DNA of 64,000 bases from Mya arenaria. Its lineage: Eukaryota; Mollusca; Bivalvia; Myida; Myidae. A model generated the notes under the pieces. It made no database searches and had not been told where the DNA came from. It saw only the letters and a program-made list of their open reading frames with translations. The stretch covers positions 65,669,080-65,733,079 of the forward strand of contig NC_069127.1 in assembly GCF_026914265.1 (NCBI RefSeq), read 5' to 3'. The position numbers and the translations under genes were made by a program. Below are positions 1 through 64,000 of the stretch, piece by piece. The first letter of the stretch is position 1; every line of letters starts with the position of its first letter.

Positions 1-1205
1 TACTTTAAGCATTACCCTTGTTTGCAACTCAAACATCCTACTGACCCGAATCCTTGCAACCGACCTTACCCTAATCTATCCATACATATACGCCCACATA
101 AATCTTGTCCATGCTTCATCAGTATGCCCGTGTTCGACCGGATTTCGATTAATCAATACAAGCTTGAGTATTTTGTAGGCTCTTTTATAAGAAAAGTATG
201 TTTTAGGTTTCCTTATGGTCGTCTATGTTCGTTATGAAAGCTGGACGCTGCAATAACACCGTATGCATTCAAACTAGCTTATAAAAACTATGTATGTTTA
301 TAGAGGACCATTATGTAGTTAACTAGCTATAGCAACTTAAATGGTTAACATACCGTTTTTATTTGATCTTGATATCTAGTAAAATTATGCAAGAGTTAAT
401 TTCATTAAAGTTAGTTTGTGGATAGATTGCAAACAGATGATCAAAAAAAAATCGCAACACAAACTTTATAGTTGCTATGGCCACAAAAACAAAGAAAATA
501 TCACTTTTAGCCTTGAGCCTGCGGTAATTCAAGACGTGTGCATGCTAGGTTAATAATTCTTGGTATATGGATAGAGGTCATTATACTTATCCTCCTCAAA
601 GGGTATGATGCACAAAAAAAGAACAACTTGAGTAGTTTTAATCCGGACTTTGTCCTGTCTGTCGAGGGTTTATCTGGCCAAGTCTGTGTGCCCGGGTGAT
701 GTATAGACTATGCGAATCAATGACCATAAGACTTTTTAAAACGTCTATCAAGATTTGTGTGCAGTTTTTACTCATGTTTTCTATGAAACCCCTAAATATG
801 AGGTTATTGCGCAGGGTTCTACCTTCCACATTAAGAGAGTTTTATGCTTGTTTATTATGCACGTTTACAACATTATGTAGGAAGACTATTTCCCTCTCTT
901 GTTCGTTTCTTATAAAACGAAATTCGTCAATTCCTCGTTCTTGTTCTTCATTATATTTTTATACTCTTATTTATTTATCACAAATCAATACAATCAGCCA
1001 TAATTTTGTTTTGTGCATAACAATTTATTTGTATTAAATCACTCAAACTGGCTTTATATATCAAAACAACGAAACACAAAAAGAAGTATTGTGTTCATTC
1101 ACCTGGCATTGTGGATTTCTCAAGTTTCACTCAGTGTTTATGCAAAAAGCTACAGAAACAAAGAGTGACGGACATGAGTGTTTATTTCGACAGGGAAATG
1201 TCGTT
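1..1205. other. 3' flank of gene A, no gene seen
   Basis: I see no conserved coding in this 1.2 kb. The short open frames are AT-rich and match no family I recognise. Around 1,140-1,165 there is a scrap of the left end of the interspersed repeat found elsewhere in the window (CTACAGAAACAA). The copy at 34,695-35,899 is the same. Confidence 0.6.
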
Positions 1206-2705
1206 TTAATAATCAGATGGAAATGCATATTCATCATATTCTTCAGAACTTTGTAGACTCATGTTCGAAAAATAGTAGCTTCTGTTTAAATTTTGCTCTG
1301 CTCGTCTTAAGTTTGTTTCGTTTTTCATTATAACATAGTTCAAGATTTCAAACATGATATCATATATTATAAACCAAACAATTGGCGAAATTGAAAAAAA
1401 ATATATAAACCTGTACAGTGCATAACTTATAAAGAAAAGGCGACTGGTGTTTTCAATATAAACAGTAGCGTGGACGATTTTCCCAACAAGAGAAAAACAC
1501 GAAAATCCGAATGGTTTAATATTTCTGATCTCCCCTGTTGAAATATCATAGCTTTGCATGTGAACGCTATAAGTGCTTCTAAAACGAGGCAAAATCCACA
1601 ACCATAAGAATGCCATAACGGTTGAAGATAATATGAACATTATTGAGCAAAATTCAAAAAGACCGGATACGTAAAAAAGAAATATGGTTCCATGTAGTAT
1701 TACTGTTCCTAACAGCACGGTTCGAAACTGTGAAATGTATGGCTTTCCTAGAATCATAAAATGTATAGGCCAAAGTTTGTATTGCAAAAAAGTAAGTAAA
1801 ATCAAATGCGTCAAGGAAAAGAGGTTGCTGAATCCAAGTGACCGAAAACCAATGTGAAAAAGGGAAAGGCTCTCCGCGTCAGTTTGTTGGCACTTATTAT
1901 TTTCCATTTGAGTCCAGTTTGATTTTGACATATCAGTTTGTTGGCACTTATTATTTTCCATTTGAGTCCAGTTTGATTTTGACATATCAGCCATAAACGT
2001 GTGTTGATCACCATCACAAAAGTTGCCTCCCCATTTTCTAATATAATCCTGAATATTTTCTATTTCGCGCATTCTGTCGTTGTAACTCATGTGTCGAAGA
2101 ACAGTGTGTTCAGAAGGAGTAGAAAATTCGTGCGTATATTTTACAAGGTTGTTGTTGTAAAATATAGACAGCACTATATCACTAAACATAGCCGTGAGCT
2201 TTCGGTTAATGTGTGCATTGTGTAGTGCCTGTCCTTGGCTTTTCCACAGCCTAATCCAAAAGATTGCTTCCATATACTGCTTAAATAAAAGCAGAAAGCA
2301 ATGATAGCTCCACAAACATTGCTGGACCTTTTCACAAGGATGACGGCTACTTTCTGTGTCGTTGTAGCCGAAGGCCACTGTGTTTGTTTCTGTTTCGCTA
2401 CGTTTCATACCTTCAATTAAATCGTTCATAAGCCTATTTTCTGGAAAGGCTTTCATGATCACATCCATGTCCTTTCGTCCTTTCCCAATTTTGCATTTTC
2501 GCCTACAAACTGGACAGTGCAATATGTCACACTCATGGTTTCCTAAACAGTTTTTATTGATTATTGTTTCGATGCACTTTTTGCAAAATGTATGCTGACA
2601 TGGTAGTATTCTTGGGCTATCAAACCGTTCCATACAAATTTGACACGTTATAAGGTTTTCATTGATCGTGATGTTGATCTCTTCGTTGGGATACGCCGTC
2701 GCCAT
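1206..2705 (-). CDS. RING-type, multi-membrane-segment protein A (probable E3 ubiquitin ligase), copy 1
   Basis: Intact 499-residue protein. It has an N-terminal C3HC4 RING with C21, C24, C36, H38, C41, C44, C64 and C67, then a linker with FPENRLM (87-93). There is no B-box. An AHINRKLTA motif lies at 164-172. After a duplicated 18-residue stretch (240-275) comes SLGFSNLFSL and about five hydrophobic segments, broken by a soluble loop containing GKIVHATVYIENTSRLFF. The tail is acidic and Ser/Tyr-rich. The start MATAYPNEE is shared with paralogues, and a splice acceptor sits just upstream. RING domains of this type recruit E2 enzymes, so the protein is probably a membrane-anchored ubiquitin ligase with its RING in the cytosol; that is inference. 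TRIM13 and TRIM59 also couple a RING to a membrane anchor, but I do not claim orthology. Confidence 0.88.
   Translation of the reverse strand: MATAYPNEEINITINENLITCQICMERFDSPRILPCQHTFCKKCIETIINKNCLGNHECDILHCPVCRRKCKIGKGRKDMDVIMKAFPENRLMNDLIEGMKRSETETNTVAFGYNDTESSRHPCEKVQQCLWSYHCFLLLFKQYMEAIFWIRLWKSQGQALHNAHINRKLTAMFSDIVLSIFYNNNLVKYTHEFSTPSEHTVLRHMSYNDRMREIENIQDYIRKWGGNFCDGDQHTFMADMSKSNWTQMENNKCQQTDMSKSNWTQMENNKCQQTDAESLSLFHIGFRSLGFSNLFSLTHLILLTFLQYKLWPIHFMILGKPYISQFRTVLLGTVILHGTIFLFYVSGLFEFCSIMFILSSTVMAFLWLWILPRFRSTYSVHMQSYDISTGEIRNIKPFGFSCFSLVGKIVHATVYIENTSRLFFISYALYRFIYFFSISPIVWFIIYDIMFEILNYVIMKNETNLRRAEQNLNRSYYFSNMSLQSSEEYDEYAFPSDY
1879..1986 (-). repeat. Exact 54-bp tandem duplication inside gene A
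   Basis: Two perfect 54-bp units, in frame, each encode DMSKSNWTQMENNKCQQT. Paralogues B and C have a single equivalent (EMSKSxWIHPTAxK). The duplication is therefore private to A and recent, just before the first membrane segment. Confidence 0.95.
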
Positions 2706-2713
2706 ATTAGTTG

Positions 2714-2859
2714 CTAAAATTTAGATTTACGTTGTATCAGTAAATTTTTCAACAATCAATGCATATATGAGGACACACACAAGGTAATAGAAATACTTAA
2801 GTTGATATTTAGCAACTTTTGATTGAGACAAAAATATAGAAATTGTAGATTTTACTTAC
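2714..2859 (-). other. Predicted 5' UTR intron of gene A
   Basis: On the minus strand a donor AGA|GTAAGTAAAA (GT at 2,859-2,858) and an acceptor AATTTTAG|CAACTAAT-ATG (AG at 2,715-2,714) bound a 146-bp intron. Remnant D has the same donor and an equivalent acceptor, 155 bp apart. The acceptor lies 8 bases before the start codon. Confidence 0.65.
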
Positions 2860-2939
2860 TCTTTTCGAATAGTACAGTTTTTACAGATTGAAATATACGA
2901 CGTGCACTGTATACTCATTTAAGAATGACATGGCCTCGT

Positions 2940-3160
2940 ATTTAGGACATTCAATTTATTAATATATCACTTATCGACCATTGAGAGGCAAACTGACTTA
3001 TAAGCAATTAAACCGATTATGTATGTAGGACGTTTGAGGTATAAATTGGCATGGTGCATGCATTCTTCAGATAAACACCGACTATCGTTGATTTTAACCT
3101 GACATACCTGATAAGGAGATACCACAATCGGTCGTTCATATCTAGCGTCGGACTGTTTTC
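2940..3160 (-). promoter_or_regulatory. Conserved upstream block of gene A
   Basis: This block aligns with the region upstream of remnant D (61,040-61,300). Shared pieces include TTATCGACCATT (TTATTCGACCTT in D), CAGATAAACACCGA and GATACCACAATCGG followed by CATATCTAG. B and C also carry TTATTCGACCATTGCATTAA 250 bp upstream of their predicted donors. It is a likely proximal promoter, but no TATA box is convincing. Confidence 0.45.
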
Positions 3161-5009
3161 ATATCTGGACTTTTTCATGTAAACTGAGTTTGCGTGGATT
3201 GATATTCTTTATCGGACAATTAAATATTGACTTATATCGTATGCTTAACAACAAAATAATCATTCGTTGTTGTATGAAATTAAGAAACAGATATCTAATT
3301 TTCAGTTGAGGACTCAACATTAACTTTCTAAGAAATGGTCGTTTTTAGGACGAACTATCAAGATAATGTGCATCACGTACTACACAAAGCATAATTCAAT
3401 GTCGTAGTTAAAAATCCCTCTTATACAAAAGCATCGTGTACATACGGTTACCGAAAGTCTTCGTTTACGTATGTTTTCTTTGACGTCCTCTTTTTCAGTT
3501 TTATTGAATTTGAAGTGTTTAGTGTAACTTGGGGTTCTAAAACCTTGTGTTGATAACAATAAATTCTTCGTAACTGCAGAAATACTTTGCTGTAAGTTCT
3601 AATAGAATCACTAGTATTATACTTGTTCAGTAAAATGTCAAGGAAGGAACCACGTCTGTTTCTGGTATTTTACGACATGAATAAATATAGCTGGTCTAAC
3701 TATTTTTACTAAACATATGTGAACAAATTGAGGATTAGATGATAAAAAGACTTATAAAAAAGACCGTTTTACGTTCTAAAATTCGTTATCGAATTAAAGA
3801 CTTCATATGAAACATTTCTGCAAAGTTTAATTAAACACTGTACATATTTTAGATATAAATGAAACTTTTAAAAACTGTAACACAAAGACACATCTGAAAA
3901 CGTTCGTTACTATTCTGTAACGAAAAGGTGAACATTGCTAAATGGGGTTAAATATATCATGCAGATATCATGCAGACTAAAGAAGAATTTCATGGACACC
4001 TGAGATACAATATCTAGAGCACGCAATGAAAAACATTGTGGTGTTGTGTTGTAACAGTCGTGTATGTGATTACAGTAATTACTAACAATACTTCAATCTA
4101 TGAAACAGAACTAAATTTCATTTCAATATTATATTTTAATTGAATTGGCGACCGGATAAGTGTATTCCTCACACAAAAAGCAGTTTAAAAAGATTAAACT
4201 TCAGTGCCACTTGGGATTATATATTACAGAAATAATTAAAATTAAAATATAACTATGATAGAGTCTCATGTCTGATAAATATTCGAGGTCCACACGATGC
4301 TTCAGTAAAAAAACAAATGTTTTGAAAACACCAAAGAAATTCCTTCACTGACTCACTATATACTAATGAGGTAGGTAAGTAGGTAAGTGGGCGGAGCATA
4401 GCGCTTTACAAATAGTACCTGATAAGTTGCCGGAATAGACTGGATACATAACTAGAGAAATACAGAACATTTTCAAGTGAAAATTTATATTATGAAATTA
4501 AGCTCCTGTTTCTAAAATAAAGGATTTGAAAAATCATCAATGTTGTCTGGACCAAAGAACAATTTTATCCTACATCCAGATCTTGTTAAGTGAAAACTCG
4601 CAGATTGGTACTCGATAATTATTTGTACAGTGCACGTTTTTGTGTGTATGCCAAATTAAGTTATGATAACTCATTAGGAGTGTTAAAATAAGATACCAAA
4701 AGCTGGAACCCTTCAGCAAGTGTTTATATTTGGTCGAATTTTGAAAAAAAAAATGAAAAACATAATTTGCATATAAGCGTAAACAGCTTTACGTCATTCG
4801 CTTATTGGCATTATCACGTGATGTTTTCAATGTATGGTTGACATGTCAAGGTGTGTAAGCTTTACATAATCGCACTCGGGCCTTGCCGATTTCGCGAGTG
4901 CTTAAATCAGATTAATAGTCATTTTAGGTTTCTGGAGAATAGTGCACAGAATGTAATCCTGGTAACAGCTACCCTGGTTCTTTTGCGAGCAGCAGTGTAT
5001 AGCACTGTC
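3161..5009. other. Intergenic, no gene seen
   Basis: AT-rich sequence with no conserved coding. Near 4,365-4,400 there is a short GTAGGTAA repeat followed by GGGCGGAGCATAGCG. That motif resembles one at 22,245 and may be a dispersed repeat scrap. The copy at 37,855-39,705 is the same apart from two A-run length differences. Confidence 0.5.
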
Positions 5010-5131
5010 ACACGGGACCCCCATTTAACGTCCCTCCCAGAAGTCGATTGGTATGTTTTACTTGTTCTGCGGGGAATCGAACTTACGACCACTGAATTGA
5101 CAGCAATTTCATTACCATTAGACCATGAATC
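5010..5131 (-). repeat. tRNA-derived SINE-like element, minus strand
   Basis: On the minus strand a box A-like TGGTCTAATGGTAATG is followed about 40 bases later by an exact box B-like AGTTCGATTCC. The spacing is that of a tRNA gene, but the acceptor arms do not pair well. I therefore call a tRNA-derived SINE head and not a working tRNA. Confidence 0.5.
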
Positions 5132-5154
5132 CGTCACTAACATGACAGAATATT

Positions 5155-5246
5155 TAAGTCCTCGTGGTCTAGTGGTTAAGGTAGCCATCATCTTGCGTGA
5201 AATAAAATCTAGACTTTACCGGCGTTGGTTCGCACCCAACTAAAAG
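5155..5246 (+). repeat. tRNA-derived SINE-like element, plus strand
   Basis: TCCTCGTGGTCTAGTGGTTA is a typical tRNA 5' half with box A. GGTTCGCACCC about 50 bases on is a degraded box B. It faces the minus-strand element at 5,010-5,131, giving a head-to-head pair. The 130-codon open frame across both is a by-product. Confidence 0.5.
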
Positions 5247-5329
5247 TATTTGTAATACTCTAAATGTATTGTTTTGCATTTCCCATATCATAGAGTAAAA
5301 TAACGATAAAAAGGATTTCAATTTGAATC

Positions 5330-5609
5330 GAGTGGCTATGGAAAATTGCAAATCTCAACATTTCATATTTAAAAAGAGTGGCTATTAGAAACGGGCAATT
5401 CTCAACATTTCACATTTTTAATTGAGTTGCTATTGAAATGAGCAAAGCTCAACATTTCATATTAAAATCGAGTGGCTATGGAAAAGGGCAAAGCTCAACA
5501 TTTCACATTTGTAATTGAGTTGCTATTGAAAGGAGCAAAGCTCAACATTTCAAATTTGAATGGAGTGGCTATGGAAAAGGGCAAATGTCATGTGTTCAAC
5601 AAGTGCACA
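5330..5609. repeat. 47-bp tandem repeat, six units
   Basis: Units start at 5,330, 5,376, 5,424, 5,470, 5,517 and 5,563. Each begins GAGT(G/T)GCTAT and carries CTCAACATTTCA. The last four alternate between a GAGTGGCTATGG and a GAGTTGCTATTG form, so a ~94-bp dimer is the likely unit of expansion. The array abuts fragment F, where its membrane part would be expected. Confidence 0.85.
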
Positions 5610-6075
5610 CGATCAGAGTCGGTAAAGAAAAAAGCTTGCTTAATCAACGCTATGGACAACAACGACTTGTCTTGATCAGTTTGTTGGCCTGTATCTCTTC
5701 AATATATAATATATATATATATATATATCCAAGCTCATGTTTCCATGTTTTTCAAAGAGTTTGTATAAGTTTCATCAAACAAGTGGATTCCTGGTTGACA
5801 TATTTCTTTTTCAACAGCTTCAAGTCTATCTACAGTTGTAGCTTCGCTTAACAAATTGTCGTTGTTTTTGTAATAAATGAGTTTCGTAAAATGTATTGAA
5901 TCTTGCCGTAAATTTTCGATTCATGTGAGCGTCAGTTATTGCTCGACCTGTGAAAATGTCCTGCCCGTGCAATTGTATCATCTTATATTTGAACAGTCCA
6001 CAAAAAAGTAAAAAAAACAATCCACAAAAAGGATGTTACGTTCTTGCGTTGCCAACTTTGAAGCATGTTATCGGC
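5588..6075 (-). pseudogene. Fragment F1 of the RING-membrane family (middle region only)
   Basis: Minus-strand translation gives DAHMNRKFTARF, the family's A-H-x-N-R-K-x-T-A motif, and the DNA aligns with the middle of gene E (about 62,880-63,250). RING and membrane segments are both missing. The upstream edge (TTGCCAACTTTGAAGC) is shared with fragment F3 at 56,352-56,370, so both descend from a copy that had already lost its RING. The other edge runs into the AT run and the 47-bp array. It is a non-functional remnant. Confidence 0.75.
5701..5728. repeat. AT microsatellite
   Basis: 28 bases of AT repeat with one phase break. The corresponding run in copy 2 (40,397-40,423) is 27 bases without the break. 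It is one of only four differences between the copies. Confidence 0.9.
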
Positions 6076-6370
6076 TGACGGCGAGGCTAGACACAATAGC
6101 ATTTCATTTGGACATAGCATGATATATCACAACAAATGCCAGTTGTGTCGTTTCATAGATTTCGGCATGATACAAATACCTAAAACCATAACAAGTAAAT
6201 TGTGTTTAAGTACGACGTAGAGTACAATTTATGGCGGGAGGGTTCTACGGAATACACGAGACGAAGGTATTTTGTTAATTTATGTTTAATACATCTGCTA
6301 CACACAAATCAGACACACTAATACTATCCCCAGACAAACAGATTGTCGTCTGTGGTTTAATGGAGTTCTA

Positions 6371-6530
6371 ATATTTATGCGAAAATCTACAGAAATAAGC
6401 CCAGTAGCAAAATGTTTAAACATAAACCCGGTTTAATGGCAATGGGCAAACGCCAAAGACCAAGAAACACTGAAGAAAGGCACAAAACACCACAAACAGC
6501 ACAGTGCATACATACTATATAAACTAGTTT
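6371..6530 (+). repeat. Interspersed repeat (CAGAAACAAGC family), short form
   Basis: Runs from ATATTTATGCGAAAA-CTACAGAAATAAGC through GGTTTAATGGCAATGGG and CGCCAAAGA to CACAGTGCATACATAC. At least eleven copies of this unclassified family lie in the window. I see no coding and no clear terminal inverted repeat. Confidence 0.75.
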
Positions 6531-6807
6531 TTTAACACATTTAGTTCATTTGGATACAAATATTTCATAACAGAGAAAAATATTTTGATTGACCAAAAGT
6601 TACATTCTTTTCGTAAAAGTAATTTGTATACTCCATTCAAATTGTACAAATCAGCAAAAAAAAAAATTATAATAACACATGTCCAACGTAACGAATAATT
6701 GCTTATTACGCTTAAAGAATGTATTCACAAGACCGACATAGTAGTAACGTTAACACAAAAGTGTTGCCATAATATGATTAACAAGTGGTCATGAATTCAA
6801 AAGTGAT

Positions 6808-7092
6808 AATATTTATGTGAATAACTAGAGGAAAAACCTCAGTAGCCAAAAGTTAAACCCCGTTTAATGGCACAGGGTAAACGCCAAAGACATAGAACAC
6901 AAAAAAAAATCACAAGCAAGAAACATGGAACAACAGCACAAGACTCCACAAAAATCACAGTGCTTATTTTCTATATATAAAAAATAGGTATGTGTATCAA
7001 GGATTTTTAGGTACCGCATTGGAACTGTCGGTAAAATGTAAATTTACTGGGGGTTTAAACCAATTTACGTGCACAAACCTCACTCTAATAAG
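6808..7092 (+). repeat. Interspersed repeat (CAGAAACAAGC family), long form
   Basis: Same core as the copy at 6,371, plus a 3' part with TAGGTACCGC and CGGTAAAATGTAAATTTACTG, ending in GTGCACAAACCTCACTCT. The CAGTAAA/TTTACTG pair in the family can form a small hairpin. Confidence 0.75.
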
Positions 7093-7589
7093 GTATGAAT
7101 TCATAAGCCAAATTCAATGATCGCTTGTTTATTTCTTAGGTGCAAAAACAATGACCGCCAGTGTGAAGTCATGTTAGTAGAAGCTTTAAGTGATCTTAAT
7201 ATATTACGGTGAGACAGTATAATTCCCTTTACGTTCTATACAGTGTTGCCATTCTATAATTCCAGCAGTAGAGGAGATTCTGATTCATCAATTTTATAAT
7301 AACTAATAATGGAAGCATAAGTACAAATATCTGCATACACGTATGTGAACTGAAAACATGCATGACAGAGTATAGAGCTTTCAATGTCTTTTAAAAGCCA
7401 CTAAAATATCATTCGAATCAAACTTTCACATGATTTCAATATTGTCAGCGCAATAGGTCGATTATGATACATATGTTACAGTTCATCGTATCTACGTTAG
7501 TCTATTGTCACAAGAAAGAGTGGTCTTAGTGTTGAAATCTGCACTGTCATTACGCCACTATACAAAAACAAAAACATTCCGTTTCGTTA

Positions 7590-8365
7590 CAGTGTCATAT
7601 GCCATGGACCAAAGCATGGGCAATATTGAAAACAAATATGTAAACTTGAACAATGCGTAAGCAGTAAACAAGAAGCGACAAACGTTTCCAAAATAAAGAG
7701 TTGCTTATACATGTTTTACAACGAATGAGACAGAATCTTTTGGCAGGATTACATATGGTCTTTATTATGAAATCAATACACAGCAACAAACACAGCTTCT
7801 CGTTCGCCGAGAAATAATCCATAAAACTAAGTACGCTGCGAAAATAAAGGAATGAGTATATAATACAGATCACCATTTCGGAAACCACAAACTTGAGTGA
7901 ATAAAAGACTCTGGATATTATTGATTTCAAAAGAATACAATTCAACTGGTTGAAATATCTGATAAGATTAAAATGCAAAAAAGCTAAACGTCTAGAGTTA
8001 AAAAGATGCAATGAATCATGGACATTGAAAAAAAGGTTGCTAATCCTAGAAAGGGACACACTATGGACAACAAGGACATATCCTGATCAGTTTGTTGGCC
8101 ACTGAACGGGTATTAACGCCAATTAAATATCGCATGTCTTTAAAATTGTTTTCATATGGATCATTATCTTTTTTGATCGATTGATTTCTGATTCAACAGT
8201 TGCGAAACCAGTAGAAATCGACGTAGCTTCGGTTAACAAATCGTCGTTTTTTACATTACTGGAGTCTCGTTACACCGCTCTGCAAACTGCTGTAAACGTG
8301 CGGCAAGTAATCTTGTTAACAGCCTATCAATCTACATATTCAGTTGCATCAAATACTCATTAAAT
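7590..8365 (-). pseudogene. Fragment G1 of the RING-membrane family (middle and membrane part)
   Basis: The minus strand encodes CRFLFTAYALFKFTYLFSIL, close to gene E's RFLFILYALFKMTYVFEMLP. Nearer its start the DNA aligns with the family's middle region and the SLxxISNLFS motif. No RING is present and the reading frame changes several times. A 154-codon open frame (7,595-8,059) survives by chance. It lies directly after gene B, as G3 lies after gene C, so gene plus fragment moved as one module. Confidence 0.75.
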
Positions 8366-8369
8366 ACTC

Positions 8370-9791
8370 TCAAGAAAGTAAGATGATTCTTAAATGTTCA
8401 TTAGCTCTCGTGGGTCGTTGAATGTCACTATCATACGTAGATAGATAGATACCATTTCTCTGATTATCTAAATGCAATACCATTAAGCATGCAAGTTTTG
8501 CTGCAATGTCATAAAATATGAACAAGACTATCGGCAACATTGTAGAAGAAGATATACCCTTTACAAATGCATAACAGATAAACAAAAGGCGGCATATGTT
8601 CTCCACAAAGAGCGTGCTGTGCACAATTTTTCCAATATTTGAGAACTCGTGTGTTTCAACTGCATGAATATTTGTTATGAGTCCTGATGAAATATCAAAG
8701 TACTGCAAATGCATACTGTTCTTGTCGGTGTTTCGATGAAAATGCCACAATATTCAGTAAGCTAAGAAATTTGCTGACACTATTGACAATACAATTGACC
8801 ACCACGTTAGAGCATCGCACATATAAATAAGAAATATACTGCCAAGTACTTTAACCATTCCTATGTATGCCATATGATTCCAGGGTAAATTAAAGTTTTT
8901 TAATATACAAAAATGCATAGGCCAACGGACATTTTCAAAATTGATATTCATCAGCAGAACCATTAAAGAAAACAAGTTACTAAATCCAACAGAGTGATAC
9001 GCCATGAGCAAAATGCCTTGGCGTTCCGCGTACTTTTGTTGGCACTTATCTGCTGTAGGATGAATCCAGTCAGATTTGGACATTTCTGTTATAAACAGTT
9101 GATGATTATCACTATGACATAAATGGATTCCACTTTTTTTTATATTTTCCCAAATGCAATTTATTTCTCGCAGTCTGCCATTGAAAATCATTCGATGTTG
9201 GATACTGGCTGCAACACTAGTCGAAGACATACGTTCAAAAGCTTCATCGCCGATGTTCTCAAATGTTAACAACAAAATTTCGCTGAACATAGCTGTAAGT
9301 TTTCGATTGATATGCACATAATGGATTGCTTCTTCGCTGCCTTTGAGTACTGTCAACCTATTAAGTGCATCCAAATACTTCTTAAACAGAAACAAGAAGC
9401 AATGATGAATCCACAGACAATGCTGGACTGTCATGAACATATCAATGTGGCGTCCTTCTTCAAAATCATTAAACGCCACTTTCTTTGTATTTGTCCCCTC
9501 AAGCAATTCATTCATTAGTTTGTTTTCAGGAAATGCTTTCATTATGGCATTTACATTCCTTTCCCCATTCTCAATTTTGAATTCTCGCAGACAAACTGGA
9601 CAGTTAAACATGTAACTCTCATGTTTTACAAAGCAGTTGCTCCTGACTAATATTACAATGCATTTCCTACAAAACGTATGATGGCATGGTAGGATACTTG
9701 GGTTATCAAACATCTCCATACATATTTGACAAGTCAACAAATTTTCATCGACAGCGATGATTTTTTCTACTTTTGGAAATGCTGTTGCCAT
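8370..9791 (-). pseudogene. RING-membrane family member B, copy 1, with one in-frame stop
   Basis: Close paralogue of gene C over its whole length. It has an intact C3HC4 RING (C21, C24, C36, H38, C41, C44, C64, C67), the HINRKLTA motif near 160 and the SxGFSNLFSL motif near 268. At codon 346 the TTA (Leu) of gene C is TGA, in AY-stop-ILW. After it the frame stays open for a further 127 codons with clear similarity to C (HLQYFD, GKIVHSTLFVENICRLLF). As it stands it makes a 345-residue protein lacking the last two membrane segments and tail. This single change suggests recent loss; a truncated working form or readthrough cannot be excluded. A splice acceptor precedes the ATG. Confidence 0.85.
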
Positions 9792-9800
9792 TTTTCCCAG

Positions 9801-9929
9801 CTGAAAGTATAAAGGTATTACGCCATTTTATTGCATAGTTATGTGTTTTAACTGTCTAAGACATGAAGGATAATTTATTTAATTTCAAAGTAAAATTATG
9901 ACTAAAAACGATTGAAATATTATATTTAC
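9801..9929 (-). other. Predicted 5' UTR intron of gene B
   Basis: Donor CAAT|GTAAAT (GT at 9,929-9,928) and acceptor ATACTTTCAG|CTGGGAAAA-ATG (AG at 9,802-9,801) give 129 bp. Gene C has the equivalent pair 123 bp apart. Confidence 0.55.
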
Positions 9930-11799
9930 ATTGTTTGTAAGCCAATTATTTTTATACACTACCACTTCATTGTTAAGGGAAACTTAGTTATAAATTTGAA
10001 ATGTACAGATCAATATTTCAAATGCGGTTTTAAAGAATCTATTCCTTGGATTTCCTAAATGAACGTGTTGTTCGATCTTTGTTCATACTTCATTTCGCTC
10101 ATTAACACAATAGCAATAGAATAGTGGGTAGTGTGGTCTACTTTCATTGATTGTGGAATATAAACGTCAAATAAGCTAGTTATTCGACCATTGCATTAAC
10201 ACTAATTATAAATGCTGATGACCAGTGACCCTATATTATTTAGATATAGTTTCAAGGGACATTGCCTGCGTATTACTTTGATGTAAAATAAATGACCGAA
10301 AATACACTACGTGTTTTTCACTTTCAACTTGTGATCTTTATTCAATCCAAATCGGACATGACACCACCTTTTTTTGGATCAGAAAGCTGTTTTGTCGTAG
10401 TACATGTACTTTTAACATTTGTGCATCTACATTCATATGATATCAAAATAGATTCACAAGGAATAGCTAACCGTCAAATATAAAGTAGGCCTGATACCTA
10501 AGTCATTGGGTTTGTCACGGCAATCTTAATTTGACGAATAATGATACAAGAACTTCAGCCAGTTTTAATGCGACAATCTTAGTGTACGCATTTTTCATGT
10601 CTGGTCACGGTCCGAACGTTCGCTGAGAGTAGATAAACACTTCTCCTATTTACATTTTCTAGTTTGGCGCAGGTGTACGAACGTTTAAGGATAAAATAAG
10701 ATCATGATAATATTGTGTTCTTCTTTATGAAAAAAGAATAAAAAATAGAATGCATACCATTAAGTAAGCAATTCTTTCTTATACACACTACTGCTTCGTC
10801 GTGCGTTTATGTTGCTTAAGTTATAAATTTGAAATGTAATAATCAATATTTAAACACGGTTATAAACATCCTACTCGTGTGATCTCCTCTACAGCGTTTT
10901 GTTTTGAAACTGTATATAACTTAATACTTTCGCTAAACTTTCACCAGTTTGGAAAGTTAAATAGAAATCCTATTTACCTATTTAGCACGATTCCTTTACA
11001 GTGACTCTCGAAAAACTTTACACCTGTGAATTCCTAATCTTTCAGAATCTAACCATTTATCAACATACCGATTAAGTGCTGATGTGGAAATCGAGGTAGG
11101 TTGTGCCCGTGTGTATGTTATTGTGTGTTGATTATTGTACTTCTTAACAAGATCGATTAGCAGTTCCATACAATTCAATGAACCGTTAGTCTACTGACCC
11201 TTATAAGGTATGATATCGTTCTTAAATGTAAATTTACTGAATATTTTTAGTCAAACGTTCACAATTTTTATTTTCCACTTTCAAATGATGCCACAATAGT
11301 ACGGGTTTACCAGGCCATCATATATAGTGTGGGTTGAATATCTTTACTATAAGGTTGTGGACTACCGCGCTTGTCAGTGCATGTTAGTGTATGAGCAGCG
11401 ATGCAATGACTAAAGCATATTTTAATGCGATATATAATTAAAATGATCATAGTGAACGAATATAATAAGAAATATGCAAACTAGACTCGGAGTGTTTTGG
11501 CATGAGACTTCATTTTCTTCAAATATTTTACATTTTCAAATCATTTGAAAGGAAAGATTAGCTAATACTTGTCGCTTTTATTTTTAATAATGTTTTATTT
11601 GTTCCCAGTTTAGTACAATGATGCTTTTTATTATGAAACTCTATGCCCACACAGTTTTAAACCTTTTATTTTATAAGGCAGACTGTGTGTGATGTTCATA
11701 GTTTCAAACAATGACTGCATCTTTATCTTTGAAAAGATTTTGCATTAGGTGCTCTGAATTGTATTTCTCCGTCTGCAGATAGAGTTGGGATCTCTAATC
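9930..11799. other. Upstream region of gene B, no gene seen
   Basis: TTATTCGACCATTGCATTAA (10,180-10,199) followed by CACTAA is shared with gene C and, in part, with A and D. The whole stretch to about 11,490 aligns with 53,440-55,105 upstream of C. Part of it (11,310-11,490) also aligns with 61,517-61,660. I see no coding. Confidence 0.55.
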
Positions 11800-12043
11800 A
11801 TAGAAGTACTTGGGGTTTACCTATAGGTTTATAATTATTCTTTTATTGTTAAGTTTCCTCAAGTTAATGCATACTTTGATAAGATTAACCTTTTGCGTTT
11901 TATCTTTATTTAGAATTGTTCGGATAAAAGTGAGGTTTGTGCACGTAAACTGGTTTAAACCCCCAGTAAATTAACATTTTACTGACCGTTCCAAGGCGGT
12001 ACCTAACAACCCTTGATAAACATACCTATTTTTTATGCACTGT
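11800..12043 (-). repeat. Interspersed repeat, long form, cut by the assembly gap
   Basis: The 3' half of the family in minus orientation (GTGCACGTAAACTGG, AACATTTTACTGACCG, AGGCGGTACC). The contig stops at TTTTATGCACTGT; copy 2 continues through the rest of the element to about 46,890. Confidence 0.85.
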
Positions 12044-12143
12044 NNNNNNNNNNNNNNNNNNNNNNNNNNNNNNNNNNNNNNNNNNNNNNNNNNNNNNNNN
12101 NNNNNNNNNNNNNNNNNNNNNNNNNNNNNNNNNNNNNNNNNNN
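12044..12143. other. Assembly gap, exactly 100 N
   Basis: One hundred N bases, the customary placeholder for a gap of unknown size. Sequence after it does not match what follows copy 2 at 46,740. Confidence 0.99.
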
Positions 12144-12881
12144 ACAATGCAGTTTGAAACCCGGATAATTAAAACAAATCTTGGTTGTAGACCATAACTA
12201 TTAAATATTTGATAAGTCACAGACATTATAAGGTACAGTTTAAAGGGGCTGTACTCAGTTAATGATAGCAAAAATGTAAAGAAAATTGTAGAAAATTGAC
12301 ATAAACTTGGTAATGATGTGTACAAGTAATGCATTGAAACTTACTAACTGATAATCCCCATAGTTTACAAATGATTTATTAATATCAGTTATTTCGTGTT
12401 TTTCCATTAAAAAAAGATTACTAGGTATGTCTACCGAGTAGAATTCATTCCTTATGCGTGATCTGCCGTTGATGTTATTACATGATATTATCGTGTTAGG
12501 TATACATCTGTATACACCCAGTAAAAGTAAGTCTTCATAGCATAGTAGATACGACACTTCACTGCATTTTTTTTCATTTTGGTATTTTATTTACAATAAC
12601 GATATCAAAGAGTAAAATATGTTATTAAAAAAGTGTCCTTAGATTTGTTACAGGAAAAAACAACTTTTTTGGTGCAATCTGGTGTACAGTCCCTTTCATA
12701 AACAACAAGTGAAGCCAATGCTGTATGAATTTGAGACAAACAAAAAGAAGACAGCACAAAGTTCAAAAAGTGTGACTAATGTGAGAATACCTTACATAAT
12801 TTATAAATGTGCATGCGATTCAGACAATTTTAATGCTAGAAATCACAAAAAATCATTCCATTGAATTATTCCTGTCATAGT
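12144..12881. other. No gene seen
   Basis: AT-rich, with only short open frames. The open frame that crosses the N gap is meaningless. Confidence 0.5.
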
Positions 12882-13110
12882 TTAAAGCTCCACTTTCACA
12901 GATTTACCGTTTTTACAACTTTTTTTGTCTTGGAAAGAGCAAATTTTTGCGTTAACGTCTTCAAACAATGATATCAGATTGCTGACAAACAATCAGCTCG
13001 TAGTTTGTCATATTTCCTTTCGAAAAAAATTTATGGCTTAAACCGTTACTAACAGTTTAAGAATAATGCTTAAAACATCATTTTTTTAACTTTCATATAA
13101 AAATCTGCCA
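12882..13110. repeat. TTAA-flanked MITE, diverged
   Basis: Begins TTAAAGCTCCACTTTCACAG and continues with ATTTACCGTTTTTACAACTT and GGCTTAAACCGTTACTAAC. This matches the MITE at 58,040-58,224 at its left end. The right end is worn (AATCTGCC near 13,101). TTAA ends suggest a piggyBac-like mover; that is inference. Confidence 0.6.
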
Positions 13111-13254
13111 TCTAAATGACATATGATATATTGGACCAGGAGAATCACGAACCTACAACCTTTTGAATCTATTGAGATAGGGAGCGTTCATGACAGTGAC
13201 AGAGGACAATACAAGAATGGCCAACTGCTGCATTTATTGAGTTATCTAATGCAT

Positions 13255-13378
13255 ACAAACGGAGAAAATAATTCTTAATTTTTCCAAAATACTTCCTTAA
13301 GCATCTTGTATGTAGTTGACTATTACAATGATTGTTCAAAGTTACAATGGCCATGTGGGTTAAAGATGATCTGTCCAC
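13255..13378. repeat. Diverged direct repeat, unit 1
   Basis: Shares GGAGAAAATAATTCTT, AAATACTTCCT and GATTGTTCAAAGT in the same order with 13,970-14,095. Confidence 0.6.
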
Positions 13379-13403
13379 GGGGTAACTTGTTTTGTACATA
13401 ATA

Positions 13404-13575
13404 GGGTTATAAGTACTGCATTTTGATCCAGGAGGTTGTATTCAACTCAAGTAGATTTTTGCAGATTTGGATTTCACAAGGCACAAGCCGAGTAAAATCA
13501 AAATCTACAAAAAAACTACCAGAATCAAATATGACATTCGGCCATATCCGGATCAAAACGCAGTACTAATAACCC
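13404..13575. repeat. Fold-back element with 26-bp arms
   Basis: The left arm starts GGGTTATAAGTACTGC (13,404-13,429). The right arm at 13,550-13,575 is its inverse at 24 of 26 positions. A second inner pair (GTAGATTTT / AAAATCTAC) extends the fold. No coding, so a non-autonomous fold-back or MITE is likely. Confidence 0.65.
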
Positions 13576-15884
13576 TTTTATTATACACATTACTGATAAG
13601 ATCACTTAGAAGCCACATCTTTGCATAATAAATTTCATTTTAAGGATGCACTCATTGCTTTAATGACGTCAATTTAATATTGCGCAACATACTTGTTATG
13701 ACTTGACGTCACAAGAGTGGTATATATGGCCGTATTGCACTGGAGCGGAATATGGGTTAAAGTATTTTGTGATATGTATTGCATGTGGATTGATGATGGG
13801 TATATAATAAAGAAAATTATGTTTGGTATTCCATTCTCACTAGCAGTGAAATTTGATGGTCAAAGTATTTAAAAGACATTTCAATATTTCATACTTTAAA
13901 AACGATATTCATCAAAAGCACTTAGTTATCATGGTAACATGTTATATGAATTGAATACCAAGCACAAATTAAGAGGGAGAAAATAATTCTTCACTTTTTA
14001 AATAAAAACTACTTCCTAATAGCATTGTGTAGTCTGACATAGGTGTACAATGTATTTTACAAAGATTGTTCAAAGTACAGCCCTGTGGTTTAAAGCTCCC
14101 CTGAAAAAGAGGTGCCAGGTTTTCTATATAGTATATAATTACATCATTGAAAATCTTCTCTGAAACTCAAATAACAGACCTTTGATATAAAAGGATTTGA
14201 TCAAATTAAAGAGGTATGTGTGCCAACCACGTAAATTAATTTGTACAAGTCTGTTTAACGACTTTGAGAAATTCAAAAGAACTATGACTTTATCTGAATT
14301 AACGCTTTAGCCCCCCCCCCCACACACACACACCCTCCTCACTCTACGCACACTTAACTAGATTTTTCAAATAACCTTTGCAGCTTGCAAATAGTTTTAG
14401 TCTAAAGTTTAAGCTAGCCCATCAAACAGTGACCCCTTGTGATGTGAGCCGATTTTGTCAATGCTTAGAACATGGTTGTCAACATTCCCCTGAATGAAGC
14501 CCTAGTCCATCAGTGCTTTCAGCACTTTGATTTACTTTTGATGTTAACGAGGTGAAATATTTGCGATCGCACGCTGAAATAAACTCTCTTTTTTCTTATT
14601 TTGAATATGCCTTAAAAAGAATTGGTTGCCCACTTCTGTGCTCACTGATGTTTGATCTCGACTTGAGAACGATTTTTTTTTCAATTTGTTCGGTTGAGTG
14701 TCAATTTTATTTCACTGTTAAATTTCTATAAACCACCGGAAAGAATATAATAAAATGTTGCGTTTATCAAACGAATAATGATGCATTATAATATACGAAG
14801 TCATGAAGATAAGGTTGTCCTATTAAAGTCAGAAACCAGTGGCGAGTGAATCAGGAAGAGAATTTGTTGATACGGAAGTTGCTTTTGATAATCACATGCA
14901 AAGCCGGAAGATTATATATGTTGATGCAGTGGGAAAAGAACCGATTCAATCCAGCAATAAACAAATGGTCATGCAATATTTTATACTCATTTAAGGATTA
15001 ATGTACATGTCAAGAATAAATCTTTATATTGTCTTTCCGTAATCTGGATAAAATTCTTTCAAATAGTGCATGCATATCATTCGACTGTTAACACTTAATC
15101 CTGCAACACTATGTGTATTTATCTTAATCTCAAAATGTGCAGTATTGATGACAATATAAATGAATTAAAACCATATCTTAATGATAAGCCTGTCCTTTCC
15201 AAAACTGAAACAAATAATCAAATCCATGAATACAAACCATATTATCGAGATTTCATATTTATATTTTATGTGCATATATTCACAACAGTATGCTTAATTG
15301 CAATTGCAGTGTCTTAATTGAACAATTCATTGTAACCTCAACAAAAAACACACTCACCAGTTATATGTACCGAAAGGTCATGAACGGGCACATGTGGACT
15401 TATAGTTTGTATTTATAGCTTCTACAAAGTATATCCTCTAGCTAATCGCAGTTAAAATTTTATCAGACAAAGCAAGGCGAAGCATCTCAATGAGGTCAAA
15501 TGATATTTTTTCATCAATAAATTGTGGTAAGAATAGCCACCTTGTTTATAGCAACGTTTTAGAACATTGCCAAAAAGCTATATTAGGGACAACCTAAAAT
15601 CAATTTAAAAAACTTGAGAGTAGGACCCTGGCAAGTAAAATGCGGTCAAAAAACGGCAAATGACATTTTCTCTCATCAGTCCTTTTTTAGCGCAAACCCA
15701 TCTGCATAAAACTTTTTTTATGTGAATATTGATCAAACTGAAATGCTGTTTAATCAATCATTATACAAATAATATTCACATTTGATATTATACGAGTTTA
15801 AAAAGTAACGAACTTCATTTTAACTCGTAAAACATTTGCATTAACGTCATAATTGTTGAAGCTGTGTTTAGCGGTTTTGTTGGT
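13576..15884. other. No gene seen
   Basis: Two TGACGTCA palindromes lie about 45 bases apart (near 13,662 and 13,705), followed by TATATATGG. This looks like a CRE-type promoter, but no exon is recognisable downstream. The second unit of the direct repeat is at 13,970-14,095. A C-run followed by AC repeats is at 14,311-14,333. Confidence 0.45.
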
Positions 15885-16255
<371 letters not shown>

Positions 16256-16962
16256 AAGGAGACACGTCCCGAGAAATGTACAGGGCCCATCACACCAATG
16301 CACGTATCATCGGATCGCTTTTCAGAACTAATGTTTCTGAATATTTATAATATGTATTTCGATCTTCCTTGGGATTAATCTAGGTTTTGAAAGTTTGAAT
16401 TGTGCCACTCACTTGATATTAAGAAACTTTTACGAACCTTGTTTATAGCTATATAATTGTATCTAGAAATACTTTTTCATCAAATAACTTCCATTCAAAA
16501 TCAAAGTTTAAACAATCCAACCCAAGAGAACACCTGGATATGGAAATATTGTAGTAGGGTTACTATAGAAGAACAGCTTCAAAATTCTTTAATTTTTGTT
16601 AAGCAATTACAACACATCACAATTATATTGTTATGTGAAAGTCTTTCTAAAAGGACAAACCAATTTAAAGTAAATTGAGAAAAGTTGAATAAATACAAAA
16701 CCTCGATTTAATGTGGAGCGTTTTACTTAGATGCATTTTATTACTGGTTATTCGGTGATGTGGCCAGTATAAGAGTAATGACAAAATGTCATGTACGCCG
16801 ATTTCAGCAGGAGAGTTCCATCGCTATAGCGATCAATATTAGCAATACTCGTTACGTAAGAAACCGGAGAATTATGAATTACATTTGACATGTTTGTATT
16901 AACCTCGTCATCGTTTTGTGATTTTAGAAACATTCGAATTATACATGTATATTATAACTTAC
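16256..16962. other. Probable first intron of the signal-peptide gene; no other gene seen
   Basis: This lies downstream of the donor at 16,962 on the minus strand. A 61-codon open frame (16,748-16,933, minus) has no usable acceptor at a reasonable intron length. Confidence 0.4.
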
Positions 16963-17020
16963 CGTAAGCCACCAGGAGAATGAGAATAGTAGCAATATCC
17001 TTCAATGACCTTGTCGCCAT
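16963..17020 (-). CDS. First coding exon of a secreted or membrane protein (signal peptide)
   Basis: ATGGCGACAAGG opens a frame MATRSLKDIATILILLVAYG, a textbook signal peptide with a basic N-region, a hydrophobic core and a small-residue end. The frame is broken after 58 nt by a consensus donor, CG|GTAAGT (GT at 16,962-16,961), so the exon ends in phase 1. That phase is common for signal-peptide exons joined to extracellular domains. A promoter-like stretch lies about 100 bp upstream. Later exons on the minus strand were not found; they may be distant or lost, and the mature protein is unknown. Confidence 0.55.
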
Positions 17021-17117
17021 TTTGCACGAAATCTTAAATGACGATTTTTAAACATGAGGCAGGAAGAGTTAAAAACTCTGATTTTACAAGCGATGAGATG
17101 ATGTCCACTTGTATTAT

Positions 17118-17133
17118 ACTATATAATCACGTG
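17118..17133 (-). promoter_or_regulatory. E-box plus TATA-like promoter
   Basis: On the minus strand GTCACGTGATTATATAGT places a CACGTG E-box (17,128-17,133) directly before a TATATA element. The ATG of the signal-peptide exon follows about 100 bases later, leaving a 5' UTR of roughly 70-75 nt. Confidence 0.45.
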
Positions 17134-17414
17134 ACTGTCATTGAGATGTACTTACCATAAGTATTACTCTCAAGAAGTACTATCAAACACTCAATGTCAA
17201 TGAAAACGCACTCCAACTCATTCTCACGGCATACCACATTTACATGTAATTAACTCTGAGCATTTGAGATTCAATTTTAATCAAAATATGTCTATGTCCA
17301 GCACAGGTCGAAACAGTTTTTTTTTTAATTACACCAATATTTGAAACCTGACGTAGGTACTAAATTCATAAACAACTTGGGTTCGGCTCGTTACAAAGTT
17401 TTCTTTTTTTTTTA
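17134..17414. other. No gene seen
   Basis: AT-rich flank between the promoter and a diverged repeat. Confidence 0.4.
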
Positions 17415-17520
17415 ATAATACAAGAAATAACTACAGGGATAAGCCCAATAGTCGAAATTTCAAAGATGCGAAAGGCAAGCGCCCAAACGACAATGAACTA
17501 TATACACAAACATTTAAACA
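17415..17520 (+). repeat. Interspersed repeat, diverged copy
   Basis: ACTACAGGGATAAGCCCAAT followed by GGCAAGCGCCCAAACGACA follows the family consensus with internal loss. Confidence 0.45.
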
Positions 17521-17640
17521 TTACAATCACATTGACTGAAGTCCCATAAGCTACAAAAACACAGAAATCGCCGGGGATCGACAACGAGCACGTAATTAAG
17601 GGAGGACAAATCATTCAAGAGGCGCTAGTTCAGCTATTTA

Positions 17641-17840
17641 ATGCAATATTATCCCATATATTATTTTAGTACCACTCTGCAAGGGAAAGGAAAAGACAAA
17701 ACATGTCCAAGCAGTTATTGGCTGATTTCATTAATACCGCTTCTTGTAAATTGTTTGAAACTATACTTCTTTATACACAGGTATCAATCTGTACAGTCAA
17801 CAATTTCCATCAGCTCAGCAGCAAGGTGTCCAAAGCAGCA
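17641..17840 (+). mobile_element. LINE reverse-transcriptase remnant, part 1
   Basis: The plus strand encodes GKGKDKTCPSSYWLISLIPL. This is the N-terminal RT block of non-LTR retrotransposons (K.G...D...SYRPISL.P). The remnant is separated from part 2 by an interspersed-repeat insertion at 17,845-18,015. The frame is decayed. Confidence 0.6.
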
Positions 17841-17844
17841 ATAG

Positions 17845-18015
17845 TATGTATGCACTGTGCTGTTTATGGAGTTTTGTACTGATCTTCCACGTTATTTGTT
17901 TGTGATTTTATGTTCTATGTCTTTGGCGTTTACCCAGTGCCATTAAACCTGGTTTATGTTTAACCTTTTTGCTACTGAGCTTGTTTCTGTAGCTTTTCGC
18001 ATAAATATTCCATAA
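17845..18015 (-). repeat. Interspersed repeat inserted in the LINE remnant
   Basis: Minus-orientation copy, reading ATGCACTGTGCTGTTTATGG to CTACTGAGCTTGTTTCTGTAG on the plus strand. It lies between two RT blocks of the same LINE, so it is younger than the LINE. Confidence 0.75.
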
Positions 18016-18059
18016 ATACCTCAGTTGTATAACTACCTCGTTTAACCTTCAAGAGACGA

Positions 18060-18310
18060 ATTACCATCAATTTGAAAGTGTAAGCAATGCTTACACTGTC
18101 TGCTTGGACAAGAAAGCTGCCTTTGACTCCGTTTGGTACGTAGGGATACACTGGGAAAATTCTTAGACTTTTATTGCGCTTGTACAAGGACCTGAAATGT
18201 GTGATAAGAGTGAAAGATCCGATCCTTTTGACGTTCTGCGTCCTGCGAGAAACGCATTTTTTCCATAGCTGCGCAGGGGGTTAGTCCCCATGGAATCAAC
18301 CCACTGATCT
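18060..18310 (+). mobile_element. LINE reverse-transcriptase remnant, part 2
   Basis: Encodes YTVCLDKKAAFDSVW, the RT block with the first catalytic Asp (LD.KKAFD.VW). In another frame it encodes GKILRLLLRLYKDLKCVIRV, the next block. At least one frameshift separates them. The YxDD block was not found, so the element is 3'-truncated or too decayed. Confidence 0.7.
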
Positions 18311-18360
18311 CTAGTGATCTATATAGGAATATAGTCAAATCAAAAGCACTTTATGGCTGT

Positions 18361-18485
18361 GAAGGCAGACGGGCAGGCAGGCAAGTAGACAGGCAGGCAG
18401 GCAGGTAGGTAGGTGGGGTTTTGGGATTTTGGGTGGGTGGGTAGTTAGGTAGGTATGTAGATAGATGGTTGGATAGATAGATCTA
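18361..18485. repeat. GGCA/GGTA tetranucleotide microsatellite
   Basis: Runs of GGCAGGCA, GGTAGGTA, GGGT and GATA repeats. Confidence 0.9.
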
Positions 18486-18659
18486 TTGTTATTCTTAAAA
18501 TCTGAAATCTGCTTAGTAATCAAATATGAATGTTTTACATTTCAAGACTCTTTTTACCGTTTTATACTAATACGGCGATTCCATCATTTTACATTTTCTC
18601 GAGTCAACAAAAATACACAATAAAACTGATAATATATAACTAATATCTGATAATGCCAT

Positions 18660-19400
18660 ATCATACACTAGCGAAGAGTTTGAACAATTTGCAATTTTTG
18701 GCATATTACATCTTCACCATTGTATTCACAAGGCAATGTCGTAGCTGAACGATGCAGACTGTCAAGGGCATGTTCACAAAAGCCAAAATGATGAAAAAAA
18801 ATCCATATATAGCCATACTTGAGTACTACAACTCGCCATGTTCATCTGGTAGTAGCCCTGCCGAACTACTGATGTCACGCCAACTAAGGTCAATATTACC
18901 ATTAACAACAGATTACCTACTCACGACAAAACTCACGACAAAAACAAAATCAAAACAAATGAGCCTTAGACAAGGTGAGAAATGGGTCCATCTTTTGTAA
19001 GGAAAATAGTTGACGGTACATCATACATTGTTGAGACTGACTGCCGAAGGAGGTTCGTATCGATGAATTCGAAGGCACTTGCTTAAGTCTTATAAAAAGC
19101 CATTTCCGATAAAACAAAACTTCAGTACACACACCACAATCACATTATACACAGTCACCCAGTCCGAACATTCCTGATCAGAAATTACCTGCTCAAATAC
19201 CATCACATAATAGTACATCATCGCAAACGCCAGAAATTATGAAACAAATGTCAATGACATCACAACCGTTGACTTTGCCAATTATTAAGCCGAACATACT
19301 GCAAAGGCAACTCTTTATTATAATAATTATAAAATTGATGATTCACTCGTACTAGGAAGACAAATCAGGAAAACTAAGCGGCTGGATTTGTTAAGTATGA
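18660..19400 (+). mobile_element. Ty3/gypsy LTR retroelement fossil, 3' end of pol (integrase)
   Basis: Carries integrase C-terminal sequence of the Ty3/gypsy family, with the block LEYYNSPCSSGSSPAELLM, then a WVPSFVRKIVDG-like module and a pol-end KRLDL-like motif. Only this 3' part was recognised. No flanking LTR was identified. It is broken in several places and looks old. Confidence 0.65.
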
Positions 19401-19856
19401 CAAGTTAATTAATGAAAACAGTGCTTCTTCTGCAGTTAGTTTGTACTTATTTATATTGTGTGATTTATATAATCTGTTTTTATTTGTTATGTGTGAACTA
19501 GATAAACTCTGCAATGGATTTATAATAACATTAAACACACGTGTTCATTTAACACTTATTCGAATGTTTCAAGTGATAATCTGCTCAACGGGTGAAAAAA
19601 TAAAGTGTCAGCCAGAATTATTCAGACCTACAACCTATTGAGAAAACTTGAGCAATTACCGGGACTTTGATCTATCAGGGAACACCCAGAAACAATTCCT
19701 CTCCAAGCACACCTGATATCTTATCACTTGTTATCACTGTAAGGCAAAGCTAGGTAGTTCATACAAAAACAGAGCTGGTTGAAATAAATGTTTCTCTTTT
19801 GTATAAGGCAGAACTTTAATCTGCTTTCTAAAGTGAAAATATAACAAAATTAAATC
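19401..19856. other. No gene seen
   Basis: AT-rich spacer after the gypsy remnant. No LTR ends are recognisable. Confidence 0.4.

Positions 19857-19892
<36 letters not shown>
19857..19892. repeat. GA microsatellite
   Basis: About 17 pure GA units. Confidence 0.95.
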
Positions 19893-19894
<2 letters not shown>

Positions 19895-19912
19895 TTGGAA
19901 TGATAGTATGTG

Positions 19913-20017
19913 TTTCCGGCACGGATAGAAAAATCCGGCCGAGGCGCGAGTGTAAGCGGGTGACGAGGCTTGCCACCCAGCGTACCCGAGGGTAGGATTT
20001 TTCGATCCGGACGGAAA
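19913..20017. repeat. Fold-back element with GC-rich centre
   Basis: The left arm TTTCCGGCACGGATAGAAAA is mirrored by the inverse of GATTTTTCGATCCGGACGGA at 19,996-20,015. The centre (CCGGCCGAGGCGCGAGTG, GAGGCTTGCCACCC) is far richer in GC than its surroundings. Confidence 0.6.
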
Positions 20018-21054
20018 AAACATGATTGATATTTTTTCTTGCATATTTAAATATTAATTTATGAAAAAAAGACGTAGAAAACGAACTTCGGTACATTTCA
20101 CCAAAAAGCGACGTTGTTTACTACGCCATAAAGCGTAGTAACTTTAAAAACTAAATATCGCGTTTTTTACGATTATTTATTTTTAATTTTTATTGAAATG
20201 GCATAATATACTTTTCATAAACCATACAATAAAAGAAATAAGATGTGGCGCGTTGTTGCGCGTGACTCATCTTAAATAGGGGTGTACGATTGGGTTTTCC
20301 AGCACTGGTCACAAAACCGGAAACACACGTCCGGTGTGCAAGAATACATTCACTACTTACACTTCGATATACAATTTGTTAAATTGCATTACTTCCATTT
20401 TATCATAAATTCTATTGCATGTATTGTTTATTATAAAATGGTGTTGTGCACTTTAATAGCACTTGTAAATCGTACTTAACACAGTAAACATGTAACAGCG
20501 TGTTTGAGTTCATTTCACACTCATTTCACGGAACAATTGAATATTATCTTAGGTATATTATTTTTTGGTTTACAAAAGGACAAATTATCTCTATTTTCAA
20601 TTCCAAATTGTGATTAGACCCTATAATATATCGACTTACAAAGCTTAATTGAATGTAATTCTCAAAACAATAAACACTAACAAACTGTCAAACTTATTTT
20701 AATAAAGATGATTTGACCAAATTTGCACTTTTTAATCAGCGTCTAAAACAATGACATCAATAAATGAGACGATTGATTTAAACACCGTTTAATCCCTGTT
20801 TTAAGGATGTTTTTTATGTTTCTGCTTTATTTCTGCTCTAAGTTTAACCAAAGAGACTAATGAAAACATATGTATAAAGTATCTGTTATTCTGAAGTATC
20901 TCGGAGTGTGGCGAACAGTGTCAGCTGGTCAGGTTTTCATGGTTGCTGAAGATTTCCATGAAAAAGAGATATAGTCGAAAGTTGTTCTTTCATGTTGTTA
21001 ACTTCGATGTTCAGATCATGTTTATGTTCCTTTAATGGCGCACAATATAGATAA
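20018..21054. other. No gene seen
   Basis: AT-rich, with a short GC-rich patch near 20,243-20,340. No recognisable coding. Confidence 0.4.
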
Positions 21055-21442
21055 TTACAACAAAAAAGCTACAGAAACAAGCTCAGTAGAAAAAGTTTTA
21101 ACATAAATATTTAGTGGCACTGGGCAAACGCCAAAGACATAAAACACAAAATCACATACAAGAAACATGAAAGAAGAGCACGACACTCCACAAACAGCAG
21201 AGTGCATATATACTATATGTAAAAAAATATAGTTATGTTTATTAAGAATTGTTAGGTACCGCCTTGGAACGGTCAGTAAAATGTAAATTTACTGGGGGTG
21301 TAAACCAGTTTATGTGCACAAACCTCACTCTTATCCCAACAATCCTTAATAAAGATAAAACGCAAAAGGTAATTCTTATCAAAGTATGCATTACCTTGAG
21401 GGAACTTATCAAGCCTTACAAATGTTGGGGTTTAAAAAAAAC
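21055..21442 (+). repeat. Interspersed repeat, long form
   Basis: Nearly complete long copy. It has CTACAGAAACAAGCTCAGTA, GGTACCGCCTTGGAACGGTC, the CAGTAAA...TTTACTG hairpin and CAAACCTCACTCTTATCC. It ends near ATGTTGGGGTTTAAA, about 390 bp in all. Confidence 0.85.
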
Positions 21443-23784
21443 ATAGCTACGTTATGCAAATATGTAACCCTATTTTTGGTTTGGAAAAATTGATTGCCGA
21501 TCAAGCGGAGTCTGTGGACATATAAAACTATGAACTCGAATTTGAGACATATTTGTGACCCCGCCCCTACCGTTATATTCTGACTGGCTTGTCATACATT
21601 TGCTGTTGGGTCTGACATATTCGGTCAGAATGTGTTTATTTTCATTTTTATTTTCAAAATGGACATAGGTTGTGAATATTGCGAAAAACAAACTCTAATG
21701 ACTTTAAGGAAGGAAGTAAAACTCCCGGCAAAGGAAAATCGATTGTAATTAAACTCAGATTTTTAATCAGTTTACTTATCTGGGAACGGTTTTTACTCCA
21801 GGTGGCTTATTTTCAGATGCCCAAAATAGGTTTAGAGTGAAAAGCAATTTTTAAGATGAACGATGTGATTGTACAAATTTACGAACATTTCTGTTAAACG
21901 TAAGTTATATTTATTTGAAAAGCTTATTCTTCCCTTTCATAATTATGGAAGTGAAATCTTTTTTTAAGACAATGCCGTAGCGCAAATACATTGATTACAT
22001 ATGAAGGAGTGTGTAAGGTATTACAAGAAGTAAACCGAATCAATTTAGTTATGACGAAGTTGAAAACATGCCATCATATCGAAAAAGAATTTGGAAAAGT
22101 TATTTCGTACATATATAATAAGCTTACTATTTTATTAATCTTACTTCATGACGTGGCATTTATGACGCAATTTATCACGTGGTATACTGTCACTGTTAAT
22201 TAAAAGTTAGATGACATGAAGTGAATTCTTAATTATTAAGAATGGGCGGAGTGAGCTTAGCGAACGAGGCCTTCTTAAAACTTATTGGCTGATACATTGC
22301 CGACGCAAACTCTGACACAGGGAGTGTGTATCAGATGATTGCCAGTAGGCGAACCTTTAAACACGCGCGAACGTTGAAGTCTTATTTTGGTCAATTGCTT
22401 GATTTTGTATTACATATACATGTATACACGTTAAATCACCATATAGCACTTCATTGTGCATATTTTGTACATGAATCTCAAATCTTGATTGTATTGACAC
22501 GAAATTCCAGTAGAGCCATATTCAGTATATATGTAGTTGTTTTTTAAAGTTAGCGTTTCAAACTGAAATTATTTTTTTTCAGTTTTATAGTTTTCTGTAA
22601 TTAAGCATCGCAAGATAACCCGTCGCGTACTTCTCTTGCAAAATTGGAGTTCCGAAATGAGGCGATTATTTTAATAACCAATCATTACACATTAATTACA
22701 AAGAAATTTCGACATCTCTCGAAAAATGGGGATTACTATTTTATTTAACTCAACTTAGCTTATCCAATTGTATTGAAGTTGACAAAGGATATGGTTCTCC
22801 AAGTACACGCTATTTACATCAATCATAATAGTTGCAGTTGCAATGCATGCATTATAATACAATATTACTAAAACAAATAACACAAATATTTACATGTTTA
22901 TTGCTAATTGTAATATCGTTCCATCATTTTCAGAAGTCATTAGTGAGAAGAAATCATTGGTATAGTTTACAGATGAATACAGAGTAAATATGATAGAGCT
23001 ATCATAACAACATGCGAACGCTTAAATATCTACAGGTCAAGAACTTTAAATAATAAGTGAATGTCGCAAATGTCCTTATTGTTTTATATTTGTTCAATAG
23101 TGACCTCTGGAGAATTTCTGTTTATATTATTGTGCTAGCTTTGGACAAAACAGACAATTATACGTTGTCTCAATGAACATATAAATAAATCTATCGATCC
23201 TACATGTTGGTCAAACCAAATGTATCCAAAACTTTACGCGAATAAAAAATTATTTTGGTAGCACAACAATTCCTTACTGAGTCATGAACGATTGAAAGTG
23301 GATTGAAAAGCAACAGCAACTATGATCAGACATGGTTAATAGCACTAACACAATTAATTAAATACAATAAACAAAGTAAGTAACACTAACGGGTGGACGT
23401 CCATATTCACCAAGAGTTACTCATGTATTTATAGTGTTTTATTTCGTAAAGGTATCATAAAAAATCGTTAGAACTGTGTCTATGGTATTGATATACCTAT
23501 AACCTCACATCTGCGCTCCATAACACTAACTGGCTGAACCACGCCATCAAAAGGTATGAATAATTTATTTTGGGAATATTTGATTTCCTGTCGTAGGACA
23601 GCACGCTCGACTAAATGCCGCTTTGTCTAAGAAATGAAAACAATAATGATGTAATATGTGCCTGTCAGAGGCAAAAAAGACGAATTAAAATAGTAACGAT
23701 AAGATTCGATGAGACCAGTTTTAAAATGATTGACAGAAGAGCTTCAGTCTTCGCTGTGCGGTTCAATTCTGTTTGTTTTTTAAT
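21443..23784. other. No gene seen
   Basis: 2.3 kb of AT-rich sequence with no conserved coding. A near-perfect palindrome TTCTTAATTATTAAGAA at 22,227 is followed by TGGGCGGAGTGAGCTTAGCG, a motif also seen in part near 4,388. Confidence 0.4.
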
Positions 23785-24325
23785 AACAGTTACCTTTATC
23801 TTCACCATGGAGGCCCCAAATTAATCCCATGAAAGTACTACATCAACTCTTCCTACATACCAAGTTTGGATGCAATATTTCAACCCTAACTATGGTTATT
23901 TTTTAATTCAAGTTGCACTGATCTTGATCATAAGGGGCCCCACACACAATCCCTTGAAAGTTCTCAATAAACCTTTCCTATATATCATGTTAAGTCACAA
24001 TATGCCAACCCAACTTAAGTTATTCATACTAACCATTTTTTATTTCTAGTAGCAGTGACCTTGATCTTCATCGTGACTCTCGGAGTTCGAAAAAAATCCA
24101 TGAAAGGTCTCAATGAGCTCTTTCCTATATAAGTTCGGTTGCGATATAACCCGAACTAAAGATATTCAGTACCAACCATTTTCTATTTTATAAGCAGTTA
24201 CCTTGACCTTGTCCCTAGGGGTCAAATGAATGGTCTTAATAATCTCTCCTTATATACTTATATTGGTCACCATATGTCAAACCTAACGTTAATAATATAA
24301 TACCATAACCATTTATAACGAGTTA
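23785..24325. repeat. ~138-bp tandem repeat, four diverged units
   Basis: Each unit carries AGCAGTGACCTTGATCTTCA-like, CCCATGAAAG-like, CTCTTTCCTATATA-like and TATTCAGTACCAACCATTTT-like segments in the same order, starting near 23,787, 23,911, 24,051 and 24,192. It is common-style bivalve satellite sequence. Confidence 0.8.
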
Positions 24326-24783
24326 TTTCAAAACTGTATGCTCATGTTTGATCATTATTGTCAATAACATTATATCGAACATCGATAATGTGGTTGTATA
24401 ATTCGAATTATGGCTTGTTGGGCGCAAGAAGGAAAGGCAGAGTGGAGCGGTGTCTGAGCAATTTTTGCTACATCAAACTTTGCACTGATATAGATACATG
24501 TAGACATATACAAAGTAGATTACAGGAAGTGAGCTGTATTTGGGCAACTAGTTTTTTAGCTAACGTTGAATGTCTTTCCTAAAGCTGAGTACGATCATGC
24601 TTTTTAGGCAATCAATGTCGGGGATTTCATGGATTTCGTTTGTTAACTCTCAACATTAAGTACACTTAAATAAATAACACTCTGTTATATACTCAATGCA
24701 TCATTTAAGTGTGCCGGACATATATACGTATTTGTGTCCCATTTTTCTTTGATCCATGATTTCACTTAACTGTATTGTAACAT
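24326..24783. other. No gene seen; 3' flank of the UEV gene
   Basis: AT-rich, no recognisable coding. Confidence 0.4.
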
Positions 24784-25747
24784 TTAAACTGTCTCCACCA
24801 TGGCATCAATGTTCATCTTAACTCTGTAGACAGGAGTTTTTTCCTCAAATACAACTGTCAAGCTCTCGATCATCCCACAGAGGTCAGAGCCGGGCTGAAA
24901 TCAAAAATGCTATACAACAGTGCCTTGCAGAAAACACAACTTGTCCCGCGTGGTGACATCCAATATACTTATTTCAAAAATAAATGCATACTAATCCTAA
25001 AGTCTTCTACATATTGGTTTTTTTATATCATTTACGTCTGAAGACAATCTTTACAATATATATTGACCCACTATGATGAAGGTATCAAAGCCATAACAAA
25101 TTGATGAAAACTACCAACATGCAAATAACATTCAATGAACGCACATATTATCCCGTAAGTATGTCAGCGATATTTTCCCATCCATGGCAACATTTGTTCC
25201 TGAATTGATACGCATGGTGGTTGTTGGTTTTAAAAAAACACCATCGGAGCACTGTATGGATGATCTTCCATCAACCAGATACAGATTGGGATGTTGTATA
25301 CATTCCCTGGAGTGAAAAGGTGAATGCATAGCTAATTATAATTTGAAAACATACTTTACAGTATAATTTTATTTCTGCAGTTCTACTAAACATTACACAG
25401 TTAACTATAGTTGATTTAAACACACATGAAGACTGGTCTTCGAACTCAGTTTAATAAAAAAAGCCTTAAGAATTCGTGTAATGTCACTTTTTCCATTATC
25501 AAGTCAATTGTTGGTGCAAATCCTCACCACAATATAGTTGTCGCATTACCCTTGATTATTAAAAATGGTTTTCAAATATATTATGATAAACCTAGGAATG
25601 CTATCCTAACATGTAAGCACGACTACGTCTCGGAGACCATAATGAGGTACTCGGGCAAAAGTATCACGTAGCGTCCTATCTTCGAAAAGTATTTACCTTC
25701 AAATATAAAACAGCTTTAAATAATAACTAGAACTCCGCGAGTCGGAT

Positions 25748-26022
25748 GTGTCGCCTGACGAATTCTTTACTGTCGACATTAAAGCGCAATAACTCTAAAC
25801 ATATTGATGCAAGAGTTACGGTTTTTGTGCACTGCACTTTCCCTCAATCAGATATACCTACGAAATAAGTTTCAGGTTGATACCTCCTAAAGTTCACGAG
25901 ATATACCCCGGACAAGCGAAAATGGGACGCGGACGTCGCCGCCGACGCCGCCGACGCCGCCGACGCCGCCACCGACGCCGCCGACAAAAGTAACCCCTAT
26001 ATGTCGTCTTTTCAGGCGACAC
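25748..26022. mobile_element. MITE-like element with 11-bp terminal inverted repeats
   Basis: GTGTCGCCTGA at the left end and TCAGGCGACAC at the right end are perfect inverses. Inside lie GTTCACGAGATATACCCCGG, GGACAAGCGAAAATGGGACG and a CCGCCGACG run (about 25,931-25,985). No coding. It sits in the large intron of the UEV gene. Confidence 0.7.
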
Positions 26023-26225
26023 AAAAACAGTCAATGATGAACATTGATTGAAAGAATACAGACGATTAGGTCGTATTCTTATAAATAAATGTTTTTATCA
26101 ATACTTGTATCATTAAATTGATTTAAACTTTATATTTACAACGATTGTTGAACAAGATATTCCAACAGTATCATAATTACTCTCGCTGGCACGCTTTTTT
26201 CGAGACTATGGTCTTGGTGTTGTAG

Positions 26226-26366
26226 GGGGGGACCGGAGTACAAGAAGGAAACCCACTTGTCGGATTTGATGACCTCAAACCAAACTCACATTTGCCCAGG
26301 CCAGAAATCAAAGACGGGTAGATTAGGTGAGAAACTAGACTGCTAGACACTGCGCCAACCGGACAG
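26226..26366 (-). mobile_element. tRNA-derived SINE
   Basis: On the minus strand TCCGGTTGGCGCAGTGTCTA is a tRNA-like head with box A, and ACCCGTCTTTGATTTC is a worn box B. It continues with CTGGGCAAATGTGAG, GACAAGTGGGTTT and TACTCCGG. This layout recalls SINEs common in molluscs; I do not name the family. Confidence 0.65.
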
Positions 26367-28074
26367 TCAACTAAGTTATTGGGCGGTAACTAATGTATGA
26401 TGCCGCTAGTCCGCACGCACGCCCAGTGACATCCTCATTCTTATAATCCATTTTTCGTTAAAAAAGGTAATAAATATGTTTAGATGAAACTTATTATAGT
26501 TCCGACTCAACCCAAGGCCAATTGAATTGGCGGACTCGTTCAAATTTAATAATTTAAACAACCAATATTAATAACCATATTTATAATAACCATATATTCT
26601 ATTCTTACAACCAAAATTCTATTGCAATCGCCATATTCAATAATGACATTAATTTGTTTTAAAGAAGCTCGAGCATGCGGGCTGGATCATGATTACATGT
26701 TTTTGGGGCATTTCGCGCTCAACACAAGGAAGGTTAGACTTCTTTTTGTTCTACTAAACAATTAAAATGGCGCCCGGCTGTGTCCGGTCTACCAACTGTA
26801 TTGCTAAGTACACCAACGTTTATCAGTAACTAAAACGTAGGTTATAATGTGAATATTACAAATTTCACAACCTAAATTATTTTACTTGTAACTTTCAGGA
26901 AATAATTTTATTATCTGTAATTTTAAGTCCCCAAAACACTCTTTAAAATATGTTGTTTTTTTGTGTGTGTGTTTTAATGATCTAATTGTTCATTTCGATA
27001 CATTGGTTTGATACTCTTTAAAATATGTATTCAACTGTCCAAATCTAATTTTAATAGACATGTACGAATACTCAGCATAATTCAAAACCGCTTGTTTTAA
27101 AGTGTAACAAAGTTTATGTAACCTTTATAAAATAAAGTTTCTATTATTTACCATATTGAATGTCTAACCTGGGAAAATTAGTTCTATTTAAGTAGTGAAG
27201 GCATATGTGATTAAGCAAATAACATTTTCATGTGAAATTCAATATAATTAATATGAATTTTATAATCTGTTCTGTTTTACCGGTAAAGATAAAATACAGA
27301 TATTAGAGGGTACAAATTATTATAATAAAAACTTGAGAGCCCATGCATTAGATGCGCCAGTGATCTTTCTAAATATTTGGTTTAAGTTACATTATTGGAA
27401 GAAATTTAAATGTGCTGTAAATATGTTTCGTTCTTTTTCCTGGCAAGATTGCGTTGACTGAGTTTCACTATTAAGACTACTTATAGTGTAATGTTAATAA
27501 TTTTCAACTCAACTGTAAGTCTCACTCACCTTTGAATAAGACTGGTATCGTTCCATCCAGCTGTAGCAAAGATTGATAAATACCATTATCAAATTCTGAA
27601 ATAAATCATATTTTAGTATTCATTAGTTGCCTATCTGAATTTATAATACAATTAAATGTTAAAGAAAACGTCTAAGCACTTTCGAAATAACTTTTATCTA
27701 AAACTGTCTTAAAAGATCGTTCAGATACGTCTATTAAATGTATCTTCAATAAAACCTTATGTACAGTATCTTAAAATAACGTACCAAAAATATCGTCTTT
27801 TGGCCGAAGATCAGAGAATGATCCAAAAGCCATAAGATCATCTGAAGTGGCCAGATCGGGATGCATTAAACTGACCCTCAACACAAACGATGATGGGAAC
27901 GTTTGCAAAATATTTTGCACAGACTGCGTCAAACACTAGACTGACTCGATACGTTTACCATGTTTATGCACCTTACGTCTTTAGATTGTGATTTTTGTTA
28001 ACACTGAAAAAGCATTTACTACTGGGTTATATATCAAACCCTTATCATTTATTATGCACTAGAAAGGTTTCTTT

Positions 28075-29640
28075 AGGTGATACCTACCTAAATGATAAGG
28101 CATGTGTTGAGTTTATTTCTCAGATAGCAGGTTGTATGTTTGTCAAACATGAAAACTTTGTTAAATAATTCTCTATTCCTAAGTACATACTGTGATGGTT
28201 CAACTGACAATTCAACATCTGAGAAAGAGGTCATAATGGTAAGTGTTCTCGATGACTTTCAACCAAAGGTTTGCTACATAAAACTTGTAGAACCTCCAAA
28301 TACAAAGGCTGATGGTACTGTAGCTGCTATTGACGCTGCATTTGATGAGTTTGAAATGCCTGATTACAAAAACAAGACAATAGGTTTTTGTTCAGATGGC
28401 GCATCATGATGGATAAGACACGGGGTGTTATTCAAAAGGTTCAGGATCAGGGCCAGGCTCCTTGGATTTTAGCCGTGCGGTGTCTTGCAGAGTGGGGAGT
28501 ATCTTGAAACAGTGGGTGATGTACTGACAAGTGTCTTTTACTTTAATAAAGGTTCTGCTGAGAGGATAAAGGAAGCCGGTGAAACTCCGGACATTATGTA
28601 AACCCAGTTCACAAAACCAGAAAGATGCAATGGCACAATGCGGGTGGACCACAAATTGAGGGCAATATCTTAACTGATAAAAAACGGAATGTTCTTGTCA
28701 TGCATATGATGAGTTAAAGTGCTATGCTACCAACAGGGTTGGGTATAAAGCCAAGAGGGAAGGCTTACTGAGAAAGGTCATGCAGTACAAATTTGTCTGG
28801 TACATTCATTTTATGAACGATTTTTTAAAACAAATATCAAAACAATCTCTTCAGTTTCAACGAGAAGATCTAACTTTTTCAAGTGCTACAACAACAGAAC
28901 AACTACAGAAACAAGCTCAGTAGAAAAACGTTCAAACATAAACCCGGTCCAATGGTACTGGGTAAACGCTAAAGACATAGAACATAAAACAAAAAATCAC
29001 AAACAAGAAACATGGAAAAAAAGCACGAAACTAAACTGCAAATTGCAAACGAATGTTTAGGACACTTGGAGATTGTATGACAGAAATTTGAGAAAATCTA
29101 AATGGAAATGAGTACAAAGGTGAAGCTTTGTTGAAGATTTTTGACAGTGAAATCCTAGCAGGAGAGAGGAGGGGAATTGTAATCAGTTACAGACTGTATC
29201 CAAAGGAGGCTTGACAATGTTGAAGCAGATCCCCGATTTCTAAGCTGTCATGAGTTTGATCCGAAAATTTGACCAAACGATAAAGGGAGGCAAACTTTGA
29301 CTTTGTATGGTGATGGTGATTTGCAGGCATTATATTATCACTTTGAAACACCTTTGGTTCATGCGGGATGTGATCTTCTGTATGTATCCAGAAATCAGCA
29401 CGTTAGAGGTAAATATCCTTTGAATGTTTGGCGGAGGGTTAGCAAGGAGGATATCGAAAGGGGAGAGAACAAAAAACATTTGCTGATCATTCACTTAACT
29501 GGCCTGGCCTTTACCCACTTAGCAACGCTGCTTGCGAGCAAGCCTTTTCTGTGATGAAATGCGTTATAGCTGACTGAACGTGCTCACTAAGTACTAAGCG
29601 AATGAATCAGTTGATGAGAATAAACATTAATGCCAATGGT
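28075..29640 (+). mobile_element. hAT-superfamily transposase remnant
   Basis: Three blocks of a hAT / ZNF862-like transposase occur in order. First is CDGSTDNSTSEKEVIMV with AIDAAFDEFEMPDYKNKTIG and CSDGAS (28,140-28,409). Then, in another frame, MMDKTRGVIQKVQ. Near the end is the dimerisation block WPGLYPLSNAACEQAFSVMK (29,500-29,560). Several frameshifts and stops separate them, and an interspersed repeat is inserted at 28,898-29,035. Terminal inverted repeats were not found. It is a dead DNA transposon. Confidence 0.7.
28898..29035 (+). repeat. Interspersed repeat inserted in the hAT remnant
   Basis: ACTACAGAAACAAGCTCAGT, CCGGTCCAATGGTACTGGGT and AAGAAACATGGAA mark a short-form copy. It splits the hAT remnant and so is younger. 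Confidence 0.8.
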
Positions 29641-30451
29641 AACTTCAATCCACAACATGCAGTAAACAGATAGTGGATCAGATAATATACAGTTACACGG
29701 TTATTCATTAAAACAATAAAACTCTGCGTAAAATCAGTGCTTTCCATACAATATTTCTTTTCCGGGCGAACATAAAGGGTTGACTTAAAAATGCGAGTAT
29801 CAAAAACAGATAAATTCGACCCCTTAACTAACATTTTCTGCAGGTGACCATTCCAAAAAATGCTCCGAAGCATGTAAGACATATACCAAAACCTAGTTCA
29901 GCTGAACTGCGACATAGCTTTTAAATTAAGCTTTTGTAGTATGCTCAGGATCAGATTCGACTAAAATATTCTAAAACAAAAACAACAACAACATAAATAA
30001 TAACAATGTCCTTCATTGGCATCATGGCAATATTGAATCGTAGCACGCAATAATTATTTTTTTAAAAGTAGCTTAAATGTTTGTAAACTATTTCTTTTCC
30101 AGCAAGTGGCTTACATAGTTATCCCGACATTGGAATAAAACATCTTTTAGATATGTCTAACTGCTTCTTGTGTATTGGTTATCCCGACATTGGAATCAAA
30201 CAGCTTTTAGATATGTCTAACTGCTTCTTGTGTATGTAATTCTTTGGAAATTAGTGACAAAATCGCACAACAAGTAGACATTATCGATATGCTTTTGTAA
30301 TTGTATACAATACCAATTCTATTTATGAAATTATTTAAATGATATCATGTTTTCAAACCGTATTGGTGCCTCTTAAATGAACAGCATTATGCACTGAAGA
30401 TAAAAACAATATACAACTCTAGCTGTTTCTTTAAAAAGTAAATATATTTAC
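29641..30451. other. No gene seen; contains a 60-bp duplication
   Basis: AT-rich spacer between the hAT remnant and the B-box pseudogene. Confidence 0.45.
30117..30236. repeat. 60-bp tandem duplication
   Basis: Two units of exactly 60 bp, beginning GTTATCCCGACATTGGAAT, with two or three differences between them. Confidence 0.9.
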
Positions 30452-32032
30452 TTTGTAATGGATTGGGTTATATCGTAGTCCTGTGTGCACTGTATCATCC
30501 GAGACCTTGTTTCTTTGGACAATCTGTGTATCTCCACCTGCTTGTACGTTGATGGCAGCATCAGATGTAATGGTTCTTTTTCTGCCTTTGTCTGTGGTAA
30601 GAAAACTTTCAAGTTTCAACAATTTTATGAATTGAATAATATCTCACTGATGTTTTATTTATCATCTGATTTAAGATAATTTGATCATGATCAAATTATT
30701 TATGAGCATTTCCATTCAAACAAAGAAGAAATGCAATAAATGTATCAGTTTAGCTTAACAAGCAAGTTTACTTTTCTTTTTCCTTCCCTTTGAAGATTTC
30801 TGTTTTCCAATATCTGTTGCCGTTGTGTTGGCTGTGATATTTTGAGTTAGGTTAACATGAAGATCACCAACTACGTTAACGTTGGTAACAGCATCTGATT
30901 TAGCAGTATGCAAATCCCCCACTACTTGTTCTATACTATCGCATCAGATAAAGTAGCATTCGTCTTGCCTTTGTCTTGTTTTGTGAAAATTGATCGCTCA
31001 CACCTTTGGTCTATAGATAAAAACATTTAGTAATAAAAATGCTCTCTAAAATGTATCAAATATGTGTTATCATTGGAAAGATATATTAAGAAATCTGAAA
31101 TCATATAAATAAATTATCCAAATAACAAAACAAATACCTAGCCCTTCTGTTATACCCATCTCTGCAATAGTACCAAGTCTTTGATGCCAGTATCCTCTCA
31201 GAGACAGGGTCCTTCCTAAACTGATACATTTGTATTTTCTTCTCCTTGTTTATCTCAGCGAGGGTTGATTGCATTCCTTTCAGCAAGATCTTAGCTTTTT
31301 GGGCCTCTATAAACAACTGGCTAGCATTGCGTTCTTGTGCTTCTAGTTTTGGTTTTATTTCATTGACCAGGGACTTAAGCTTGTCACATCTTGGTTTCAG
31401 GGTGTCCAGTAATGTTTTATCCATGTTTTCCATCTGGGTAATAATGTTCAGAATAGCCTTTTCACGTTCGTCATAGTATTTGTTGATTTGGTTTCGATAT
31501 TATCGTAGTTTCGTTATCTCCCGTTCACTAAACTGTTCTACTAGCTTTATGTTGTCTTCAACATTCGAAGCACATGCTTCGATGTCATTCAGTAACTCGG
31601 CAAGCAATTGTTTGATGTCTTCATAACCCGGGCCATTTTTGAAGGCTTCTGCTATTTCAAAAATGATCTGTTGAGTGCATGATTTATGATTAAGAACTGA
31701 ACAATGTCCGCAGTTAAGAGTCAGACAGAGTGGGTTAGACAGAAATATTTGATAAATTCGCCAGGGTGGATTGCGCAAGCCTCTGTCCTTTCTTCTTCGA
31801 TAAGAGAGTGTCTCATGGTAAAAGGCATTGAACTCTTGTCAAGAAGTGTATGGGACTTTGTCATTCTTTGTTTCTTGTGCACTTTCGTGCAGGTAGAGCA
31901 CATAAATTCCTTGCAAACAGTACAGTATGCCTCCGCTGAGAGTGTTTCATCATCCTGGGAGAAGGGCTGGCAATAGGTCACGTCAAGAGCAGAGCTATCT
32001 GCCTGGAGTTTCTTGCCAGGAACTTCATCCAT
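30452..32032 (-). pseudogene. TRIM-like B-box/coiled-coil gene, decayed, three exons
   Basis: Exon 1 (31,138-32,032) opens MDEVPGKKLQADSSALDVTY. It then has a B-box 1-like CxxF...YCTVCKEFMCSTCTKVH...KSHTLL, in which the second expected Cys is Phe24, and a B-box 2 (CAIHPGEFIKYFCLTH, then NCGHCSVLNHKSC). A coiled-coil-like stretch (VEDNIKLVEQF ... DKTLLDTLKPRCDKLKSLVN) follows. The frame is lost inside B-box 2, stopped by TAA at 31,500, and shifted again before LGTIAEMGITEGL, where the exon ends at a GTATTT donor. Exons 2 (30,772-31,010) and 3 (30,452-30,591) each begin with a DKGK/R...T.SDA module. There is no RING and no NHL or other C-terminal domain. It is unrelated to the RING-membrane genes beyond broad TRIM likeness. 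Confidence 0.68.
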
Positions 32033-32199
32033 TATTCACCTGAGTAAGCAAAATGTGAAAATATCTACAGTGTCACTATTATTGTCAGATCAAATAAACT
32101 GTTAATTTATGAAGGGATGACAACTTGATAATTTCAATAAAAATAAAACCTAATGCCCTCCTGAGCGCCATGTTGTCAGCAAAATTTGGACAATAAAAT

Positions 32200-32815
32200 C
32201 AAATATGCATGAATCGAAATGCCAGCAGATTTGAGCTCATAACCTTATTATCAATAGAGTCATCTACTAGTCACACCCAATCTCCATCTAAAGTTTGCGG
32301 ACCATCCGTATATGCATTGTCTAGTTATCACTAGAACAAGGTTATCGCATTCAAGGTCAATGTCACCTTGATCTTTGACCTGATGACCTCAAATCAAAAA
32401 GGGCCATGTGCTGATCACGCCCAGCCTCCATTTAAAGTTTGGGGGCCATGGGTGCAGGTTTTGTCAAATATCACTTGGACTATCGTTTCGCAGTCAAGAT
32501 CACTGTGGCATTGACCATTGGCCTGATGACCTCAATAAATTTTCTAGTCAGGCCCATCCTCAATGTCAAGATTGAAGACCTTAGGTCCAGGCATATAACT
32601 TTGACAAGCTGTGACCTTGACCTTCGAATCGATGACGTTAAAATCAATCTCGATCATGCACTAGTCATGCCAAATCTCAAAGTCAAGTTTGCGGACAATA
32701 TGGCAAGGCATTGTCGAGTTATCACTCGGACAAACTTTGGTCTACCGATCTACCGACCGGCCGACATACCGATCGACCGACCTACCGACCGACGACATTT
32801 GGAAAGCAATATATC
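32200..32815. repeat. GACCTTGACC-type tandem repeat with CCGA tail
   Basis: About four diverged ~130-bp units contain CCTCCATTTAAAGTTTG-like, GTTATCACTCGGACAA-like and GACCTGATGACCTCAAA-like segments. The array ends in a CCGA-rich run (about 32,746-32,800). A 164-codon open frame inside is repeat-derived. Confidence 0.8.
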
Positions 32816-34694
32816 CCTTCATCTTCGAATGGGGGCATACTTCAAATATTGGGGGAAAAAACATTGTGTCAAAAAGAATATGTTAACGTCTCCAATTGAA
32901 CTGTTTAAACAGAAGGTACAAGATAACATTTAACGTGATGTCATCAAATTTGATAATACGGCGATATACTGCCGTCTTATTTATGAATAAGAGATAAAAC
33001 CCACGTGACTTATTGGTCAAGTTTACGGCAAAAATAAAAATTAAATATCTCGATTCATGTAGGTTTATTTAAAGATAACTTCATTGGTACTGGGGGAAAT
33101 CTTGTCACATAAACCACGTAATTAAGATCACATTCCATGGCTACATAAAACTTATAAATGGAAGAATTCTGTAGAACTGTTTATTTTCGCAAGCACGCAC
33201 TATGGAAACAACTATTTCAGATTCATATTAATGGGGTGAAAATGCTGCTATTTTTTACTTAATTAAAGGCAGGGGTAATAGTATAAAAGGCAGACAGTCA
33301 GAAAAAATGCCCACTTCACTTGACCTCACAGAGCTGTCTGCTAGTACAGACTGCCAGTACATTTTTTCAAATATACAAATAATTAACAAACAAAAAAACC
33401 TAAAATTTGCAAGATTGTTCATTAAATGTATCAAAAACATATTTTGTGAATTTCAAGTCTCTCAGACAGTTATAAATACAACTTTCAACTTTCAAATATC
33501 TTTTTGTAACTATCAAACAAATTCAAATTTCCCAGCAATGTTGATTGACAGATCTTGAAAGTTCATGACCCTCTAACAGCCAACTGAATTTCACTACCAT
33601 TTCCTATTTACTACAGGTTTACTATCATAGTTTGATAGTTTGAGATGGCTTATTATAACACAATTCGTAGAAGTATTGGTCATGGTATACGAAACTTTAT
33701 TTATCTCATCTCAAATGAAAAACCAATGGATGAATTCTTATGTACCACTCTGTCCTGAATGACCACAAGCCATGTGCATGTTTACAATCAAAACTGCTGA
33801 CCAGAGCAGACCTCATAAATCCGATTAACCACGCCTCCTCTGCCAAATAGGCTTAATTGCTGTCCGGTAGGATATTTGGGGTCAGGCATCCCGGCCTTTA
33901 AATATTCACCCGACGTTACCTTGAAGAGAAGCTATTTTAATGAAACTTTCATTTACAAGACAGTCATGTTTCGAAACAGCGTCAGCACAAGTTTTTTCTC
34001 CTCAAGACATTGTTACATTTTGTGTCACATGCAAAGCAATGCAAAAACGTAGGGATTACTTTGTCCGGCGTCGTTGTCCACTTTATCGTTAATCTTTCGT
34101 TTCCGATATCGGTCCGTATTCACTTACGTGTAAAAAGTTACATAATATCTTTAATAAAATTATTTTTTACAATTGATGAGATTTTTGTAAAACCTGTTAT
34201 TTTAAACATGTGAAGTTTTTTTTAAATATTATTGCTCTTCAAAAGCAATTTTACAACGAGTTTAAAAAATGCATTTTTAAGTCTTAATAAGTTCAGACTC
34301 ACGATGTGAGTGAAAACGGATCCAGCAACTTTTAAAAGACTTGGTAAATAGTTTTTAAACAGAGTATTCTCATTGGTCATGGCCAGTAAATGACCTTTGT
34401 TGATTTTTGGATCAGTAACGCCGATTATCAGGGTCATTGCAATGTTTTGGGAACAGTAATAGACAATCCGACAAGCGACACATTCGCAACAATTTAATAT
34501 ATGTGTTTTCTCTTCTTGTTATTTTGTGACGATATGTGTATATTGTTGAATTAATTCCTGTAAATTGTTGAACCTTGTGCCTCTAAACAGGGTCGCTGTC
34601 ATTTTCTTTGTATAGTTTTATGTGTATACTACGCATTTTCTTGAACGTATAAGTTGCTCCTGCGGTGTGAGTTTGTGTTATGTTATCACACTTT
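32816..34694. other. No gene seen
   Basis: 1.9 kb of AT-rich sequence between the array and duplicate copy 2. No recognisable coding or RNA gene. Confidence 0.45.
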
Positions 34695-35899
34695 TACTTT
34701 AAGCATTACCCTTGTTTGCAACTCAAACATCCTACTGACCCGAATCCTTGCAACCGACCTTACCCTAATCTATCCATACATATACGCCCACATAAATCTT
34801 GTCCATGCTTCATCAGTATGCCCGTGTTCGACCGGATTTCGATTAATCAATACAAGCTTGAGTATTTTGTAGGCTCTTTTATAAGAAAAGTATGTTTTAG
34901 GTTTCCTTATGGTCGTCTATGTTCGTTATGAAAGCTGGACGCTGCAATAACACCGTATGCATTCAAACTAGCTTATAAAAACTATGTATGTTTATAGAGG
35001 ACCATTATGTAGTTAACTAGCTATAGCAACTTAAATGGTTAACATACCGTTTTTATTTGATCTTGATATCTAGTAAAATTATGCAAGAGTTAATTTCATT
35101 AAAGTTAGTTTGTGGATAGATTGCAAACAGATGATCAAAAAAAAATCGCAACACAAACTTTATAGTTGCTATGGCCACAAAAACAAAGAAAATATCACTT
35201 TTAGCCTTGAGCCTGCGGTAATTCAAGACGTGTGCATGCTAGGTTAATAATTCTTGGTATATGGATAGAGGTCATTATACTTATCCTCCTCAAAGGGTAT
35301 GATGCACAAAAAAAGAACAACTTGAGTAGTTTTAATCCGGACTTTGTCCTGTCTGTCGAGGGTTTATCTGGCCAAGTCTGTGTGCCCGGGTGATGTATAG
35401 ACTATGCGAATCAATGACCATAAGACTTTTTAAAACGTCTATCAAGATTTGTGTGCAGTTTTTACTCATGTTTTCTATGAAACCCCTAAATATGAGGTTA
35501 TTGCGCAGGGTTCTACCTTCCACATTAAGAGAGTTTTATGCTTGTTTATTATGCACGTTTACAACATTATGTAGGAAGACTATTTCCCTCTCTTGTTCGT
35601 TTCTTATAAAACGAAATTCGTCAATTCCTCGTTCTTGTTCTTCATTATATTTTTATACTCTTATTTATTTATCACAAATCAATACAATCAGCCATAATTT
35701 TGTTTTGTGCATAACAATTTATTTGTATTAAATCACTCAAACTGGCTTTATATATCAAAACAACGAAACACAAAAAGAAGTATTGTGTTCATTCACCTGG
35801 CATTGTGGATTTCTCAAGTTTCACTCAGTGTTTATGCAAAAAGCTACAGAAACAAAGAGTGACGGACATGAGTGTTTATTTCGACAGGGAAATGTCGTT

Positions 35900-37399
35900 T
35901 TAATAATCAGATGGAAATGCATATTCATCATATTCTTCAGAACTTTGTAGACTCATGTTCGAAAAATAGTAGCTTCTGTTTAAATTTTGCTCTGCTCGTC
36001 TTAAGTTTGTTTCGTTTTTCATTATAACATAGTTCAAGATTTCAAACATGATATCATATATTATAAACCAAACAATTGGCGAAATTGAAAAAAAATATAT
36101 AAACCTGTACAGTGCATAACTTATAAAGAAAAGGCGACTGGTGTTTTCAATATAAACAGTAGCGTGGACGATTTTCCCAACAAGAGAAAAACACGAAAAT
36201 CCGAATGGTTTAATATTTCTGATCTCCCCTGTTGAAATATCATAGCTTTGCATGTGAACGCTATAAGTGCTTCTAAAACGAGGCAAAATCCACAACCATA
36301 AGAATGCCATAACGGTTGAAGATAATATGAACATTATTGAGCAAAATTCAAAAAGACCGGATACGTAAAAAAGAAATATGGTTCCATGTAGTATTACTGT
36401 TCCTAACAGCACGGTTCGAAACTGTGAAATGTATGGCTTTCCTAGAATCATAAAATGTATAGGCCAAAGTTTGTATTGCAAAAAAGTAAGTAAAATCAAA
36501 TGCGTCAAGGAAAAGAGGTTGCTGAATCCAAGTGACCGAAAACCAATGTGAAAAAGGGAAAGGCTCTCCGCGTCAGTTTGTTGGCACTTATTATTTTCCA
36601 TTTGAGTCCAGTTTGATTTTGACATATCAGTTTGTTGGCACTTATTATTTTCCATTTGAGTCCAGTTTGATTTTGACATATCAGCCATAAACGTGTGTTG
36701 ATCACCATCACAAAAGTTGCCTCCCCATTTTCTAATATAATCCTGAATATTTTCTATTTCGCGCATTCTGTCGTTGTAACTCATGTGTCGAAGAACAGTG
36801 TGTTCAGAAGGAGTAGAAAATTCGTGCGTATATTTTACAAGGTTGTTGTTGTAAAATATAGACAGCACTATATCACTAAACATAGCCGTGAGCTTTCGGT
36901 TAATGTGTGCATTGTGTAGTGCCTGTCCTTGGCTTTTCCACAGCCTAATCCAAAAGATTGCTTCCATATACTGCTTAAATAAAAGCAGAAAGCAATGATA
37001 GCTCCACAAACATTGCTGGACCTTTTCACAAGGATGACGGCTACTTTCTGTGTCGTTGTAGCCGAAGGCCACTGTGTTTGTTTCTGTTTCGCTACGTTTC
37101 ATACCTTCAATTAAATCGTTCATAAGCCTATTTTCTGGAAAGGCTTTCATGATCACATCCATGTCCTTTCGTCCTTTCCCAATTTTGCATTTTCGCCTAC
37201 AAACTGGACAGTGCAATATGTCACACTCATGGTTTCCTAAACAGTTTTTATTGATTATTGTTTCGATGCACTTTTTGCAAAATGTATGCTGACATGGTAG
37301 TATTCTTGGGCTATCAAACCGTTCCATACAAATTTGACACGTTATAAGGTTTTCATTGATCGTGATGTTGATCTCTTCGTTGGGATACGCCGTCGCCAT
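35900..37399 (-). CDS. RING-type, multi-membrane-segment protein A, copy 2
   Basis: The 499-residue product is identical to that of 1,206-2,705. It has the same C3HC4 RING (C21 to C67), AHINRKLTA at 164-172, the doubled 18-residue stretch and about five hydrophobic segments. It lies within one uninterrupted contig together with fragments F2 and G2 and gene B, so this is the copy to trust if the first one is an assembly redundancy. Its start codon, upstream acceptor and promoter block are also identical. Confidence 0.9.
   Translation of the reverse strand: MATAYPNEEINITINENLITCQICMERFDSPRILPCQHTFCKKCIETIINKNCLGNHECDILHCPVCRRKCKIGKGRKDMDVIMKAFPENRLMNDLIEGMKRSETETNTVAFGYNDTESSRHPCEKVQQCLWSYHCFLLLFKQYMEAIFWIRLWKSQGQALHNAHINRKLTAMFSDIVLSIFYNNNLVKYTHEFSTPSEHTVLRHMSYNDRMREIENIQDYIRKWGGNFCDGDQHTFMADMSKSNWTQMENNKCQQTDMSKSNWTQMENNKCQQTDAESLSLFHIGFRSLGFSNLFSLTHLILLTFLQYKLWPIHFMILGKPYISQFRTVLLGTVILHGTIFLFYVSGLFEFCSIMFILSSTVMAFLWLWILPRFRSTYSVHMQSYDISTGEIRNIKPFGFSCFSLVGKIVHATVYIENTSRLFFISYALYRFIYFFSISPIVWFIIYDIMFEILNYVIMKNETNLRRAEQNLNRSYYFSNMSLQSSEEYDEYAFPSDY
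36573..36680 (-). repeat. Exact 54-bp tandem duplication inside gene A, copy 2
   Basis: Identical to 1,879-1,986: two in-frame units encoding DMSKSNWTQMENNKCQQT. Confidence 0.95.
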
Positions 37400-37407
37400 A
37401 TTAGTTG

Positions 37408-37553
37408 CTAAAATTTAGATTTACGTTGTATCAGTAAATTTTTCAACAATCAATGCATATATGAGGACACACACAAGGTAATAGAAATACTTAAGTTGAT
37501 ATTTAGCAACTTTTGATTGAGACAAAAATATAGAAATTGTAGATTTTACTTAC
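37408..37553 (-). other. Predicted 5' UTR intron of gene A, copy 2
   Basis: Same GTAAGT donor and TTTTAG acceptor as 2,714-2,859. Confidence 0.65.
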
Positions 37554-37633
37554 TCTTTTCGAATAGTACAGTTTTTACAGATTGAAATATACGACGTGCA
37601 CTGTATACTCATTTAAGAATGACATGGCCTCGT

Positions 37634-37854
37634 ATTTAGGACATTCAATTTATTAATATATCACTTATCGACCATTGAGAGGCAAACTGACTTATAAGCA
37701 ATTAAACCGATTATGTATGTAGGACGTTTGAGGTATAAATTGGCATGGTGCATGCATTCTTCAGATAAACACCGACTATCGTTGATTTTAACCTGACATA
37801 CCTGATAAGGAGATACCACAATCGGTCGTTCATATCTAGCGTCGGACTGTTTTC
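37634..37854 (-). promoter_or_regulatory. Conserved upstream block of gene A, copy 2
   Basis: Identical to 2,940-3,160, including TTATCGACCATT and GATACCACAATCGG. Confidence 0.45.
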
Positions 37855-39705
37855 ATATCTGGACTTTTTCATGTAAACTGAGTTTGCGTGGATTGATATT
37901 CTTTATCGGACAATTAAATATTGACTTATATCGTATGCTTAACAACAAAATAATCATTCGTTGTTGTATGAAATTAAGAAACAGATATCTAATTTTCAGT
38001 TGAGGACTCAACATTAACTTTCTAAGAAATGGTCGTTTTTAGGACGAACTATCAAGATAATGTGCATCACGTACTACACAAAGCATAATTCAATGTCGTA
38101 GTTAAAAATCCCTCTTATACAAAAGCATCGTGTACATACGGTTACCGAAAGTCTTCGTTTACGTATGTTTTCTTTGACGTCCTCTTTTTCAGTTTTATTG
38201 AATTTGAAGTGTTTAGTGTAACTTGGGGTTCTAAAACCTTGTGTTGATAACAATAAATTCTTCGTAACTGCAGAAATACTTTGCTGTAAGTTCTAATAGA
38301 ATCACTAGTATTATACTTGTTCAGTAAAATGTCAAGGAAGGAACCACGTCTGTTTCTGGTATTTTACGACATGAATAAATATAGCTGGTCTAACTATTTT
38401 TACTAAACATATGTGAACAAATTGAGGATTAGATGATAAAAAGACTTATAAAAAAGACCGTTTTACGTTCTAAAATTCGTTATCGAATTAAAGACTTCAT
38501 ATGAAACATTTCTGCAAAGTTTAATTAAACACTGTACATATTTTAGATATAAATGAAACTTTTAAAAACTGTAACACAAAGACACATCTGAAAACGTTCG
38601 TTACTATTCTGTAACGAAAAGGTGAACATTGCTAAATGGGGTTAAATATATCATGCAGATATCATGCAGACTAAAGAAGAATTTCATGGACACCTGAGAT
38701 ACAATATCTAGAGCACGCAATGAAAAACATTGTGGTGTTGTGTTGTAACAGTCGTGTATGTGATTACAGTAATTACTAACAATACTTCAATCTATGAAAC
38801 AGAACTAAATTTCATTTCAATATTATATTTTAATTGAATTGGCGACCGGATAAGTGTATTCCTCACACAAAAAAGCAGTTTAAAAAGATTAAACTTCAGT
38901 GCCACTTGGGATTATATATTACAGAAATAATTAAAATTAAAATATAACTATGATAGAGTCTCATGTCTGATAAATATTCGAGGTCCACACGATGCTTCAG
39001 TAAAAAAACAAATGTTTTGAAAACACCAAAGAAATTCCTTCACTGACTCACTATATACTAATGAGGTAGGTAAGTAGGTAAGTGGGCGGAGCATAGCGCT
39101 TTACAAATAGTACCTGATAAGTTGCCGGAATAGACTGGATACATAACTAGAGAAATACAGAACATTTTCAAGTGAAAATTTATATTATGAAATTAAGCTC
39201 CTGTTTCTAAAATAAAGGATTTGAAAAATCATCAATGTTGTCTGGACCAAAGAACAATTTTATCCTACATCCAGATCTTGTTAAGTGAAAACTCGCAGAT
39301 TGGTACTCGATAATTATTTGTACAGTGCACGTTTTTGTGTGTATGCCAAATTAAGTTATGATAACTCATTAGGAGTGTTAAAAATAAGATACCAAAAGCT
39401 GGAACCCTTCAGCAAGTGTTTATATTTGGTCGAATTTTGAAAAAAAAAATGAAAAACATAATTTGCATATAAGCGTAAACAGCTTTACGTCATTCGCTTA
39501 TTGGCATTATCACGTGATGTTTTCAATGTATGGTTGACATGTCAAGGTGTGTAAGCTTTACATAATCGCACTCGGGCCTTGCCGATTTCGCGAGTGCTTA
39601 AATCAGATTAATAGTCATTTTAGGTTTCTGGAGAATAGTGCACAGAATGTAATCCTGGTAACAGCTACCCTGGTTCTTTTGCGAGCAGCAGTGTATAGCA
39701 CTGTC

Positions 39706-39942
39706 ACACGGGACCCCCATTTAACGTCCCTCCCAGAAGTCGATTGGTATGTTTTACTTGTTCTGCGGGGAATCGAACTTACGACCACTGAATTGACAGC
39801 AATTTCATTACCATTAGACCATGAATCCGTCACTAACATGACAGAATATTTAAGTCCTCGTGGTCTAGTGGTTAAGGTAGCCATCATCTTGCGTGAAATA
39901 AAATCTAGACTTTACCGGCGTTGGTTCGCACCCAACTAAAAG
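39706..39942. repeat. Head-to-head pair of tRNA-derived SINE-like elements, copy 2
   Basis: Same as 5,010-5,246: a minus-strand head (box B AGTTCGATTCC) at 39,706-39,827 and a plus-strand head (TGGTCTAGTGGTTA) at 39,851-39,942. Confidence 0.5.
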
Positions 39943-40025
39943 TATTTGTAATACTCTAAATGTATTGTTTTGCATTTCCCATATCATAGAGTAAAATAAC
40001 GATAAAAAGGATTTCAATTTGAATC

Positions 40026-40305
40026 GAGTGGCTATGGAAAATTGCAAATCTCAACATTTCATATTTAAAAAGAGTGGCTATTAGAAACGGGCAATTCTCA
40101 ACATTTCACATTTTTAATTGAGTTGCTATTGAAATGAGCAAAGCTCAACATTTCATATTAAAATCGAGTGGCTATGGAAAAGGGCAAAGCTCAACATTTC
40201 ACATTTGTAATTGAGTTGCTATTGAAAGGAGCAAAGCTCAACATTTCAAATTTGAATGGAGTGGCTATGGAAAAGGGCAAATGTCATGTGTTCAACAAGT
40301 GCACA
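40026..40305. repeat. 47-bp tandem repeat, copy 2
   Basis: Same six units as 5,330-5,609. Confidence 0.85.
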
Positions 40306-40770
40306 CGATCAGAGTCGGTAAAGAAAAAAGCTTGCTTAATCAACGCTATGGACAACAACGACTTGTCTTGATCAGTTTGTTGGCCTGTATCTCTTCAATA
40401 TATATATATATATATATATATATCCAAGCTCATGTTTCCATGTTTTTCAAAGAGTTTGTATAAGTTTCATCAAACAAGTGGATTCCTGGTTGACATATTT
40501 CTTTTTCAACAGCTTCAAGTCTATCTACAGTTGTAGCTTCGCTTAACAAATTGTCGTTGTTTTTGTAATAAATGAGTTTCGTAAAATGTATTGAATCTTG
40601 CCGTAAATTTTCGATTCATGTGAGCGTCAGTTATTGCTCGACCTGTGAAAATGTCCTGCCCGTGCAATTGTATCATCTTATATTTGAACAGTCCACAAAA
40701 AAGTAAAAAAAACAATCCACAAAAAGGATGTTACGTTCTTGCGTTGCCAACTTTGAAGCATGTTATCGGC
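40284..40770 (-). pseudogene. Fragment F2 of the RING-membrane family
   Basis: Same as F1 (5,588-6,075), with DAHMNRKFTARF preserved. It differs only in the internal AT run (40,397-40,423). Confidence 0.75.
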
Positions 40771-41065
40771 TGACGGCGAGGCTAGACACAATAGCATTTC
40801 ATTTGGACATAGCATGATATATCACAACAAATGCCAGTTGTGTCGTTTCATAGATTTCGGCATGATACAAATACCTAAAACCATAACAAGTAAATTGTGT
40901 TTAAGTACGACGTAGAGTACAATTTATGGCGGGAGGGTTCTACGGAATACACGAGACGAAGGTATTTTGTTAATTTATGTTTAATACATCTGCTACACAC
41001 AAATCAGACACACTAATACTATCCCCAGACAAACAGATTGTCGTCTGTGGTTTAATGGAGTTCTA

Positions 41066-41225
41066 ATATTTATGCGAAAATCTACAGAAATAAGCCCAGT
41101 AGCAAAATGTTTAAACATAAACCCGGTTTAATGGCAATGGGCAAACGCCAAAGACCAAGAAACACTGAAGAAAGGCACAAAACACCACAAACAGCACAGT
41201 GCATACATACTATATAAACTAGTTT
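41066..41225 (+). repeat. Interspersed repeat, short form, copy 2
   Basis: Same as 6,371-6,530. Confidence 0.75.
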
Positions 41226-41502
41226 TTTAACACATTTAGTTCATTTGGATACAAATATTTCATAACAGAGAAAAATATTTTGATTGACCAAAAGTTACAT
41301 TCTTTTCGTAAAAGTAATTTGTATACTCCATTCAAATTGTACAAATCAGCAAAAAAAAAAATTATAATAACACATGTCCAACGTAACGAATAATTGCTTA
41401 TTACGCTTAAAGAATGTATTCACAAGACCGACATAGTAGTAACGTTAACACAAAAGTGTTGCCATAATATGATTAACAAGTGGTCATGAATTCAAAAGTG
41501 AT

Positions 41503-41787
41503 AATATTTATGTGAATAACTAGAGGAAAAACCTCAGTAGCCAAAAGTTAAACCCCGTTTAATGGCACAGGGTAAACGCCAAAGACATAGAACACAAAAA
41601 AAAATCACAAGCAAGAAACATGGAACAACAGCACAAGACTCCACAAAAATCACAGTGCTTATTTTCTATATATAAAAAATAGGTATGTGTATCAAGGATT
41701 TTTAGGTACCGCATTGGAACTGTCGGTAAAATGTAAATTTACTGGGGGTTTAAACCAATTTACGTGCACAAACCTCACTCTAATAAG
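41503..41787 (+). repeat. Interspersed repeat, long form, copy 2
   Basis: Same as 6,808-7,092. Confidence 0.75.
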
Positions 41788-42284
41788 GTATGAATTCATA
41801 AGCCAAATTCAATGATCGCTTGTTTATTTCTTAGGTGCAAAAACAATGACCGCCAGTGTGAAGTCATGTTAGTAGAAGCTTTAAGTGATCTTAATATATT
41901 ACGGTGAGACAGTATAATTCCCTTTACGTTCTATACAGTGTTGCCATTCTATAATTCCAGCAGTAGAGGAGATTCTGATTCATCAATTTTATAATAACTA
42001 ATAATGGAAGCATAAGTACAAATATCTGCATACACGTATGTGAACTGAAAACATGCATGACAGAGTATAGAGCTTTCAATGTCTTTTAAAAGCCACTAAA
42101 ATATCATTCGAATCAAACTTTCACATGATTTCAATATTGTCAGCGCAATAGGTCGATTATGATACATATGTTACAGTTCATCGTATCTACGTTAGTCTAT
42201 TGTCACAAGAAAGAGTGGTCTTAGTGTTGAAATCTGCACTGTCATTACGCCACTATACAAAAACAAAAACATTCCGTTTCGTTA

Positions 42285-43060
42285 CAGTGTCATATGCCAT
42301 GGACCAAAGCATGGGCAATATTGAAAACAAATATGTAAACTTGAACAATGCGTAAGCAGTAAACAAGAAGCGACAAACGTTTCCAAAATAAAGAGTTGCT
42401 TATACATGTTTTACAACGAATGAGACAGAATCTTTTGGCAGGATTACATATGGTCTTTATTATGAAATCAATACACAGCAACAAACACAGCTTCTCGTTC
42501 GCCGAGAAATAATCCATAAAACTAAGTACGCTGCGAAAATAAAGGAATGAGTATATAATACAGATCACCATTTCGGAAACCACAAACTTGAGTGAATAAA
42601 AGACTCTGGATATTATTGATTTCAAAAGAATACAATTCAACTGGTTGAAATATCTGATAAGATTAAAATGCAAAAAAGCTAAACGTCTAGAGTTAAAAAG
42701 ATGCAATGAATCATGGACATTGAAAAAAAGGTTGCTAATCCTAGAAAGGGACACACTATGGACAACAAGGACATATCCTGATCAGTTTGTTGGCCACTGA
42801 ACGGGTATTAACGCCAATTAAATATCGCATGTCTTTAAAATTGTTTTCATATGGATCATTATCTTTTTTGATCGATTGATTTCTGATTCAACAGTTGCGA
42901 AACCAGTAGAAATCGACGTAGCTTCGGTTAACAAATCGTCGTTTTTTACATTACTGGAGTCTCGTTACACCGCTCTGCAAACTGCTGTAAACGTGCGGCA
43001 AGTAATCTTGTTAACAGCCTATCAATCTACATATTCAGTTGCATCAAATACTCATTAAAT
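42285..43060 (-). pseudogene. Fragment G2 of the RING-membrane family
   Basis: Same as G1 (7,590-8,365): middle and membrane parts of a family member without RING, frame decayed, directly downstream of gene B. Confidence 0.75.
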
Positions 43061-43064
43061 ACTC

Positions 43065-44486
43065 TCAAGAAAGTAAGATGATTCTTAAATGTTCATTAGC
43101 TCTCGTGGGTCGTTGAATGTCACTATCATACGTAGATAGATAGATACCATTTCTCTGATTATCTAAATGCAATACCATTAAGCATGCAAGTTTTGCTGCA
43201 ATGTCATAAAATATGAACAAGACTATCGGCAACATTGTAGAAGAAGATATACCCTTTACAAATGCATAACAGATAAACAAAAGGCGGCATATGTTCTCCA
43301 CAAAGAGCGTGCTGTGCACAATTTTTCCAATATTTGAGAACTCGTGTGTTTCAACTGCATGAATATTTGTTATGAGTCCTGATGAAATATCAAAGTACTG
43401 CAAATGCATACTGTTCTTGTCGGTGTTTCGATGAAAATGCCACAATATTCAGTAAGCTAAGAAATTTGCTGACACTATTGACAATACAATTGACCACCAC
43501 GTTAGAGCATCGCACATATAAATAAGAAATATACTGCCAAGTACTTTAACCATTCCTATGTATGCCATATGATTCCAGGGTAAATTAAAGTTTTTTAATA
43601 TACAAAAATGCATAGGCCAACGGACATTTTCAAAATTGATATTCATCAGCAGAACCATTAAAGAAAACAAGTTACTAAATCCAACAGAGTGATACGCCAT
43701 GAGCAAAATGCCTTGGCGTTCCGCGTACTTTTGTTGGCACTTATCTGCTGTAGGATGAATCCAGTCAGATTTGGACATTTCTGTTATAAACAGTTGATGA
43801 TTATCACTATGACATAAATGGATTCCACTTTTTTTTATATTTTCCCAAATGCAATTTATTTCTCGCAGTCTGCCATTGAAAATCATTCGATGTTGGATAC
43901 TGGCTGCAACACTAGTCGAAGACATACGTTCAAAAGCTTCATCGCCGATGTTCTCAAATGTTAACAACAAAATTTCGCTGAACATAGCTGTAAGTTTTCG
44001 ATTGATATGCACATAATGGATTGCTTCTTCGCTGCCTTTGAGTACTGTCAACCTATTAAGTGCATCCAAATACTTCTTAAACAGAAACAAGAAGCAATGA
44101 TGAATCCACAGACAATGCTGGACTGTCATGAACATATCAATGTGGCGTCCTTCTTCAAAATCATTAAACGCCACTTTCTTTGTATTTGTCCCCTCAAGCA
44201 ATTCATTCATTAGTTTGTTTTCAGGAAATGCTTTCATTATGGCATTTACATTCCTTTCCCCATTCTCAATTTTGAATTCTCGCAGACAAACTGGACAGTT
44301 AAACATGTAACTCTCATGTTTTACAAAGCAGTTGCTCCTGACTAATATTACAATGCATTTCCTACAAAACGTATGATGGCATGGTAGGATACTTGGGTTA
44401 TCAAACATCTCCATACATATTTGACAAGTCAACAAATTTTCATCGACAGCGATGATTTTTTCTACTTTTGGAAATGCTGTTGCCAT
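43065..44486 (-). pseudogene. RING-membrane family member B, copy 2, with the same in-frame stop
   Basis: Identical in sequence to 8,370-9,791, including TGA at codon 346 where gene C has TTA. The RING (C21 to C67) and the first membrane segments are intact upstream of the stop. The last two membrane segments and tail remain readable in frame after it. Because both copies share the stop, it is not a lone base error in one contig. Confidence 0.85.
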
Positions 44487-44495
44487 TTTTCCCAG

Positions 44496-44624
44496 CTGAA
44501 AGTATAAAGGTATTACGCCATTTTATTGCATAGTTATGTGTTTTAACTGTCTAAGACATGAAGGATAATTTATTTAATTTCAAAGTAAAATTATGACTAA
44601 AAACGATTGAAATATTATATTTAC
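44496..44624 (-). other. Predicted 5' UTR intron of gene B, copy 2
   Basis: Same donor and acceptor as 9,801-9,929. The TTATTCGACCATTGCATTAA motif is at 44,875-44,894. Confidence 0.55.
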
Positions 44625-46494
44625 ATTGTTTGTAAGCCAATTATTTTTATACACTACCACTTCATTGTTAAGGGAAACTTAGTTATAAATTTGAAATGTA
44701 CAGATCAATATTTCAAATGCGGTTTTAAAGAATCTATTCCTTGGATTTCCTAAATGAACGTGTTGTTCGATCTTTGTTCATACTTCATTTCGCTCATTAA
44801 CACAATAGCAATAGAATAGTGGGTAGTGTGGTCTACTTTCATTGATTGTGGAATATAAACGTCAAATAAGCTAGTTATTCGACCATTGCATTAACACTAA
44901 TTATAAATGCTGATGACCAGTGACCCTATATTATTTAGATATAGTTTCAAGGGACATTGCCTGCGTATTACTTTGATGTAAAATAAATGACCGAAAATAC
45001 ACTACGTGTTTTTCACTTTCAACTTGTGATCTTTATTCAATCCAAATCGGACATGACACCACCTTTTTTTGGATCAGAAAGCTGTTTTGTCGTAGTACAT
45101 GTACTTTTAACATTTGTGCATCTACATTCATATGATATCAAAATAGATTCACAAGGAATAGCTAACCGTCAAATATAAAGTAGGCCTGATACCTAAGTCA
45201 TTGGGTTTGTCACGGCAATCTTAATTTGACGAATAATGATACAAGAACTTCAGCCAGTTTTAATGCGACAATCTTAGTGTACGCATTTTTCATGTCTGGT
45301 CACGGTCCGAACGTTCGCTGAGAGTAGATAAACACTTCTCCTATTTACATTTTCTAGTTTGGCGCAGGTGTACGAACGTTTAAGGATAAAATAAGATCAT
45401 GATAATATTGTGTTCTTCTTTATGAAAAAAGAATAAAAAATAGAATGCATACCATTAAGTAAGCAATTCTTTCTTATACACACTACTGCTTCGTCGTGCG
45501 TTTATGTTGCTTAAGTTATAAATTTGAAATGTAATAATCAATATTTAAACACGGTTATAAACATCCTACTCGTGTGATCTCCTCTACAGCGTTTTGTTTT
45601 GAAACTGTATATAACTTAATACTTTCGCTAAACTTTCACCAGTTTGGAAAGTTAAATAGAAATCCTATTTACCTATTTAGCACGATTCCTTTACAGTGAC
45701 TCTCGAAAAACTTTACACCTGTGAATTCCTAATCTTTCAGAATCTAACCATTTATCAACATACCGATTAAGTGCTGATGTGGAAATCGAGGTAGGTTGTG
45801 CCCGTGTGTATGTTATTGTGTGTTGATTATTGTACTTCTTAACAAGATCGATTAGCAGTTCCATACAATTCAATGAACCGTTAGTCTACTGACCCTTATA
45901 AGGTATGATATCGTTCTTAAATGTAAATTTACTGAATATTTTTAGTCAAACGTTCACAATTTTTATTTTCCACTTTCAAATGATGCCACAATAGTACGGG
46001 TTTACCAGGCCATCATATATAGTGTGGGTTGAATATCTTTACTATAAGGTTGTGGACTACCGCGCTTGTCAGTGCATGTTAGTGTATGAGCAGCGATGCA
46101 ATGACTAAAGCATATTTTAATGCGATATATAATTAAAATGATCATAGTGAACGAATATAATAAGAAATATGCAAACTAGACTCGGAGTGTTTTGGCATGA
46201 GACTTCATTTTCTTCAAATATTTTACATTTTCAAATCATTTGAAAGGAAAGATTAGCTAATACTTGTCGCTTTTATTTTTAATAATGTTTTATTTGTTCC
46301 CAGTTTAGTACAATGATGCTTTTTATTATGAAACTCTATGCCCACACAGTTTTAAACCTTTTATTTTATAAGGCAGACTGTGTGTGATGTTCATAGTTTC
46401 AAACAATGACTGCATCTTTATCTTTGAAAAGATTTTGCATTAGGTGCTCTGAATTGTATTTCTCCGTCTGCAGATAGAGTTGGGATCTCTAATC

Positions 46495-46890
46495 ATAGAA
46501 GTACTTGGGGTTTACCTATAGGTTTATAATTATTTCTTTTATTGTTAAGTTTCCTCAAGTTAATGCATACTTTGATAAGATTAACCTTTTGCGTTTTATC
46601 TTTATTTAGAATTGTTCGGATAAAAGTGAGGTTTGTGCACGTAAACTGGTTTAAACCCCCAGTAAATTAACATTTTACTGACCGTTCCAAGGCGGTACCT
46701 AACAACCCTTGATAAACATACCTATTTTTTATGCACTGTGCTGCTTGAGGAGTGTTGTGCTGTTCTCCCTTCTTGTTCGTGATTTCATGTTCTATGTCTT
46801 TAGCGTTTACCCAGTGCCATTAAACCGGTTTGTGTTTAAACTTTTTGCTACTGAGCTTGTTTCTGTAGGTTTTTGACGATTTTCATTTAA
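46495..46890 (-). repeat. Interspersed repeat, full long form
   Basis: The most complete copy, about 395 bp in minus orientation. It runs from the AAACCCCAAGTAC-like 3' end through the hairpin, GGTACCGCC and CACAGTGCAT to CAGAAACAAGCTCAGTAGC near 46,870. The end of duplicate copy 1 falls inside it. Confidence 0.85.
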
Positions 46891-47562
46891 CGGCAGTTTT
46901 AACTTGCCGTTTCAATTCCAATTCTTTTTTTCATGAATGTATTCTATATCAAATAAACAATTTCTTCAGCTTTATTTCGGTGTATAAATTGTAAAAATAC
47001 CATTTTTTTAATTAAGTAATCACGATTTTTGTGAAGGTACACCTGTATTCTCTCAATACCGCTCCGCTGTAAATCATTAAGCGCGTGTTGATATCGATCA
47101 AATCATTGTTATCAGTGATCAAATCAGCCGACGACAGCATATTCAGACTGACTCATGTTTTATCGCTTGATTTCTTCTCCCTTTAATCTTACTACCAGAT
47201 AACAAAATACAATTCTTATAGCATTATTACATATATACCAATTACTAATCGAATGATTTTTTTAATCTGAGAAAAAAAAATCGTTTTAAAATTCTATGTT
47301 ACACCGATATATTTTATCAACACATTTAAAAAGCATATAGCATTTAGTGATCAAACACGTTATAGTCTTCTGTAGAGTTTTGATAATTGGCATAATGTTC
47401 TTTATTTACTGTTTAAAAATGTTTCATCTTGGCCTGACTTAATTATTATACTATTTGTAATTTAAAAGCATTTGAAACTTAATCATGAATGTATAATACA
47501 GTTCGAACAACTTTGAACTTAATGTATACTTTTGTATTTCTTGAACTGTGTCTGCTAATATA
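46891..47562. other. No gene seen
   Basis: AT-rich spacer between the interspersed repeat and fragment H. Confidence 0.4.
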
Positions 47563-47685
47563 CTATCAAACCGTTCCATGCAAACACGTTATAAGATTGT
47601 CATTAATCGTGATGTTTATGTTTGCGTTTCGTAACGCTGTCGCTATGTTCGATGCTGAAAATAGTGTTTTGTCTATAAACTTCGA
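47563..47685 (-). pseudogene. Fragment H: 5' end of an E-type RING gene, start codon lost
   Basis: The minus strand reads ATAGCGACAGCGTTACG where gene E has ATGGCGACTGCGTTACC. It then encodes NINITINDNLITC and stops matching inside the RING after a small deletion. The acceptor TTTTCAG|CATCGAAC upstream of the lost ATG is still present, as in gene E. Confidence 0.75.
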
Positions 47686-48946
47686 GAAGACATATATAAT
47701 AGTTTAAGTCACTTTCTGCATTTTTATAGAAACGATTATTGAAAACTGTGTTGTGAGAAAATACATGTATATGTATAACATTGACTGGTAAGTTGTCATT
47801 ATGTGCTGAAATAATGGAGCCAATATTTATATGTCATTTATAGTTTAAAAAGATATGTTAAACTTCATTTTGTTTAAGTGATTCCGTATCAAAATAATCA
47901 AATATCAAGTTAGAAATAAAATAAATTTATTAAAAAAAGGTTAAAAGCAACATAAAAATAGAAACGTAAAACTTGTCAATATTTTAAAAAAATATTGGAA
48001 AATCCTTTCTGTGTATAAGATTCCTTCCAGAATTAAATTTAACTGAGAAGTACAATGAAATGTTTTGTTTAATTCTATGCATATTTTATATTAAGGAGTT
48101 TCTTGAAGTTTACTTACATTTTCTTCTTTCTGTATATTCCGAATATTCTTACCACGCCTTGACTGAATTTTCATCCATGTGATTTAGGTGTATTTCTTTA
48201 TCAAACGTGATTTAACTTTTATCAATTCGGGTTATTAAACACAAAACAAAAAAAATATATTTTGCTACGTCTTGGAGAAGAATTGGTGTTGGTCCAAGGT
48301 TACGTTTATAGGCCAAACATTTGCCCAAATTTTCTTACGGTTTTCAGTGCACGTGTATTAACTATGCATTAATTATTGAGTTTGATTATTTTTGTAGATC
48401 TATTTCAACCAAGTGTGTGCTGAAAATGATGGCTTAACTATGAATCTGTGTTTCATATTGTAAGCGTCATGTTTATATACCAAGGCAAAGATAAGCAAAA
48501 GTTCATATGTCAAATGGCATCACCAATCGTTCAGTATATAAACATAGGATTTTATGAACGGATCATTCATTCGATTTTCCTTTTGAAAAGTTACTATAAA
48601 TGCTATTTATTATAACATTTATGCGCAATGTTTGAAAAATGACCAAAAAAATCATACTAAGGGACGAAAACCGTTCCAATGATTCGTCAGGTAACGTCCT
48701 CCAGTTGCCTACACAAATAAAGCTATTTAAATGCATGTGTGGTCTGTTTATTGTGTTTATTTAATGGTGTCTCCTCCTCAGTTTCATATTGAACTTCTAT
48801 TCATAAGCATAGCTTATATATTTAAGAAATGACTTCTGGGACTGTCCCTGTTGTTGTTTTTTGTAGTATTGCATATCCACGAGCACATGACTTTGTGCCA
48901 ATATTGTTTTCTAAAAAAGGAATTATCCTCATATACTTTCGAACTA
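47686..48946. other. No gene seen
   Basis: AT-rich spacer without recognisable coding. Confidence 0.4.
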
Positions 48947-49121
48947 CAGCCGAAGCCCGTAGGCTCGAACTCGTTTGGATCGAAATCCTTGTTGGCTCGA
49001 ACTAGATATAAAGGACCGATTTCTCTATACTGAACGGAAACCATCCTACTTGGCTCGACTTTTCTAAGGCTCGAAGTATTTTCGCCGGTCCCTGTGAGTT
49101 CGAGCCAACGGGGTTCGACTG
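48947..49121. mobile_element. pogo/Tigger-like MITE with ~27-bp inverted ends and TA target site
   Basis: The left end CAGCCGAAGCCCGTAGGCTC (then GAACTC) and the right end (inverse: CAGTCGAACCCCGTTGGCTC, then GAACTC) match at most positions. TA lies on both sides. The CAGTCGAACC-type terminus and TA duplication are typical of pogo/Tc1-like elements. The length is 175 bp with no coding. Confidence 0.75.
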
Positions 49122-49199
49122 TATATGCATATGCTTCAAAACTGTGGACTCGCTTGTTAAAAAAACAATAATCAATGTTCAAACTGATTGTTGCTGCTT

Positions 49200-49495
49200 G
49201 CTACATGTGATCATGTCTAACTAGCATGTAATTATGTCTAACAGACATGTGATTATGTCACAGTAAGTGTTACTATGTATAGCTTACATATTATAATGTA
49301 TGTAGATTGTTATTGTTATTATGCCAAACTGACATTTAATTATGTCCAATCGACGAATTGTCCATTTCAGAAGTATCATGTTAAAAGACATAATAACATG
49401 TCAGAAAGACATTATCACATAATAAAAAGCTATTTAGACACAATAGCATTTCATTTGGACATAGTTAAATGTGTGTTAGACATAATAGCATGATA
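49200..49495. repeat. Degenerate ATTATGTCTAA/ACATAAT array
   Basis: Short degenerate units built on CATGTAATTATGTCTAA and its inverse (GACATAATAACATGTC). The homology shared with 6,091 onwards begins inside this array, so it marks a duplication edge. Confidence 0.6.
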
Positions 49496-49737
49496 TATCG
49501 CAACAAATGCCAGTTGTGTCGTTTCATAGATTTCGGCATGATACAAATACCTAAAACCATAACAAGTATATTGTGTTTAAGTACCACGTAAAGTACAATT
49601 TATTGGGGGAGGGTTCTACGGAATACACGAGACGGAGGTGGTTTGTTAATTCACGTTTAATACATCTGCTACACAAAAATCAGACACACTAATATTATCC
49701 CCAGACACACAGATTGTCGTGTGTGGTTTAATGGAGT

Positions 49738-49928
49738 TAATATTTATGCGAAAATCTACATAAACAAGCCCAATAGCAAAACGTTTAAACATAAATCCAG
49801 TTTAATGGCACTGGGCAAACGCCAAAGTCATAGAACATTAAAACAGATTTCACAAACAGAAAACACGGAAGAAAAGCACAAAACAACACAAACAGCACAG
49901 TGCATACATACTATATAAACTAGTTTTT
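49738..49928 (+). repeat. Interspersed repeat, short form
   Basis: TATTTATGCGAAAATCTACA, CCAGTTTAATGGCACTGGGC and CACAGTGCATACATAC. It corresponds to the copy at 6,371 in the older module duplication. Confidence 0.75.
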
Positions 49929-50213
49929 TTAACACATTTAGTTAATTTGGATACAAATATTTCATAACAGAAAAAATATTTTTATTATTCCAATTGACCA
50001 AAAGTTACATTCTTTTCGTAAAAGTAATTTTTATACACTTTTTAAATTGAACAAACTAGCAAAAAATAATAATAGTAATTACACATGTTCAACGTAAAGA
50101 ATAATTGTTGATTACGCTTTATGAAGCTATTCGAAAGACCCGCTAAGTAATAACGTTAACACAAAAGTGTTGCCATAATATGATAAACTAGTGGTCATGA
50201 ATTCAAAAGTGAT

Positions 50214-50495
50214 AGAATTTATGTTAAAAACTACAGGACAAGCTTAGTAGTCAAAAGTGTAAACATAAACCCCGTTTAATGGCACAGGGTAACTCCAAAG
50301 ACATAGAACACATAAATAAAAAATCACAAACAAGAAACATGGAAGAACAGCACAAAACTCCACAAACAGCACAGTGCATATAAACTATATAAAAAACTAG
50401 GCATTCTTTATACAAAAGAAACTCACTCTTATCCCAACAATCCTGAATAAATGATAAGTAAAAAAGTAAAACGTAAATCTTATCAAAGTATAAGA
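50214..50495 (+). repeat. Interspersed repeat, long form, internally shortened
   Basis: AACTACAGGACAAGCTTAGT, CCCGTTTAATGGCACAGGGT and CACAGTGCATATAAAC, then the distal CTCACTCTTATCCCAACAAT part with the hairpin section missing. It corresponds to the copy at 6,808. Confidence 0.7.
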
Positions 50496-51129
50496 CAATT
50501 GTTGTTCAACAAAGTGATTGTTTTGTAAAAGGCTTTGTCAAAGTCACACTAAGACATAACTAAAATAAAAGAAACAGTACACTTCCGTCAATTACTAGTT
50601 ACGTCCAACCAGCTCTTTTGAGGTTAATAAGCCAAGTTAAACGATCGCTAGTTTATTTCTTATGTGCAAAAAAATGACCGCCAGTGTGAAGTCATGTAAG
50701 TAGAAGCTTTAAGTGATCTTCAAAATAATATAATATGGTGAGACAAATAATTTCCTTTACGTTCTGTACAGTGTTGTCATTTTATGATTCCAGCGTGAGA
50801 GGAGATTCTGATTCACCGATTTTATAACAACAAATAATGAAAGCATTAGTACAAATGTCTGCATACATGTATGTGAATTAAAAACATGCATGAGTATAGA
50901 GATTCCAATGTGTTTTTAAAACCATGGAAATATAATTCGAATAAAACGTTCACAGGATTTCAATATTGTCAGCGCAATAGGTCGATTATGATACATATGC
51001 TACAGTTAATCATATTTACACTTACCAATTGTCACATAAAAGAGTGGTCTTAGTGTTGAAATTTGCACATCCATAACGCTACTAAACACACACAAACACA
51101 AAAAAACATTCCTTTCCGATAGAAAGTCA

Positions 51130-51885
51130 TATGTCACGTACCAAAGCATGGGCAATATTGAAAACAAATATGTTAACTTGAACAATGCGTAAGCAGTAAA
51201 CAAAAAGCGAAAAACGTTCTGAACATCTGCTTATACAAGTTTTGCAACGAATGAGACAAAATCAAATCTAATGGCAGGATTACATATGGTCTTTATTGTG
51301 AAATAAAAACACAGCAACCAAACACAGCTTCTCGATTGCCCATGAATAATCCATAAAACTAAGTATGCTGCGAAAATAGAGGAATGAGTAAATAATATTG
51401 ATTATCATTTCGGTAAACCACAAACTCTTGAGTAAATAAAAGACTCCCAATTATTTTTATTTCAAAACAATACAATTACAAACTGGTTGACATATCCGAT
51501 TAGATTAAAATACAAATGCTAAAAGTCTAGAATTAAAAAGATGCAAACAATCAAGGACGTTGAAAGAAAAGGTTGCTAGAAAGGGACACAATATGGACAA
51601 CATGGACATATCCTGTTTGTATCAGTTTGTATAAACCCATGTTGAATATCTCATATCTTAAAAAAATCATATGAATTATGATATTTTATGGTTGATTTAT
51701 TTATGATTTAACAGTTTCTTATACATTGCCACACCAGTAGAAATCGACATAACTTCGGTTAACAAATCGTCGTTTTTTTTTAAATTACTGGAGTCTCGCT
51801 ACACTGTTCTGCAAACTGCTGCAAACGTGCGGCAAGTTATGCTTGTTTACGGCCGATAAAACTACATGTACTCAGTTACATCAAA
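51130..51885 (-). pseudogene. Fragment G3 of the RING-membrane family
   Basis: The minus strand encodes FTAYALFKLTYLFSILPMLW. Upstream, diverged DNA aligns with G1 throughout (AACAAATCGTCGTTTTT, CACTGTTCTGCAAACTGCTG). No RING and a broken frame. It lies just downstream of gene C, as G1 does of B. Confidence 0.72.
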
Positions 51886-51900
51886 TACTCATTTATGATC

Positions 51901-53307
51901 TCATGAAAGATAGATGATTCTTGAATGCTCGTTAGCTTGCGTGGGTCCTTGAATGTCACTTTCAAGATTGGTCAAATGATCATCAAATTTCAGAAGCAAT
52001 AAACATGCAAGTTTTGCTACCACATCATATACTATGAACCAGACAGTCGGCAGCATTGTAGAAGAAATTGTACTCGCTAAAAATGCATAAATGATAAACA
52101 AAAGGCGGCATATGTTTTCCACAAAGAACGTACTGTGCACAATTTTTCCAATAATTGAGAACTCGTGTGATTCAATTGCAGGAATATGTATTATAAGTCC
52201 CGATTCAAAATCAAAGTACTGCAAATGCATGCTGTTCCTGTCTGTGTTTCGAGGAAAATCCCACAATATTAAGTAAGCAAAGAAATTTGCTGACAATATT
52301 GACAATACAATTGACCTTCCCGTTAGAGCATCGCATATATAAATAAGAAATATACTGCCAAGTACTTTAACCATTCCTATGTATGCCATTTGAAACCAGG
52401 GTAAATTGAAGTTTCTTAATAAACCAAAATGCATGGGCCAACGGGATTTTTCAAAATGGACATTCATAATCAGAACCATTAAAGAAAACAAGTTACTAAA
52501 TCCAAGAGAGCGATAGGCAATGAGCAAGATGCCTTGGGTCTCCGAGTACCTCTGTTGGCGCTTTTCTGCGGTAGGATGAATCCAGGCAGATTTGGACATT
52601 TCTGTTATAAACATTTGATGACTATCACTATGTCGCATCCGGATTCCACTATTTTTAATACTTTCCCAAATACAGTTTATTTCTCGCAGTCTGTCATTGA
52701 AAGTCATTCTATGTTGGATACTGGCTGCAACACTAGTCGAAGACATACGTTCAAAAGCTTCATCGCCGATGTTCTCAAATGTTAACAACAAAATTTCGCT
52801 GAACATAGCTGTAAGTTTTCGATTGATATGCACATTATTGATTGCTTCATCGCTGCCTTTGAGAACTGTCAACCTATTAAGTGCATCCAAATACTTCTTA
52901 AACAGAACCAAGAAGCAATGATGACTCCACAGACAACGCTGGACTGTCATAGACATATCAATGTGGCGTTCTTGTTCAAAATCATTGAAAGCCACTTTCT
53001 TTGTATCTATCCCTTCAAGCAATTCATTCATTAGTTTGTTTTCAGGAATTGCTTTCATGATGGCATTTACATTCTTTTTCCAATTCTCAATTTTGAGTTG
53101 TCGCCGACAAACTGGACAGTTAAACGTGTCACTCTCATGTGTTTCTAAGCAGCTGCCCCTGACTAATATTACAATACATTTCCTACAAAACGTATGATGG
53201 CATGGTAGGATTCTTGGGTTGTCAAACATCTCCTTACATATTTGACAAGTCAACAAATTTTCATCGACAGCGATGATCTTTTCTACTTTTGGAAATGCTG
53301 TCGCCAT
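51901..53307 (-). CDS. RING-type, multi-membrane-segment protein C (probable E3 ubiquitin ligase)
   Basis: Intact, 468 residues. C3HC4 RING at 21-67 (C21, C24, C36, H38, C41, C44, C64, C67), linker IPENKLMNELLEG (87-99), HINRKLTA at 160-167, EMSKSAW near 236, SLGFSNLFSL at 267-276. Hydrophobic segments lie at about 259-282, 307-325, 331-349, 398-414 and 418-440, with the loop motif GKIVHSTFFVENICRLLF at 387-404. It is the intact sister of gene B and gives the reference for B's stop. The ATG is preceded by TATACTTTCAG|CACTGACAA, a 3' splice site, so a 5' UTR exon is expected near 53,440. The likely role is membrane-anchored ubiquitin ligation, by RING family knowledge; the substrate is unknown. 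Confidence 0.9.
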   Translation of the reverse strand: MATAFPKVEKIIAVDENLLTCQICKEMFDNPRILPCHHTFCRKCIVILVRGSCLETHESDTFNCPVCRRQLKIENWKKNVNAIMKAIPENKLMNELLEGIDTKKVAFNDFEQERHIDMSMTVQRCLWSHHCFLVLFKKYLDALNRLTVLKGSDEAINNVHINRKLTAMFSEILLLTFENIGDEAFERMSSTSVAASIQHRMTFNDRLREINCIWESIKNSGIRMRHSDSHQMFITEMSKSAWIHPTAEKRQQRYSETQGILLIAYRSLGFSNLFSLMVLIMNVHFEKSRWPMHFGLLRNFNLPWFQMAYIGMVKVLGSIFLIYICDALTGRSIVLSILSANFFAYLILWDFPRNTDRNSMHLQYFDFESGLIIHIPAIESHEFSIIGKIVHSTFFVENICRLLFIIYAFLASTISSTMLPTVWFIVYDVVAKLACLLLLKFDDHLTNLESDIQGPTQANEHSRIIYLS

Positions 53308-53316
53308 TTGTCAGTG

Positions 53317-53439
53317 CTGAAAGTATAGATACGCCATAGTATTGCATAGTTATGTTTTTAACTGTTCTATACATGGAATAATATTTATTTAATCTCAAAG
53401 TAAAAATATGACTAAAAGCGATTAAAATATTATATTAAC
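53317..53439 (-). other. Predicted 5' UTR intron of gene C
   Basis: Donor CAAG|GTTAAT (GT at 53,439-53,438) and acceptor ACTTTCAG (AG at 53,318-53,317), 123 bp, positionally equal to gene B's intron. Confidence 0.55.
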
Positions 53440-53690
53440 CTTGGTCGCAATTATTTTTATACACTACCACCTAGTTGTTAATGGAAACTAAGTTATAAAT
53501 CTATAAAGTACAGATCAATATTTTAAATACGATTTTAAAAAAGCTATTCATTGGATTTCTTCAATTATCGTATTGTTCGATCTTTTGCTTTATTCATACT
53601 TAATTTCGCTCATTAAAAAATCAGCAATAGAATAGTGGAGAGCGTGGTCTTCTTTCATTGATTGTAGAATCCAAACCACAAATAAGCTAG

Positions 53691-53906
53691 TTATTCGACC
53701 ATTGCATTAACACTTATGTTGATGCACAGTGATCCTATATAATTTAAGTAAAGTTTGAACGGACATTCCCTGCGTATTACATTAATGTAAAATAAATTAT
53801 CGACCATTGCATTAACACTAATTTTAAATGCTGTTGCCCAGTGACCCTTTATTATGTAGGTATAGTTTGAACGGGTTTTGCCTGCGTATTACTTTAATGT
53901 TAAAAA
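53691..53906 (-). promoter_or_regulatory. Tandemly doubled upstream block of gene C
   Basis: A ~107-bp block starting TTATTCGACCATTGCATTAA and ending GCGTATTACATTAATGTAAA occurs twice in a row (about 53,691 and 53,797). Gene B has one copy (about 10,180-10,292). It carries the CGACCATT motif shared across the family's upstream regions. Confidence 0.5.
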
Positions 53907-55479
53907 TGACCGAAAATACACTACATGTTTTTCACTTTCAATGAGTGATCATTATTCAATCCAAATCGGACATTACATCACCTATATCGGCCCAAAAAGC
54001 TATTTTGTGGTATTACATGTACTTTTAACATTTGTGCATTTATATCCAAATGATATCCAAATAGATTCACAAGGAATAGTTAACCGTCGCATATAGAGTA
54101 GGCTTGATACCTTAGCCATTGGGTTTGTCACGGCAATCTTTGTTGGATGAACAATGATACAAGAACTTCAGCCAGTTTTAATGCGACAATCTTAGTGTAC
54201 GCATTTTTTCAAGTCAGGTCACGTTCCGAACGTTCGCCTAGAGTGGATAAACACTTACCCCGTTTTCTAGTTTAGCGCAAGTGTGAAAACGTTAAGGATA
54301 AAACAAGAACAGGATAATATTGTGATCTTTTTTATGAAAAAGTGATAATAAAATAGAATGCATACCTTTAGTAATCCAATTCTTTCTTATACACACTACC
54401 GCTTCGTCGTTCGTTTATGGAGCTTAAGTTATAAATATGAAATGTGATAATCAATATTTAAACACGGTTGAAAAAGATCCTACTCATGTGATCTCCTCTA
54501 CAGCATTTTGTATGAAACTGTATCTTACTTAATACTATCGCTAAACTTAAACCAGTTTGGTAAGTTAAATAGAGCTGCTATTTACCTATTTAGCACGATT
54601 ATTTTACAGTGACTGTCGAAAAATGTATACATCTGTTAATTCCTAATCTTTTAGAATCTAACCATTTATCAATATACCGTTGAAGTGCCGCTGTGGAAAT
54701 CGTGTATGTGCTGTTGTGTCCGTGTGTATGTTATTGTGTGTTGATTATTGTACCCCCTTTAGAAGATCGATTAGCAGTTCCTTACAATTCAATGAACCGT
54801 TAGTCCACTGACCCTTGTAAGGTAGGATATCGTTGCTATACGTAAATTAACTGAAATATACAAGGTTTGTATTTTTGGTCAAACGTTTACAATTTTCATT
54901 TTTCACTTTCAAATGATGCCACAATGGTACGGGTTTATCATGCCATCATATATATTGTGTGTTGAATATCTTTACTATTAGGTTTTGGAATACCGCGTTT
55001 TTCAGTGCATGTAATTGTATGAGTAGCAATACAATGACTTTAGCATTTTAATGTCATATGTAATTAAAATGGCCCTGGTAAACGAATATAAAAACGGATA
55101 TGAAAACCTCATCATTTTCCTTGAAGTTGTATTTTGTGTGTTTAGATAATAGTACTCCCTAATCCTGTTCACATTTGCCAGTCTGAGTCCCGTTTCAATA
55201 AGACAGTAGTAAACTTGAGACTGCTAACACCCGTAAAAATACGGGTATATGTCCTAACGATATTTGTAACGCCAGTTTACGCCAAAACGAGATTACACCT
55301 TCTGCAGCTTTTCGATCTTTATTGAAACATGGTCCAGGAGGTTGTCTCTGTGTTTGATATGAATCCAAAGTTCATTCCCCTACTCAACTGGTTGGAATAC
55401 CTTTTTACTTGAACAATAGCACACGGTTGCGTGACAATACTGCTATAGTAATATAGATTGTGTTCTCGTATATGCTACT
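53907..55479. other. Upstream region of gene C, no gene seen
   Basis: Aligns with the region upstream of gene B to about 55,105. From about 55,265 it aligns instead with the 3' flank of gene E (61,740-61,920), the normal flank of fragment F3. Confidence 0.5.
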
Positions 55480-56370
55480 TATGCTAGATTACAAAGCATC
55501 GAATAATTATTTATGTCACAATGTCATGTCCTATGTATTACAGTATCGACAACATTGCAAACAAATATGTCATCTTAAACAGTGCGTACGGAATAAACAA
55601 AAAGTGAATGACATTTTCAACGTAGACAGTGGCGTGTACAAGTTTGGAAAGGAATGAAAACCTATTTAATCTAATCGCAGAACAATATATGATCCGTCTT
55701 GTCAACGAACAAAACTCATACTCGGTTTTAGAGGCGAAAAACATAGTTCCAAGTATGCTATGAATATGAAGCAAAAGTGAATAGCACAACTCATCATTTA
55801 TTTAAACCACAAATTTGAGTCAAAAATAGACCCCGGTCTTTAGAAGTTTAAAGAAGACTTTCTAGCATTTAGTGACAACTCTGGTAAAACTAAAAGGCAC
55901 ACGGGCCAAGAGTTAAACAAGTGCAAACGTCCAGAGACGTTAAAGAAAGGGGTTAATAATTCCAACTGAGCGACTCTCTATGGACAACAAGGACATGTCT
56001 GGATAAGGTTGTTGGCCCTTATCTCTTGAATGCATACCAATCCAAGCTCATGATTCCATGTCTTCCAAAAATGTTATATATGTTTCATCAAACAAGTGGA
56101 TTCCTTTTTGAAATATTTCCTTTTCAACAGTTTCTTGTCTAGCTACAGTCGTGTCTTCACTTAACAAATCGTCTTTTTTTGTAATGAATGAGTTCCGTAA
56201 ATTGGTACCGAATCTTGCAGTAAATATCGATTGATGTGAGCGCCCGGTATTGTTTGTTTACGACCTGTGAAATTGCTCAGCCTATGCGATCGATTGTACC
56301 ATAAAATCGTTGAGAAGTAAATAATTCCACAAATATGGTTCACGTTTTTGCATTGCCAACTTTAAAGCTT
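55480..56370 (-). pseudogene. Fragment F3 of the RING-membrane family (no RING)
   Basis: E-type membrane part: FSFLSKLVHATVYVENVIHF and ALFKMTYLF (55,538-55,789, minus), with gene E's FSFLSKLVHATVYVENVIRF as the match. Further upstream the middle region includes AHINRYL. The frame is broken repeatedly. The upstream edge (TTGCCAACTTTAAAGC) equals that of F1, and no RING follows it. Confidence 0.75.
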
Positions 56371-56442
56371 ATCAGGCTAACAGCGATCTCTATCGATTTC
56401 TCCCTTCAGTTCAATAGAAGCGTTTACATAGGCTAGCTTAGC

Positions 56443-56459
56443 AATTGACCTTACGACAG
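56443..56459 (+). repeat. 17-bp inverted repeat, left arm
   Basis: AATTGACCTTACGACAG, whose perfect inverse lies at 59,373-59,389. It may be one end of a ~2.95-kb element that encloses the small two-exon gene. Confidence 0.6.
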
Positions 56460-56742
56460 CGGCTACTAAACCACGCCCCCTGATATCAAGGGAGCGAACT
56501 CTGTATATGTCCGTCAAACAAACCAGGAAGCAATGGCGTCTCGCGTCGTTTCGCGTACCGATATTCCTGAAGGTTTTGGGCCAAATTATCATAAATGTGA
56601 CATTTCACTGCGAAAAAAACAGTAGCCAAAGGAATTTGTAACTGGCTTCTACATCGGAAAGCCCGATGTATCTTTAGAGGACGACGATATCTAACATTTA
56701 CGGGGTGAAATCTATCCAAGTCAGAGAAATCGGATAGCCGCC

Positions 56743-57851
56743 ATGTTGTCAACATTGACATCGATACAGAGGAAAAGCGTGTGTGTGACGCATACTGTAA
56801 ATGCAAACAAGGGTAAGTTTAACTTTTAATAACACCGGTCATTCTTACAGGATTGTTGAAACAAAAACTAAATCATCACACAATATGAGTATATCATGAA
56901 TGGCCCGAATGGGGAACCCTGAAGTGACATAAAATGACAGTTACATCCCAGCTATATATAACCTAATATTTTATAGTATGAGCAGATATGGTTTATTAAG
57001 TTAATGCATAACAAGTTTCAGTTCTCAGCGACTGAACACTCACCCTTATAAATAATAGTGTAATAGTTGACAAGTGACAATTGTGGGTTATACCAATCTG
57101 TAACTTTTGCATTGTTTACACATTCACATGTTTTTATTCTCGTTCATACAGAAATTGTGGAACCTGTGAGGAAAAGTGCCCCCATTGTGGGGCTTAAACT
57201 CACGACCACTAAAATACTAGCACGGCGCTCTAACAAACTCAGCTGACCGGGCAGCTGGTTTTAACCCACACACACTACCCTCCCCCATTGACCTGTTTAG
57301 ACCGGAGGGTCACCTGCTGTTTACCGCTGCCACCATTAAAGAATTCTATTCCCGTTGTAATTGTCTTCAACAAGCCTTCCGCCACAGGGGGCCTAGAATA
57401 AGACCAGAACCCCCCCCCCCCCCCACACACACACACACACACATGATATTTGCCAGTCCAGGCAATGTCAACCGCAAGAGAAAACCAGTGATGGCAAGTT
57501 TTACAAATAATCGGTAGGACCTGTTTTAAAGCTTTTTATAACATTTAGTTTTACTTTGCTGTACAAAAGTTATGGACTATTTGTCCAGAAAAAAGACAAC
57601 AACAACAAAACATACAGTTACCTGTTTTCTTGTCAATATTTCATTATTATATACATGTAGAAAGCAAACATCAAATGCAGTAGCATTTACAGCCAGAATT
57701 AAAATATTTAACAAGACATGTATCTGGTTTATTTTAATAGTGGCATCTTTTATTTATTTCAGGAAAGTGTGGTCTTTTGAAGAGAGTCATTGAAGTTGTT
57801 CAGCATGTTGTGTTTCTTGATTCTTGGAAGAATGTACCTCTATGGTGTTAG
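56743..57851 (+). CDS. Possible two-exon small protein (52 aa)
   Basis: Exon 1 (56,743-56,812) begins with a good Kozak context (GCCGCCATGT) and encodes MLSTLTSIQRKSVCVTHTVN to AAG-G. The donor is G|GTAAGT. Exon 2 (57,763-57,851) follows the acceptor TTTATTTATTTCAG and continues in phase: KCGLLKRVIEVVQHVVFLDS, then WKNVPLWC and TAG. AATAAA signals follow near 58,411 and 58,434. Upstream of exon 1 the DNA is unusually rich in CpG (56,460-56,740), as at a promoter. I recognise no domain. The sites match well but a chance match or a non-coding transcript is possible. The intron holds a tRNA-derived SINE. Confidence 0.35.
57140..57258 (-). mobile_element. tRNA-derived SINE
   Basis: On the minus strand GCCCGGTCAGCTGAGTTTGT is a tRNA-like head with box A, then TAGAGCGCCGTGCTAG, and box B-like GTGAGTTTAAGCCCC. 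The SINE lies within the intron of the possible small gene. Confidence 0.7.
57411..57443. repeat. C-run and AC microsatellite
   Basis: 14 C followed by about 9 AC units. Confidence 0.95.
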
Positions 57852-58039
57852 CTTCAGTCCTGGAATATAACACCAGTTGTTGCATATTTAATATCAGTTA
57901 ATACATTGTTGTGTTGCAAACTAAAACTTTGATATTTCGTTGGTGCTTATGTAGGATATTGTAGGTGTACATCTCTTTATTGCAATGGCAGATATATATT
58001 AAAATATATAACATAAGCAGAAGTTATTTTTTCACTGTT

Positions 58040-58224
58040 AAAGCTGCACTTTCACAGATTGGTCGCTTTGACAACTTACAAAAGATCCGATTGCATTTAT
58101 CATAGTTTGGCTCAAAGAGGTTTGGTTATATATATATAAGGACTTAATTTAAAACAATGACAAAATAAGCCCATTCTCAAACAAAAAAGTGTCAAAACAG
58201 AAATCTGTGAGTTTGCAACTTTAA
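58040..58224. mobile_element. TTAA-flanked MITE
   Basis: TTAA-AGCTGCACTTTCACAG at the left and, inverted, TTAA-AGTTGCAAACTCACAG at the right. The terminal repeats match at about 15 of 19 positions. Intact TTAA on both sides is the piggyBac target signature. Family member of 12,882-13,110. Confidence 0.75.
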
Positions 58225-60380
58225 GAATGGGATGGAATATCATAAAAGATTATAGATTTACGTAATTTGCACTAAATATAAGAATAACATTGAAATCATG
58301 TACAAGTTTGACTTGTTCATTATTCATAATAAAAGACTACTACAGTAAGTCTTTACAGCACATGATTGGCAGAATCAAGTGAACTCAATAATTGATTTAA
58401 ATGTACAGTGAAATAAAATGATTTATACAGCAAATAAAACCATAACGTTTCAGACCGTTCTGTTCTTGTTTTTGTTGGGGTGGCTCAGATATTAAATCTT
58501 ATTTTTGGAAGAGGTCTAGATGATGTGAGCCGGTCCCGGTGTAAGTTGGTACGGTGTAATACAGTACAGTAGCTGCTGGAGGATCAGGGTTTACTTGACT
58601 GGGTTTCCCGTCGACAAAGTGCTGATATGAAAATAAGAAATCTATGAAATTGTGTCGAAATGACAGCTACAATAGCCATTGTTTACATAGTAACCATACG
58701 AGTAGATGAGATTCGGAAGCATGCGCTGGTTCGGACAAAAATTTAGTTGTACAATATTTCCTGATTTACTTTCAAAGCAAAGCAGTTTATATGCATATAT
58801 AACGGTATTTACTAAAATACCTCTATCTTGAATGAAATCAATCGTGTTCATGTTGAACCTGATATTAAATGGCCATTAATGCCGATTTGACAACACAAGC
58901 GAAAGCATAAATGTACTGATGTTATAAAGTTTAAAAATAGTAACACTAATTTTGGTCACGGACGGACAACTTCAGTATTAAATAAATTTAAAGCGGATTG
59001 ATTTGCCCCCCTTATAAGCAAATAAGTAGTTTTGTTCAGAAACATACTTTTGTACAGACGTATAGATGTTTCACCTTTGAACGATCTTTCAACTGTTGGT
59101 GATGTCTTCCGCAGAGTCTGATCCAGCGATTGCATTTTTTTAAATGACTCGCTGGTTTCGAAAACGGAACGAATTACACGCCGGTCTTGCTACCTTGTAT
59201 CCGAATTACAAGTGTCATAACAACACCTTTTTACCATAATACTAAAAAGGCGAGGAAATGTCAATGCATGTACATGACGGACTCTGGTCAGTTTGACGGA
59301 CAAAATGGCGGATAACAACACGGCTTATCAGCGCTGTATTCTGATTGGCTGATAGGACCTGTCAATTAAATCCTGTCGTAAGGTCAATTATTTATCTATT
59401 GGACGCATGGCTAGATTAATGCAGATAAGAAATACAGAATTTATGAGGCCATAAAGTTAACCCGTTATTATATTTAGTTTCGATGGAAAATATTTAGCTT
59501 TATACGATTATTGTATAAGCCAGAATTTATTACAGATGTTCTGCAGAGGAAACGTTGCTTAATTGACTTGACTTTGACTTGATAAAGCACTGAAATCTCG
59601 AATCATCGCTGACTAACTAGTTGTACATCTTATAATCCGCATCTGTTTGAAGTCTATGATTGATCGTTTACAAAGACATTTAAGTACAGCCATTTTCCAC
59701 ACCTTTATAATAACAATCTGATATTTTTTTCTCCTAGCAGTGTAAAACAAAAATGGGTATGAAATTTTGGATAAGGGACATATAAAACGAAATATAATCT
59801 GATGTTGCAATCATTTAGTATCATTTACGACAACAAGTTAAAATGTCATTAATGTTGATGCAACGTAAAAACATTAACTACATTAGAATGCATGAAGGAG
59901 AATATCTTCCATATGACAAGCCGAAAACAACCAATGTTGGGCTGGGTACACACTTAGGAATGCCATACCCGACGTTTCATAACTCTGTCGATGGATTTTC
60001 CCTACCCCGCTGAGACCATGCTGCAGGAGGGGCATTAAAACCTACAACGTACAGTTGAATACACAGTTCCTGAGCATCGATTTTCTACTGTTTTTAGAAA
60101 AATGTTCAAAATGGACCAAAAAATATTTTTAAATTTGTTTTTTTGGAAAAAAAGCATTTAAAAGAGAAAACAATTCTACATCGTAATCCTCTGGAAGCTT
60201 AGCTCCTTTTTAATTCAATGTAACTTCGGTTGACAAACAAACCCGTTAAAAAAGACCAAAATGTGAAAATCATAGAATTAAAACAAAAACATAATCTTAA
60301 AGGGCAAGAAGTATCCTAACATATATATGTAGGAATTAAGTCTAACTGTTGAAAGACTATTTCTCGAGAACAATTTATCC
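58225..60380. other. No gene seen
   Basis: AT-rich. It includes the right arm of the 17-bp inverted repeat (59,373-59,389) with ATGGCGGATAAC nearby (59,304). No recognisable coding. Confidence 0.4.
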
Positions 60381-60816
60381 CTATTTAACTCTATATGTAC
60401 TTTCGCTAAACTGGATTTCTCCAAAGTTGGCAATGGGTACTTGAACATTGTTTTCAGCTTCCATATCAACTGTTAGTGCTGCATTCTTTAACAGGTCTGC
60501 GTCCTTTTCTATCCCTTCTAGAAATTCATTCATTAATATATTTTCTGGAAACGCTTTCATGATAGCATCCATGTTCTTTCGTCCTCGTCCTTTCCCAATT
60601 ATGCACTGTCGCCGACAAACTGGACACTGGAATGAGTCACTCTCATGTTGTCCTAAGCATTTTTTTCTGGATTATTGTAACTATACAATTCTTGCAAAAA
60701 GTATGCTGACATGACAAAATCCTTGGGATGACAAACCGTTCCATACAAATTTGACACGTTATAGGATGTTCATTGATCGTGATGTTTATGTACTCGTTTG
60801 GAAAAGCCGTCGCCAT
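60381..60816 (-). pseudogene. Remnant D: RING-only member of the RING-membrane family
   Basis: ATG at 60,816-60,814 starts MATAFPNEYINITINE, then a RING (TCQICMERF, SCQHTFCKNC). A run of seven A at 60,659-60,665 (six would keep frame) shifts the frame at QKK. The RING continues in another frame (CPVCRRQC, then MDAIMKAFPENILMNEFLEG). After VQVP the sequence departs from gene E and ends at a stop at 60,381, so middle and membrane parts are gone. The A-type upstream intron and promoter block are preserved. Confidence 0.8.
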
Positions 60817-60824
60817 ATTACTTG

Positions 60825-60979
60825 CTGAAATAGCAGATTAACCTTTTATCAGTGTCGCCAAGTCATCATTTACACAACAATCATGGCATATATAAGATAA
60901 TAAAGTAAAAATAGTAGTTGCTTTAGGTGATACTGCGAACACTTTGATCAATATAGAATTTTAAAAAGATTTTACTTAC
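60825..60979 (-). other. Predicted 5' UTR intron of remnant D
   Basis: Donor AATA|GTAAGTAAAA and acceptor GCTATTTCAG|CAAGTAAT-ATG, 155 bp, matching gene A's intron. Confidence 0.6.
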
Positions 60980-61039
60980 TATTTCCAATTTACCATTCCT
61001 TTGGTTTGTGTTATACTGCGTGCACTGAATATTCATTTA

Positions 61040-61300
61040 AGATTTACATTCCCTCGAACTTGGGACATTTAATTGATTCATTCATCACTTATTCGACCTT
61101 ATAATGACTTACTTAATGACTGACTTAACTGCAAAACTGACTTAAAGGCCTTCTTACCGATTATATTTGAGTGACGTTTGAATGGGCATGGTACATGTGT
61201 ACTGCAGATAAACACCGATTGTCGTTTAGTTTAAATCTAACATACCATATATGCACTATATGCAGATACCACAATCGGCCGCTCATATCTAGGGTCGGTA
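61040..61300 (-). promoter_or_regulatory. Conserved upstream block of remnant D
   Basis: Matches gene A's upstream block: TTATTCGACC (61,089), CAGATAAACACCGATTGTCG and GATACCACAATCGGCCGCTC. Confidence 0.45.
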
Positions 61301-62320
61301 TTTATGTTTACTGAGTGAGTATGGACTGATTTCCTTTATCTGACAGTTAAAAATATATTTAAGAGTTATTCACTATATAATGTTTGTATATTTTAATAAT
61401 CCTTTTTGCCGGGTGCCAGACAACAAAGTCACATCTATTAGAGTGTATTGAGGTGTGGAATTTGGAACAGCCGTTTTGCGAATTTGGAATTAAACAAAAC
61501 ATAATTGACCTTCCTATATAGTGTGGGCTAAATACCTTTGCCATTGGGATTTGCACTGCATAAATTATCGTACTAGCAATGATACATGATTTTAAGACTG
61601 TTTTAAATCTTCAAACATAGTGAACGCATATAAAAATGCAAATTCTTCAAGTCTGTTTATGTTACGACCCTCCGATGCGTTTAGATTATCCATATTTCTA
61701 TTTATATTTTCTACGATATGTTTATTGGAACGTAGTTCACGCTAAAATCGGGGTTACGCCTGGAAATTTTCCATCTTCAGCCTTACGATCTGGATAGAAA
61801 CGGGACCGGGGCGATGTTTCTGTGTGTGTGGTATGAATCCAATAATCACTGCACTGATTATACTGGTTGAAACACTTTTATGCATGAACACCAACACATG
61901 TTTTGGGAACACTCTCTTTTTTAATAATAGAGATTGTGTCGCGTGCGGTTTTTTCTGGTCTTATCCACGGAAATACCTTGTAAATGTCTAAGCAATTTTA
62001 TGATAAAATTTAAGGTTTTATATTTATAAAGCGACACCTTATCCTTATTAACATAAAATTATAAGGATATATTTGTTTTGGTAACATATCTATTGTTATC
62101 ATATATATTATTTTTGGAGATATGGACAATAAAATACTATATTCAGTTTAGACTTTTAACAAAATTCAAATTATAACAGTAATGTGATAAGAGATAACAT
62201 AACCAACAAGATTGGGAAAACGTTTGTCGCCATGGCAGTAGCTTAAGCATGATGCAGATCGTACAAATAATTATTGCTTTGTTTATTGATCGACGAAAAA
62301 AACAACCGCATATTTTTATG
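61301..62320. other. 3' flank of gene E and upstream region of D, no gene seen
   Basis: 61,517-61,660 aligns with blocks upstream of B and C. 61,740-61,920 aligns with the flank of F3. The rest is AT-rich with nothing recognisable. Confidence 0.45.
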
Positions 62321-63640
62321 CTAAATATTATTTCTGACGATCATTTTCGACACGAAAATTTCGAAGGGGAAGCAACACATAATTATTTCTGTCACAATGT
62401 CATGTGCTATGTACATCAGTATTGGTAACATTTCAAATACATATGTCATCTTAAACAATGCGTAAAGAATGAACAAAAAGCGAATTACGTTTTCAACATA
62501 AACAGTGGCGTGTACAAGTTTGGAAAGGAACGAGAACCCATAAAATCTAACAGCAATACCATACACTTTCTCTTTTGTGAAAACATCAAAAAACTGCAAA
62601 CGGACGCAACTCAAACTCGGTTTTCGACGGAAAACCCACAATATTAAGTAGGCTATGAATATGAAGGTAACAGTGAACATTACAGACCACCATTTCGGTA
62701 AACCACAAATTTGAGTAAAAAACAGACTACCAATTACTTTTAGAATTCCAAAGAATACGATTTGAGATTGTTTGACAACTCCGACAAAACTAAAAGGTAC
62801 AGGCCAAATTTTAAGCGTTAAAAAGGTGTGAACAATCAGAGACGTTAAAGAAAAAAGATTGCTGAATCCAAGTGAGCCATACACTATGGACAACAAGGAC
62901 ATGTCCACCTTCATTGTATGCATATCAATCCAAGCTGATTCGTTCATATCTTTCAAAAAGTTGAAATCATCCAAAACGAATTGTCCTTGTTGATTAATTT
63001 CATTTTCTACAGTTTCTATTTCAGATAGTGCAACACCAGCACTAGTCGACGTGGTGTGGCTTGACAAATCGTCGCTGTTTGTTATAACTGCTTTTCGTAA
63101 AACTGTACTGGATACTGCCGTAAATTTTCGATTGACATGAGCGTCAAGTAATGCTTGTTCACGACCTATCCAAATACTAAGGAAATCCAAGTGTATCATA
63201 TACTCCTTGAACACTCTCAGGAAATATAAATAATTCCACAAATACGGTATAACTTTCTTGGGTACTCGAATATTGTTTTCATCTTCTACTTCACTAGTAA
63301 ACGCCGCCTTCTTTGGAAGTGCTTTGTCCTTTTCTATCCCATCTAGTAATTCATTCATGAGTCTATTTTCTGGAAAAGCTTTCATGATTGCATCCATGTC
63401 CTTTCGTCCTCGCCCTTTCCCAATTCTGCACTGTCGCCGACAAGCTGGACAGTGAAATGTGTTGCTCTCATGTTGTCCAAGACAATTTTTCTGGATTATT
63501 GTAACAATACATTTCTTGCAGAACGTATGCTGACATGGCAAAATCCTTGGGCTATCGAATCGTTCCGTACAAATTTGACACGTTATAAGATTGTAATTTA
63601 TCGTGATGTTTATGTTTTCGTTTGGTAACGCAGTCGCCAT
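62321..63640 (-). CDS. RING-type, multi-membrane-segment protein E (probable E3 ubiquitin ligase)
   Basis: Intact. I start it at MATALPNENINITI (63,640), 439 residues, because this start is shared by all paralogues. The frame is open for another 22 codons upstream, but a splice acceptor (TTTTTTCAG|CATCGAAC) lies there. C3HC4 RING at 21-67; the linker contains a GRGRKDMDAIMKAFPENRLM stretch; AHVNRKFTA motif; SLGFSNLFSL before about five hydrophobic segments; loop LSKLVHATVYVENVIRFLF. It is most similar to fragments F, G and H. A likely donor for the 5' UTR intron is GAGAG|GTAAAT (GT at 63,984) or TGTG|GTAAAA (63,760); I cannot decide. The role is as for A and C, by inference. Confidence 0.88.
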   Translation of the reverse strand: MATALPNENINITINYNLITCQICTERFDSPRILPCQHTFCKKCIVTIIQKNCLGQHESNTFHCPACRRQCRIGKGRGRKDMDAIMKAFPENRLMNELLDGIEKDKALPKKAAFTSEVEDENNIRVPKKVIPYLWNYLYFLRVFKEYMIHLDFLSIWIGREQALLDAHVNRKFTAVSSTVLRKAVITNSDDLSSHTTSTSAGVALSEIETVENEINQQGQFVLDDFNFLKDMNESAWIDMHTMKVDMSLLSIVYGSLGFSNLFSLTSLIVHTFLTLKIWPVPFSFVGVVKQSQIVFFGILKVIGSLFFTQICGLPKWWSVMFTVTFIFIAYLILWVFRRKPSLSCVRLQFFDVFTKEKVYGIAVRFYGFSFLSKLVHATVYVENVIRFLFILYALFKMTYVFEMLPILMYIAHDIVTEIIMCCFPFEIFVSKMIVRNNI

Positions 63641-64000
63641 GTTCGATGCTGAAAAAAGTGTTTTGTCTATACTACTTCCAGTAGTCATAAATTCTTTCAA
63701 CTGCAACTAATATTCCATTTTGTTGTTTATTTTTTCGTGAATGTCAAGGCCATGTTTTACCACAAAGAAAAATTAGAAGGAAGAAAATAGAAAATGATTC
63801 GAGGTTACATAACACTATGATATTCATGTTTATTGAATTACTAGCCCTTTGCTTAAGACGTTTTAAAAAGCACAACTATCAGTTGATATTGTTTTGAAAA
63901 CCGTCATATTATTAAAAAAAAATATACTTGTATTAATAATATAGTTTACTAATCTAATCTGCTTTATTCGTATTTTATATTTACCTCTCCATGTAGAATT
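63641..64000 (-). other. 5' flank of gene E, possible 5' UTR exon and intron
   Basis: Contains the predicted acceptor (AG at 63,650-63,649) and two alternative donors (63,760 and 63,984). Otherwise AT-rich, with no other feature. Confidence 0.4.

Follow-up and report, generated by a model that had tools for sequence, protein, structure and literature searches.

The 64-kb window, by which we mean the whole stretch of DNA analysed, probably carries a small local family of genes for predicted membrane-anchored RING E3 ubiquitin ligases, which would be undergoing local birth and death. The genes have a common sequence plan, with intact RING ligands and the arginine that follows them and with constraint on the coding sequence, and they have been duplicated and have decayed locally.

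A local family of single-exon RING genes

We found three distinct intact single-exon genes in the window (A, C, and E), a gene B with one stop, and six pieces in decay; all of them lie on the minus strand (Table 1). These open frames and alignments confirm the earlier note on this DNA, which had claimed three intact genes, one stopped gene, and at least six decayed pieces. The plan common to A, B, C, and E puts a C3HC4 RING at the N terminus, then a middle part, and then some five hydrophobic segments. They align over nearly their full length, far beyond chance (C versus A, E = 6.7e-112; C versus E, E = 1.3e-87), and B and C are 78% identical over their full length. Gene A contains an in-frame tandem duplication of 18 residues, and gene B, when read through 473 codons, has a single in-frame stop and no frameshifts. 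A fourth intact gene of the family, F, lies about 430 kb from the window.

Table 1. Features of the window that belong to the RING gene family or bear on its copy number
Feature	Coordinates	Strand	Remark
Gene A	1209..2705 (open frame 1206-2720)	-	intact, 499 aa, RING and membrane part
Decayed piece, E residues 137-179	5892..6014	-	repeat at 40587-40709
Decayed piece, E-like membrane part, several stops	7582..8388	-	repeat at 42277-43083
Gene B	8373..9791 (stopped frame 8754-9827)	-	one in-frame stop after residue 345
Assembly gap, 100 N	12044..12143	.	duplicated block 1-12043 ends here
Gene A, second representation	35903..37399 (open frame 35900-37414)	-	identical protein
Gene B, second representation	43068..44486	-	same stop
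Decayed piece, limited to the first 30 residues, with the frame broken	47562..47646	-	weakest, E ~1e-4
Decayed piece, E-like membrane part	51084..51831	-	
Gene C	51904..53307 (open frame 51901-53310)	-	intact, 468 aa
Gene C membrane part, about residues 250-445	51973..52560	-	no named relative found
Decayed piece, E-like, residues 132-424	55427..56338	-	
Decayed RING-end copy of E	60435..60816	-	frame breaks within RING
Gene E	62324..63640 (open frame 62321-63706)	-	intact, 439 aa
Gene E membrane part	62324..62950	-	used alone as genome query

RING matches (PF13445, PF00097) above the curated Pfam cut-off were obtained for each of the five proteins scanned (A, C, E, F, and the open part of B). 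The eight C3HC4 zinc ligands (C-x2-C...C-x-H-x2-C-x2-C...C-x2-C) are complete in all four intact genes and span residues 21 to 67 in gene C. In A, C, E, and F, the final zinc cysteine is directly followed by the linchpin arginine, and the stopped gene B has a leucine there. The closest solved sequences to the RING of gene C were the RINGs of TRIM2, TRIM3, and TRIM5. The listing at E ≤ 10, which HMMER filters limit by discarding most matches above an E of about 0.1, contained no B-box for A, C, E, or the open part of B, and that at E ≤ 1 contained none for F. These listings agree with the earlier description of a C3HC4 RING without a B-box. In NCBIfam, the RING region gave matches to rad18 far under the cut-off, and isolated others had an E of 0.023 or worse. 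Ten neighbouring open frames were scanned as well, and one piece of a B-box was recognised, with nothing else over the cut-off. The RING could also act as a scaffold only.

Local duplication and decay

Positions 1-12043 of the window recur at 34695-46739; over 12046 columns, the two stretches have no substitution and differ by four one-base indels. A substitution-free repeat that ends at a 100-N gap represents either a single locus that appears twice or a duplication of very recent date. Thus, the second A and B are not independent members and account for part of the apparent copy number. It is possible, though less likely than not, that they are true recent duplicate genes rather than a single locus that was assembled two times: the block has a third copy (C6:65285421-65320044), with 3 mismatches in 34626 columns, which has a right flank of its own and no N runs within the surrounding 50 kb, so that one or more recent duplications may be genuine, and this copy and the block left of the gap have at least 2.4 kb more of their left flank in common. 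However, the lack of any substitution, together with two contig ends that meet at the 100-N gap, is the pattern expected of an unmerged contig overlap. The stop of gene B is present in all three representations. The block left of the gap does show 5 to 6 mismatches within the 22.5 kb that precede the repeat of 12046 columns.

Among the copies of the family, decayed ones outnumber intact ones, and the routes of loss that we saw were stops, frameshifts, and truncation. The similarity between B and C extends well past the gene on both sides; therefore, copying took place at the DNA level. The coding parts of B and C differ by 11.0% mismatch and 1.1% gap columns, versus 13.5 to 15.1% mismatch and 5.0 to 7.1% gap columns in the flanks. 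Since the coding part is less diverged than the flanks, B appears to have been under constraint until recently, and by this comparison its decay is recent. Local duplication and decay are clear in the cluster, as the earlier claim of tandem birth and death had it. When we searched the 1.216-Gb genome with the membrane part of E alone, all matches lay within 0.63 Mb of contig C6, apart from a single one on C14. The reading frame of the C14 copy shifts within its RING; the RING ligand pattern was not found there, and its 405-aa open frame gave no RING match at E ≤ 1.

Selection on the intact genes

Pairwise dN/dS, which is rough because dS between the intact genes is saturated (1.2 to 1.8), was 0.28 to 0.39 for the six pairs of A, C, E, and F and 0.30 to 0.40 for the three pairs of A, C, and E in a separate alignment. 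In the four sequences it was below 1 in the whole genes and in each of three regions, with the lowest values (0.05 to 0.27) in the first 75 aligned codons. Values of about 0.3 to 0.4 between intact genes point to maintained proteins.

A rival reading is an immune function, in which the ligases would target membrane-bound immune adaptors or pathogen membrane proteins and the turnover would reflect conflict with pathogens. Local birth and death with many decayed copies is consistent with this, as is the human multi-membrane E3 RNF26, which, according to one article, meets STING through its membrane segments and modulates its signalling (PMC7332293). TRIM RINGs are the closest solved sequences, and TRIM genes in fish are described as having diversified through duplication and positive selection (PMC2657112). 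However, pairwise dN/dS was below 1 throughout, and turnover on its own is no sign of immunity. An immune function is possible but unlikely. A fuller version, in which these are lineage-specific ligases with an N-terminal RING and five membrane segments, have a membrane domain of their own outside Pfam, expand and decay in a cluster as a membrane-bound invertebrate counterpart of the vertebrate TRIM expansions, and target membrane immune adaptors, is improbable.

A viral origin was considered and rejected: two scans of viral contigs, one with RING peptides and one with the membrane motif, gave 22 pattern matches each, none of which was confirmed. Prokaryote genomes gave 52 and 25 pattern matches, none confirmed as relatives; all of these scans were seeded on short peptide patterns, which distant relatives would escape. 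The suggestion that these genes make up an undescribed "system" or are engaged in conflict is not supported by the pairwise dN/dS values or by the scans of viral contigs.

It is very unlikely that most or all copies, the open ones included, are decaying and useless remnants of a lost function. The excess of decayed copies, the stop of B in every representation, and the frameshifted RING on C14 would agree with it, but four distinct open frames are still full-length, and long neutral decay should not have left them with a dN/dS of about 0.3 to 0.4 at saturated dS.

The middle and membrane parts

The N-R-K, K-x-x-H, and E-N-x-x-R motifs are kept in A, C, E, and F, and SLGFSNLFSL is exact in A, C, and E and reads SLGFSNVFSI in F. 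The longer forms named in the earlier note, H-x-N-R-K-x-T-A and G-K-I-V-H, are present but become looser in the wider family: E carries SKLVH, and F carries GKITH and FINRKLAS. In a low-confidence structure model, the GKIVH..EN motif, previously called a loop, sits in the first part of a predicted helix; a loop does precede the helix, and it has two short predicted strands.

With hydropathy thresholds of 1.5 and 1.2, we counted five segments in C at both, five to six in E, three to five in A, and three to four in F, with only three in A and F at the stricter threshold. These counts are approximate, since the 1.2 threshold also marks a stretch within the RING in 3 of 12 proteins (L040, L029, and L043). 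Both structure models were poor (mean pLDDT of 39.6 and 53.2), and the former has helices at low confidence only; therefore, the topology is conjectural, and so is the role proposed for the middle part. Foldseek with the better model returned six matches (best E of 4.0), none of them meaningful.

Searches of Pfam, NCBIfam, and PDB sequences gave no family above the cut-off for the membrane part, in keeping with the claim that no named family has this plan. In literature titles and the opening lines of abstracts, we found no description of this RING-plus-membrane family. It is extremely unlikely that an XK-related (XKR) lipid scramblase domain, shortened and diverged, makes up the membrane part and has been joined to a RING: the EN dipeptide in a membrane helix and the segment spacing look vaguely alike by eye, and the best local profile alignment is in the expected register (family 39-187 on XKR 57-185), but no PF09815 match was listed at E ≤ 10 for four window proteins, nor in six membrane parts, the 17 XKR matches listed for the genome lie on C13 (nine) and C2 (eight) and among these none is on C6 or C14, the first profile comparison gave a probability of 0.1%, and a later profile score was equalled by 4 of 25, 24 of 100, and 11 of 100 shuffles. 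We rejected a scramblase identity on the Pfam, genome, and shuffle results.

Other RING-plus-hydrophobic genes in the genome

More single-exon genes with an N-terminal RING and hydrophobic segments occur in the same genome (a C10 group, a C7/C17 pair, and a C2 pair). Their parts come in the same order as in the cluster genes, so the plan is not unique to the cluster, but kinship between their membrane parts and those of the cluster is not demonstrable. For C10 versus the family, 0 of 100 and 2 of 100 shuffles were as good by local profile score, at an HH probability of 2.4%, which is suggestive; in global mode, where 11 of 25 shuffles were as good, there was no signal. C2 and C7/C17 gave no signal, since 4 of 25 and 8 of 25 shuffles, respectively, were as good in local mode. 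Kinship looked good in one C10 gene (L026), but an arginine like that of ENxxR is absent in the three paralogues read, and we did not retain it.

In a tree of 14 RINGs, A, C, E, and F group with a long-branch row (L031), and the other RING-plus-hydrophobic genes group with another (L030). The split between A, C, E, and F and the others has a support of 95/99, and 7 of the 11 inner branches are open. As far as these RINGs allow, the tree shows no single origin of the RING-plus-hydrophobic plan. That the plan occurs elsewhere in the genome, and that one block shown twice inflates the copy number, further weakens the case for an undescribed system.

A possible mode of action and comparison with known systems

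The reading that we prefer is that of membrane-anchored RING ligases, for which we infer ligase activity, membrane topology, organelle, substrate choice, and physiological role. The N-terminal RING, on the cytosolic side, would recruit a ubiquitin-charged E2, and the middle part with its N-R-K motif may pair subunits or keep the RING in position. The roughly five C-terminal membrane segments would fix the protein in an internal membrane and choose substrates bound to membranes, perhaps through the fourth segment with its polar E-N-x-x-R face. Local duplication at the DNA level expands the family, and copies are lost by stops, frameshifts, and truncation. If the genes encode active ligases, an animal lineage has membrane-bound E3s of its own whose membrane domain has no name. 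This would also suggest that the ubiquitin systems of such animals include a component that has been overlooked, namely single-exon RING-plus-membrane genes, of which this one genome has several groups. The cluster is young enough for birth and death to be watched, with one stop in B, a broken RING-end copy of E, and near-identical blocks.

BFAR (bifunctional apoptosis regulator) has an N-terminal RING, a SAM domain, and then C-terminal membrane segments. The cluster proteins resemble it in length and in having the RING first and the membrane segments last, but the listing at E ≤ 10 contained no SAM domain for A, C, E, or the open part of B. BFAR is named among the ER E3s (PMC7332293). RNF26 and other ER membrane E3s described in that article combine a RING with several membrane segments, as the cluster proteins are predicted to do; however, the RING of RNF26 lies in its cytoplasmic C-terminal part (PMC7332293), whereas that of the cluster proteins is N-terminal, a comparison made by description. 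The likeness to TRIM proteins (RING, B-box, and coiled coil) lies in the RING, to which theirs are closest among solved sequences in the case of gene C; in contrast to them, the cluster proteins have no listed B-box, and a hydrophobic part replaces the usual C-terminal domains.

Family members in the window

The earlier note had claimed a family of three intact genes, one stopped gene and at least six decayed pieces. This count was borne out: we found genes A, C and E intact, gene B with a stop, and six decayed pieces in distinct window sequence (see table). Pairwise alignment showed that the homology among A, B, C and E runs nearly end to end, with gene C aligning to gene A at E=6.7e-112 and to gene E at E=1.3e-87. 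We also observed a perfect 54-base in-frame tandem duplication (18 residues) in gene A, at 1879-1990, which is absent from C, E and gene F, an intact gene about 430 kb away, and which is kept without gaps in an additional copy of the block that carries A and B (the third block).

Features in and beyond the window (bare coordinates are window positions; C6 is contig NC_069127.1; L-numbers are fetched genome loci)
Feature	Position	Strand	Description
Gene A	1209-2705	minus	Intact, single exon, 499 aa
Gene B	8373-9791	minus	One in-frame stop, no frameshift
Gene C	51904-53307	minus	Intact, single exon, 468 aa
Gene E	62324-63640	minus	Intact, single exon, 439 aa
Gene F	C6 near 65.235 Mb	plus	Intact, 445 aa
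Decayed piece	near 5.9 kb		Gene E the sole family match
Decayed piece	7582-8388		Best match gene E
Decayed piece, 85 bases	47.6 kb		Genes A and E match about equally (E-value about 1e-4)
Decayed piece	51084-51831		Best match gene E
Decayed piece	55427-56338		Best match gene E
Decayed piece	60435-60816		Best match gene E
100-N gap	12044-12143		End point of repeated stretch 1-12043
Third block, 34.6 kb (L022, L021, L009, L010)	C6:65285421-65320044		Different right flank
C10 cluster (L026, L040-L042)	C10:55.61-55.63 Mb		Four genes read of six places listed
Other RING plus hydrophobic single-exon genes	C7 (one, L028), C17 (one, L027), C2 (two, L029, L043)		

The membrane part matches no named family in Pfam or PDB searches

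When A, the open part of B, C, E and F were scanned, the only Pfam families over the cut-off were RING types. Among solved sequences, the gene C RING is nearest to TRIM RINGs, and A, C, E and F each keep all eight zinc ligands together with an arginine directly behind the final one. The C-terminal membrane part holds about five hydrophobic segments by hydropathy only. The earlier note knew of no named family with this plan, and our Pfam and PDB searches gave none for the membrane part: six membrane parts searched one by one against Pfam gave six scattered matches (best E=0.046), none common to two members, and the membrane-part profile had no match among PDB sequences at E<=10. In a weak model of this part (mean pLDDT 53.2), segments three and four are separated by two short strands, and E-N-x-x-R falls within segment four. 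The model of whole gene C was poorer (mean pLDDT 39.6), and Foldseek with the better model found no useful match.

An origin of the membrane part from the XK-related lipid scramblases (XKR, PF09815) failed in Pfam, in the genome search and in profile comparison against shuffles. The XKR domains at C13:68591560-68592495 and C13:51783085-51784005 (L033, L034) lie in single open frames of 859 and 878 aa, while other XKR matches of the genome are fragmented.

Extent of the family across the genome

The window occupies C6:65669080-65733079, and we searched a genome of 1.216 Gb in 18 contigs. A query covering almost all of gene C gave 90 matches at E<=0.001 (91 of 146 candidates scored), mostly to the RING alone. 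The membrane part of gene E, a single-sequence query that distant relatives could escape, gave 21 listed matches at E<=10, with 23 of 23 candidates scored. Of the matches, 18 fall on C6 (65.10-65.73 Mb) and one on C14 (40.12 Mb); the other two, on C16, have E=6.4 and we take them for noise. Apart from gene F, the family loci on C6 that belong neither to the window nor to the third block (near 65.075, 65.10, 65.166, 65.365 and 65.598 Mb) are broken. The C14 copy has a frameshift inside the RING, and its 405-aa open frame has no Pfam match at E<=1. About 3 kb from it lies a minisatellite-like repeat (L017, about 1250-1816) with open frames on both strands.

The same genome has further single-exon genes in which hydrophobic stretches follow an N-terminal RING. 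For the C10 membrane parts, the local profile score against the family is suggestive, being equalled by 0 of 100 and 2 of 100 shuffles with an HH probability of 2.4%, but global mode gave no signal (11 of 25 shuffles did as well). Profile comparison of the C2 and C7/C17 membrane parts with the family gave no signal, and pattern-seeded scans of viral and prokaryote collections found no relative.

The repeated A/B block is likely an unmerged contig overlap

Positions 1-12043 and 34695-46739 differ by no substitutions and four one-base indels, all in A or T runs or an AT repeat. The match extends left of the window, where the stretch starting at C6:65646466 corresponds to the window from position 12144 onward, with 5-6 mismatches over 22534 columns. 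Thus, one and the same 34.6-kb block forms the end of the contig on the left of the gap and the start of the contig on its right. The repeated 12-kb stretch ending at the gap is likely an unmerged overlap in the assembly; a genuine tandem duplication there is possible, if somewhat improbable.

Across 34626 columns, the third block and the window show 3 mismatches and 17 gap openings (99.90% identity). The break, at window 46740, falls within a dispersed repeat, and on the left the third block and the block left of the gap share a further 2.4 kb or more of flanking sequence. Gene A of the third block has one changed residue, and its B is identical with the same stop. In our view, the copies are best explained by an unmerged contig overlap together with one real recent duplication; the second representation of A and B, in 34695-46739, is not counted as new family members.

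The window also contains a long GA-rich simple repeat (15885-16252), as well as two copies of a distinct 60-base unit (30118-30235). On the minus strand at 31104-32035, a B-box piece (PF00643, E=1.7e-8) is followed by sequence that is coiled-coil-like by eye, in shifted frames. This looks like a TRIM-like gene, without a RING in the pieces read, that is broken or has introns.

Selection and age

Whole-gene dN/dS was 0.28-0.39 when A, C, E and F were compared in all six pairings, at dS values of 1.2-1.8, which are saturated; a second alignment, of A, C and E, gave 0.30-0.40 for their pairs. Broken down by region in the first alignment, the ratio was 0.05-0.27 over the first 75 codons, while the middle gave 0.27-0.55 and the membrane part 0.26-0.48. 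Genes B and C differ by 11.0% in the coding part versus 13.5% and 15.1% in the flanks, with 1.1% versus 5.0-7.1% gap columns. That the coding part is less diverged and has fewer gaps argues that B was under constraint until recently; dN/dS of B versus C is 0.59. These sequence comparisons speak for maintained proteins with ordinary birth and death. Rapid tandem birth and death of immune or conflict genes had been suggested; the birth and death stands, but the pairwise dN/dS reveals no positive selection.

Proposed function

A RING at the N terminus whose catalytic features are intact, together with several hydrophobic segments, points to a membrane-anchored E3 ubiquitin ligase. Most simply, the family would consist of such ligases, the RING being joined to the hydrophobic part and the enzyme picking membrane-bound substrates; we infer activity, topology, organelle and substrates from sequence. 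An immune reading of these ligases seems to us unlikely. By analogy, human RNF26, a multi-membrane E3 ligase whose membrane segments are reported to engage the immune adaptor STING (PMC7332293), offers a model of how membrane segments can engage such an adaptor. We claim no kinship: the RING of RNF26, as described there, is C-terminal, whereas that of this family is N-terminal.
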